DNA of 64,000 bases, taken from positions 65,414,638 through 65,478,637 of the forward strand of contig CM060177.1 of the NCBI GenBank assembly GCA_030549775.1, written 5' to 3'. This DNA comes from Tamarix chinensis (Eukaryota > Streptophyta > Magnoliopsida > Caryophyllales > Tamaricaceae). Position numbers and translations under genes: made by a program. Under the pieces are notes generated by a model, which had not been told where the DNA came from, ran no database searches, and worked only from the letters and a program-made list of their open reading frames with translations. Shown here in pieces: positions 1 through 64,000 of the stretch. Within the stretch, counting starts at the first letter, position 1. Every line of letters begins with the position of its first letter.

Positions 1-2871
1 TACTCGAATCTTATCCTTATTCTTTAAGGTTCAATTTCACCTGTCCAAACCATGTCAAGATCAAACCTAACCCTCTAAACTAAGCCTAAGGACACCACAA
101 TCCACTCCCTTCAACGTGGCTTATGCATGTGTCATACCAAGCTTAATATTCTCTAGTCATTATATTCCATAAACCAAGTCCATGTAATGTTTCCTTAACC
201 ATTCCTTCTTATCCATGATGTATCTTCCATCTCCCATTCATTGCCCTTGCATGCCCTTGTTGCCCATTTCCTATAGGTTGGTCACGCGACCTTACCCCCC
301 AAATGGCCTCACTCCATTAATGACACCCATCACCACAAACCAAGTCAATCCCCCTCAGTTTTTCCTCTGCTGCATAAACACTCAGCACTTATTTTATTTT
401 CTCGTCCTCAACCACACCACTTAGCTCTCCTTCCTCCTCCCTTTCATGTGTCATTCATCGTCCATTGAAGAATTGCAAGCTTTCATACAATCATCTTCAA
501 CCAAGTTTGGTAAAAAAATAAGACTTTGTTCTGCACTAATTACCTTCTAATCACCATAAGTGGGATTAGTAAAGAATTAATCAAGAATTAATCATTATTA
601 GACAAAAAATGACCAAATTAGCCTTAATATGGTAAAATGATGAAAATGTAAATAGTAGAAGTCAAAGTTAGAGCATTGACCATGACCTTAACCATTGACC
701 TTGACCATGACTGATGACTTTTATTGTTAACTATAAATAGTAATTATTTCGAAAATGGCACATTACCATATTTTGCAATTTCAAGCCCCTATATATCCAA
801 AAATTGACTCATTTGACCCTTATGCAGTCTTTTTGGATTAAAACGTGGTTATTTCAAAAAATTGTTAACTAAATTTTGACTTTAACACTTTCCCATGAAT
901 AGTATTTTTCTAGAAAAGCTCCTAATTGATTTGTTTTGGTATAAAGAAGTAATGATGATACTATAATTTTCAAGGTGCATTCAATGGTTGAAGGACTCCG
1001 AGAATCAGAAAGATAAAGGGAACGAGGGTCCCCGCTTTTGTGAATTGTATTAGTATCTTTAAATAAGACGGGATGAGAATAAGGGTTATCCGGTGTAATG
1101 TTTCTCTCATGCTGGGATTTGTACTTATGTTTTCCTTTTTCTATTATTTCCATTTTAAGACATCAAGCATGTTGTATAACATTTACCTTATCCTATTCCA
1201 TTATAGATCTCTCTTTAAATCTTGTTGAATATTTTTTTTGGTTTGCTTCAACCTTGGAATTAGTTTAGGTGTTGACCATATCTAGTCTTTGAATTTACGT
1301 GATTTTAGCCATGCATCTAACATGAGTTAAGTATTAGTGTGGCAGTAGCATTCCCCTTCTATTTTAGCTTTCACATATCTTTATTCAAATGAAATTTTAG
1401 AGTTGAAAAAAAATGGAAATGTTACACATAGAGACAAATTGAAGGAGTTTAGAAATTTTGAAAAGGCAGAGGTAGGTATATAGGAAACCAAAATCAAAGG
1501 CGGCAATAATAATTTTATGTTCTTGTCATGTGATTATGGCATTGTTTTTCCAAGAGTGTGATTTGAATTAATTTATGATTGGGTGGAAATGTTGATGAAT
1601 GTGGAATTGAGATCTAAAACCTCAAATCTTTAGGTCTTGTGGTGTAGTGACTAGTGCAGACAGTGGTGATTAAGCAGATATGATGAAGGCAATGGTACTG
1701 GTGGTAAAGATAGGAGAAAAGATGGACTTAAGAGGGATGGTTACTATGAAAATATTGAATTATCAAAACTATGAAGGGTTGAGTCAGGCGTTTGATAGAA
1801 GGATAGTTAATCAAGGAGTTTCAATACGATTATGCTCCATTAACTACAATTTCATTCTACTTTAGGAGGTTAATTATAAAAATTTGGTAACTAAATGTTA
1901 ATTCTACACAGTTAATATTCTTTTTTGTATAAAGTATAGTATAATAATAATAATAATAATGTTTTTTATTTAATTCCGACTAGTATCTCGACGGAGTTGC
2001 CTTAAATTTCAAAATTCAATAATGTCCACTCCTTCATGTAAAACTAAAAAAATGCTCAATCCTTCACAAGAACAACTACAAAATGCCTCCGTCCTAATAA
2101 CATTTACCTCCATTTATCATTTGTTGTATTATGTAGCCACCTCCACCTATAGAAAGGAGAAGGAAAAATCCTTGTTTCTGATTCACCCTTTTTTTTTCAT
2201 TATCTAACAAATGAAATCATATTTTATCAAGCTACTTTTGAATGTTAAGCAAGAATATTTAACTTCAATGAGGTGCAAGCTATAAATTTCAAATTCATGA
2301 ATTTTATTCTACGACAATGGCTATACTAGTTGTTGATAGGTCATTCGATCTTTTAATCCAACAAACCTCTTAATGGGTTTAACTTATTCAATTCCATGTG
2401 CATGAATTTTTCACCATCATACGCTCAACCAAAACAAAAGATTCAATGATTCCAAGATGGAAATACCAAGCACAAGTTCAAACAACTTTATAGATCTGCA
2501 AGACCAGAGAACTAATGACAGCACTTTTAACAAGTTTGGATCCTAAATGGAACCAACATCTTGACAATTCATTGATGGTCCTCAGGGACTGATCTAGTGC
2601 ACCAATGGTATGCAAGGTCAAAATTCTCAGCTGCTCTCACCCTTTATGTGGCATTACGACTGGTCAGGCGATCCAGTCAAATGCTCTGCCCCATTCAATG
2701 TCTTGGTTTAACTGCTTTATAGAATTTTTTTACTCAACAGCACCAATCAACTAGTTTGTCACCACCTTTGATTGCTCTTCATGTTTCCAAAATTCCTCTC
2801 CCATGAACATTCAACTGCTCTAATTTTAGGGTCAGCTAAAAGTCTGGTAACCTGGACCATTCAGCAAGTGC
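1..2871. other. No recognisable gene
   Basis: AT-rich, non-coding in appearance. The longest open frame (complement 869-1153, 94 codons) has no recognised domain and no splice context. A short (ATA)n run lies at about 1938-1960. This may be intron of the DUF707 gene or intergenic. Confidence 0.5.
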
Positions 2872-4490
2872 TGTAGGAAAACAATTAGCCTAGGGTTTTC
2901 ACACAAACCACAGTCAGACTCATATTCTATTCTAAATCTTAAAAAAAATTAAAAACCTCAGTTCGTATATATACACCAAGCTATAATCAAAATCTTACCT
3001 AATAGAATAAAATAAAATCCAAATATAAGAATGTTAGAATAATGTCCTAATAATATAAATAAACAAACTAAATATTCTAACTAAATCCTTCCTTCCAATA
3101 ATTTAGCTTGGATGTAGGCATGCAGTTATGAGTCCACCAATGAGGTCGCATATATACTGCATTATACTTCCCTACTTCAGAAAAGTTTGAGCTTGAACTT
3201 TGAGGTGAGGGAAAGGCTTTCTTGGTCAACATTCTTCGACCATAACTATTCTGGTTAGACACAGATGAACTAGATTTTAGCAAAAGACTTTAGTTTCTTA
3301 GTTTGACCACGAGGTTGACGTGGCTGCATTCAATTTGGGCTAGACTTTTTGGATTGATATTAATTTTTTAGGAACTCTTTCTAGCCGAAACTAGTCATCT
3401 TTTAAGCCTTAGATTCACAAGCTAGTGTAAAGCAAACCAAATGCAAAACTTGGAACAACTTTCATGCTTGGAAGTCAATGAATACAAACGTAAGGAGTGG
3501 GAACTACACTGCATATGAGGGCCAAAATTTCACTACCATAGTTGTGAATTGCAGCTATAGCCTTGTCAAAACGGTTGAAGATCTTGAACAATAATGAAAG
3601 GCTAGAGAAAATTTACTAGCAACAATGTAAGTTCTCTTTTAGACTATTAACCATTTTTTCTTCCACCAGATCTAACTTTTTTTTTCCTGGATTGGGCACT
3701 GTTGTCTTTTCCTCAGTCTACACTGGTAATGCAAAGTGTTGCAAAGCACACACAGCAATAGGGCGACGACATGAATAAGTGCGACAACCTTATGAACAGT
3801 TGCCTTCACTCGACTTTGTTCCTAATTGGCAGGCTTCGGCAGTGGTTGGCTTTTAGCGACGACCTAGAAACAAAGGTCACTAAGCTTTGATTGACAAAAA
3901 CGATAGCGATGGATGTCTGGTGCTGGTGGGAGATGGAAGCTGAGCAGCAAGGGTAAAGCAGTGCGTGTGGTGAGTAATGATTAACAAGGCCGAGCAAGGT
4001 TGACCAGTTCACTGATGGTCATCAGTCAGCAGTGATGCTGGTGGAAGAGTGGCGGCAATGGCTAGGTGCCATGGACTAGTGTTGCTAACAACTCTAGGAT
4101 TATGGTTCCAGTGTAGTTTGATGTTGACTGATTGACTATTAAAGTTTCAAATTTTAAGGATTTTTTTTTTTTGAAACATCAAACAATTAGGATCGAGTTT
4201 GGGATTTGATACCAAACTAAGGTAGGTCAAACTATTAGCCTAATTTTTCACACAAACTACACTCAAACTTTTTTTCAATTTAAACTCTGAATTCAAAAAT
4301 ATAATATAAGACTATATATAAGTATACATTACCAAAACCTTAATAGAATAAAATACCAAAAAGAAGAATATCAAAATAATATCATAATAAAATAAATAGA
4401 TAAAGTAAATATTCTTAAATAAGTCCTTCCTTCCAATAATTTAGCATGGATGTAGGCATGTGAAGCAGCACATATACTGAATTAACCTGT
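2872..4490 (-). mobile_element. Small LTR retroelement without gag/pol (TRIM-like), minus strand
   Basis: Two diverged direct copies of ~250-270 bp (about 2872-3160 and 4221-4490) share the blocks ATTAGCC, TTTTCACACAAAC, TAATAGAATAAAAT, TCCTTCCTTCCAATAATTTA and GGATGTAGGCATG. On the minus strand the LTR end reads TTTTCCTACA, and next to the right-hand copy the minus strand reads TTTGGTATCAAATCC, a match to the initiator-tRNA-Met primer site used by many plant elements. The ~1.05 kb between the repeats has no gag or pol. The outer edges and a TSD could not be fixed. This is a degenerate non-autonomous element. Confidence 0.55.
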
Positions 4491-4899
4491 CTCCGTCTAG
4501 TTTTAAAATATGCTCGTTAGACTATAATGGCTGGTACATTAAATGCACCAATGGCTAGGAACCTCTCTTATGCTTTTAAATACAAGATGTAGGTCAAATT
4601 TTAAAACACTTTTGGGAGTTCATTTATTGTTGTCTAATTCTACTCCTTACATCAACTTTTAAGCATTAAATTTAACAACTGTCAAATTCGTAATTTTAAT
4701 TAGTGATTATTGCTCATTCGACCCTCTTCAACTCATCTAGGATAGTCTTCAACAGTGTTTAATAAAGTGAGATGAACATAGCACATGCATAAAATAAATA
4801 AATTAATGGCACACAGCATGGGCATATGGGTATAATTCAATATATATGTGATAGATTCCAAAAATATCATCCTACAAGAACCAGCTTCTAATGAATTAC

Positions 4900-5016
4900 C
4901 TGTGCACGGATGAATCCTTCTTGCGTGCAGTTATTGGATGATGAACAATAGATTTAGCAGGATCAAGAGCTGGTTGTGATATTTCAAGTCCTTCATCTCT
5001 GATGATATCTATGTAT
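4900..5016 (-). CDS. DUF707 gene, exon 8 (last exon found)
   Basis: 117 bases encoding [20 protein letters not shown] then [18 protein letters not shown], ending with a phase-2 donor CACAG/GTAATT. A following exon with the family's C-terminal half is expected, but no match was seen in 1-4,899, so this intron would be at least 4.9 kb. Confidence 0.9.
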
Positions 5017-8000
5017 CTGCATGTAGCTTTGAAGATTTTCAATACATATTGGAATATAGTGGCAAAAATATGTGAAAATATTTGAGGCCATTCTCAAAGA
5101 AGCATTGTCACAGGTCAATAGGCAATTTGGACGGGCAAATCCACACAAGAGGATGCTACTCTAATGGACCATATGCTGATACTTATAAACAGGCCACCTC
5201 TTTTCTGCTTTCTTTCACTCCAACTGCTAATTTAGTAAAAATCAAGAAGCAATCGCAGTCTGTCTTACCTAACATGGATGAAATATTGACACACATTTAA
5301 AACAACAATGAAGATAGAGTTCATTGATTCCATCCAATGGATCTATGCAAAGAAATTGCAGGTATGTATAGCAGTTACACAGGTTAGGTAACATGGATTT
5401 TAGTGACAGGTCTAACATAGACAGAGTTCTAATTTATGGCCAAGGACAAGTTCAGGCACTCAAGATTCGAAGGTTCAAACATGTTGTGGTACTTTAGATT
5501 CAAAGGTCTATGCCTAGTAGTTACCAAATAACACTTCAGTGAGATCTAATCAAGCAATAAAACCACGGTCGCAATCATGATTGCCGTCGTCATCACAGTA
5601 TCAGGGTGTCGCGAACCATTTTTTATATGTTGCGGTTGTTGAGACATGATTTTTTTTATTTTTTCACAATAAATAATAGCAAATATCGTCAAATGTCGAC
5701 AAATATCAGCAAAATATCAGTTGATAACCTATATATATCGATAAATATGTAAAATTCTAAAACCATCGCATATCGTCATTTTTGCGTATCTGCTAACCCA
5801 AAATTCAATAAATATCTGCAAATTTTGCCTATCATGACACACATTTAATTGTATGAATCTAATATACAGAAGTTTGAAGAAAATGAGTTGTACTGATTGT
5901 TCATGGTCAAGAAACAATACATGGCACTTCAGATTAAAGGTTTAAAACAAAGTGGCAGTTTGATTCTGTAGTATGCCTACTTCGTAACATATTACATTGA
6001 TTTCAGTATGGACTTTCTAGATGACCATGAAAGTAGCTACTAAAACTAAAATACAAATTATATACACAAATAGCAATTGGAAACTAAATCAAGTTTACCT
6101 TTGAGGGTGAAAATTTTCAACTGCGATGTCTTCATCCCAAAGAAAGATATAATCATACTTGGTAACAATATCAGGATGTAAGAAACGCTTAGCAAACCAC
6201 CTACATTGTCAAAGAGATGTTCATGCTACATATGAAACTAGCATGCCCCTTTGAACAATCTTGGGAAGTAAATAATTTAAGCTGGAAAGCTTGACATGAA
6301 GAAAATAACTACAGCGGAGACATTACCATTTTGTTTGATTTTTGGCAGATATATGTATAACATGATCATTCCAATCTAAGTCTCTCCATTCATCCACAAC
6401 ACCATCATAGTGAAAGAGCATGACAACAAATTCTGATGAGAGGAACTGCAATATTGTGCTACAGATTAGCATGAACACTAGCAATTCTATTACAATATAT
6501 GCACTTCATTAGCCAAAACCATAAAAGATACCTTTGTAATAATTTCATTCACTATTTCCTTTTGCTTTATTCCAACTGCCATACCAAGCAAGCTAACAGA
6601 AGGCTTAACAGTCTACATATACCAGAGAGCAAACAAATAAAAACATGTCTGTGAAATTAGGATCAGATATCCCAATATATGAGTTAAATCATGTAATTTA
6701 ACATTTCAATTGGCATTGAAACAACGATGATCATCATTTAAGTGCCACAATTAAGGACTCAATCACAAACACCCAATAAACAACAAAACAAGTAAGCTGC
6801 TTTGCTCGGATATAAAATGTTATGAATGGGTTTATAGGCCGGACCTACCATCGCCGGATCAGTTGGGCTCACAGCTGGGCTCATAAAGTTTGACTGCTGA
6901 TGGTGGTGTGTAGCAAGGCATTGGCCAAACTACTGAAGCTAAGCAAGGAGCTGCCATTAATTGATGGGCTTAGCCCATATCCTGTACTTGGGGCTCAAGA
7001 TATAGAGGTACTTGGTGCCCAAGCTTAAGTTGTTTAAATAGTGTTTGGAGCATAAGGTTAGGATTATCAACATCAGGAGTGAAAAAAGAGATTATTATCG
7101 AGCAAATATTTTACAAGCCTTTAGAGTTAAAAGAATACATTGGATTAACTTTTTTTTTTTTTTGAGTTAATTGGATTACACATTAAGAAATATTGTGTAT
7201 GGTAATATTAGGTTTGTAAAACCCTACATAGGGGTCTTGAGTTCCTGAACAAAGACAAGCAGAGAGTGGCCAAGAGTTAATTCCCTTAGCCGCCACCGCC
7301 GCCTGCCTGCTGTCCAGCCAGTAACTGTCAGCCTTCCTCCCCTTCCATTCTCCTTGGCTCGACATTATAGGTTCACAAGGAGAAGATCCCTTCATCCACT
7401 ACTCAACAGCACTGAAATCCCTCATCATTGCACAATGACTAGGTCATAACCTAGGTGAATAACAGATAATGTAAAAGATGTAGTAAAACAATTACATTCA
7501 CTTTGCTTCTCAACTTGCTCCTAATCCTATCAATTACACTACATTCTGCATATATCAAGTTAACAATTGAGGCTTACCGCGTAGGTTGACATACATTTAT
7601 CGCTAAGGAACCCCATAAAGGTTGCATTTGCAAGTCAGATGTTTTAACAATAATTCCTTCTGGCAATCCCTCACTGCCTTGAGGCCTGCTCCAATTCTAA
7701 AAAATAACACTATGTCACAGGCATATTTTGAACGTACTTATCAAGAGATCTAGTACCAATTATCTAACCTTGCAAGCATCAGATTTGGATTTGTGCATAG
7801 TACCAATCATTTGCATCTGCCACTTTGATATTCTCTGTAAATAGTTTCCAAGTCAATAATGATGTTGGATGAACATGCCAATAAAATAAGGATCAGATGA
7901 ATACGAATAAACTTAAAATAGAATACAGTCATATGGTAATGCAAGGAATTTTTAGAACAAGAAGATTATGTGATTCTAATTCATGGAGACCAGTTAGATG

Positions 8001-11000
8001 TGCTGCCAGTGTGATCTCGCCAAACTCTTTCTCTAGTTTTCACACAAAACCTTAATTCAACCCAACATATCAAATTATAATAAAACCATATACATGATAA
8101 GGTATAATAATATCAAATCTACTACTCTAGCCTACTCCCCTGGACTCCCTAGGCATGCAGGTCCTACGGAAAGAGGTATATCAATGTGAATCTGGACTTT
8201 CTCTCTTTTGGACTGGGATAAGACTATGTATCCTACTGTGAGGTGCCACTTGGATAGCATCATTCTCCCACAGTAGAGAGAAGTATGACTCAAACCTTCT
8301 AACCAACAGAAAAAAACAATTGCCTGAATATTCAACTCATCCTTAGGTACTCGCAAGGGTCCACAATCTGAACATGTTCCCCAATCATCTAGCCTATAAT
8401 AATTTGAACCTTAGACCCTACTGAGAATCCATATTTGGGGGGATCCATCAAGAGGTTGAACTAAACAGACATGTGCAAGAGCTTGAGTTCAGCAAAGTTC
8501 CCATGTAAATGATTAATCTGATCACAGTTGAAGCAATTCCTCTTAGAAGTGCTAGCCATAGCAAACAACGTGTGTGGACTAGCTAGTCTACTCTAAACCT
8601 TTTCAAAGGAGTGCTGCCAAAAACAAGTTTTTCATTCCACCTTTGAGAAAAAGAAAGTAGCATGATGAATACAATGAAAACTTTGGCTCATATTGGATGT
8701 CTTCATGAAATCCAGCAATGTGTCATATGACCTACTGGATTGGGGGTTCTTCAAAGGTACCTCAAAGTCCCGGTGTAAGCAAGAGCATTGTGATACTCCT
8801 TTGATAAATTATAAAATTGTGAATATACATTTTGTTCATGAGCCGAGCTGACACAATTGAAGGGGCAAACTTGTTGACCATGAGCTGACACAATTGGCTC
8901 TACTCAAAGGTTGGATCAGGTCGATCAAACTGATGGCACTTAATATCACTCCACCTCATACTTGCATAACCAGTGAGGCAGATAGCTGTCACCAAAAACA
9001 TTCCTTAAGCTGTACCCTTCTATAAGAAACAAATATTTTCCACCGTATTAAACCATTTGAACAAATTTTTGAGTATTTTTTCCAATCATAATCATAATTA
9101 GGCGGGTAATCTTCACATTTTAACTAGTAAGAAATGTGCATGTCAAAGGGGGCTGAACTGGAAAAGGTTGAATCAAGCGTATTGACGATGAACAAACTAT
9201 GTGCAAAAGTAATTACTCTTTTCCTTGTCTAAATTGCTAACAAAGGCAGTGTGCTTCTTAACCAAAATTTTCATTTTATGCACGTCCAGCCCAATACAAC
9301 AAACATTCTGACAAGGAAAAATATAAAAGTACAATACAAATAATTTTTTTCTTAATCTAATATGTGCTTTTTTAATTCAAGCTTATTTGTTTGACTTGAA
9401 ATTTTTTGACAATCCAATAACTGAAAGAAATATAACAATGGAGTCAAGTACAACTGTGTTAGGGGCCAATTTTTCAGCTCTTTGACAGCTATTCTTTTTA
9501 GATTAGTGGAACATCAGCTATTATTTAGTACTTCCTCGTTATTAAAAAGGAAGTCATTTTAACAATTTACACAACTTTTTAGGAACTAATAAAAAGAGCC
9601 TAAAATATCTACTAACAACCTTTATTGAAATATAGCAAAGCATTTAATACATAGATAATCAAAGAAAAAGGTGAGGTTAAAAGTGGAAATGATGTGTGAG
9701 GGATTATAGAATTATCAATTATGTAAAACTAATGCTCGATTATGTTGTAATTAAGAACAATAAGATTCGAAAGTGTTGAATTAAGAATGTTGATATTCGA
9801 ATAGGGTAGAATAATGATGATGATGATTCGGTGATGGTGATGATGATTCGATGATGTCAATGATAAAGATGATTCGAATTAAATGAGATGATGATGATGT
9901 TGATTCGACAATGATGAGGATGATTCGATGATTAGGGTTTGATGATGGATGGTTTCGTGGGTTAGGATTAGGGTTAGAGTTTAGTTTTGAAAATTAGGGT
10001 TTGGGTTGGTTTGAAACTTAGGGTTAGGGTTTCAAATTAGGGTTTTGATTTTGGGATGTGTTTCGACAATGAATATAGCTAGAAGGGCGTGGGTTATGGA
10101 GTTTAGAAAAGATAGTACTTAATCTCTAATTCAAACAAACGAAGAGATTAAGGATTTCAAGATTAATCGTTCACATAGATTCGATTAAACTTGAGATGAA
10201 TTCACATAGAATTCAATACTTGCAATTTGCATTCAACTTCAATTTAATCAATGATCTATCTCCAATCGTGGGTTCTATGGCTTTCTATAGCCAAGCTACC
10301 AATTACAAGATACTAGCTAAAAGATATAATTCTTCAAAAGACACCTAGCTAAAAGATACTAGAATATAGAATATTCTTCAAAAAGATAGATTTATGTTAC
10401 TTTATTCTCTAGCTAATCTCTAACTCTGCTACTAAATTGATTAATTAACTAAATCAACTAATATGCACGTCCAAGCTGCATATTATTTTCCCCATGCACG
10501 TAACCATGCACTCCATGCATGCCATGCATGCCTAGTAGCTTGTATGGTATGTTTCATCTATTACTAGCAATGTAACCATTCATTTGTCTTCAATTCTTTG
10601 GGAGATCCTTTCTAAATGAAGAACAATTGGTTCTATAATAATGAATGCCAATTCTTGAGTAGTTTTTATCTTTTTTAAAGTAACTTTCTTTTTAATACAA
10701 AAATTATTACTTTTTTAATTAGAGAAGTATTATTTATTTAGTTAATAATAATATCTAGTCAATATTTAGTAGCTACTTGATGCGTGCTGGAGGCGAAAAG
10801 ATTGAAATTGGTGGGATTTTGGATTAAATGACGATCAAATATATCTCTTTTATTTAATTCACACAAAATCTCCTAAAAGATGGTATCTTAAAATACCACT
10901 CACACAAAAAGATATTTAAAGCATGTCTCACAAATAAAACAAAGTTTAATATTAAACTTGAGGTTGTATTAATCGTCCAATGATGCCCTAAGGTACACGC

Positions 11001-14000
11001 CAATTAGCCATATAAAGCATATTACACTTCATCTTGCATAACCACCTCAAGACAACATCAAATAAATTTTAAATATGATAAAACTCGTGCTAGATATAAT
11101 AAACACCCTCCCAAATATGATAAAACAACCTCTAACAACTAAACATTAATAACTAAGCAACCTAACAACCTATTAAAACTAAACCATGCAAAATAAATAA
11201 CACACGTGAATGGGCCTTACCACCCTCCATGCCCATACAATTAAATAGCAGTCCTGCTATAGCGTAGCACTCACTATTTAGCAGTTTTTGGGTCGACCGT
11301 GGCACAAAATTACCGATACGCTATGATTTTAAGATTTCACATTTATCAACCGATAAATCGCTGGTAAATCGGCCGATAAATCGGTATCGTCGATAAATTG
11401 GAAAATATCACCGATAAATCAGGATGAATCCCCAATAAATCGGCAATTTATCGATAATTCTTAAATTAACTGAAAAAAGTATGCATGATTAAAAAAAATT
11501 ATTCATTTACCATATATATCTTGGATCAAGTTACGATCGAATTATACTAAAATATTACTATTCATTATCTTCACATTTACTATTAAATAACATGTCTTTT
11601 TTCATTCTAAGGTAAATTTAGGGTTATTAGGAAAATTTAGCATATAATGACTTACTTTAATAATTCTAATATAATATAAAACACTAATTTATTGAATATT
11701 TATATTCAAATTTAGACTATATGGTGAAATAACAATAAAAATTCATGCCGCAACGACCGTAACACATAATTTATTATTCATGACGCTCCGATACTGTGAC
11801 ACCGCGACCGCAAACGTGACCATAACTGCGATTTAATTACCTGTCCATGCCTTGTAATTCCACACATACATATCCATGCCTATCTTCCTCCATGCAAAAC
11901 ATATTAAAGAGCTACCTAGAGGACTGATTATTTTGGACTTTAACACAATTAAACTAATAATTAAAATTGATCCATGTGCTCCTACATTATCCTCCCTTTC
12001 TTGAAAAGCATTTATCCTCAAATCTTCATCGCTAAATATGGTAAAAGATCTCCTGCATTGATTGTAGTACTCAATACTCCATAATCATCAAAAAGATCAA
12101 GCTTGTAAGCACAATCTTCATACTTCTCTAAAACTTTGAACAGTTCATCTGCTATTAGCTTTAGTTTGTTCTTATATTTACCAAGAAACATTACTTCCTC
12201 CAATGCAACCATATAAGATCTCCTAACTTGAGATTATTTTGTATTCAATTTTCGTTGGAATTCTCCTCGTTGCGTGCATTACTATTCTCAATTTGGGTTT
12301 TGATTTTGGTTATCTATTTTTTAAAACGTCTCAACTCTATCCTTATCCTCAAAACTTGTCAAACCCTTCTTATCATCAAGAACTAAGTAGATAGGTAAGT
12401 AAGAATTAGCATCAGAAATGACCTCAAATGGACTAGAACCCTAGTTGATGTAGGTGTCCTATCCCAAGTACTCTTGCTCACAAATCCCCACAATAAAGTG
12501 CCAAAAGTCCTATTAGTCACCTTAATCTATCCATCAATTTAATTTATGGATGATGAAATGTACTAGACAACAACTTCCCAACATATGCCACAAAGTCTTT
12601 GAAAAGTAGCTAAGATATTTCACATCTCAATTTGAAATAGTAGGAACTCCTTACAAATGAACAGCCTCCTAAAAGCATAAATCCGCCACATGTGCTACAT
12701 CATCCGTCTTGTGACAGGGAATAAAATGAGTCATCTTGGAAAATCTATCAACAAACACCATCATTGCATCTTTACCCCTTTTGTGTTCGTGGTAAACCAA
12801 GTACAAAGTCCATGCTAGCTCCCTCCATATGACGAGTAAGAATAGGTAAAGGTATATCTAAACCCTTATGGGACAAGATCATTGCCTTTTAACAAGTAGC
12901 ACACCTACTCACACTAGCTTGCATACTCTTAAGCATCCTTAGCCAATGAAAATGTTCCTCAAGCAACTCTAAAGTCTTGTTCACGCCAAATGCCTTGCAA
13001 TACCTCCTTCATGTGCTTCCTTTACCAGTAACTCTGGAATGGAACTTCTTGGCACAAAAGGTCTTTTGCCTTTGAAAAGAAATCCATCCTGTAAAGCATA
13101 TGATCCATGATTTCCATCTTTGCATTGCTTGAAAAACTCACAAAATTCCCCATCCTCCCTATCAAGTTCATTTATCATTTAATCCCTATCAACTTAGCAT
13201 CCATAACCATGAGTATCATAGCCTCCTCAATAATGCGTATGCTACCACATTACACTTGCTATCAATATGCTTAATCGAAAAGGAGAAAGTTTGTAGAAAA
13301 CCAACCCACTTAGTATGTCTAAGATTTAACTTCTTTTGTCCATAGTAGTACTTCAATGCCTCATGGTCCAAATGCAAAACAAACAACTTGGGCCTTAAAT
13401 AATAACTCCATGTCTCTAAGCCTCTAATAATAGCTTAGAACTCCTCCATGTCTCAAATACAAAAACTAGTGGAATAGCTGGGTTTGTACCATTCAACTTC
13501 TCACTAAAATACACCAAAGGCTCTCTTCAGAAAAAACTCCTCCAATACTTGTATCAATAGTATCACAAATTACTTCAAATAATTTATCAAAGTTAATCAA
13601 AGATAACACTAGTGCAATACATAAGCTCTCCTTAAGCTCTTCAAAAGTTTGTTGGGCTTTAGAAGTCCACACGAACACTCCCTTCTTATAGTACTAAAAG
13701 CCTAAAAAAGGAAGTTAATCCATGGAAACTCCTAACTTCATGAACATTAATGGGCATGTTCCATGATGAAAAGGCCTCAAACTTAGATTAATCAACATGA
13801 ACACCATCCATCAACAATGTATCCCAAGAGCACTGCGCTAGGCATCATAAACAACCACTTCTCAAGTTTAACAGACAACTTTTGCTTACACAATTTAGCA
13901 AACAATAGCCTCAATTGTACTACCTGCTCCTCCTTCGTCCTACTATACACAAGTATGTCATCCAAACATACCACAATGAATTTACAAAGAAAATGACACC

Positions 14001-17000
14001 AGACCTCATTCATCAAAAGCATGAAAGAACTAGGGGAGTTGTATAACCCAAATGGAATCACCAACCATTCATATAGCCCATATTTTATCTTAAAAGTGGT
14101 CTTCTACTATCTCCTTCATGAATTCTCATTCGATAGTAACCACTTCTCAAGTCAATCTTTGAGAATACTCGTGGCCCATGCAACTCATCCAACATGCCTT
14201 CAAGTTTTGGCATAGGAAAATGATACTTGATTGATATTGTTGATTGCCTTACTATCGATACACATTCTTCAAGTGTCAACTTTCTTAGGAACCGGCAATG
14301 TTGGAATTGCACAAGGAATAAGATTCTCTCACATAAACCCTTTCTCAATAAGTTTATTTTTACAAGATTATTGGCCATAATTAAGGATTGCAATATTATA
14401 TATGCCGTAATTATAGGATGTAAATATATAGTATCCAATAGCTTAATTATAGGAACTATTTTAGGAGTAGGTAATTGATTTACATCCTATTTTAGTGCCT
14501 ACTAACCTATATATATTCGCACTCACCTCTAAGTTAATTAGACCCAAATTATCTTGCAAATCGCATCCCATAACATGGTATTAGAGCTTCACAAATCAAA
14601 AATTTCTTTCTTCACTTTGCTACCCAAGTAAGTAGTTTTCTTGTTGCCCTAGTGAGCAACATCTATTGTATCCAGTTCACAGAATTCAAGGTGCGGTTCA
14701 CTCTCTAACATTCGCCCCTGCCTAGATACTTCTCCAATGGTTTACTTTCTCTGGTGGCCTTCAATTTTGCTATGCACTATGAATTAAGTTGGTGGTTGTC
14801 GAGCTACGATTGTGACGCTCTTATTTTTAAGCTCTTTACAAGCCACTATTTTTTTTAGTGGTTGTTGCTATTTTTCCTAGAGTTGGGCTTGGGCTTTGTT
14901 GGTTGTAAGTAGTTAACAGGGAGACGAACAAAAGAATTTGGTTATCCCTAGTAAGATTTGATTTTGTCTAAAATCAAATAATAGAAATTAAATGGCCCGA
15001 ATTATTTAGATTGGAGTAAGAGTATTCATTTGTATTTACAAAGTATTCCTAAGGACGAACACCTTACTAAGGACCCTTCTAATAACAATACCCACATTGA
15101 ATAGCTAAGAAGTAATGCCTAATTATTCCTCCAAATTCATAATTCTATTGAGAATGAATACGTCGACCATGTCTCTCACTATAAGTGTCAAGGAATAAAT
15201 GGAATATTTGGCCTTTCCATTTCCTAGAAAAGAGAATATTTCTTGTATTTTTTATGATTGTAAGGCATTCTATCGAGCTAAATCGTCAATTTGATGGTGC
15301 TAAGTCTCATATTCTGTATGACCCTAAGATTACCTCATAAAAGGAGTTGTTTAGTAGGGTTATTCGGACTTATACTAGTTCCCATGTCTTTCTTGTGTAT
15401 GTTTCACCTCTTCAGCTAAGATGATCCCAAAGCTTCTTCCTAACCACGAAATACATAATCCCGAAAGCTTCTTCCCAACCCCGAAATAAGTGACATCTAG
15501 GTGGATAGAGTACAAGCATTTGTAACATTGTGACATTTGACAAGTGATGACAAGGCTTGGTTGAAGCTGTAAAGGGGCGTCTAGTTGCAGTTAACTCGTT
15601 AACATGGCCCTAGAGGTGCCAACTGTAGTTGGTTAAAGACTTTCAAGTGGCCAAGAATGCTTCTTGACACTAGTCGAGGGTGTACTGTAGGGTATCACAG
15701 CCATGGAATTTTTAGTTGTAGTACGGGCTTGGCATAAACTATGATTGTTGTGAAGGTAAAGGATCCAGGCATGGTGCAACAGTCTAGGTTGGATTGACGA
15801 GGGCAGGCAAAGTGGCGAAGTTACAGTTGGGGGCAATAGAAATCTCACTAGAGGTTAGGTTGAGGGCGGACCATGTGTTTGGGGGCTTAGCAATGACGAC
15901 AAAGGGTTAATGAGGTAGCTAGAGCATATAGGGGTGACAAGTGTAGTCTTTTGGTTTGAAGGGTCTTGAGGCTGATTGGTTGAGGAGAAGCTGTGATTAT
16001 AGGGGCTAGAGGTGCCAAGGGTGTGCCATCTAGAGCTACTACAAAAGATAAGATAGGGATGGAGTTGGCCGAAAAATTAAGAGTTAGATATTTCGGTTGT
16101 AATTTCACAATTCACTGGTATAACCTTTCACAAGATTCACATTCTAGTTCTATCATCTTTGTCATTATCTTTTGGAGTTGGTTGATGGATTCCTTAAATC
16201 ATGTCTCAACTAAGATATGTAGCTTTGATACCAATTTGGTATGTTTCCGATTTTCAAGCCTAGACTTTTATATAAGTATCTTCCATGGACATAGATGAAT
16301 TCAAGGCAAGGAGCTAGGGTAATTGAAGGGAATCAATTAATTGTGAATATGGAGGAATTAGAATTAGGGTTTATGAGAACTAGAGAGATAAGAGAGCAAA
16401 AAGGAGGCTAGAGAATAACCATTTTATTAATTTCCCAATGTGTCTATTAGTGAAGCTAGAGCCTCTTATTTATAGTTGATCACAACTTGGAGACTAAGTT
16501 ATTGTTTAGCAAACCTAGGGTCTAACTAGCCCTTTATTAATAAGGCATATTAACCCTAATACATAAATAAGCTAACTAACTAAGGTAAACTAAGAATAAA
16601 TAAAAACTAAATGATGCTACTTATTAATGGACTTGAGTCTAACGTGATCATACTCAAATTAGATCCTTGGGTGGGCCTAATGGTAGGTCCAACCCACAAT
16701 TGTCTATGCAGAAAATGATAAATAAAAATTGACAAGAGGAGCTTACTTCTTTATGAACCTTCTCAAATAATGCATTCCCAATGACAAAAGCACCACAGAA
16801 TAAGGAAATTGCAATGAACATACTAAAAACATATGGTCGATTCTTGGGATCCATAAATGTAGAAACCTGAGAAAGAAACAAGATATAAGATGGAGCAGAA
16901 AAGAAAAGACCAAATCTTTAGAAAGATCAAATAAAATATAGCTCACATCCTCTACATTCTACACAACAATAGCTAGAGGTGTAAGATAATGCAGGTTGCA

Positions 17001-18823
17001 TGATGTCATATTATCAAAATAAGACATTTTCCTTTTCCACCTTAATGAAACAAATAACATTAGATTGAACTTCTACTTACTTATAACATACTAGTCATAA
17101 TACTTTTTACTTCAAAAACAAAAACTAAATTGAAACATATTGATCATAAAACTTTATATTTCAAATGAAAAGTGAAAAAGAACCAACCAATCACAAATCT
17201 GATGCTGCCCATGCAAAAACTCGATAAGTAGATTTCTCTAACAAGCCCTGTAAATAACATCTTAAGCACTATGGAGGCAAGAATTAGATCTCCCTATCCA
17301 ATTCACTCCTATAGCTAACAATGGACAAACTCTTTTGAGAACTAGCCTAGCAATGCAAGTGGCCTGCATATGGCCCATCAACCCAACCCTATAGGACAAA
17401 CAACTAAGCAGTCACTTGTTCCACCAACTAGCCCACTTTGTTGTTTACTTACATACAAAGAGTTAATTGACTGGTTCAAATAGGGACTTATCATCATAAC
17501 TCCTATCTGATCAACTTCAGCCCCGAAATAACAAAGGCAACGATAGCCACAATGGCAGCTAAGCCCACCATTTTTGGGGCCATAAAGGTTATCCTCCACA
17601 ATAAATAAGGGGCTAAAAGCCTCACTAGTGATCATCAAAGGAAAGCTATGAAAAGCTACTAAGTTCGCCTCCACTCTCATGTTACTAATCAAGCATTTTA
17701 TACAGCCCTACCCGAAGAACCCTGATCCTTCCATGATCACACACAGGACTCCACTAATAGTCATATGGTCAAGTTATTTCAACCATACTCACGCTTGCAT
17801 TTTTGCTTACTTTACCTATTACTCAATTCAACATCATCGGAGTGTTTTTAGGAAGACACCAAACTAGTGTCCCCTCAGACGCTCCTAATCCTAGTTTTCT
17901 TTATCTTGTAGGTTCATCATTGGCAATCCACCCAACTATGAATCAATTGTAGATTTTGAGATTCTACAAGCACCATATACATTAATAACACACTATTTTT
18001 ATTTTCATACTCCATAACTTGCATTACAAGGATGGAATCGCAAATGACTAAATATACAACACAAACAAGAATGAAAACAGAAGTCACCATGACTCTGGTG
18101 GTTATGGTCTTTGATGCTTGGTAGGAAGCTTGGGTTCGATTCACACTGTCAACACACAGGTGGTCCACACCTATGTATCAACTCTTAAAAAAAAAAGCAT
18201 GAAAAGAATTTGAAATCAAATAGCTTATGCTATTTATATCCACATTTTTCTCAGACACACCCATATAAAACCAAATTTCAATATTACTTAGTACTAAAAT
18301 GGAAACTTTTAAGCAAGTAAGACTAAAGAAATAACAAAAAGGATCATCCACAACAGAAGAAGAGCAAACACAACTTTAATGATTTATAGCTGATGAAGCA
18401 TCATATATAAGGTAGGCGCAGGAAGATGCAATTGGCATGCTCCTCCTCTAATACTACGCAATATATACACTTGCTCCGATTCGAGCATCAAATTAGACGC
18501 TTTCAGCGGTGCCCATCCAACCTTTAACTCTAAATAAAACAAAAGTAGGCGCAAACCCAACAACAACAACCAAAGGATCAGTTACTAAAAAGAAAAAAAA
18601 AACAAGGAAATGAAATAATAATAAATAAACGCTTTATTTCATATAACATATTGTTCTTATACAAATAAACAGCTAATTGAATTATTCAAACCCAAATTTT
18701 CAAATCAGAAATAACGAAAACTAAACATTGAATGAACCCATAAAGAAACATGCCAATTGCAGGAAGATTTCATCTCGAGAAGAGAAGAGAGGAGAGGAAG
18801 CTTACACAATTGGAAGAATTCAT
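4900..18823 (-). CDS. DUF707-family membrane protein gene (partial, 8 exons)
   Basis: Spliced gene assembled from complement exons 18806-18823, 16747-16866, 7769-7834, 7595-7696, 6532-6612, 6327-6445, 6099-6200 and 4900-5016. All have GT/AG borders and every junction keeps the reading frame. The product seen is ~241 residues. Residues ~18-40 form one hydrophobic segment ([20 protein letters not shown]), suggesting a signal anchor. The rest matches the plant DUF707 family (Pfam PF05212; some databases call it lysine-ketoglutarate reductase trans-splicing related), with [27 protein letters not shown] and [13 protein letters not shown]. The biochemical function of the family is not established. 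The anchor followed by a WDED-type acidic motif recalls Golgi glycosyltransferase-like proteins, but that is inference. The C-terminal part, roughly 130 residues by family length, was not found to the left, so the gene is cut by the window or truncated. Introns are 72 bp to 8.9 kb. Confidence 0.85.
5566..5835 (-). repeat. Short non-autonomous repeat, copy B
   Basis: The reverse complement aligns by eye to 11255-11840: both contain a TTTTGGGT... GATATGCGATGGTTTTAGA-type block, then runs of TTTATCGAT/AAATATCG, then GATACTGTGA, GCGACCG and TGCGATT-type ends. It lies in the intron between exons 7 and 8. There is no ORF. It may be a MITE-like or other dispersed family. Confidence 0.45.
6099..6200 (-). 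CDS. DUF707 gene, exon 7
   Basis: 102 bases carrying [12 protein letters not shown] and [19 protein letters not shown], the most recognisable DUF707 motif (WDED). Donor AAAG/GTAAAC. The split Trp codon with exon 6 and split Arg codon with exon 8 both resolve correctly. Confidence 0.9.
6327..6445 (-). CDS. DUF707 gene, exon 6
   Basis: 119 bases, phase 0 to phase 2. Encodes [20 protein letters not shown] then [24 protein letters not shown] is a DUF707 signature. Acceptor ATATTGCAG, donor GTAATG. Confidence 0.9.
6532..6612 (-). CDS. DUF707 gene, exon 5
   Basis: Twenty-seven codons, phase 0, containing [20 protein letters not shown], a family-conserved stretch. Flanked by GTAG acceptor and GTATC donor. 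The intron to exon 6 is 86 bp. Confidence 0.85.
7595..7696 (-). CDS. DUF707 gene, exon 4
   Basis: Thirty-four codons with [20 protein letters not shown], the start of the conserved DUF707 domain. The acceptor is preceded by TTATTTTTTAG. I chose donor GTATGT at 7594-7593 over a GTAAG about 17 bases further on because only GTATGT keeps the phase with exon 5. Confidence 0.8.
7769..7834 (-). CDS. DUF707 gene, exon 3
   Basis: Twenty-two codons ([20 protein letters not shown]...) between a TTTACAG acceptor and a GTTAG donor, phase 0. It lies 8.9 kb from exon 2 but only 72 bp from exon 4. Confidence 0.75.
9808..10060 (+). repeat. GAT/GATTCG-rich tract followed by degenerate TTAGGG-like motifs
   Basis: 9,808-9,935 is an irregular array of GATGATGATTCG-type units. 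9,936-10,060 holds repeated TTAGGG/TTAGGGTTT strings with variable spacing. It is too irregular to be a true telomeric array. It may be the edge of an unrecognised LTR. Confidence 0.5.
11255..11840 (+). repeat. Short non-autonomous repeat, copy A
   Basis: Homologous to the inverted copy at 5566-5835. Contains a short array of CGATAAATCGG-like units at ~11340-11455 and ends in a GATACTGTGACACCGCGACC block. It sits in the 8.9-kb intron. The longer middle section may be original or inserted. Confidence 0.45.
11960..14365 (-). pseudogene. Decayed Ty3/gypsy retrotransposon pol fragment (RT, RNase H, integrase)
   Basis: On the minus strand, broken frames follow the gypsy order. Reverse transcriptase comes first: [12 protein letters not shown], a [15 protein letters not shown] block, then [19 protein letters not shown] at ~14,340-14,085 and [13 protein letters not shown] and [13 protein letters not shown] at ~14,060-13,800. 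RNase H follows: [18 protein letters not shown] at ~13,680 and an [21 protein letters not shown] stretch at ~13,310. The integrase zinc region ends in CATC (~13,000-12,890). The integrase core [14 protein letters not shown] and [19 protein letters not shown] is at ~12,810-12,690. A C-terminal [16 protein letters not shown] tail and [10 protein letters not shown] are at 12,212-11,990. Many stops and frameshifts make it non-functional. The LTRs were not recognised. Confidence 0.85.
14366..14576 (+). mobile_element. Ty1/copia-like LTR fragment ending at a primer-binding site
   Basis: A sequence with CCTATATATATTCGCACTC (TATA-like) ends in CCCATAACA and is followed by TGGTATTAGAGC, a one-base variant of the tRNA-Met complement TGGTATCAGAGC. 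Gypsy similarity stops about 14,365, so this element abuts or interrupts the gypsy fragment. The left LTR edge is uncertain. Confidence 0.5.
14577..16224. other. Probable retroelement internal debris, no intact gene
   Basis: Bounded by a plus-strand primer-site-like string on the left and a minus-strand one on the right, so it probably belongs to one or both of these elements. Broken frames (for example complement 15887-16108 and plus 15993-16298) carry no recognised domain. Confidence 0.35.
16237..16640 (-). mobile_element. Probable LTR with adjacent primer-binding site, minus strand
   Basis: On the minus strand the segment has CTATAAATAAGAGGCTC (TATA region), AATAAAA, then CCTAATTCTAATTCCTCC and ends near GGAAACATACCAA, immediately followed by TTGGTATCAAAGC, a primer-site-like string at 16224-16236. 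Internal sequence would run toward 14,600. Edges are approximate and no partner LTR was found. Confidence 0.45.
16747..16866 (-). CDS. DUF707 gene, exon 2 (membrane anchor)
   Basis: Forty codons, phase 0 at both ends, between acceptor CTCAG and donor GTAAGC. It encodes [13 protein letters not shown] followed by the single hydrophobic segment and ALFEKVHKE. The Met-Asp-Pro start before a signal anchor is typical of type II membrane proteins. Confidence 0.75.
18083..18198 (+). mobile_element. tRNA-derived SINE-like element
   Basis: Shows a box-A-like TCTGGTGGTTATGG, a good Pol III box B GGTTCGATTC at 18133-18142, and a 10-base poly(A) at 18187-18196. Similar strings flank it: ATGAAAACAGAA at 18071 and ATGAAAAGAA at 18199, consistent with a target duplication. 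About 115 bp, inserted antisense in the first intron of the DUF707 gene. Confidence 0.55.
18806..18823 (-). CDS. DUF707 gene, putative first coding exon
   Basis: Six codons (MNSSNC) end in TGT followed by the strong donor GTAAGC. They are in phase 0 with the next exon, which starts GTT TCT. This is the least certain exon because it is very short and was chosen only by donor and phase. Translation could instead start at the Met in TFMDPK of the next exon. Confidence 0.45.
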
Positions 18824-19143
18824 TCTGCGAGAGGAACAGCGGAAGCAAAAAAAGGCAGAGATGCCCTTTACTCCCCCCTCAACCGGCTAAAAGGAGATTA
18901 TTTTCAACTCAATCAAAAAGTTGAAAGAAAGTAAAGCAAAGAATAAGTGGCAGGAAGCAGATGAGGTGCGGAAAGGAACAAATGGTTCGAAAGCGGATAC
19001 GTTCTTATCCTACTACTAGCAACCGAAAAGGCGATAACTTAAAAACGAAAGAAAGAATACCGCCTGCAAAACATATGCCTCTTTTCTTCAACATTTTTCC
19101 TCTTTCGAAATGCAGCGGTACAGCAAGGACGGCAATTAGTTTG

Positions 19144-19169
19144 GGCCCGCGTCTTAGGCCCGCGTCTAA
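19144..19169. repeat. 13-bp tandem GC-rich duplication upstream of the gene
   Basis: GGCCCGCGTCTTA is followed directly by GGCCCGCGTCTAA. It is a GC island in AT-rich flanks. Preceded by TTGG, it forms a TGGGCC string, which resembles plant site II (TCP-binding) elements. A regulatory role is inference. Confidence 0.35.
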
Positions 19170-19243
19170 ACGGAATTTAAATATGTTCAACTATTTGTTT
19201 GAAAAAGATGAACAATTCATCTAAATATTATTACATTTTATTT

Positions 19244-19250
19244 TTATATA
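19244..19250 (-). promoter_or_regulatory. possible TATA box of the DUF707 gene
   Basis: The complement reads TATATAAAAA about 420 bp upstream of the proposed ATG. This AT-rich region contains many similar strings, so it is only a candidate. Between it and the ATG lies a 13-bp tandem GC-rich duplication at 19144-19169. Confidence 0.2.
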
Positions 19251-19645
19251 AGTTAATATATAATTTCACATCCTTCAAAAGATATTTTGATTCTTGTAGT
19301 ATAATATCCTATATTTTTGTAAATAATTGAATGAGAATTATATTAAATTTTGGGCCTTTAATTTTAATTTAATGTTATAATTCAATTTGGGCTGAAGTTT
19401 AATTTTAAATCATATTAAAAATTGGAGTCTATTAAATTGTTTAGACAAATCAATCGATGGGTTCCATGAATCAATTGACTAGTTTGTTATTTCAACAAAA
19501 TTGAATTTTTCGACTAAACCAATTGACTAGTTGAAGGAATCGATCGACTTAGTATGACCAAACTCATTAACTGGTTTGCCGAATTAGCTATATTTTTTAA
19601 CTTGATTTTCTAAAAAATTACTTATGCAGAAATAGAACCTTATTT

Positions 19646-20044
19646 ATAACACCCTTGAAGTTTTAAAATATAAAATTTTAATCTTTAAATTATTGATTTA
19701 ATTATTGTTGTAAATCTTTCACTTACAAAAATAGATAAGATTATTTAATAAATTAATATAATTATTTTTATCATTTTATCTTACTATTTTTATTTAAATA
19801 AATCTCAAATCTATAATTTTACCGAAATTTCTTTCTTAAATTAATACTCTAATTTTTTATCAATTAATTTAATATTTTTCTCAATAGCTCAATTTTAATC
19901 TAAATTCCAATCTTAGCTCTAAAAATATTTTTCTTTTCTTTTTCTTCTTTTCCTTTTCTTTTTTTTATTTTTTCTTCATTTTTCTTCATCTTCCCTTTTC
20001 TTTCCTTTCTTTCCTTCTTCCTATTCCTTTGGGGTAGCCCGTGT
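19646..20044 (+). mobile_element. Degenerate 5' fragment of the giant-LTR family
   Basis: Begins TTATAACACCCTTGAAG and then follows the same AT-rich to pyrimidine-rich course as 36585-36950, including a TTTTCTTTTC-rich tract at 19,925-20,030. It is cut off by the next copy, which starts TGTAATACCG. No TSD could be assigned. Confidence 0.4.
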
Positions 20045-22200
20045 AATACCGTAAAAAAAATTTCTAAGAATGAATGAAATAAAATATACGTATGTATAAT
20101 AATAATAATATAAGATTTAAAATTTATTATTTAGTCTTATTCCTAGGTATTTTTTAATTATTTAGCCTAAAATAAATTATAGATAAATATAATAATTTTT
20201 AATGATTTTTATTAATCCCCTAAAAATCTAACCTAAAAATCCCAACACATTTTTCTTTTCTTTTCCCTTTTTCTTTCTCCTTTTCTTTTCTTTTCTCCTT
20301 CCTTTTCTTTTCTTCCTTCTTCCTTTTTTCTTCGTTTCCCTACCTAGGTTGGCTACAATGGCCCAAGCGCCCCCTCCTTCCTTCTCTTATCCCAACTCCC
20401 CTCCTCTGCCCTTTTTCTTTTTCCCTCGAGTGACAACCTAAGTCCCCCTCCCCTCTTTTCTTCTTTTCCTTTTTTCTCCCTCTCTTCTTTCTTCTTTTCC
20501 CTTTCTCTCCCAATCCCCTACCTCTCGCTCTATAGACCTACATGACCCCTACTATTTCTGCACCCCCACAACCTGCCACCAACCAACCTCCCCTCCCTCT
20601 TTCCCTTTTTGGGCATGACCCTCTACAATCCCTCTTGCACCCCCTACACCGCACGGCCCTACATGCCATCCTTCCTTGTCATTGTTGTGCCACCCAATGA
20701 CCTACCACCCTTGTCCCCTTCCTTCCTTGTCCTCATCCTCCTCCTACAGCCTATAAATACCCTCCCCCAACTCTACCCTCTCCTCTTTTTACTATTATCA
20801 ACTTCACCCTACACCTTCGCCTGCACTATACTTTCATCACTGTCATCGCCCAAACTCTGCCCCTCTTCCTTCCTTCCATCTCCTTGCACCTACTAAGCCC
20901 CCCATCCCCCTTTTTCTCCCCTTACCCTCCTCTCTTTAAGATTACAAAGTAGGTAGGTCACACCACCCTGCACCACCTCGCACCACCACCCCTACCAACC
21001 CATTCCCCATTTCCCTACACCACTGCTGCTCCTAATCCTCCTACATAGGTGCCCAACCTATTTAGCCAACCCTCTCCACCATTTTTCCCTCCATTTTCCC
21101 CTTTTTTCTCCTTCCTTCCTCTCGGTTATGTCACCATCAACCGTCGCGGCAACAACTATGACCCAATTCCCTCCCACTAGCCTACTTAGTACCAACACTA
21201 GCCTCAACCCCCAAAAGGCTAACCACCACTCTTTTTCCAACCAAAAATTACTCTCCACCTTGCGTTGCTACCATTGCTACTGCCACACCGCCCTCCACTT
21301 CTCTTGCCTATTCTAGTCTCGACCACTTTCCTTTCCTCCTTTTTTAGCTTCATTTAATTAAATTTATCACCATCATCATCATCATCATCATTGTTATTAT
21401 TATCATTATTATTTTGTTTAAGGAAAGAAAAAAAGGGTAAAAAGGAAGGAAAAGGATAAAATAGCCTAAGTTTGGGTATTCCTATTTTTAGGCACTATTC
21501 TGGTGTCCATAGGAGAGGAGTCATAAGGTTTTCTTGCTTCAAGATCAAATCCATTTTGTTAAGGATAAAATTATATTTAGGGCCTTGTGTTTATATGATT
21601 TTGCTATGTGTTAAGTGAATACCTGCATGAAATGTTAAATGTTCTAGGGTTGCAAGGATCTAATGTAATAGTATATGTGGAGATGACTATGTTGGTTCAT
21701 ATGTTTATATGTAATTCTATTATGTGGTACTACATGTTTGATGATTGTTGAGAAGTTCTTATATGTTAAACTATGATCGATTGGAAAATATTAGGGAAAG
21801 AGTTAGTCAAATATCCTTTGGAAAATGGTAACTAATAAGTATGATAATTATAAAGGATGATTAGAACGGATATTGCATGGAGATGGTTGACTTTGCATGG
21901 TGTGAGTCAAACTTGATATGGTTTATATTTTGGTGTGACTAAGTGAGGGATGGTTGTTAAGAATGGTTAGAGGGGAGATGATGGTATTGTTGGATATTTT
22001 AGCAACACATGAGGAAGTCCTTAGATGCTAGGGGATGGGAGAGTACTAAGTGGGTGGAACAAGGGTTTTAGCTATACAAAATTCTAGAGGTAGGTCATTA
22101 TCACATGTAGGAAATAGGGGAGTTTGGTGGTTGCTAATCTACAAGTGCATGGCTTCATTGTAACATGTCAAGGTTATATCCACATGGAATTTGCAATTAA
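20045..22200 (+). mobile_element. Degenerate, probably truncated copy of the giant-LTR family
   Basis: Starts TGTAATACCG and has an AT-rich leader, a long polypyrimidine tract (20,250-20,900), the box TATAAATACC at 20752-20761 and a short CAT/ATT trinucleotide run at 21,370. A GGGCCTTGTGTTTATATG-like block at ~21,580 resembles the sequence downstream of the GGAGC block in better copies. The sense 3' end (GGGGTGTTACA) was not found. The right limit is approximate. Confidence 0.4.
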
Positions 22201-23105
22201 TTATTGATTTTTATTATTTAAGCTATCTAGATCATTAGAAAGTGGGAAATGGAAGTAAATAATAAAATGACTAATAAATTGTAGATTCTAAAACTATAGA
22301 CGTAAAGCTTTGGATTGAACTTTGGCCTCATTTTCAGTATTAAAAAATGAATTAATAATATGTTGTAGTATAGTTCAAGATTATTGTGAACAATTGGTTA
22401 ATTGTAATTCACTAGCCTCTTTAAAGGTATAATAATGTACCTAATCTAATACATTGACTACTTTCATGACTAATAAATTAGATTAAATCCATTAAACACC
22501 ATAAATTAAATAGTCCCTAAAAATCAATTGTCTACTCTCGTGATCAATTGAATTCCCATTTATATATTAATTATATTTTATCAAACCCGACTTATATCAA
22601 TAATTTCAAACATACAAAAAAACGTATATGAACCATACATATGAGGTATAATTTAACTCAACATATTCATATCAAATAGAGCCTAGTTTAATCCTAGAAA
22701 TGATAATTACTCACTTATGAATTGAAAGAAATGCAGAAAATAAATGTAATTGGCATACATATTGCAGATATAATAAATTAACGGAAAAGATAATGAAAAG
22801 ATCAAACCGTAGATTAAAGATAAAAATAAGGATCTACAGAGTTGAGATATACACTTGACTAATCTTGATTGAAGAACAAAAACAGCATAAGAATCCAAAG
22901 TAAATTACAATGAGTTGGCTTTGCTTGAGAATAATATAGAGAATTAAGCCTTCTCCTCCTCTAATACCATCATCCCTCCTTCCTTTTATACTCTATTTGG
23001 TTAGTCGTAGAAAAGAGTGGAAGATCATGGGAGAAAATCTTATGGTGTGCTTGATAATTGTTAGCTACATGGTCATGCAAAGCTACACTAGATGGTCGTA
23101 CAGCT
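22201..23105. other. No recognisable gene
   Basis: AT-rich non-coding sequence, possibly remains of an older element. The part next to 23,105 and 28,666-29,252 form one continuous target split by the 23111-28660 insertion. Confidence 0.4.
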
Positions 23106-23168
23106 TTTCATGTAACACTCTAAAATTTACTATTTTTTTAAAAACGGAAGCACTTAAATTAAAATCCG

Positions 23169-23250
23169 TGAATTCTGGGGATGTTACCGCCACATTTAGT
23201 ACCAGATCGGTTCACTCCGACCATTCTAGTACCAAATGCTAAGGCTAAAA
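23169..23250 (-). other. Conserved 3' stem-loop block, copy F
   Basis: The sense strand reads CATTTGGTACTAGAATGGT, an 8-base loop, then ACCGATCTGGTACTAAATG. The arms pair at nearly every position. Here the third pair is T-A where most copies have C-G. Confidence 0.6.
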
Positions 23251-23849
23251 TGATTATTTTCAAATTTAAACTGAGAGTTCGTAAAAAGAACTACAAAGAT
23301 CATAACATAGAATTCAGAGTATGCATAAAAGTTTATAATCAATAATAAGGTAGAAATCATAGTGCGAAATCAAAATTCCTCGAAGGGAATAATTTCTACA
23401 AACATTAATATTTAATTCAGGAAAATCCAATGCAGAAAAGAAATATCATACAGAAATAGATTGACATAAGAGATAATCCGGCCACATCACTCTGATCATC
23501 GAACCAAGCTCATGATCAACACTTAGTCCCACCTAATGCCTCATAGACATCGAAGGCATCAAAATATGCATTGCCCACCTGCACAAAGTTAGAAGGGTCT
23601 TCTGCTCATGGGAATGAGCAGCACCCATAAAAGGGGTGGTCAGTACGCTATGTACTAAGTAAGGTAACAGTGCACTAAGGCAAACACATATAAGTACATA
23701 ATTCAAACCAGATAATAATAAAACAACATACGATCACTTCGGAGAAATAATAATCGAAGGCTATTTATAGTCCGAATTAATTACTTAATTAATCTCTTAT
23801 GGATACTCATTCCACACCATACTCTTTATCAAGTCCATATGAGTATGGG

Positions 23850-24225
23850 AACCCCCATTATTATAGCCGGTGGAGCAGAGACATATAAGGCACAATGCAC
23901 CTAACCACTATTATTAGCCGGTGGATCGGTCACATATAGGGCAACATGCCCTAACCACTATTTGTTACTGGTGGATCGGTTGGCCCCGGCTCACATGGTA
24001 TTCCACTGTAAGTACTTAATGCTTTTTATGTGTCTTAGCAACTTTAGGGTTTTGTTTATTGAGCTCGGAATCTACTACTATTATAGCCGGTGGATCGGAT
24101 ACGCATAGGGTAACATACCCTCACCACTGTTATAGCCAGGGGATCGGACACACATAGGACGAAGAGTTCTAACCACTATTTCTAACCGGTGGATCTATGG
24201 GACCCGGCTCAATAATCTTCCACTT
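23850..24225 (-). repeat. CCGATCCACCGG subrepeat array, copy F
   Basis: Plus-strand units read GCCGGTGGATCGG, a spacer with a short hairpin (AGGGCAACATGCCCT at 23938-23952, AGGGTAACATACCCT at 24107-24121), then CCACTATT. Five to six units of ~60-90 bp. Confidence 0.8.
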
Positions 24226-24829
24226 TACATGATTAATGTCTTAAGTGTCTTAATCAGAAATTTTACCCTAGACATGCATGACTAACTCCCTCTAGGCTTA
24301 TCCTCCAAAGGCCTCGTCCCACATCATGAGACTCAAACACCTCCTAACTCGACCCTACATCCTTTCCTCATTACCCTTACTCTCACTAGAACCCATTTCC
24401 ACGTGTGTAGCTCAAGGCCTACTACTTTTTCACCTCCTACCCACTTACTTCCTCCCTTTAGGGTTTTTACCCAGAAACCCTAGTTTATACCTAAATGATC
24501 TATCCTACTCCACCTTATACGATTCAAAATATTTTAATACACCTCTCATCACAACTCATAGATTCTACCTTCACCATTACACCTTCCTCACCAAGTACAT
24601 GTACGACCACAAAAAACCTAAGTAATCATACCAAACCCTAACCGGCCACACAAAAATCTAGATCGGTCTCCTATATACCCATATATTGTCCCACGTACTA
24701 TTTTTCATTCAAAGCATTCAAACACCCAAACAACACTTCAATCACCTTCCTCACACCTCAAATCAACTTTTCATACGTAAAATTTACCCCCATGCAGACT
24801 TTACACACTCCATGCAACCCTTCGAACTT

Positions 24830-25290
24830 TTTCATGCAAACCCTAACACTCTCACGTGAAACCCTAGATTCACCCATGCAAACCCTAGATTCTTTTATAC
24901 GTACTTAGATTCTCCCATGCAAACCCTAGATCTATTCATACCAAAACCCTAGATTCCCCCATGGAAACCCTTGATTCCTCTATACAAAATCCTAGATCCA
25001 TCCTTATAAAATCCTAGCTCCATCCATACAAAACCCTAGCTCCACCCATATAAAACCCTAGCTTCACCCATACAAAACCCTAGATTCTATCATATGAAAC
25101 CCTAGATTAGATTCTCCCATGCAACACCATAGATTAGATTCTCCCATGAACACCATAGCTTAGATTCCCCCATGCAAAACCATAGATTCTCCCATACGAA
25201 ACCATAGATTAGATTCTCCCATGCAACACCATAGATTAGATTCTCCCATGCAAAACCATTGATTTTCCCACATGAAACCCTAGATTCTTC
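24830..25290 (-). repeat. Minisatellite carrying AAACCCTAGATT units, copy F
   Basis: Irregular ~20-26 bp units such as CCCATGCAAACCCTAGATT on the plus strand. Each holds AAACCCTA, identical to the plant telo-box. The frame read through it (complement 25102-25293) is a repeat artefact. Confidence 0.75.
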
Positions 25291-25680
25291 CACTCTTTTA
25301 TTTTATTTAAAATCCTCAGTTTATTCCTCCACTCATGGGCTATTAAAATATTTAGGTCAACTCACATCCCTTGGTCAACTTATTTCCCTTTGGTCAAACT
25401 TACTTCCCCATTTTCCTTTTCATCCTTTTCACCCCACAATACCACTTTAAACATCCTCACATGCATGTCTAAAGGTCACAACACATTATATCACATTCCA
25501 CAACGCTTCACCACATATACATATCAACATATACAATAAGAAGACATATAAGCATAACTTAACTCCAAGTTGCTCTAAACATAAAATAGTCAACTAATAG
25601 CACATGATACATAACACGACATTATACAAGGCATCAAAAGCATGTAATACACATAACACACATAAGGCCTTAGTTACACC

Positions 25681-25739
25681 CTTACCTAAAATGACACCGG
25701 TCTTGGAGCACGCTCCTATGCCTCCTTAGGGCTTTGACT
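25681..25739 (-). promoter_or_regulatory. Conserved GGAGC-palindrome and splice-donor-like block, copy F
   Basis: In the sense direction: CCTAAGGAGGCATAGGAGCG, TGCTCCAAGACCGGTGTCAT, TTTAGGTAAG. GGAGCGTGCTCC can fold with a two-base loop, and the block ends in AG/GTAAG. The same block occurs in five other copies. Confidence 0.6.
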
Positions 25740-25950
25740 GATCTCACCTATATATGAGGGAAAAGCTAAAAATTAGATTCCCTCCTACTAAAATACTATT
25801 ATTTACTAATTTATTCTAAGATTAGGTTTTTGATAAAATAATAACATATTAATAATAATGACATTAACTAATTACTAATTTTTCTAAAGATATAAGAAAT
25901 AATAGTAATATTGTAAAAGTTAATAATGTAAGGTTTGAAGACTTTACCCT

Positions 25951-26880
<930 letters not shown>

Positions 26881-27656
26881 CGAAATAAAAATAGAATAGG
26901 GCTTCGGCCCTCAATATAATTAACAATAATAACATTAGTAGTAGTAATAATAATAATATATTTTAATTAATTGAAATAAATTAAAATAAAATAAATAAGG
27001 CTTGTACAAATAGTGAAAAAGGGTTGTGAGGGTTTAAGGTTCCACCTTAGGTTGGTGGCGACAGGCGGTACCGGTGGTGGTGCACGATGGCGGCGGCGGT
27101 GGCCAAAAAAAGAGAAGAAGAGGAGAAAAGTTGATGGCTGGGAAAAGGAGAGAGAGAATGAAGGTGGAAGTAGGGGTGTTTGAGACTGCCTAGATGGAGA
27201 GGAGTAGAATGAGGTTGGCGGCACAACCAATGGTGGCGGGGCATGGCATTAGTGGTGGTGGCCGAATGGGGAGAAGAAGAGAAAGAGAGGAGGAGCGGGA
27301 GGAAGAAGAAAAGAAGAGTAGGGGGAGATAGAGGAGGGTCTGTAAGTGTTTTTGGGAGGTGTAGGAGGCAGTGGTAGCGGTGGAAGTGGTGGTGGACAGT
27401 AGGGTGAAGGGTGGAAGAGGCGAAGGAGCAGTTGATCGAGAAGGAAACTTTGCACGACCAGGGTGTCTCGTACATGGCAAATCGAGGGAGATGGGTGGTG
27501 TAGTTAGTTAGAGAGCAGTGCAAGAGTAATCAAGTGAGCAGAGTGGGTGGCAGAGTTGGCCGACGACAACGAAATGAGTGTCTGAAAGGGGCGGCGACGC
27601 AAGGGGTAAAATTTTTCTAGGTTGAAATCAAAAGCTCGAACAGGGCTGATTATGGA

Positions 27657-27666
27657 GGTATTTATA
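27657..27666 (-). promoter_or_regulatory. TATA box candidate TATAAATACC, copy F
   Basis: The complement reads TATAAATACC, about 1 kb inside the sense 5' end. The same box sits at the corresponding place in five other copies, as expected for a retroelement U3 promoter. Confidence 0.6.
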
Positions 27667-28665
27667 AAGAAAAAGGAAAGGATAGGGTCAGGGGAACGAC
27701 AAGGGAATAGGGAAGGTCGGTTAGGGCTCACTGGCGGCGACGGTTGGCTGGTGAAAATTTAAAAATGTGGTAGGGTGTTGCATAGGAAAAGGAGGAACTG
27801 CGCGAGAAGAGAGGGAGTGGGGCTGGGTCAAAATGGCCGGCGAGTCATCAGGGAAGAGGGAGAAGCGAAACAGCCGGTCAATGGCATGATCGGCGATGAA
27901 AAACCAGGGAGCTAGGGCAGCATTGTAGGTCGGCGAGAGAGGGAGGAAGAAGAGGGCTGGACCGGTCGGCTGAGGAAAAAAAAAAGAAAAGAAAAGAAAA
28001 GAGGGGAAAACCGGCCAGGGGAACAGGGACAAAAGAAATGAGTCAAAACATAGCGTCCAAGGTTGGGCTGCGCCGGGACAAAAAGAGGAAATGAGGAGTT
28101 TGGGCCATGGGAAGCCAGGCCCAAGTCAGTGGTAAGGAGGAATAAAAAGAAAAGAAGAAGAAAGAAAAAAGGAAGAAAAGAAAAGAAAAGAAAGAAAGAA
28201 AGAAAAGGAAAAAGGAAAAAAAGAAAAAATAGGTGAGTTGGGATCAATTAAATTAATTTAAATATTTATAATATTTAAAAATAATAATATTAAATAAAAT
28301 AATATTTAATTCCCTTTTTAGGCTAATTTAGGGTTTTTGAAAGGTTTTTCATAAATTCCATTTTAATTAGCAAAACACTCTAATTTTCTCCAATTAAATT
28401 ATTTATAACATTCCTATTAATTTGGCCCTATTTACTCCCTCTTATTTAAATAAAATAATTTATTTAATTAATTTCCAAAATAAAATCCTTAATTAGCCAA
28501 AATACCCAAGTTTTTCCTAATTAAAATATTTATTGATTTCTTCTTGATTTTCCCTAATTAATTTCCTTTTATTTCAATAAAAATAATTTGTTTAATTAAT
28601 TTTTCTAATAAAACCTTATTTAACTATAATTCTTAACATTAGGATTTTCGGGGCATTTCATTTCA

Positions 28666-29252
28666 ACTCTCAACAAAATACACATGCATGGTTGTGCAAG
28701 GGTGTGTTGTGGTCGTGCGAGGAAGTGTTGTGTGGAGTGTTGTTTGATAGCTGCACGACTATGCATTGTTACACTAGTTGGTCGTGCAACACCCATTTCT
28801 TCCTCCTTTTGCTTCCTTTGCTCCTCTTTTCAGCTCTTCGACCCTCTTCACTTCTCCAAAGACATGTGAGGTTAATTATCTTCATTCAATGCCTTCCATA
28901 TTTAATTATTTTCTTGGTTCCATACATCATTTCCTTGGATCTTTACGTTTGTGCAAAATTTCTTGAAAACCATTATTAAGAAAGTAGTAACATAAACAAT
29001 ATGTCAACCAAGACTACATTAATGAAGGGAAACTAGGATAAAAATATGAGAAAATTTGGTTTATCAACTCCCGCATGCTTACTCTTTACTTATCCTCAAG
29101 AAAAACTCCAAACAACAAAAAGGAATAAAAAGATAGAAGGGAGTAGGATCAAAGCCTTAGATGATAGAACGTACTATATGAGCAAGACAAATAATGCTAG
29201 ATCGACCCATATTGCGAGTATTAATAGTAAGGAAATGAACATAATGTTGTGT
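28666..29252. other. Target sequence between two giant-LTR insertions
   Basis: Separates copy F from copy E and resumes at 62,082 after copy E. A frame at 29046-29312 has no recognised domain. It may be part of an older unidentified element. Confidence 0.4.
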
Positions 29253-30769
29253 ACATTTGAAATATCCCAAAATTATAATTTAGGAAATAATGTTAAAATA
29301 TGGATTTATTAAGAAAATTAATTAAATAAATTATTTTATTAAAATAAGGGGAAATATTTAAGGAAAAATCAAGAGGGAAAATAATAAAGAATTTAATTAA
29401 GAGAAAATTAGGTTATTTTGCTAATTAAAATATAATTTAGAAAAAATTATCCAAAATATCCTAAATTAATATAAAAGGGAATTTAATTATTATTTTACTA
29501 ATTTTTATTATTTTAAAATATTTAAAAATACCAAAATATTTTAAATACATCAACCAACCCATTTTTTTCCATTTCCCATTTTTCTTTTCTTTTCTCCTTT
29601 TTGCTCCTTCTCTTTTTTTCTTCCTTTCCTTCCCGGTTTGGGCCTATGCCCCTCACAGCCCAATATTTCCCCACACTACCTAGCATGCATCTCTTTTTTT
29701 CCTCCTCCACTCAACTTGCTCGGTCCCCTCCTTTTTCTTTCTTTCCTTTTTTCCCTAGACTGGCAGTGTAACACCCCAAAATTCACTACTTTTTTTTGCG
29801 GAAGAAATTAAAATAGAAATATTTAAATTAAAACCAGAAAATTCTAGGGATGTTACCGCCACACTTAGTACCATACCGGTTCTCTCCGACCGTTCCAGCA
29901 CCAAGTGCTAAGGCTAAAGAAAATATTGACATTAAATTCAAACCAGGAGTTCATAAAAGAACTAGAAAGAATCATACATAAAAAATCAGAGTACGCGTAA
30001 CAGAATCATGAATCAGACTACATGGTCAAAATTCCAAAAAAAAGAAGAAATAACACTTTCATAAGATAAAAAGGTTCATCTAGAAAACTCAATACAAAAT
30101 GTTCACTCATAAAGGGAAGAATCTGATACAAAAAGAACAACAGAAATAAATAAGATAACAAGAAGAGCAGATCCGGCCACATCATCAGATTCATTTACCT
30201 CCCAACTTGCCCCAACATCCTTTCCTCCATATCTTATCTCACAGTAGAAATCCAACTCTTAAGTATATGGTCAAAGCTCACTACTTTACACTTCCAAGTC
30301 CACTCTACATCTCACTCTAGGGTTTTATCTTGAAACCCTAATTTAGCCTCAGTGGTCCATCTTACTCCACCTAATACAACCCAAGTCATTTAAATACTCC
30401 ACACATTATAACCCATAGATTCCATATTCATCATCATACTTTATTCACCAAATACACACATGTTACCACCGAACCCTATTTAGCTATATCAACACTCTGG
30501 TTAATCACTCCAAACCCTAGTTATCCACAACCAACCATAGTTAACCACTCCAAACCCTAGTTAATCACAACAAACCATAATTAGCCACTCTAAACCCTAG
30601 TTAATCACAACAACCCATAATTAATCATTTCAAACCCTAATTTAGTCTCCTTCATACCCTTATATGTCCTACGTACTATTTTTCACCCAAAACTTCCAAA
30701 CACCCAAATAACTCTTCTATTACCTTCCTTACATCCCAAGTCAACTTTTCATACATAAATTTCACTCCC

Positions 30770-31340
30770 ATGCAGATTTTATACATCCCATACAACCTTT
30801 CGAATTTTTCATGCAGAACCCTAAGTCTATCCATACAAAACCCTAAATTCTTTCATGCAAAACCCAAGATTCCGTCATACAAAACCCTAAATTCAATCCA
30901 TATAAAACCAAAGATTCATCCATACGAAACCCTAGATTCAAACCATATAAAACCCAAAAATTCATTCATACGAAACCCTAGATTCAAACCATATAAAACC
31001 CAAAGATTCATCCATACCAAATCGTAAATTCAAACCATATAAAGCCAAAGATTCATCCATACCAAACCCTAAATTCAATCCATACAAAACCAAAGATTAG
31101 ATTCTCCTATGTTACACCATAGATTAAATTATCTCATGTTACACCATAGATTAAATTCTCCCATATAAAACTATAAATTAGATTTTCCCATACGAAACCA
31201 TATATTAGATTCTCCCATATAAAACCATGGATTAAATTCTCCCATACAAAACCATAAATTAGATTATCCCATATAATACCGTAAATTAGATTCTCCCATA
31301 TAAAACCATAAATTATATTCTCTCACACGAAACCCTAAAT
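30770..31340 (-). repeat. AAACCCTA minisatellite, copy C2
   Basis: Units of ~24 bp such as CATACGAAACCCTAGATTCA followed by ATATAAAACC-type units. Same position in the element as 24830-25290. Confidence 0.75.
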
Positions 31341-31654
31341 TTCCCATTTTATTCTTCCACTCATGAATCATAAAAATACTTAGGTCAACTCATATTCCTT
31401 GGTCAACTTCTTTTCCCATCCCATTCTTCATCCTTTCCCCCCACACAAACCATATTAACATCCTCACATGCATGTCTTACAGGGTCACAACACATATCAT
31501 CACATATACATAATACACATGCCATATAACAACACAAGAACATGCTTGAACTCTACGTCATACCATATGCGAAATAATTACAATAATAAACATAGGATGT
31601 ATAACATACAAGGCATTTAATGCACATCAACACACAATAGGCCTTAGTAACACC

Positions 31655-31710
31655 CTTACCTAAAACGACACCAGTCTTGGAGCACGCTCCTATGCCTCCT
31701 TAGGGCTTTG
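31655..31710 (-). promoter_or_regulatory. GGAGC-palindrome and donor-like block, copy C2
   Basis: The plus strand reads CTTACCTAAAACGACACCAG then TCTTGGAGCACGCTCC. The sense strand ends in TTTTAG/GTAAG. Confidence 0.6.
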
Positions 31711-31825
31711 ATAAAATAATAATATATTAATAATAATAACATTAACAAGTTTCTAACTTTACTAAAGATGCAAGAAATAATAGAAATATTATAAAAGTTG
31801 ATAATATAGGGTTGAAGACTTTACC

Positions 31826-31827
<2 letters not shown>

Positions 31828-31890
<63 letters not shown>

Positions 31891-32455
31891 AAAATAATAA
31901 TAGTAAAGGTACTAAAGATAATATCAATGATAATATAAATAAGAAGAATAATAATAATAGTAACAATAACCAAAATAATAAAAATAACAATAATAATAAA
32001 AAGGGCATAGTTCGAAAACAAAGTGAAATAAGGGCTTTGACCCCTTTACCAAAATAATACTAATAATAATATTAGTAAAATAAGTAACAAAATTTAATAA
32101 TAATAATAATAATAATGAAATAGTAATAATAATAATGATAAAACCATAATAATATTGCAAAAATAATAATAATCATAATGGTAATAATAGTAATGATAAT
32201 AATCGAAGATAAAATGAAGTAGGGTTTCGACCCTACATTAAATAATAATAAACTTAATAAATAATAATAATAAATTCTAATGATAAAAATATTAATAATA
32301 TTATTAATAATAAAACTTGATATTTATAATACTACTACTACAATTCAAAATAGCCACAATAGGGTTTCAGCCCTATATAGAATAATAATACTGACAATAA
32401 ACATAACAACAACAACAACAACAACAACAATAATAATAATAATAACAATTTCGAA

Positions 32456-32501
<46 letters not shown>

Positions 32502-32660
32502 TAACAATAATAATAGAAATAATATGAGTAATAATGATAAAATTAAAATCAAAATAAAAATTACAATAGGGCTTCGACCCTCAACAGAAATAATAATAAA
32601 AACATTAATACTGCTAATAATAATAATACATATTAATAATGGAAATAATAATAATAATAA
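31828..32660 (-). repeat. Trinucleotide arrays with hairpins, copy C2
   Basis: (AAT)n and (ACA)n runs broken by GTAGGGTTTCGACCCTAC (32219-32236) and AGGGCTTCGACCCT (32568-32581). Same layout as in copy F, but the runs are shorter. Confidence 0.9.
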
Positions 32661-33356
32661 TAATATTTATATTTAAATAAATGAAATAAAATAAAATAAG
32701 GCTTATAAAAATAGGGAAAAGGGTTGAGAGGGTCTAGGGTTCAACCTTAGGCTGGTGGTGATGGGCGGCACCAGCGGTGGTGCACGAAGGCGACGGCGAT
32801 GGCCGGAAAAAGAGAAGAAAAAGGGAAAAGTAGGATGCTGGGAAAAAGATAGGGAGAATGAATGTGGGAGTTGGGGTGCTTAAGACTGCCTAGAGGGAGA
32901 GGAGTTGAATGAGGGTGGCGGCGCAGCCAAAGGCGGTGGCACACGATAGCGATGGTGGTGGCTGAAAGAGGAAGAAGAAGAGAAAGAGAGGAGGAGAGGG
33001 AGGGAGAGGAAAAGAAAGGTAGGGGAAGGTAGAAGGTGGTCTACAGAATAGAATAGGAGGTGAAAGAAGCGGCGATAGCGGTAGAAGAGGTAGCTAAGGG
33101 TGTTGCGAAGGGCGGTAGAGGTGGAAGGAAGGGCTGTTTGGGAAGGCTACTTTGCACAACCGGGGTGGCTTGCGAGGAAGAATCAAGGGATGAGGGAGGT
33201 TTACGTAGTTAGAGGGTGGAGCAAGGATAAGTTGGGTGGGCAGAGAGGGCGGCTAAGTTGGCCGGAGGTGGCGGCAATAGTGTTTGAAGGAGCGATGGTG
33301 CACAAGGAAAATATTCCGGGTAAGGAAATCAAAGGCTCAATACAGGCTATTATGGG

Positions 33357-33366
33357 GGTATTTATA
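33357..33366 (-). promoter_or_regulatory. TATA box candidate, copy C2
   Basis: The complement reads CTATAAATACC. Same context (TATGGGGGTATTTATAG on the plus strand) as copy D at 57,877. Confidence 0.55.
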
Positions 33367-34668
33367 GAGTGTAAATGAAAGGGTAGGGTTCTGTGGGTCA
33401 GTGAGGGGACAATGTAGTAGGGTTAGGGTTCATCGATGGCGATGGTTGGCCGGTGGCAGTCAAAACGGGGCAAGGGTTGTGCGTAGGAAAGAGAGAGAGG
33501 ATCGTGTGAGAAGGGGGAGATTTGGTTGGGTTGATGAGGCTGCTGAATTGGCGAGGGAGAGAGAAGAAGGTGGCAGATCAAATAGGGTGAGATTGATGGC
33601 GAAAAACCAGGGCGATGGCGGCGATTGCAGTCGACGGAGAATGATAGGTGCGATCTGTGGGGGAGAAGAAGAAGGAGGAAGAAAGGGGACGCGTGGACCA
33701 ACGGTTCGGGGAGAAAAGAAAGAAAGAAAGGAGAAGGAGACCGGCTGAGCAATGGCTAATTTTTTTTAAAATAAAATGATGTGTTTTGAGGGAAAAAGAA
33801 GTGAGGTGTGGTGCAGAGCTCTGGCCCACCAAAGGAAGAAGGAAAGGAAGGATTGGGCCGCAATAAGGCAGGCCCAATCGGGGGGAATAGGAAAAGAAAA
33901 GGAAAAAGGAAGAAAGAAAAAAAATGATAAAGGAAAAAGGGAAAAAGAAAAATAGTGGGTTAGGTTAATTAAATTAATTGGGATATTTAAAAATAATAAT
34001 ATTTAAATAAAATAATATTTAAATCCCTTTTAAGCTAATTTAGGGTTTTTTAAATATTTTTCGTAAATTCCATTTTAATTAGCAAAACACCCTAAATTTA
34101 TCCAATTAAATTATTTATAAAATTCATATTAATTTGATGTTATTTTCTCCTTCTTATTTTAAATAAAATAATTTATTTAATTAATTTTCAAAATAAAATC
34201 CTTAATTAGCTAAAATACCCAAATTTCTCCTGATTAAAATACTTATAAATATCTTGTTAATTTTTCCTAATTAATTTCCTTTTATTTTAATAAAAATAAT
34301 TAATTTAATTAATTTTTATAATAAAAACTTATTTAACTGTAATTTTTAAAATTAGAAATTTTCAGGGCGTTTTAGGCAGCCCCATTGCTTCGTCTTCTTC
34401 CTCCCTCTCCTTTCCTATGCATTGCGGGTTGAGACCTATAACCCTACCACCTCCCTTCTCTTCCCCGTCTCTTTCTTTACCAATTCTAGCCCCAACCTAC
34501 CCTATACCCCTCTTACACGTGCCTTTCTTGCTTTCCTTTTTCTACGCCCAATCCCAACCAAACCTATAAATCACAGGCTTATACCTACCTGCCATCGCCG
34601 GCCGGGGAGCCTGCCATACCTTCTCCTCTGTCCTCTTCCCCCTTTGTCTTATCCTCCCACCAATGGCC

Positions 34669-34678
34669 TATAAATACC
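34669..34678 (+). promoter_or_regulatory. TATA box candidate, copy E
   Basis: TATAAATACC downstream of a polypyrimidine tract, just before the pyrimidine-rich leader that gives the 34701-35207 open frame. Confidence 0.5.
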
Positions 34679-35339
34679 TCCTACCCAACCTTAATTAGCC
34701 TTGTTTTCCCTACCTAGAAAACTAACCTTCCTTACATCGCCACCACTTTTGACGCTGCTGTTGCCGTCGTTGTCCAATGCCACCCCCGTTGCCCAGTGCT
34801 GCTACATGAAGCACCTGCCAAACTCCTCCATGCATCACCCTGCACCGAACCACACCACTCACCACCTACAATTTCCCATATACGAGCTGACCCAACTATG
34901 CCAAGCAGGCTACCCAATCTGCCCATCCTACTCCATCGCTGACCCTCTTGCCGTAGTGTGCCACCATCTCCGTCGTAACCACCACCTTTCCCGCCATCCA
35001 AAACACTCAACAAAGTCTCCCCTACCTCCCCTACCTTTATTTCTCCCTACCTCCCTCTCCTTTACCCTTCCTCCTCCACCACCTTCAGCCATCACAACAA
35101 CCACTACCTACAATGCCCCTTTTGCTATGCCACCACTACCATTCCAACCCTCTCCACCCATAGGATCCACCACCACCACAACCACCCTATCATTTCCCCT
35201 CTTCTAGCCTAGAAATTCACCTCTCCAACCCCACTTCCTCCTCCACTGCAGCCTAGTCACCACCACTCCTAGGTTGTGCCCTAGCCTCCCTAATCTTTAA
35301 ATATAATTAATGTAATTGTTATTTATTTTATTAGTGATA

Positions 35340-35341
35340 AT

Positions 35342-35373
<32 letters not shown>

Positions 35374-35559
35374 TATTATTATTTTGTTATTATTATTATT
35401 ATTATTATTATTGTTGCTGTTGTTGTTGATAGTATTATTATGATTCTAGTATTATTATTATTAATATTCGAACCATTACTACTACTACTACTACTACTAG
35501 CATCTTCGGCACTATTATTACTAATATTACTAATAATAATAATAATAATAATAATATTA

Positions 35560-35598
<39 letters not shown>

Positions 35599-35800
35599 GA
35601 TTTAAACTATCATCATCATCATCATCATCATCATTATTATTACCTATATCACTAATACTACTATTACTACTAACATTATTATTGTTATTATTATTATTAT
35701 TATTATTATTAGTAGTAGTAGTACTATGATTCAAGTTATTATTATTATGATCACTATTATTATTATTATTATTTTAATATTAAAGTTATTATCTTTAGTA
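35340..35800 (+). repeat. Trinucleotide microsatellites, copy E
   Basis: Alternating (ATC)n, (ATT)n, (TAG/ACT)n runs on the plus strand, matching the array position in the other copies. Confidence 0.9.
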
Positions 35801-38690
35801 GTATAAATATTACTAATAATACTTTAACATGGACCAATATAACTATTACGACCTATTTTGCCTAGTAGGAGCATGATTAACTACTTTAAGAATAATACAC
35901 TTATTTTTACTTATAAAACTACTACTACTATTATTAACCCTAATACTAGATTATGATAAAGGTAAAGTAGGGAATAATGATAATTTTAGTAAGAGAGAAG
36001 TTATATAACACCCCCAAAATTTACTAATGAAAATTTTCATTTTAATAAAAAGGTTTAACATAGGTAGAGTAACAAAATTGTAAATTATGGGGATATTACC
36101 ACCACACTTAGTACCGGACCGGTTCACTCCTACCATTCTAGCACTAAGTGCTAAGACTAAACAGGATTAACACCAAACACAAGTCATTAATTAAAAATGA
36201 GAATTCATGAAAGGACTCGTTCATAACCATATAGAAATCAGAGTGCGGTTTAAGAATTACAACCCAAGGAGTAAGTAACTAAAGTTTTTCAAAAACATAT
36301 AATACCATATGACATGAAATGACTAGAATAAAAAGATACATGGTAAAATAAAAGGAAAGATAGAGTCTGGCTGGGTCACTCTCGATCCTTAGGCTAAGTC
36401 TAGGCTCAACTCTCAGCCCCGCCCGATGCCTTGTAAGTGTCGTAGGCATCGAAAATGCCATCTCCTACCTACACAAATTCAGGTGGGTCTTTTACTCGTG
36501 GGAATGAGCATCACCCATGAAATGGGTAGTCAGTAAACTATGTACTGAGTAAGGTAACTATGTACTAAGGCCAAACATGCAAAGTGTAATCCCCTAAAAT
36601 TTTAGAAAACCTATAATTTAATAAATAACTTTTATTTGAAATAAAGTAGCTTTTAAAATTATTTAGTTTAGTTATTTTATAGATTTTTGAATATATAAAA
36701 GTGGATAGGAATATTTAATAAATTAAAATAAATAATTTGTTATTTTATCATACTCTTTTATTTAAATAATTTTTCCAAACTAATATTTTACTAAAATTAT
36801 CCTTTTTAAACCAATTTATTAAATTATATTTAATTAAATTATTAAATTAAATGATTTATCAAATATATTACATTTTATTATTTCATAAATTAAATTATTT
36901 TATTTTCCTATTTTCCCTTTCCCCCTTTTCCTTTTCTTTCTCCCTTTTCTCCTTTGTCTTCTTTCTTTCTTTTTCCTTTTTCCCTCCTCTTCGGGCCGCC
37001 AGACTGGGTTGCAAGCCTTTCCCCCCGTGACTGGGCCGTTGGCTCATCCTCCCCTCTCCCTTCCTCTCCCCCATGCCTAGGCCACAGGCCCGTTCTTCCT
37101 CCCACGCACACTAGCCGACCTAACCTCCCTCTTTTCTTTCTTTCCTTTCCCCTAGATCGGACCGACCCATTTCTTCCCCCTACGCTCGGCCTGCTGCCCT
37201 CCTTTTCTTCCTCTTCTTTTTTTCTTCTCCTACACCCCGACCGACGCCCCTCGACCTGTTTTCATCGCCCAAGTCTGCCACCCCGAACACCACGCCCGAC
37301 CATCATTTGTAACCTCTCGCTGCCACCCCCTGCCTCTCCCTATCTCCCGTCATTTTCTTCCCATTCTTGAACCTGGCCAACCCCGCAAACCACCCCTCAT
37401 GCCTTGTTTTTTCCCCTCTTTGTCTCCCCTCCCTGCCACCCTATCACCTTCCCTGCCACCCTACATGCTGCCATCGGCCAGCCAGCTGCCGTCCTATTCT
37501 CCCTCTCCTTTTTCTTTACCTCTCTAGCCTCTCCCTACCCCATTTCTTTGAGCCTTTCCCCTTCCCCGACCTCTCTCTTCTCCTTTTCCTCTCCTCCCCT
37601 TTTCCTCCCTACTCTGGCTACGTCGCCGCACCAAGCTCCTGCACTACCCACTACTACTAAAATGCCCCGAAAATTTCTAATTATATAAACTACATTTAAA
37701 GGATATTTATTATAAGAATTATTTAAATAAATTATTTTCTTATTGAATTAATTAGGGCTATTTAAGAAGAAAATAATAATTAATTTTTACTAGAAAAGTT
37801 TTGGGTATTTTAGCTAATTAAGGGTTTTATTTTAGAAATTAATTTAATAAATTATTTTATTTAAAATAAGAAGGAGAAGATAATTTCAAATTAATAATAA
37901 TTTTATAAATAATTTGATTGGAGAAAATTAGGGTGTTTCGCTAATTAAATAGGAATTTAGGGAAAATATTTTAAAAGTCCTAATTTAGCCTAAAAAGGGA
38001 TTAAATAATATTATTTTATTTAAATATTATCATTTTTATATATCCTAAATATTCTAATTAATTTAATTGAGCCAACCCACTATTTTTATTTATCCCTTTT
38101 TCCTTTTTCCTTTTCTTTTTCTTTTTCTTCTTCTTTTCTTTTTCTTTTCCTTCTTCTCCCCGAACTGGGCCAGCCTGGCGGCCCAGTCTTCTCCTTTTCT
38201 CTTCCTTCGGTCCAGCCCGCGCCGCGCGGCCGTCGCCCTTCTGTTGTCCTTCTCAGCGCTGCGTTTTATCTACTTATACGCTCTGAACTTCGGGTTTTGT
38301 TTAAGTAACCTTCGACGCCGACCGGCCCGGTCTGCCTCCCTTTCTTTTCTTCTCTTTTTCCCGAACCGCCCGGCTTTCCCTTTCTTCTTCCTCCTTCGCG
38401 CCTGCCAGCCCCGACGCCGCCCTGCACCTGTAACGTCCGCCGCTCACCCCTAGTTTTTCGCCGCCGGTTACGGTCGTTTTGACCGGCGATTTTTATTCCT
38501 ATTTCTTCCCCCTGAATCGCTGACCCTCTTGACCCAACCCAATCTCCCTCTTCTCGCGCCATCCTCTCTCTCTCCTACGCACACCCATGCCCGTTTTGCT
38601 GCCGTCGGCCAACCCACGCCACCGGCGACCGGAACCCTACCTTCCTTATCTACTAGCCGACCCAAAGAACCCTATCCTCCCTTGTAAGAC

Positions 38691-38700
38691 TATAAATACC
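38691..38700 (+). promoter_or_regulatory. TATA box candidate, copy C1
   Basis: TATAAATACC 1,034 bp from the element start, followed by a C-rich leader with the 38727-39311 open frame. Confidence 0.6.
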
Positions 38701-39664
38701 CTCGTAAGCAGCTCTGTATCGAGCTCTTGATCCCCCAACCCAGAATCCCGACCTTGCCACCGTCGCCACTTCAGACGCTTTGTTCTCCGCTTACGGCCAA
38801 CTTCGCCGCCCTTTCTGGCCACCCGTGTCATCCTTGCACCGCCCTCTATCTAACCAAATCTATCTCGCCCTTCGATTCTTCCTGCACAAGCCGCCCCAGC
38901 TGTGCGAAGTTCTCTTCCCGATCAACCCTGTTTTCTGCCTCCGCCACCTTGGCGCCGCCATTAACCACCTCCTTCTCCGCCAAGGCCGCTTCTTTCACGT
39001 CCCAAACTGTGCTGCAGACCCTGCCCTACCTTCCCCTACCTTTATTTTCCTCTTTCTCCCTCTCCTCCTCTCCCTTTCTTCTTCTCCTCCATTCGGCCAC
39101 CACCGCCGCCGCCGTGCGCCGCCACCTTTGGTTGTGCCGCCACCTTCATTCTGTCCCTCTTCCTCTGGGCATTCTTAAACAGCCCAACTTCCAACTCCAT
39201 TCTTCCTATCTTATTCCCAACATGCAACTTTCCCTTCTTTCCTCTCTTTTTCCGGCCACCGCCGCCACCGCCGGTGCCGCCTATCCCCACCAACATTTGG
39301 TTGAACCCTAGACCCTCTCAGCTATTTTCCCTATTTTTATAACCCTTAAATTATTTTATTTCAATTATTTACATATAAATACTATTATTATTATTCTTAA
39401 TATTTATATTTTAATATGCATTATTTTTATTATTATTATTAGTATTAATATTTTATTATTATTTATGTTGAGCGCTGAAGCCTAATATATTTTAATTCGA
39501 TTTTATTATTATTCTTCTTATTATTTCTATATTTACTATTATTAATATTAAAATGTTATAAGTATAATAATAATTATTATTATTTTCTATTTCGAATTTC
39601 CATTATTCTTATTTATTATTATTAATACAAATATTTTAACATTAGTGTTGTTAATAATGTTACT

Positions 39665-39717
<53 letters not shown>

Positions 39718-40020
39718 CATAATCATTATTATTATTATTATTATTTCTGAATTGGGTTATTTAATTTAAAAATAATCTTTTTAGTATGATTTTGGTAAAG
39801 GGTCCAAATCCCTTATTTTACTTTATTTTTGAGTAATACCTTTTTATTATTATTTCTACTATTTTATTATTCTTATTAATATTAGTATTGATATTATTTT
39901 GGTATTTTTGTTATTATTATTCTATCAAAAAAAACTATTCTTATATTAAATTAGTGTTTAATATTATTTTTATAGGAGAGAGTCTAATTTTAGCTCTTAT
40001 CTTATAATTGGTAAAACCAG

Positions 40021-40078
40021 TCCAAACCCTAAGGAGGCGTAGGAGCGTGCTCCAAGACCGGTGTCTTTTTAGGTAAGG
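40021..40078 (+). promoter_or_regulatory. GGAGC-palindrome and donor-like block, copy C1
   Basis: CCTAAGGAGGCGTAGGAGCG, TGCTCCAAGACCGGTGTC, TTTTTAG/GTAAGG. The best sense-strand example. A TATA box 1.3 kb upstream and a consensus donor here would fit a spliced leader transcript, but that is inference. Confidence 0.6.
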
Positions 40079-40374
40079 AGTGCTAAGGCCTTTTATGTGC
40101 TTATGTATATTATGTGTTTCGCATGTTATGTATCTAATGTTTATTATAATTAAATATTTTATATGTGGTATGACTTGGAGTTGAAGTATGTTGTGCATGG
40201 TATGTGTATTAATTATGTATGATGATATGTGTTGTGTATGTGAGGAAGTTGATGTGGTTTGTGTGAGAGGAAGGATGAAAAAGGAGGATGGGGAAAGAAG
40301 TTGACTAAGCGAAGTGAGTTGACCTAATTTTATGGTGTTATAAGTAATAATCTAATTTAGGATGTTATTTGGGA

Positions 40375-41300
40375 GACGGTAATTTATGATGTTATATGGG
40401 AGATTCGAATTTATGGTTTATTTGGGAGAATTTAAATTAGGATGTTAATTGGGAGAAGGTAATTTATGAGGTTATATGGAATAATCGAATTTATGGTTTG
40501 TTTGGGAGAATCTAATTTTTTTAATGTTATTTGGGAAAATTTAATTTATGATATTATATGGGAGAATTTAATTTATGATTGATTGGGAGAATTAAATTAT
40601 GGTTTGTTTGGGAGAATTTAGTTTATAATGTTATTTGGGAGAATGTAATTTATAATATTATATGGGAGAATTTAAGTTATGATTTGATTGGGAGAGTTAA
40701 TTCATAATTTGTTTGGGAGAATGTAATTTATAATATTATATGGGAGAATTTAAGTTATGATTTGATTGGGAGAGTTAATTTATAATTTGTTTGGGAGAAT
40801 CTAATTCATAATGTTATTTGGGAAAATGTAATTTGTGATATTATATGGGAGAATCTAATTTATGATTTGCTTGGGGGAATTCAATTTATGGTTTTCCTTG
40901 GGAGATTCTAAATTATGATTTTATGTGGAAGAATCTTTATGGTTTGAATTTAGGGTTTGGCATGGAAGAATCTTTATGGTTTGAATTTAGGGTTTGGTAT
41001 GGGTGAATCTTTGGTTTTGGTTGGATTGAATTTATGGTTTTGTATGACAGAATCTAGGGTTTACCTGGTGGTATTAATGGATGTATGTTGGTATTAGGGT
41101 TTGTATGATGATATTAAGGTTTGTATGGTGGTAATTATAGTTGTATGGTGGTATTAGGATTTATATGGTGATATTGATGGTTGTATGGTGGTATTAGGGT
41201 TTGCATGGTTGAATTTAGGGCTTCACGTGGAATTTTAGGGTTTACATGAAAAAGGTTCGAAGGTTTGCATGGAAAGATTAGTGTTTGCATGGAAGTGGAA
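40375..41300 (+). repeat. Two successive minisatellites, copy C1
   Basis: 40,375-40,930: ~25-30 bp units around GGGAGAATTTAATTTATGAT. 40,930-41,300: units with TTTAGGGTTTGCATGG and GGTGGTATTAGGGTTTGTAT. The complement carries AAACCCTA. Confidence 0.8.
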
Positions 41301-41629
41301 TTACGCGTGAAAAGTTGATTTGGGATGTAAGGGAGGAAATAGAAGAGTTATTTGAGTGTTTGAATGTTTTGGGTGAAAAATAATACGTAAGACATTATAA
41401 GGGTATGGAGGTGACTGAATTAGGGTTTGGAGTGATTGACTATGGTTGTGGGGGTCAATTAGGGTATATGGTGCATGTCTAGGATTTGGTGATAACACAT
41501 GTGTAATTGGTGAATAAAGTATGATGATGAATATGGAATTTATGATTTATGATTCGTGCATGTATATGGTGAAAGCCTTTGAATAAGATACTTAAAACAT
41601 TAATTATCTAAAGAGGAAGATTGTTGAGA

Positions 41630-41985
41630 CGGGACCAACCGATCAACCGGTTCGAAATAGTGGTTAGGGTTTTTACCCTATGTGCGACCGATCCACCGGT
41701 TATAATAGTGGTTAGGACATGATGTCCTATGTGACACCGATCCACCGGTTATAATAGTGGGGGTTCCCGAGCACAACAAACACAAACCTGAGTTTTGCTG
41801 AAATGCTTAAAAGATACTAATTACTTACAGTGGAATACCATGCGAGCCGGAGCCAACCGATCCACCGGTTAGGAATAGTGGTTAGGACGCGTAGTCCTAT
41901 GTGTCTCCGATCCACCGGCTATAATAGTGGTTAGGGTATGATACCCTATGTGCCTCCGATCCACCGGCTATAATAGTGGGGGCTT
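41630..41985 (+). repeat. CCGATCCACCGG hairpin array, copy C1
   Basis: Units: CCGATCCACCGG(C/T)TATAATAGTGG then a perfect short hairpin. Hairpins: AGGGTTTTTACCCT (41666-41679), AGGACATGATGTCCT (41714-41728), AGGACGCGTAGTCCT (41884-41898), AGGGTATGATACCCT (41933-41947). Confidence 0.85.
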
Positions 41986-42501
41986 CCGTACTCACATGGA
42001 TTGATAAAAGGCATGGCGTGAATTGAATTCTGATAAGAGATCAATTATATGATTAATCTGGACTACAATTGGGCCTTTGTACTTTTACCCGGTTGATCAT
42101 ATGCATTTATGAATATGCTCTTTTACGTCCCGCATGATTTATGTATTTATGTGTTGGCCTTAGTGATCAAGTCACCTTACTCAGTACTGGACCCGTACTG
42201 ATACTACCTTGGTTGATGGGTCCTGTGATGATCCACGGATGGTGGGGAGCAGACATCTTTTGCAGGTTTAAGATCAGAGACTGTTTTGGGGTGGCAGGCC
42301 TGACTTGAGTGAGTAGGCAATCCGGAATTTGATCCATCGGGTTTTATCTTGTTTAAATGTATTTCTATTTGGAAGTTACAAGTGTTATTTGAAACTTCAA
42401 GGGTATTGTAATTAACTCTTAATTTCTCGTACTCTGATTTTGTGTATGATCTTTGAATCCTTTTATGAATTGTTGATTTGAATTTAACGTAAATCTTTTC
42501 T

Positions 42502-42582
42502 TTAGCCTTAGCACTTGGTACTGGAATGGTTGGAGAGAACCGGTCTGGTACTAAGTGTGGCGGTAACATTCCCAGAATTCAC
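42502..42582 (+). other. Conserved 3' stem-loop block, copy C1
   Basis: CACTTGGTACTGGAATGGT, loop TGGAGAGA, ACCGGTCTGGTACTAAGTG, then GCGGTAACAT. Eighteen of 19 positions pair if G-U is allowed. It ends 87 bases before the element's GTTACA terminus. Confidence 0.65.
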
Positions 42583-43184
42583 AAGTTTTAAGTGTTTCTA
42601 TCTTAATTGCTTCCGTTTTAAAAAAAAAAATTTAGTGAATTTTGGGGTGTTACAACTACCCTCTACTCCAGCCTTGCACCACCACAATACCCCCTCGAGC
42701 CCCTATAGTCCCTTCTTCCTCCCCCATATTTTTTTCTCCCCTTTCTCTCCCTCATCGGCAACACCCCTGCAACCCCTCCGTTTGCCACCGTCCGGCCACC
42801 TCTATCGCCACCCAAACCACCAATCCACTCCCTACAACCTCCTCTACAACCCCCACGCCTCCTTTTCCCAAAACCAGCCCTCGTACCCCTTTATTTTCCT
42901 CCTCTCTTTTCCTTCCTTTTCAGCCCTATCCACTCCTACATCCCACTTTGCTTCCTTGCCGCCGTCGCCGTTGGCCATCAAAAACCCATCCCCAGCCGCC
43001 ATCTACACCCCCTCTTCACTCCGGCACCCTTCCCTTGCCTCCCATCCTTCCCCATCTACCTTCTTTCCTAGCCTAAAGATCCCAACCTGAAAATAGCCCA
43101 TCACTCCTTGTCCTTCACCCCCTTCGAGCCTTCCTCCTTTTTATTTTGCATGTAGCTAAAGATGTAAATGGGGCGGATAATACC

Positions 43185-43350
43185 CGAAACCTGACTGATT
43201 TTACCTGACAGATATGGATATGGATAATGATAAATAGATATGAATACAGATATGGGTAAGGGTTAAAAATACCCGGCGGGTTCGGGTACAGATACGGGTA
43301 CGGGATATCCATATCCGTATCCGTATCCGTACCCATATCCATACCCGTTT
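43185..43350. repeat. hAT left subterminal repeats
   Basis: Clustered TACCCG/GGGTA and ATATCC/GGATAT words, for example CGGGTACAGATACGGGTACG and CCGTATCCGTATCCGTACCC. The counterpart lies at 47,640-47,870. Probable binding sites for the hAT transposase, inferred from family behaviour. Confidence 0.6.
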
Positions 43351-43559
43351 ACCCGTTATATATTTACCATTTTACCCTTAACTTTTTATACAATAATAGG
43401 TTATAATTAGAAATTAAATTGTCATTTTACCTACAACCCTACTTAAAATTGGAAATACTATTTTTGTTTGTCTCATTGCCACTTGTTGTCGAGTCGTCGA
43501 GTCTTCACTCTTCAGAGTCTTTAGTCTTCTCTTGATTTCGAATCGACTATTGAGCAGCT

Positions 43560-44830
43560 TAAACACAACAGGTCAGAGGTGCACGGTGCATTGCCCCTTG
43601 GCAGTCGCCCACTCGCCTGTCGGTCGCCGTCCCTGTCTCCGTTCGTCGTCTTCCTCTTCAAGTCTCTGGTCCGGTTCAGTCTTCTTTTTTGTCTGTAGAA
43701 TCGAGAGGTCACAGACTCATAGGTCATAGGTGGTAAACACAACAGGCACACCCGCACGGTGCATTGCCTTTTGGCCGTTGCTCGACTCACTCGCCGTCCC
43801 TGTCTTTGTTTGTCATCTTCCTCTTCGAGTCTCCTGTCTCCCTGACTCTTCCTCTGCGATTCAGCGAGTGCCACCTTATGTGCCTCCTACAAGTCCTCAC
43901 TGGCTCACTCTGTAAGTGTAAGTTGGTTAATTAAATTTGTTAATCCCAAATTGTTATAATTTAAGGTTTGGTTTGCTGTTGTGATGTTTGGAAGAAAAAC
44001 TACCGTCCAAAATGGTAGTGCTGTGGTGTTGTGTTGTTGACATATAGAAGTTTTTTTTGTTTTTGTTGTTATAATGCTAATGCACATGAATTCTCATTAT
44101 TCATGTAATGTTGTCTTTACTTGGCATATTCTCATTATTTCACAATTGATAAACTATATCCCATTTTGAGCAATTTCATATGTATGCATGTTCTTGATAT
44201 ATGCCCGGATTCTTGAAAACACCACCGTAACTTGAGGGAGATTTTGATCTTGATTTTTTAAGAGGTGTATGTCATGTTGATATAAATATTTGATAAATAA
44301 GTGAATCCCTTCCATAGTCATCTTGGCATCCAAGATGGCAATAACTTCATTTAAATTATTAAATGTTTCTTTCCCTTTATTTTCTACTTTGATATATCAC
44401 TTGTAACTCTAGTAGATGAATCCAAAATTGTGAAAAAAAATTGTTAGATTTAGGCTTCAAGTAGCTTAGATCTTTATCATCATTTAAGCTACAACTTAAT
44501 AAGTAATTGCAAGTTAAATTTTTTCTATCTTTGTTTCTAAGTGGCTGATATTCTAATGTCATGTGTGGTTTTTGTTAATCTTTGACTCATATTCAATTGA
44601 ATCTAGAACTTTGACAATCCAAATCATTAAAAAAAATATCAAAAACTTAGTTTTAATCAACAAGATGACACTTTTAATGACAACATATCATACATAGAGT
44701 CAACTATTATAATTTAAGGTTTGCTGTTGTGATGTTGTCGCTCATCGATGATGTTTGAAAGAAAAACTACCATGGTGTTGTTGACATACAGAAGTTTTTT
44801 TGTTGTTGCTGTAATGCACATGAATTCATT
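43560..44830 (+). repeat. Duplicated non-coding segments in the hAT 5' region
   Basis: A ~150-bp segment starting AACACAACAGG and containing CACGGTGCATTGCC occurs at 43,562 and again at 43,735. A second segment starting TTATAATTTAAGGTTTG and ending near TGCACATGAATTC occurs at ~43,957-44,090 and ~44,708-44,825. Both lie upstream of the transposase start, so they are probably untranslated leader or promoter. Confidence 0.7.
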
Positions 44831-46396
44831 GTTGGTTGTATCTTGAAAATTTGAAATGTCCGATTAAGACTCATCAAGTCAATTATTGCTGATAACATAG
44901 TATATACTTCTCTTTAGGTTTAAGGATGGCAACTAGAGCTAGTACTACCGATTCACCAAGTGAAGTACCTCTATATTCATCTACTGCAGCTAGTAACCCC
45001 AATACCATGGAGCCATCTACAAATGAGGAAGAGAAGAGGAAGATGTAGAAGTGCAACAACTTACTCTAGGGAAAAAAAGAAAGAAAACTTCTATTGTATG
45101 GGCACATTTTAATGCAGTGGAAACTAATAGGAAGAGGAAGGGCATTTGTAAAGGTTGTAATAGAAGTCTAAGTGGGGATCCCAAAAATGGCACTTCTCAT
45201 TTTCATGAGCATATAAAAAAGTATGTAGGTTTTAAGGTTATACGAGGAGTGGGCCAAAACAAGTTGCAATTTACTCAAAAGGGGGAAGGAAAGGGAAAGA
45301 TAATGATCATTGAATTCAATCAAGAAGTTTCAAGGCAATACTTGTGTAATATGGTGGTCATACATGAGTATCCACTTTCTATAGTGGAACATGAAGGATT
45401 TAAAAAGTTCGTGTCCGGTCTTCAACTATCTTTGAAGTTGATTTCGAGGAATACATTAAAGAGTGATATTCTTAAGATGTTTGAGTTTGAGAAAAACAAA
45501 ACAATTGTCCCTATTACATTGTAATAAGAGTAGGGTTTCAATCACTACTAACATGTGGACCGCTCAAAATCAAAAGAAGGGTTTTATGGCTATAACAGCT
45601 CATTGGATTGATACTCAATGGAATTTACAAAGTCGGATACTCAGGTACTTTTAATATTTTATCTACATCAAGTTCTAAGTTTTATGTTAATGCTATATGA
45701 TAATGTGTTGTTCTCATTCTCATTTGTTGTTTTTTTTCCTTTTATCTTTGTTAAGGTTCATATATGTTCCTGCTCCCCACACATCTGAAGTTCTTTGTGA
45801 TGTTTTGTTAACTGTTTTGGTGGATTGGAATATTGATACAAAGCTCACAACGCTAACTATTGACAATTGTACTACTAATGATGCTATGATTGATGAGATG
45901 AAAAGGAGATTACAAGCGAAGTGTTTTTTATTGCATGGAAAATATTTTCACATGCGTTGTGCTGCGCATATTCTTAATTTAATTGTTAGGGATGGAATGG
46001 ATGTAATCCAAAAGACAATTGAAAATATTCGTGAGAGTGTGGTGTTTTGGAGGGCAACACCAAAAAGAATAGAAAGGTTTGTAGAGGTTTGTCAATAAAA
46101 AGAAGTTCCATATACTAAGGCCTTAGTACAAGATTGTAAGACAAGATGGAACTCCACTTTCTTAATGCTTGATGTTGCATTGTTGTATGAAGATGTGTTT
46201 GAGAGGCTATCATGGTTGGAGCCTAGCTTTAAATGTTGTCCTAGTTCTGAGGAGTGGAAATTGGCTCGGATTATTTGTTCAAAATTATCGTTGTTTTATG
46301 AGGTTACTTTGTTGTTTTCGGGAAATAAGTATCTTACTTCTAACTTATATTTCCCTAAGGTATGTCAGATTAGATTGGCTTTGACTGAATGGGCAT

Positions 46397-47020
46397 TTGA
46401 GGAAGATGAAGATATTAAGAATATGGCTGAAAAAAATGTTAGAGAAATTTGATAAATATTGGAGTGTTATTCATGGGATTATGGCAGTAGCAACCATTTT
46501 GGATCCCCGATATAAAATGAAGTTGGTGGAATGTTATTATTCTTTAATTTATCTGGACTCCACTTATGATGAGATAGAAAAAGTTTGTAGAATATGTTAT
46601 GAATTATTTCGTGAGTATGAGGAGAAATTGAAGCGTATAGAGAGAAATAATAGTACATCTTGTGGTTTAACTACTTCTAGTCATACTTCCTATGGTGGTT
46701 GTGTTGGTTTCGGTTCTAGAGGAGCAGCCATATATGAAAAGTGGCTAGATAACCATGGCGTCACTAATTCATCGCAAAAGAACGAGCTAGACTATTACTT
46801 GGAGGAGGCTGTTATGCCAAGGATGGAGAATTTTGATGTTTTGTCATGGTGGAAGACAAACACTAAGTTTCCAATTTTACAAAATATGGCTAGGGATATT
46901 CTTACTATTCCTGTTTCCACAGTTTTTTCAGAATCTACTTTTAGCACGGGCGGTCGATTTATCACTCCTCACCGCAATCGGCTACATCCAAAGACTTTAG
47001 AAGCATTGACGTGTGGTTAA
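46397..47020 (+). pseudogene. Transposase C-terminal open segment with hATC domain
   Basis: Longest uninterrupted part of the transposase (207 codons). Contains ILDPRYKMKLVE, a Ser/Thr/Gly-rich linker and the hATC signature ending RNRLHPKTLEALTCG. It stops at TAA where relatives continue with a Gln codon before DWLWA, so this stop is probably a CAA to TAA change. Confidence 0.85.
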
Positions 47021-47261
47021 GATTGGCTTTGGGCAGCAATGATGAGTAACAATGGTAATATTTTATTTATATTATTAAAATTTAGTTTAATTATGAAATA
47101 TTCTTTTATCTATTAATTTTATTATTTTCAATTCTTTTCTAGATAATAATAACTATCAAGTATCACATTATCGTGCTTCTTTTGAGGATGAGGACTCCGA
47201 CAATGGTGAAAATGAGGTAAAACTTAGATGTTTATAGATTTTATAATGTTATTAGCAAATG

Positions 47262-47262
<1 letters not shown>

Positions 47263-47300
<38 letters not shown>
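47263..47300. repeat. (TA)n microsatellite in the last transposase intron
   Basis: About 19 uninterrupted TA units between the GTAAAA donor and the TACCAG acceptor of the last hAT intron. Confidence 0.95.
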
Positions 47301-47302
<2 letters not shown>

Positions 47303-48559
47303 ACTGTTTATTTTTACTGTTTTTATGTACCAGGTAGATGCATGATTCATGAATCATGATGATTAAAGTCTGAAGGTTAAAGATTGAAGAATGTAGATTG
47401 AAAAGTTCATCCTGTCATGATTTATGAATGTCATTTGTGTTCTACTAATTTTTAATTTTTTTGGACATTATCTACTATGTTTAAACAATATTGTTGTTGG
47501 CATATTTTACTATGTTTTTCTATTATGCTACAGATACATTATCAACTTTAGCTACTAAGTTGATGAATTATTGGATTTTTTATATATATTTTAATATCAA
47601 AAAATAATTTTGTAGGTAAATTATATATATTATGACAGGTAAACGGGTACAAAAACGAATAAACGGGTAATGGTAACAGATAAATAGGTAATTTTAATCC
47701 GTCGGATAATGGGTTTGATGTACCCGGCGGATTATCCGTCGGGTAATGGGTATCCGCCGGATACGGATATGGGTAAAGTAACGGATATCCATGCGGGTAC
47801 GGGTATGGATATGGTTATCAAATTTCTTATCGGGTTCGGGTATGGATAAGGGGTACCCGATCCGTACCCACCCCGTTGCCATCCCTACATGCAACTCATG
47901 TTGCATGAGCAATATGAGCTGCTGCATGCCTTAGTATTTTAGTACAAAATTTTTTAAGGTATAATAACATTTTAATTTAAGTATTTCATTAATTAAATTT
48001 TATAAAGTTTTATGCTTTGGGTTCTCATCTCTAATATGGTAAGTTTTGGTACTACTTTTAGGTGTTGATTTCGTTATCTAAAGCTTGAATCTTCAACCGG
48101 GATACTGGTAATGTTCGATTTTTGCAAGAATTAAGGTAATCGTTAAACCCCACTTAAACGCATGGATAAACTTATGTTAGCACATTAGGGTTTTTGCAGG
48201 AATTATTATGCTTGTTATATGTTTGTTAATATAATATGTATATATATATTGATTAATAAAAAGGAAAGTATGCTAGTTTATGTGCTATGTGTGGAAATAT
48301 TGCTTAAGGAAAGAGTTTGGCTATTAATGAAAGTGTTAAGTACTTATCCATGTTATTTTATGTTATTGTGACAATTTATGCATGAATAATATTGTTGTGA
48401 GCCCTAGGGAAATTTTAGTAATATATATTGTGCAAGAATGTGGCCTAATATGTGTGATGATGAGGAGTATGAATGAAATATAATAGTTGGCAGAATTTGG
48501 GCGAGCAGAGTGGAGTATTAATATTAATATTCATGTAGTGATGAAAACTTAATAAAAGT

Positions 48560-49650
48560 GGTATAATAAAAGGGTATGATGGTAAATTTGTATGAAAAGG
48601 GAATTATGGAAATTTTAGAGGAGAAGGGAAAAATGGTAAATTGTAAGAAAAAAGGGGTATTATGGTAACTTTGGAAGTAAAGAGGAAAATGGTAATTTTA
48701 TAAGTAAAGGGGTATTATGGTAATTTTGGGAGTAAATGGGGTAAAATGGTAATTTTGAAAGAGAAGGGAAAAATGGTATTTTGTAAGAAAAGAGTAAAAT
48801 TGTAATTTTTATAAATAAGAGGATATTATGGTAATTTTAGTAGTAAATGGGTAAACCGGTAATTTGTAAGTAAAAGGGTAAATTGGTAATTATAATTATG
48901 GAGAAGTGTAAATTGGTAATTAAAATTATGGAGAAGGGTAGGGTACATTAATAATTATAAATATGGAGAAGGGTAAGTTGGTATTTATAATAATGGAGAA
49001 GGGTAAATTGGGAATTGTAATTATGGAGAAGGGTAATTTGGTATTTATAATAATAGAGAAGGGTAAAACGGTACTTATAATAATTGAGAAAGGGTAAAAT
49101 GGTAATTATGATAATGGAAAAGGGTAATTTGGTAATTTAACCAATATAAGGGTAATTTGGTAATTTTGATAATGGATAAGGGTAATTTGGTATTTATAAT
49201 AATGGATAAGGGCAATCTGGCAATTATAAGATTGTAGAAGGGTAATTTGGTAATTTATCCAACTAAAGAGGCAATTCGGTAATTATGATAAGGGAGAAGG
49301 GTAATTTGGTAATTTAACCGACTAAAGGGTAAATTGGTAATTATTTAACCAACTAAAGGGAAAATTGGTAATCATGATAATGAAGAAGGGTAATTTGATA
49401 ATTTATCCAACTTAAGGGCAATTTAGTAATTATAACAAAGGATAAGGGAAATGCGGTAATCTAACCAACCAAATGGGAAATATGTTAAGTGTAATAATTA
49501 TGAAGGGTGAATGGTGATCTAAAAAGCGTAGGAAATAACTTGGTAACGTAGATCTAGTAAGGGATAATTTGGTAATTATGTAACCTGAAGGGTGATGTGG
49601 TAAATTGGCAAGTAAGGAAGGGATGGCTTAATAACTATACAAGTAAGAGG
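48560..49650 (+). repeat. GGTAATTTGGTAATT minisatellite, copy B
   Basis: About 1.1 kb of degenerate ~22-32 bp units built from AAGGGTAA, TTGGTAATT and ATAATGGAGA. It replaces the AAACCCTA-type array seen in the other copies. No coding frame. Confidence 0.85.
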
Positions 49651-50879
49651 TAAATCAGTAATTCATATCCAACATGTTGATGGGACACTGGAGGTTCATA
49701 ATAAGACTTAAGTAACACTTAATAGTAAGGTAAGAGTATTTGACGATTAGTGAATATTACGAGAACAAATACTAAATTAGAATTGGACGAGATTATAATG
49801 GCCTTAATGATTCCATTGTGTTATCTTGGATAATTGTATGAATAAGAAATGCTTAAGATATCAACATGATCGAAAGTGAATAATCATCTAATTGTTATGC
49901 TTTACGTGATCACCTTAATTAAGATACTAATACTTACAGTGAAAGACCTTGAGATTGGGAATGGTGGCTCTTTAGGAGTTGCTACCCTAAAGACGTGGTT
50001 TAGCCCATGATTATTCTGGTATTTGCTGGTGTGCCTTTGTGCCCCAGCCAGGGCCTATATTTTACTCTATCTAGCTCTATGGACCTATTTAGAAGGTATG
50101 TATACTTATGGATTAGGTGTCCTTGTAGGTAGGGTACTGAGTATCTTTATGCACCGGTACAATCAGGGTACCTTTGCGTCCCTGGGTTGATGGTTGAAGG
50201 GTATTGTAACACCCCAAAATTCACTACTTTTTTTTTTGAAAAGCGGAAGCAATTAAAATAGAAATACTTAAAACCTATGAATTTTGGGAATGTTACCGCC
50301 ACACTTAGTACCAGACCGGTTCTCTCAAACCGTTCCAGTACCAAGTGCTAAGGCTAAAGAAAAGATTTACGTTAAATTTAAATTAACAATTCATAAAAGG
50401 ATTCGAAGATCATACACAAAATCAAAGTACGAGAAATTAAGAGTTAATTACAATACCCTTGAAGTTTCAAATAACACTTGTAACTTCCAAATAGAAATAC
50501 ATTTAAACAAGATAAAACCCGAGGGATCAAATTCCGGATTGCCTACTCACTCAAATCAGGCCTACCACCCCAAAATAGTCTCTGATCTTAAACCTACATA
50601 AGAGGTCTGCTCCCCACCATCAGTGGATCATCACAGGACCCATCAACCAAGGTAGTATCAGTACGGGTCCAGTACTGAGTAAGGTGACTTGATCACTAAG
50701 GCCAACACATAAATCATGCAGAACATAAAAGAGTATAATTACCAACACAATGACATAAGGTGCTTACGACCATCCAAGTAAGAGTACAAGGCCCGATTGT
50801 AGACTGGATTAATTTTTAAATTAATCTCTGATCAGAATTCATTTCACACCATACTTTTTATCAAGTCCATACGAGTACG

Positions 50880-51220
50880 GGAACCCCACTATTTTAGCCG
50901 GTGGATCGGTCGCAAGGGTAACATACCCTGCCACTATTTTAGCCGGTGGATCGGTCGCGAGGGTAACATACCCTGCCACTATTATATGCCGGTGGATCGG
51001 TCTGGCCCCTTCTCGCACGGTGTTCCACTGTAAGTAATTAGTATCTTTCCCATGTCTTAGCAACTATAGGGTTTGATTTTGTTGAGCTCGGGATCCCCCA
51101 CTATTATTGTCGGTGGATCGGTCGCGAGGGTACATGCCCTGCCACTATTATAGCCGGTGGATCGGTCGCGAGGGAAATATTTCCTGCCACTATTATGCCG
51201 GTGGATCGGTCTGGGCCCGG
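50880..51220 (-). repeat. CCGATCCACCGG hairpin array, copy C3
   Basis: Five units of GCCGGTGGATCGGTC with hairpins AGGGTAACATACCCT (50915-50929 and 50960-50974) and AGGGAAATATTTCCT (51171-51185). Confidence 0.85.
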
Positions 51221-51589
51221 CTCAACATCTTTCACTTTACGTGATTAATGTCTTAAGTATCTTATTCAAAGGCTTTCACCATAGACATGCACGAATCATA
51301 AATCATAATTTCCACCATCATAATTACACTTTATCACCACATACACATGATAACACAAATATCCTAATCAAACACCACATACCCTAATTGACCCCCACAA
51401 CCATAGTCAATCACTCCAAACCCTAATTCAGTCACCTCCATACCCTTATAATGTCTTACGTATTATTTTTCACCCAAAACATTCAAACACCCAAATAACT
51501 CTTCTACTTCCTCCCTTACATCCCAAATCAACTTTTCATACGTAAATTTAATACCCATGCAGACATTAATCTCCCCATGAAAACCTTCG

Positions 51590-52280
51590 AACCTTTTTCA
51601 TGCAAACCCTAAAATTCCACGTGAAACCCTAAATTCAATCATGCAAACCTTAATACCACCATACAACCATCAATATCACCATGTAAATCCTAATACCACC
51701 ATACAACTATAATTACCACCATACAAACCTTAATATCATCATACAAACCCTAATACCAACATACATCCATTAATACCACCAGGTAAACCCTAGATTCCGT
51801 CATACAAAACCATAAATTCAATCCAACCAAAACTAAAGATTCACCCATACCAAACCCTAAATTCAAACCATAAAGATTCTTCCATATCAAACCCTAAATT
51901 TATGCCATAAAGATTCTTCCACATAAAATCATAAATTAGACTCTCCCAAGGAAAAATATAAATTGAATTCCCCCAAGCAAATCATAAATTAGATTCCCCC
52001 ATATAATATTATAAATTACATTTTCCCAAATAACATCATGAATTAGATTCTCCCAAACAAATTATAAATTAACTCTCCCAATCAAATCATAACTTAAATT
52101 CTTCCATATAATATTATAAATTACATTCTCCCAAATAACATCATAAACTAAATTCTCCCAAACAAATTATAAATTAACTCTCCCAATCAAATCATAACTT
52201 AAATTATCCCATATAATATTATAAATTACATTCTCCCAAATAGCATCATAAACTAGATTATTCCTTATAAAACCATAAAA
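51590..52280 (-). repeat. Minisatellites, copy C3
   Basis: AAACCCTAAATTC-type and TCTCCCAAACAAATTATAAAT-type units, the inverted counterpart of 40,375-41,300. Confidence 0.75.
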
Positions 52281-52531
52281 TTTAGGTCAACTCATTTCCC
52301 TTAGTCAACTTCTTTCCCCATCCTCCTTTTTCATCCTTCCTCTCACACAAACCACATCGACTTCCTCACATACACAACACATATCATCATACATAATTAA
52401 TACACATACCATGCACAACATACTTCAACTCCAAGTCATACCACATATAAAATATTTAATTATAATAAACATTAGATACATAACATGCGAAACACATAAT
52501 ATACATAAGAACATAAAAGGCCTTAGCACTC

Positions 52532-52588
52532 CTTACCTAAAACGACACCGGTCTTGGAGCACGCTCCTACGCCTCCTTAGGGTTTTGA
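52532..52588 (-). promoter_or_regulatory. GGAGC-palindrome and donor-like block, copy C3
   Basis: The plus strand reads CCTTACCTAAAACGACACCG then GTCTTGGAGCACGCTCCTAC. The block is kept intact although the promoter part of this copy is deleted. Confidence 0.6.
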
Positions 52589-52729
52589 CTGGTTTTACCT
52601 ATTATGAAATAAGAGCTAAAATTAGACTCTCTCCTATCAAAATAATATTAAAACTAACGTAATATAAGACTAGGCTTTTGGATAAACTAATAATAACAAA
52701 AGTACAAAAATAATATCAATATTAATATT

Positions 52730-52862
52730 AATAAGAATAATAAAATAGTAGAAATAATAATAAAAAGGCATTACTCAAAAATAAAGTGAAATAAGGGATT
52801 CAGACCCTTTACCAAAATAATACTAAAAAGATTATTTGTAAAATAAATAACCTAATTCAGAA

Positions 52863-52897
<35 letters not shown>

Positions 52898-52910
52898 AAT
52901 AATGATTATG

Positions 52911-52971
<61 letters not shown>

Positions 52972-53110
52972 CATTATTAACAACACTAATGTTAAAATAT
53001 TTATATTAATAATAATAAATAATAATAATGGAAATTCAAAATAGAAAATAATAATATTAATAATAATTATACTTATAACATTTTAATATTAATAATAGTA
53101 ATTATAGAAA
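52730..53110 (-). repeat. Trinucleotide arrays, copy C3
   Basis: (AAT)n runs, longest at about 52,915-52,970, the counterpart of 39,390-39,760. Confidence 0.9.
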
Positions 53111-53349
53111 TAATAAGAAGAATAATAATAAAATCGAATTAAAATATATTTTATAAAATTAAAAATTTTCGGGGCATTTCAGGTATCGAGTAGCTTGTAT
53201 GCACCAGTATGACCGGTGTACCTTTGTGTCCTAGGTTATTAATCTCACGTCCGAGGCAAATAAATGGAATTGATGTGCTGATAAAAAAAGGAAAACACTA
53301 ATCATGAAAGTGAAAGATTAATGAGCCGAGCCCAGTTGAATTATGATAT

Positions 53350-53800
53350 TGAGTATCGATCCACCGGTTATAATAGTAGCCCAGGAGCGTATTGCCTTGG
53401 CAGATGATTATGAGTACCTGTCCACCGAATATAATAGTGGCCTAGGAGCGTGTTGCCCTGAAAGATGATTATAAGTACAGGTCCATCGGATATAATAGTG
53501 GCCCAGGAGTGTGTTGCCTTGGATGATGTTGATATATATTTTGATCTACCGACAGTAATAGTGGGGGTCCCGAGCTCAATAAAATTAGTCATGGATGTGA
53601 ACAAAGTTATGGAAAAATACTAATCACTTATAGTGGAACACCATGTGAGTCGGGGCTAGACCAGTCCACCGACGAATAATAGTGGCCAGGAGCGTTTTGC
53701 CCTATATGACCAGTCCATCGAGGAATAATAGAGGCTAGGAGCATTTTACCTTGCATGACCGGTCCATCGGCCATAATAGTGGGGTTCCCGCACTCACATG
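53350..53800 (+). repeat. CCACCGG subrepeat array, copy B
   Basis: Diverged units such as GATCCACCGGTTATAATAGT with spacers CAGGAGCGTTTTGCCCT. The spacer hairpins are weaker than in C1. Confidence 0.75.
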
Positions 53801-54320
53801 GATATAAAATTTAAGAGATGATTGAATAATGATAGACTGATGGCTTAAGGTCTGAACGTATTGATTTTGTACTATGACATGACTTAAGGCCCAGAAGCAT
53901 TAATTGTACATTATGACTTATTAATAATTGATGGACTTGTTAAGTATGTGATTGTGGTGCATGTATTTCTTATTATATATGTGTGTAACTTTGTATCATG
54001 TGTTGCATTGTGGGCTTGCTTTTAAGTGTGTTTTTAAAGGGTTACTCAGTACCATAGTACTAAAGTGTTCCATTCGTAGGGCCCCTGCCTATTCAATGTG
54101 CAGTGCCCCTTGTAGGTCCTTTTCAGGTGCTATTCAAGTGGGAAACATGAAAGAGAATAAGGAATTATTCGAAACTATTAGAGTTTTTCTCTTTCTCTTT
54201 TAAATTCCTAGTTTTAATGTTATTATTGCTCTTGTAACCACACTAGTGGATTTTCTTCTTGTAAATGGTTGGTTACACTACTCTTATTTAAATATGGTTT
54301 GTAAATTGTGTTTTACACTT

Positions 54321-54402
54321 TTAGCCTTAGCACTTGGTACCGGAACGATAAGAGTGAGCCGGTCTAGTACTAAGTATGGCGGTAATATCCCCAGAATTCA
54401 CA
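54321..54402 (+). other. Conserved 3' stem-loop block, copy B
   Basis: CACTTGGTACCGGAACGAT then GCCGGTCTAGTACTAAGTA. The block is retained with more mismatches than in C1 and lies 74 bases from the element end. Confidence 0.5.
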
Positions 54403-54624
54403 GTTTTGTAATTTGCTTCCGCTAACTCTTTTAAATAAAACGAAATTTTTCAATAGTGAATTTTGGGGGTGTTACACAAAGCATACAGCGTAACATGATC
54501 ATATAGGCAGTATACAATAATATAGATAATGAAAGTCGGGTATGGTCCAGATGGACTCTTTAGATCTCTGGTAAATATAATCTTTTCATGTCATAATCTT
54601 TATCAATCCATGTGAGTGCGGGAA

Positions 54625-54985
54625 CCCACTATTATAGCCGGTGGATCGGAAACATACAGGGTAGGACGCTCCTGACCACTATTTTTGTCGGTGGATCGTT
54701 CTCTAGGGCAAGTTGCTCCTGACCACTATTATAACGGTGGATTGGTTTGGCCTTAACTTTCATGGTGTTCCACTGTAATTACATAGTATCTTTCCCAAGG
54801 TTTATTTCAACTTAGTGTTTGGTTTATTGAGCTTGGGATCCCCCACTATTGTGGATCAGTCACTTATAGGGCAGAACACACTTAACCACTATTATACGCC
54901 GGTGGATAGGTCTCTAGGGCACCCCGACACCTGACCAATATTATGCCGGTGGATCGGTCTGGGCCTGAGTCAATAATGTTCCTCT
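54625..54985 (-). repeat. CCGATCCACCGG subrepeat array, copy D
   Basis: Units GCCGGTGGATCGG with spacers of the AGGGTAGGACGCTCCTGACC type, next to the point where copy B inserted. Confidence 0.75.
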
Positions 54986-56158
54986 TTAAATGGTTAGTAT
55001 CTTATTCGTGTCTTATTCAATAAAACTTTCACCCTTAACATGCATGTCACTAACCCTCTACTTCTATTCTCCCAAGAGGGGCCCGTCCCATATCTTGGGA
55101 CTCCTGCACCTCCTATCACACTTCGATATCCTTTCTCCTTCCACTTACCTATAATGAAAAACCTAACTCCTAAGGGTGTGGGTTAAGGCCCATCACCTCA
55201 TGATATCCAACTCTACTTACTATCACCCTCTAGGGTTTTCCCTTAAAAACCCTAATTGGGCCTAGGTGGCCCAACTTCCTCCTGCTTAATCTAGCTTTAT
55301 TTCATTTATCGCCCAACACCTCATCTCATTTAGATTCAACTCAAACCATATCACTTTACTCATCGATTTCTCATGTGAGTGGAAAATCCAAGTTGGCCAC
55401 TCCAAACCCTAGCACCTTCCTTCCTCCACAAGTAACCTCACTATTTTTCACCTAACATTTCTTCCTTCCCATGGCACCCACACTCATCCCCATCTAACAT
55501 ATTTCCACTCTTATCCCATACTCCACTCTCTCTTAATTATTTTTACTTCCACATTTCCCCCCAAATTAGGGTTTCCTCCCAAAACCCTAATCGGATCCCC
55601 TATATACCCTTACACAAACCTACGTATTATTTTTCATCCCAAGTCTCCAATCACTCCACAACTCTCCCCTTACCTTACTTACACCCTAAAATAACTTTTC
55701 TCACGAAAAGATCATTTCCATGCAAACTCCATCCACCCCATGCAACCTTTGAAGTTCCCATGCAACCCTAGAATTCCCATGCATGGTTCACATCTCTCAT
55801 TCATTTTGATCACCTCCTCCTCTTTATTTTCCTCTCATGGATCATGAGGTAGTTTGGTCAACCTCATATCCCCTTTAGTGAACTCACTTCCCATTTTCTT
55901 CCTTTTTGTCCTTTCATCCCCATATCATATTATTAATCATCCTAGCATGCATGTCTTAGAGGGTCACATCATATCACATCATAATCATTACATATACATA
56001 TTATACTCATGCCATAAGGAAACACATGAACATGCCTCAACTCCAAGGTGTGCTACACATAAGACAAGTTAATGGTAACCATACGATACATAACATAGCA
56101 TGATACATAATGTCCAAGGCATACAAGTCACACAACACACATAAGCCTTAGCTACATC

Positions 56159-56215
56159 CTTACCTAAAATGACGCCAGGTTAGGAGCACATTCCTATGCC
56201 TCCTTAGGGTTTTGA
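56159..56215 (-). promoter_or_regulatory. GGAGC block, copy D (diverged)
   Basis: The plus strand reads TACCTAAAATGACGCCAGGT then TAGGAGCACATTCCTATGCC. The palindrome has one broken pair; the donor-like TTTTAG/GTA is kept. Confidence 0.5.
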
Positions 56216-56639
56216 CTTGATTCACCTATAAGAGGGAAATACTATGGGTTAGTCTCCCTCTTACCAAAATTACCATTATTCCTACCCTACCCTTATCATA
56301 ATGATAATAGTATTTTTTATAAGTAAAAGTAGGGTTATTATTCTCAAAATAATTTATCATGCTAACACTAACCACGATGAGTCTTAGTAGCCATCATGGG
56401 TTTATGTTAAAGTAGTCATAGTGATGTTCATAGTATTAAAGATAATGGTTTCAATATTACTACTAATAATAATACTATTAGTTTTAGTGATAATACTAAT
56501 ATTGACCCAAACCCTAGTAATAATAATAATAGTGATATTAGTAATATAAAAGTAATGACCATAATGATACTTATATTCATAATGCTAGTAGTGATAATAG
56601 GTTAGTGATTATGAAATGTTAACAATAATGACAAGGTAG

Positions 56640-56981
56640 TAATAATAATATTCATAGTAACAATAATAATAATAATAATAATAATAATGGTTCCAATCTT
56701 AAGAATAATGCTAATAAAGGTCCTATAAATCATAATAGAAGTAGCCTTGGTAATAATATGGTCAAGTATAATAATAATGATAATAATAATAATAATAATA
56801 ATAGTTATAGTGGTAATGATAGTAATAATATTAATAAAAATGTTGAGCATAATAATAACAATAGTTGAAAAGGGTAATAGTAATATAAGGGTATCAATAT
56901 TTACACTAATAATAAAAGTTATAATGGCTGAAGTTAGTATTAATAGCACCGGTAGAAAAATAAGTATTAATAGTATTAGTA

Positions 56982-57041
<60 letters not shown>

Positions 57042-57176
57042 GGATAAGGATAAGGATAATGATAATCATAATAATACTAAGGTTATAGCCCTTTAATAAA
57101 AATAACATTAGTTAGAAATATTTCTGAAGTTAGGTTAAATAGTAAGAGTGATAATATAATAACAACAACAACAACA

Positions 57177-57234
<58 letters not shown>

Positions 57235-57235
57235 G
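56640..57235 (-). repeat. Trinucleotide arrays, copy D
   Basis: (AAT)n runs, longest 56,983-57,041, and an (AAT)n/(ATT)n inverted junction at 57,180-57,232 that could fold back on itself. Confidence 0.9.
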
Positions 57236-57876
57236 AGTAATAATATTAATATTACAAAAAATTACTAACACTTATATAAAAAGGTTTAGGGGTTGGGGAA
57301 ATTAGAATACCACCTAGGGTTGGTGGCGGAATTAGCGGCGGCGTGTGGCGGCGGTGGTAGTGGAGGAGGAAGAGAGGTGGAGAGATGGGCTAGAGGATAG
57401 GGAATGAGGGGGTGGAGGGTGCCTTAAGTGGAGAGGGGGTGGAATGAAGGTGGTGGTGCAGCCAAAGGTGGCGGCGCACGGTGGCAGGTGTGGTAGCTGA
57501 AGGTGGTGGAAGGTGGAGGAGGGAGAAGGAGAGGGAGGCAGGGGGATATGAAGTTATGGGAGGGTAGAGGAAGGTCTCTTGGTTGTTTTGGAGGGTGGAG
57601 GTGGCGTTGGTTGCGGCAGAATTGGTGGTGGACGGTGGTGTGAGGGGCAGCGAGGGGTTGATGAGGGCTGATTGAGAGTGTGACTTTGCACAGCTAAGGT
57701 GGCTCGTGTAGGTAAAATTGAGGAAGGAGGGAGGCTCATTTCTGTAGAGGGTTGGTGGGCAGTGTGGGCGGTAACCATGGTCAACAGCGAAGGAATAGGG
57801 ATTTGATCGGGCTGTGGCACAAAGGGAGAATTTTTGGGCTGCGAAAACAAATACCTGATTATGGCTGCCTATGGGG

Positions 57877-57886
57877 GTATTTATAA
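57877..57886 (-). promoter_or_regulatory. TATA box candidate, copy D
   Basis: The complement reads TATAAATACC in the context TATGGGGGTATTTATAAG, about 850 bases from the sense 5' end. Confidence 0.5.
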
Positions 57887-58771
57887 GCTAAATCGAGGGG
57901 AAAACGACGAAGGATGAAGAGGACAAGAGGGGATAGGTGATGCTGGACCACCGGCTGGCGGTGGTAGGCGGTGCAGTCCCTACCATGGTAGGGTGCGTTT
58001 GGTCGGGGGAAGGTAGAAAAGGAAATGGTAGGCGTGCGTGAGGAGGGAGGACGGTTTGGTTGGGTTGAAATTGGAAAGAAAACTACGGAGGAGAGAGAAG
58101 AAGGTTGGCCAGATGGAGTGGGTGGCTGTCGATGGCGTGGTAGTAGGTTTTAGATCTGCAAGTCATGTGGGGAAGAAGAAGGAAAGGGAAAGGGGTGGAC
58201 CGGGCAGTCTAGGGGGAAAGAAAAGAAAAAGAAAAAAGCCTACTAGGTAGCTAGTAGGTGGTGACACGGGCTTTGGGCCGCACGAGACGAGAAGGTGGAA
58301 GGGACTGGGTCATGCGACTGGCCCATTTTGGGGAAGGAAGGACAAAAGAAAAAGGAGGAAGGGGAGGAAGAAAGAAAAAGGGAAATGAAGGGGAAAAAGA
58401 AAAGAAAAGAAAAATGGAAAGGAGAAAATAGTTTGGTTGGGGCATTTAGGGTATTTTTTATTCTTGAATATTTAAAATTAATAATATTTAAGATAACAAT
58501 AATAATAATTAAATTCCTCTTTAGCTTAATTTGACTATTTTGGATAAGTTTTCCTTAACTTCTATGTTAATTAGTAAAATTCCCAAAATTTCCTTAAATA
58601 GTTTATTTATTATTTTCTCCTTGATTTACCTTAATTAATTCCACTTTATTTTTATAAAAAAAATTATTTACTAAATTTTCCTAATAAATCCTTATTTTTT
58701 CATAATTCCCTAAATGAGGATTTTGGGGTATTTCAAGTTAACCCTAGTATTTTTCTCTTATAGGTAAACCA

Positions 58772-58830
58772 AGTCAAAACCCTAAGGGGGTGTAAGAGCG
58801 TGCTTCAAGTCTGGTGTTGTTTTAGATAAG
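58772..58830 (+). promoter_or_regulatory. GGAGC block, copy E (decayed)
   Basis: CCTAAGGGGGTGTAAGAGCG then TGCTTCAAGTCTGGTGTTG. Palindrome and donor (ATAAGG) are both altered, as fits the oldest copy. Confidence 0.45.
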
Positions 58831-60179
58831 GATATGGTTAAGGCCTTTTGTGTGTGAAAAATATACTATATGTGTTGATTTGATGTGTGTGCTTTATATA
58901 TTATATTATTGTAGCAAAGCTTGCTAAGCATGGAGCTAAGGTAAGTTGTATGTGTTTTATGACATGTTCATGGAATGTGCTTATGTAATATTTCCCCTTA
59001 TGATATGCATGGTAGGAAGCCCTAAATAGTGTGATATAATTGTGAGAGAAATGAAAAAGAGTGAGGAAAGTGAGTTGATCAGAGGATGGTAAGGATAACC
59101 TAAATATATTATGACCTATAGGTGGATAAAAGGGGGAATAATGGGAATAAATTATGGGAATGGACCAAACATGCATGGAGAGTCTAAGGTTTGCATGGGA
59201 TGGTTAGCCTTTACATGGGGATGACCTTTACATGGAAAAAGTTGACTTGAGGGTTAAGTAAGGTAAGGGAAGAATTGTTAGGATAATTGGAGTCCATATG
59301 TGAAAAATAGTATGTAGGTTGGTGTAAGGTTGCATGGGGGACTTGATTAGGGTTTTGGAAGGAAACCCTAAGTAAGAGAAGTGTGTAAGGAGGGAAAAAC
59401 TAATGGAAATGGTTAGAATGGGGAATAAAAGATGAGAGGGGTGTAGCATGGAGGAAAACTGAGCCAAGTGAGAAAAAGGTATTTAGGTGTTAAGGGGGTG
59501 ACATAAAAGAAAGGAGAAGTACTAGGGTTTCGGGGAGTGAACTAGGGTTTTTATGATCACTTGTAGGAGTTATCTAGTGAGGTTGTGATGTTGGGTCTGG
59601 TTCGAGGGGAGTCATGGTTTTGGGTAACAAAGAAGAGTTTTGGGTCCTCATGGTGAGTGGGAAAAGATGGGGAGAAAGTATCGGGGTCATAGGTTGTGTT
59701 AGATATCTGTTATGTGGAAGAGAGGATGGTAACTAAGAGAGATGAAAGGATAACATCGTTTGAGGAAAGAGAGGTGGTAGGGTTTTGGGATAGCTAACTA
59801 GGGTTTCATGACCACATGTGTGAAATGGAAAGTAAAGTGGGGTGCTTAGGGGTGAATTGGGGGCAAGGGAGCATGAGTTGTGTAGGATAGAGGAAGGTTG
59901 GGCCATATAAGCTAAATGAAGGTTTCCCAGAGGGAATCCCTACAGAGTGATATTGAGTTTATTCAGAGATACGAAAAGTGGGCCTCGGAGTTAGGCATTC
60001 ATTTTAATGAGGAAAGAGTGGGAAGGAATGTTTGGATGTACTAGAGAGTGTAAAAGTCCCAAGATATGGAATAGGGTTTTCGAGAAGCTGAGAATAAAAA
60101 TGTGAGCATGGAAAGTCTAGTAGGTCATGCATATCTAGTCGGGGTTGTGGAATAAGATACAATAAAACACTAAACACTT

Positions 60180-61510
60180 AAAGTGAAAGATTATCGAGCT
60201 AGAGCCCATTGAGGATATATTTAGGTGCATTTTGCCTTGTGGAGTGATTTTTGGTCCACCGGCTATAATAGTGGTCAGGTGTATTTTGCCTTATTGAGTG
60301 TTTTCGGTCCACCAGCTATAATAGTGGGGGATTTTGGGCTCAATAAACCAAACTTTGCATGGTAATAAGTCATGGAAAGATCCTAATTACTTACAGTGGA
60401 ACACTACGTGAGTCGGGGCCAGTAAGGTTGATTTTTTGATCCATCGGTTATAATAGTGGTCAAGTGCGTTATCCCTTGTGGAGTGTTTTCGGTCCACCGG
60501 CTATAATAGTAGGGTTCTTATACTCACGCGGAATTAATTTGAGAAATGTGCGAAACAAAAATAAAAGACATGGAAAGATACTGATTACTTACATTGGAAC
60601 ACCACGTGAGTCAGGGCTAGTGAGGTTGATTTTTCGGTCCACCGGCTATAATAGTGGTCAGGTGTGTTCTACCCTATAGAGTGTTTTTGGTCCACCGAAT
60701 ATAATAGTGTGGTTCTCGTACTCATGCAGAATTAATATGAGAAATGTGTGAAGTAGAAATATAAGACATGGAAAGATACTAATTATTTATAGTGGAACAC
60801 CATGTGTGTCGAGGCTAGTGAGTTTGATTTTTCAGTCCACTGGCTATAATAGTGGTCAAGTGTGTTTTACCCTGTGGAGTGATTTCGGTCCACCAACTAT
60901 AATAGTTGCCAAGTACATTTTATCCAACGGAGTGTTTTCTATCCACCGGCTATAATAGTAGGGTTCCCGTACTCACGTGGAATTAATATAAGAAATGTGT
61001 GAAACAGAAATATAAGACATGGATAGATACTAATTACTTATAGTGGAACACCACGTGAGTCGGGGCCAGTGAGTTTGATTTTTCGGTCCACTAGCTATAA
61101 TAGTGGTCAGTTGTGTTTTACCTTGTGGAGTGATTCCAAACCACCGGATATAATAGTGGCCAGGTGTGTTCTTTCCTATGGAATATTTTCGGTCCATCGG
61201 CTATAGTAGTAGGGTTCCCATACTCACGTGAAATTAATATAAGTAATGTGTAAAACAAAAATATAAGACATGGAAAGATACTAATTACTTATAGTGGAAC
61301 ACCAAGTGAGTCGGGGCCAGTGAGTTTGATTTTTCTGTCCACTGGCTATAATAGTGGTCACGTGTGTTTTACCTTGTGGAGTGATTCCGGTCCATCGGCT
61401 ATAATAGTGGCCTGGTGCATTCTATCCTATGGAGTATTTTCGGTCCATCGGCTATAATAGTAGGGTTTCTATACTCACGTGGAATTAATATAAGAAATAT
61501 GTAAGATAAA
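60180..61510 (+). repeat. Expanded ~200-250 bp tandem array of CCACCGG units, copy E
   Basis: Higher-order units begin near ACATGGAAAGATACTAATTA (~60,568, 60,766, 61,013, 61,266). Each holds two or three GGTCCACCGGCTATAATAGT subunits, a GTGGAACACCACGTGAGTCG segment and a TACTCACGTGGAATTAATAT segment. Four to five higher-order units, more than in any other copy here. Confidence 0.85.
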
Positions 61511-62081
61511 ATATTAGTGTAAGTTTGACCTGATGATATGAACCTGAATTATGCTTTGTATGCCTTACTTGTTTATTTTCTTGCTGGCTTTACCCATATG
61601 GTTACCATACTTAGTATGTAGCGTACAGAACACCCATTTCATGGGTGCAGATCATTTCCACGAGAAAAAGGCCCTTCTAAATTTGTATAGGTAGGAGGTA
61701 CCGTGTTTGATGCTTATGACGTATTGGATGCGTTAGGCGGTGATGTGTGTTGATCGTTGGACTAGGTATGGGGGTTAGAGAGCTATGTAGAGCAGAATAT
61801 CTCTTTTATCTCTTTATACTTATGTTTTCATTGTATTTTCATTACATTTTATCGTATTGTACCTTTTATCCCTTTTGAAAACTTTGACTATGTAACTCGC
61901 TTTCATTTGTAATAACTTTTTAATGCACACTCTGCTTCTCGTGCTATGAACATTTTAGTTTTCTATGAATCTCTATTTTAAGTATGACTAATGTCATGTC
62001 AAAATTTTCCCTTAGCCTTGCGGTTGTTGTTTGATTTAAATGAAAATTTTCAACTGTGATTTTGGGGGATGTTACAACACT

Positions 62082-62708
62082 CCTCAATCTTAACTCTCAA
62101 ATCAATTTTAGTATGACACTCTAAGAAGGTTTATTAGCATGTAGATGCTCATCCTTACGAGACAAAGATTAATAGAGAAGTAGACTCCCTCACTTTAGGT
62201 AAGTATAAGTGCTCTATGCTCATGTATAATTTTCTCTTATAATTCCCTCTATTGATTGTGATTGATTATAGGCTTGCATGTACACCACTCTATGTAACAC
62301 AAAAATCATAAGGTCTTATTAAAGGTGTAATGGGGCTAGGGTAAAAGGTAGGATAATTCTAGGATTGTAGTTAAAGGCCTGAAAACAAATGGAGTAATAA
62401 CAAAAAAAATATTTCTCAGAATATGAGATTAACAATATGTCATCATATCCTAAAGTAAACCAACCATGGCCTTTGCCATCAATTTATCCCTTCCTATTTG
62501 AATCATAAGATTAATTTGCCCACATCTTAATGTCAACACTTTTGCTCTTTTCTTCTTCTCTTTTCCCTCTCTCTCTTTCTCTTATTCATCTTTCTTCTTT
62601 CTTCTTCTTTTTTTAAAATGAAAAATGAAAGAGAGAGGAGGATAATAAAAATAATGAGGCTACATTTCCGGTCATTTTCTCAACACAAAAATCTACCACC
62701 TCTTCTTT
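62082..62708. other. Target sequence between copies E and I
   Basis: Continuation of 28,666-29,252 after the copy E insertion. Contains a CTTTCTCTTATTCATC-type pyrimidine tract and no gene. Confidence 0.4.
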
Positions 62709-62787
62709 GTTATTGTAACACCCCCAAAATTCACTACTGAAAAATTTTGTTTTATTAAAATAATTAGCGGAAGTGAAATATCAAAAC

Positions 62788-62868
62788 CATGAATTCTGGG
62801 GATATTATCGCCACACTTAGTACCAGATCGGTTCATTCCTACCGTTCTAGTACCAAGTACTAAGGCTA
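62788..62868 (-). other. Conserved 3' stem-loop block, copy I
   Basis: The sense strand reads TACTTGGTACTAGAACGGT, loop AGGAATGA, ACCGATCTGGTACTAAGTG. Arms still pair along most of their length. Confidence 0.55.
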
Positions 62869-63449
62869 AAAGAGAAGAATACAACTTACGAGAAACTCAA
62901 ACATATTTAAATCAGAGTAGCATAGTAAACAATTTACGAGAATAAAATCCACTAGTGGTGGTTACAAAACAATGAATACATTAAATAAAGAATTTAAAAG
63001 AGAAAGAGGTCAACCCTAGGACTTTCTGGATAGTTCCTTACGCTCTTTCTCGGGAGCCCACTTGAATAGCACCTGAAAATGACCTGCACGGGACATTGCC
63101 CATTGAATAGGCAGGGGCCCCATGAATGGAACCCTTCAGTACTATGGTACTGAGTAACCCTTTAAAACACACTTAAAAGTAGGCCCGCAATGTAACACAT
63201 GATATACCACTATACCCATACATAACGACAGGTGTAAACATAATAATCAAATCCATGCATTCACATACTTGACAAGTCAATCAGATATTAATGGTGCATA
63301 CATAAATATTACTTTCGTACATTTGCATACTTAACAAGTTAATCAAATATTAATAGATCATAATGAACAATCAATGCTTTTAGGGCTTTAAAGCCATTAG
63401 TCCATCATTAATTAATCATCTCGGATTATAAATATTCATGTGAGTGTGG

Positions 63450-63770
63450 GAACCCCACTATTATAGCTGGTGGACCGGAATACATACAGGGCAGAACGCT
63501 CCTGACCACTAGTATTCGCCGGTGGACCAATCTCCAGGGCAAAACGCTCTTAGCCACTATTATCTGCTGGTGGACCGGTCTGACCTTGACTCACATGGTT
63601 TTCCACTGTAAGTACTTAGTGTCTTCCCCATGTCTTATCGTTATTACGTTTGGTTTGTTGAGCACATAATTCCCCACTATTATAGTCGGTGGACTAGAAA
63701 TCATGCAAAGCAAAACGCTTCTGCCTACTATTATTCGCCGGTGGACCGGTCTGGGTTCGGCTCAACAATC
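63450..63770 (-). repeat. CCGGTCCACCGG subrepeat array, copy I
   Basis: Units of the GCCGGTGGACCGGTC type with spacers such as CAGGGCAGAACGCTCCTGAC. The A-to-C-like change of GGATCGG to GGACCGG marks this subfamily. Confidence 0.75.
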
Positions 63771-64000
63771 TTCCTCTTTAAGTGATTAGTGTCTTATTCC
63801 TATCTTATTCGAAAGTAATTCACTCTTGAAATGCATGTCACTGACCTCTACTTCTATCCTCCCGAGAGGGCTCGTCCCATATCTTGAGACCTTTGCACCT
63901 CTTATCACACCTTGAAATCCATTCCCCCTTACATTTACTTATAACGAAAATAAACTCCTAAGGGTGTGGGTTGAGACCCACCACCTTATGACATTCAAAT

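Follow-up and report, generated by a model that had tools for sequence, protein, structure and literature searches.

The 64,000-nucleotide stretch of Tamarix chinensis DNA analysed here (the window) contains seven delimited copies, A to G, of one family of about 5 kb. These copies are almost certainly solo LTRs of a single Ty3/gypsy chromovirus family, probably Del/Tekay, with LTRs of about 4.5-5.5 kb. This reading is supported by the target site duplications (TSDs), by flanks lacking a primer site or polypurine tract and by a gag-pol element in the same genome. The genome carries both coding and non-coding complete members of the giant-LTR family. The giant solo LTRs can now be placed in one family with a coding partner and non-coding relatives from the same genome.

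Nested copies and their target duplications

The copies are nested to a depth of four, with C containing D, D containing E and E containing F. In addition, C encloses B, and E encloses G and a hAT transposon flanked by an 8-bp duplication with two mismatches (CATGTAGC/CATGCAAC). The 5-bp TSDs of A to G are identical at 34 of 35 positions, compared to 6-18 of 35 when one flank was shifted by 1-10 bases in either direction. This bears out the nest of seven copies with matching flanks that an earlier note, made from the sequence alone, had described. The combination of TG...CA ends and a TSD of 4-6 bp that marks LTR retrotransposons was found for the seven window copies; TG and CA are complete at both termini of A, C, E and G, and a single transition has changed a terminal dinucleotide in each of B, D and F. 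The same note had stated that a primer site and a polypurine tract are lacking, and indeed neither was seen by eye in the 40-bp flanks of any of the seven copies, which is why A to G are read as solo LTRs.

Table 1. Features of the window. Net lengths of C, D and E are the span minus the inserts.
Feature	Positions	Strand	Remarks
Copy A, solo LTR	23111..28660	-	5,550 nt; TSD TTTCA/TTTCA; ends TGAAATGCCCC...GTGTTACA
Copy B, solo LTR inside C	29767..34374	-	4,608 nt; TSD GGCAG/GGCAG
Copy C, outermost solo LTR of the nest	29258..62076	+	pieces 29258-29766, 34380-36003, 58741-62076; net 5,469 nt; TSD ACATT/ACACT
Copy D, solo LTR inside C	36004..58735	-	net 4,835 nt; TSD AGTTA/AGTTA
Copy E, solo LTR inside D	36585..54476	+	net 5,169 nt; TSD CAAAG/CAAAG
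Copy F, solo LTR inside E	37658..42654	+	4,997 nt; TSD ACTAC/ACTAC
TATA box of F	38690..38700	+	CTATAAATACC; about 1.03 kb from the 5' end
Conserved module of F	40027..40078	+	ends in splice-donor-like AG/GTAAGG; boundary 40072/40073
19-bp motif array in U5 of F	41693..41979	+	motif CCACCGGCTATAATAGTGG
U5 terminus of F	42635..42654	+	GTGAATTTTGGGGTGTTACA; a primer site follows it in complete elements outside the window
hAT DNA transposon inside E	43157..47887	+	BED, RNase-H-like and dimerisation domains in coding ORFs
Copy G, solo LTR inside E	50205..53181	-	2,977 nt; TSD GGTAT/GGTAT
Copy H, start of an eighth LTR	62714..64000	-	leaves the window

Pieces of A to E, G and H are collinear with F in the alignment. 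E aligns solely at its two ends, and its middle did not align to other copies. F and G show the least CpG depletion, the outer copies C and D a strong one, and this pattern agrees with the nesting order; pieces of E gave CpG values from 0.49 to 0.86. F is among the least decayed of the window copies, and G has a deletion of about 1.8 kb (approximately F31-1826) that includes the promoter. As the region is dense in repeats, the nest could in principle be an assembly artefact of collapsed or mis-joined repeats. This is very improbable, since a matching target duplication is present at both borders of all seven copies, the K2P distances to F are lowest in G (0.12) and highest in C (0.40), and decay broadly tracks the nesting order. 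The nest would instead have been built by repeated insertions into older copies.

Complete elements and the excess of solo LTRs

When searching the genome of origin, the exact LTR end was found 7,086 times. The LTR end was followed by the first six bases of the primer site alone in 418 cases and by the Met-type primer site TGGTATCAGAGC in 291 cases, whereas the controls, a reversed pattern in the case of TGGTATCAGAGC, gave 0 matches for each of these counts. A spacing of 0-6 nt was allowed between the LTR end and TGGTATCAGAGC, and it was 3 nt throughout the matches listed (about 100 of the 291). An LTR end directly before a primer site was part of the genome-wide check proposed in the earlier note, and the search came out as predicted there.

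Twenty primer-site ends, the first listed and all from a single contig, were examined. Four continue into gag-like sequence, whereas 11 show a short interior (0.5-2.0 kb), with no similarity to polyproteins, and then a second LTR; one further locus is disrupted (L028) and four fall outside both classes counted (L017, L022, L027 and L030). At L034, one of these ends, the LTR end and primer site are followed by a continuous gag-pol ORF of 1,512 aa, a polypurine tract and an LTR of 4.46 kb. Thus, at one primer-site locus, gag-pol is accompanied by a second LTR of the family, as had been predicted, and the sequence seen in the window flanks a primer site, a coding interior and a polypurine tract elsewhere in the genome. 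The two LTRs of L034 are identical across the comparable 1,520 bp. At only about 64% identity to F, the LTR of L034 does not mark this element as the direct parent of F.

These loci also bear on the idea that the 5-kb unit is itself mobile, being a DNA transposon that lacks coding sequence, has imperfect inverted ends (TGTAACACCCCAAAAT / TGAAATGCCCCGAAAAT) and makes 5-bp duplications. Such a transposon would fit the weakly inverted ends (across about 17 bp), the absence of polyprotein similarity inside the unit and the plentiful single units. However, it would not account for a tRNA-Met-type primer site after the same end 291 times, nor for the examined loci that continue into gag-pol or a shared interior, a polypurine tract and a second copy in direct orientation. 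As the TATA box and the 5-bp TSD also suit an LTR, we regard a DNA transposon as highly unlikely.

The L034 ORF contains Retrotrans_gag, protease, RT, RNase H, integrase and a weak C-terminal chromodomain. The chromovirus order PROT-RT-RNase H-INT with a C-terminal chromodomain is therefore present, with the chromodomain (18.7 bits, Pfam cut-off 25.1) and the integrase core (25.1 bits, cut-off 32.6) both below threshold. Judged from the attachment ends, the primer type and the LTR length, the lineage is probably Del/Tekay. A Met-type primer is a Tekay trait. At its U5 end, the LTR agrees with the type A attachment site of Del (GGG at -8 to -10; PMC4029996). The U3 end TGAAATGCCC differs from the common Del end TGTAACACCC (PMC4029996) at positions 3, 6 and 7; the conserved bases 9 and 10 are present, whereas conserved bases 3 and 6 are not.

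For F, 66 matching places were scored in its own genome; among the 25,915 first-look candidates, 37 were scored. Seven further top matches (L002 to L008) were read with 1.5-kb flanks, and a TSD was assessed in the six from L002 to L007. Perfect TSDs were found for L002, L003, L004 and L006, and L005 matched at 4 of 5 bases. The TSD is absent at L007, which is a 3' LTR and not a solo LTR, because a polypurine tract forms its left flank.

The short interiors measure 533-977 nt in eight of the 20 loci and about 1.6, 1.7 and 2.0 kb in three others. The eight are 71-98% alike across aligned stretches, and the related non-coding interiors have the primer site, hairpin and polypurine tract in common with the coding element. 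LTRs, primer site, polypurine tract and a conserved non-coding interior in an element above 4 kb, which define a LARD, were found at 11 of the 20 primer-site ends, both LTRs being read in part only for eight of these 11. The definition of a TRIM, which asks for short LTRs and less than 4 kb overall, does not apply, as the middle LTR of the array L035 measures 4.55 kb. In a tandem LTR-interior-LTR-interior array, the two interiors are 99.9% identical and the two LTRs are identical over 396 bp. The claim that all copies are solo and none complete consequently holds in the window (7 of 7) but not genome-wide, where complete copies exist.

The ratio of solo to complete copies, which the earlier note had called for, is estimated at 10:1 to 22:1. 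In the available text of PMC7251063, the intercept of a published fit is about 2.7 solos per full element. An all-solo window is unsurprising, because the chance of seven solos in seven is about 0.11 at that ratio (our own arithmetic) and about 0.5-0.7 at the family's own estimated ratio. Our best reading is heavy loss of elements through LTR-LTR recombination. Solo LTRs would arise when the two long LTRs of a single element recombine, which their length would favour, as would their closeness in non-coding elements; the tandem arrays would come from the same kind of exchange. Coding elements would mobilise the non-coding ones in trans.

Most or all solos could also derive from non-coding elements with short interiors, and the excess of solos would then belong to that class. 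The LTR of non-coding L019 shares 89% identity with F and that of L026 shares 85% with G, the class makes up 11 of 20 primer-site ends, and 5-kb LTRs merely 0.5-2 kb apart should recombine readily. On the other hand, the top match of F, L022 (90%), lies outside both interior classes, gag-bearing L029 is nearest to A (77%) and D (68%), and the identities are low in a comparison that spans 20 primer-site loci. We therefore consider an exclusive or predominant non-coding origin possible but somewhat doubtful. With its solo excess and tandem arrays, the family is a good case for measuring the effect of LTR length and spacing on recombinational loss.

Internal features of the LTR and a candidate leader intron

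The TATA box TATAAATACC is unchanged in all five aligned window copies, and it lies at about 1.0 kb with 0-1 mismatch in nine of ten other LTRs. The exception is the coding element L034, which has no close match to the TATA box and carries a two-mismatch TATATATAGC at 1.12 kb. The invariant TATA box sets the orientation of the LTR as TGAAATG...TGTTACA. With up to 5 mismatches allowed, the 19-bp motif was matched 38 times across seven of eight copies, every time in LTR sense, compared to 0-1 in five shuffles; it was not found in copy B. Its stem is mostly invariant and not covarying.

A donor-like AG/GTAAGG is located about 1.4 kb past the TATA box, at the end of the conserved module. It is intact in 15 of 16 divergent LTRs, the exception being copy C (AGATAAG). 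Acceptor-like sites lie directly upstream of gag, 4-6 nt before the start codon. From these signals, the giant LTR might carry a conserved leader intron joining the LTR donor to the acceptor before gag, a possibility we rate slightly below even. U5 with its repeat arrays would be spliced out together with the primer site, leaving a messenger for translation only, and unspliced RNA would be the copy for reverse transcription. Such an intron, if true, would explain how a leader of about 4 kb is tolerated. In the accessible part of a 2005 paper (PMC1142308), donors are predicted in a long LTR and an intron upstream of gag is stated to be unreported for any LTR retroelement. The conserved donor module renders this old question testable.

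Other functions of these regions were rejected. For an RNA structure of the module, folding z values against shuffles were 0.03, -0.40, 1.37 and -0.21, the covariation term of the alignment was -0.3 and double-sided changes occurred in 1 of 17 pairs. A 207-aa ORF in the LTR (38688-39311) had no Pfam family or homologue at E 0.001. Compared to A, B, C and D, it shows substitutions at every codon position, third positions being changed somewhat more (strongest in A: 37, 50, 71), and the majority of gaps are not multiples of 3. No homologue was found for an antisense ORF in U5, and pattern scans of external collections (viral contigs and genome contigs) gave no match.

Comparison with known systems

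The LTRs had been called unusual in size. They indeed lie at the upper end of known sizes but are not unheard of, as Del LTRs reach 4,831 bp (PMC4029996) and, in the available text of PMC1142308, the LTR of Ogre exceeds 5,000 bp and that of BAGY-1 measures 4,200 bp. Like Del/Tekay elements (e.g. BAGY-1 and Retrosat-2), the family has gag, protease, RT, RNase H, integrase and chromodomain in one ORF, a type A U5 attachment end, a 5-bp TSD and long LTRs. In several plants, Tekay elements likewise nest in members of their own family, according to the accessible part of PMC6911290. In contrast, the LTRs measure 4.5-5.6 kb here and 1.1-4.8 kb in the surveyed elements, with means of eudicot Del subgroups of at most 3.7 kb (PMC4029996), and the U3 end differs as described above.

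As described, HODOR of apple and pear is likewise an LTR element in high copy number, 9.2 kb in length (PMC6901071). Cassandra, a TRIM with tandem arrays (PMC7215508), shares the very small interior and the arrays, whereas TRIM LTRs are short compared to about 4.5-5 kb here. The LARD-type Mtr77 of Medicago truncatula (LTR 2,191 bp, element 4,668 bp, interior about 200 bp; PMC2533021) also combines long LTRs with a very short interior. However, the LTRs are about twice as long here, the interior is 0.5-2.0 kb, and a coding partner with matching primer site, hairpin and polypurine tract is present in the same genome. In the soybean gypsy element Diaspora, donors were predicted in the LTR and acceptors around the gag start (PMC1142308), similar to our candidate signals. 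That prediction was consensus-based and of medium confidence, whereas the module described here is conserved over 16 divergent LTRs.

The nest of copies in the window

Between 23111 and 62076 of the window we found seven delimited copies (A to G) of one LTR family, with the orientation TGAAATGCCCC...GGGGTGTTACA, and the start of an eighth from 62714. Copy A stands alone, B and D lie inside C, E lies inside D, and F, G and a hAT transposon lie inside E. The 5-bp target duplications that an earlier note had claimed for the seven copies were borne out, as 34 of 35 positions are identical between the flanks, compared to 6-18 matches of 35 when the register was shifted by up to 10 bases. The same note had described the copies as lacking gag, pol, a primer site and a polypurine tract. 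In agreement with this, neither a primer site nor a polypurine tract was found within 40 bp on either side of any of the seven copies, and the family polyprotein has a sole match in the window, outside the nest.

When aligned to F, the pieces of the other copies were collinear with it; for E this applies to the ends only. K2P distances to F range from 0.12 for G up to 0.40 for C. F and G show weak CpG depletion; in the outer copies, C and D, it is strong. This spread and pattern fit insertions spread over a long period. Among the 120 matches listed for the hAT transposase, the named relatives are plant proteins, which suggests that the assembly comes from a plant, and the closest relative listed is 84% identical (source tag 'lgn'). 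Remnants of related LTRs were seen at ~19647-21340 (+), with the starts TATAACACCC and TGTAATACCG, a CCTATAAATACCC box and a C-rich stretch; three candidate 5-mers were tried as their target duplication, none of which was convincing.

Coordinates and sequences of features in the window and elsewhere in the genome
Feature	Location	Strand	Details
Decayed Ty3/gypsy pol	12573-14358	-	RT, RNase H, integrase pieces; 28-37% identity to family polyprotein; outside nest
Copy E, left end	36585
hAT transposon	43157-47887		8-bp duplication; transposase split across several frames
Primer-site ends, three in a row	G000:C3:4205763-4216874		spaced 5.54-5.56 kb
Primer-site ends, three in a row	C3:9459410-9470554		spaced 5.54-5.56 kb
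Sequence just before gag	L034		TTTCTAA...TTTTTGTGTAG
Sequence just before gag	L020		TTTCTAA...TTTTTGGTGCAG
Sequence just before gag	L032		TTTCTAA...TTCTGTTACAG
Short non-coding interiors (eight)			533, 564, 735, 788, 883, 894, 961, 977 nt
Longer non-coding interiors (three)			about 1.6, 1.7, 2.0 kb

LTR anatomy and a putative leader intron

The TATA box TATAAATACC is identical in all five aligned window copies and in F is placed ~1.03 kb from the U3 end. Of ten LTRs elsewhere, nine carry it at 0.96-1.05 kb with at most one mismatch, and in the coding element L034 there is just a two-mismatch TATATATAGC, at 1.12 kb. In F, the TATA box is followed 3′ by a C-rich stretch, TTA repeats, a conserved module, 20-27-bp arrays, a 19-bp array and the conserved end. 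R and U5 together would be ~4 kb. For the 19-bp motif, 38 matches were counted in seven of the eight copies, on the sense strand throughout. In several window LTRs (23111-62076) the GC skew flips strongly near the middle, being C-rich after the TATA box and G-rich in U5.

The module was compared in 16 LTRs, six from the window and ten from elsewhere in the genome, including the coding element. Its region showed an identity of 0.87-0.94 versus 0.55-0.72 in adjacent bins (profile computed without copy C), a drop that the gap-free comparison exaggerates because indels shift the flanks. The AG|GTAAG at the module end is intact in 15 of the 16 LTRs. Both GTAAG and CTAA...AG are splice-like. An AG lies 4-6 nt 5′ of the gag ATG in the gag-containing loci L034, L020 and L032, and CAA takes its place in L029. 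From these sequences we hypothesize a putative leader intron, from the donor-like site in the LTR to the acceptor-like site just before gag, which would be ~2.2 kb in L034. The L034 site was missed by an automatic acceptor filter with a 75% pyrimidine requirement, and no clear acceptor-like counterpart was found in the non-coding interiors. According to PMC1142308, no leader intron was on record for LTR retroelements as of 2005.

Complete elements elsewhere in the genome

Complete elements were sampled at the first 20 primer-site loci, which all lie on one contig, with 1.5 kb on either side; five were extended (L034, L036-L039). Similarity to gag was found at four of the 20 (L015, L020, L029 and L032). 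L015, extended as L034, has a single 1,512-aa ORF comprising gag, protease, RT, RNase H, integrase and a weak C-terminal chromodomain, followed 3′ by a hairpin, a polypurine tract and a 4.46-kb LTR. Together with its primer site, this gives the LTR-flanked gag-pol that the earlier note had proposed to look for.

At 11 of the 20 loci the interior has no similarity to the L034 polyprotein, and L028 has a 1.4-kb interior of the non-coding kind, then a disruption; the remaining four loci are L017, L022, L027 and L030. In the eight short-interior elements both LTRs were read in part only. Their interiors are mutually related, parts of the longer interiors match them, and the interior end GACTTCGGGGGCGAAGTCTGTTTTTAAGGGGGTAGT is common, with small changes, to the non-coding interiors and the coding element. 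Judged by these shared sequences, the non-coding elements look like one lineage that spread and not a set of independent deletions. In cross-comparisons of the L023, L024, L025 and L033 interiors, ~140 bp after the primer site match a second stretch ~350 bp further in, and extra primer-site-like copies are present.

Solo LTRs, arrays and nesting

In the 1.32-Gb assembly we counted 7,086 exact LTR 3′ ends (reversed control 0). These were followed by the primer site TGGTATCAGAGC within 0-6 nt in 291 cases, as the earlier note had anticipated, and by TGGTAT at exactly 3 nt in 418 (control 0 for both). On the assumption that a complete element contributes two LTR ends, of which one precedes a primer site, the raw counts of 291 or 418 give the solo-to-complete ratio raised in that note as an estimated 22 or 15 solos for each complete element, and extrapolating for lost primer bases (418 x 418/291 = ~600) gives ~10, with truncated copies entering as solos and exact ends alone counted. 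In PMC7251063, a fit over 15 plants has a solo-ratio intercept near 2.7, and Du et al. 2012 is cited as having linked the solo ratio to LTR length.

On contig C3, LTR and interior alternate head to tail, with units nearly identical where compared; the two units read at the first array consist of an LTR and a ~1-kb interior. Two LTRs of 5 kb, only 0.5-2 kb apart in many elements, could recombine to yield solos and arrays, and LTR-LTR recombination would be the simplest source of both. For nesting, PMC6911290 describes Tekay inserting into its own family in potato, tomato and cotton; yet LTRs are there among the regions least targeted.
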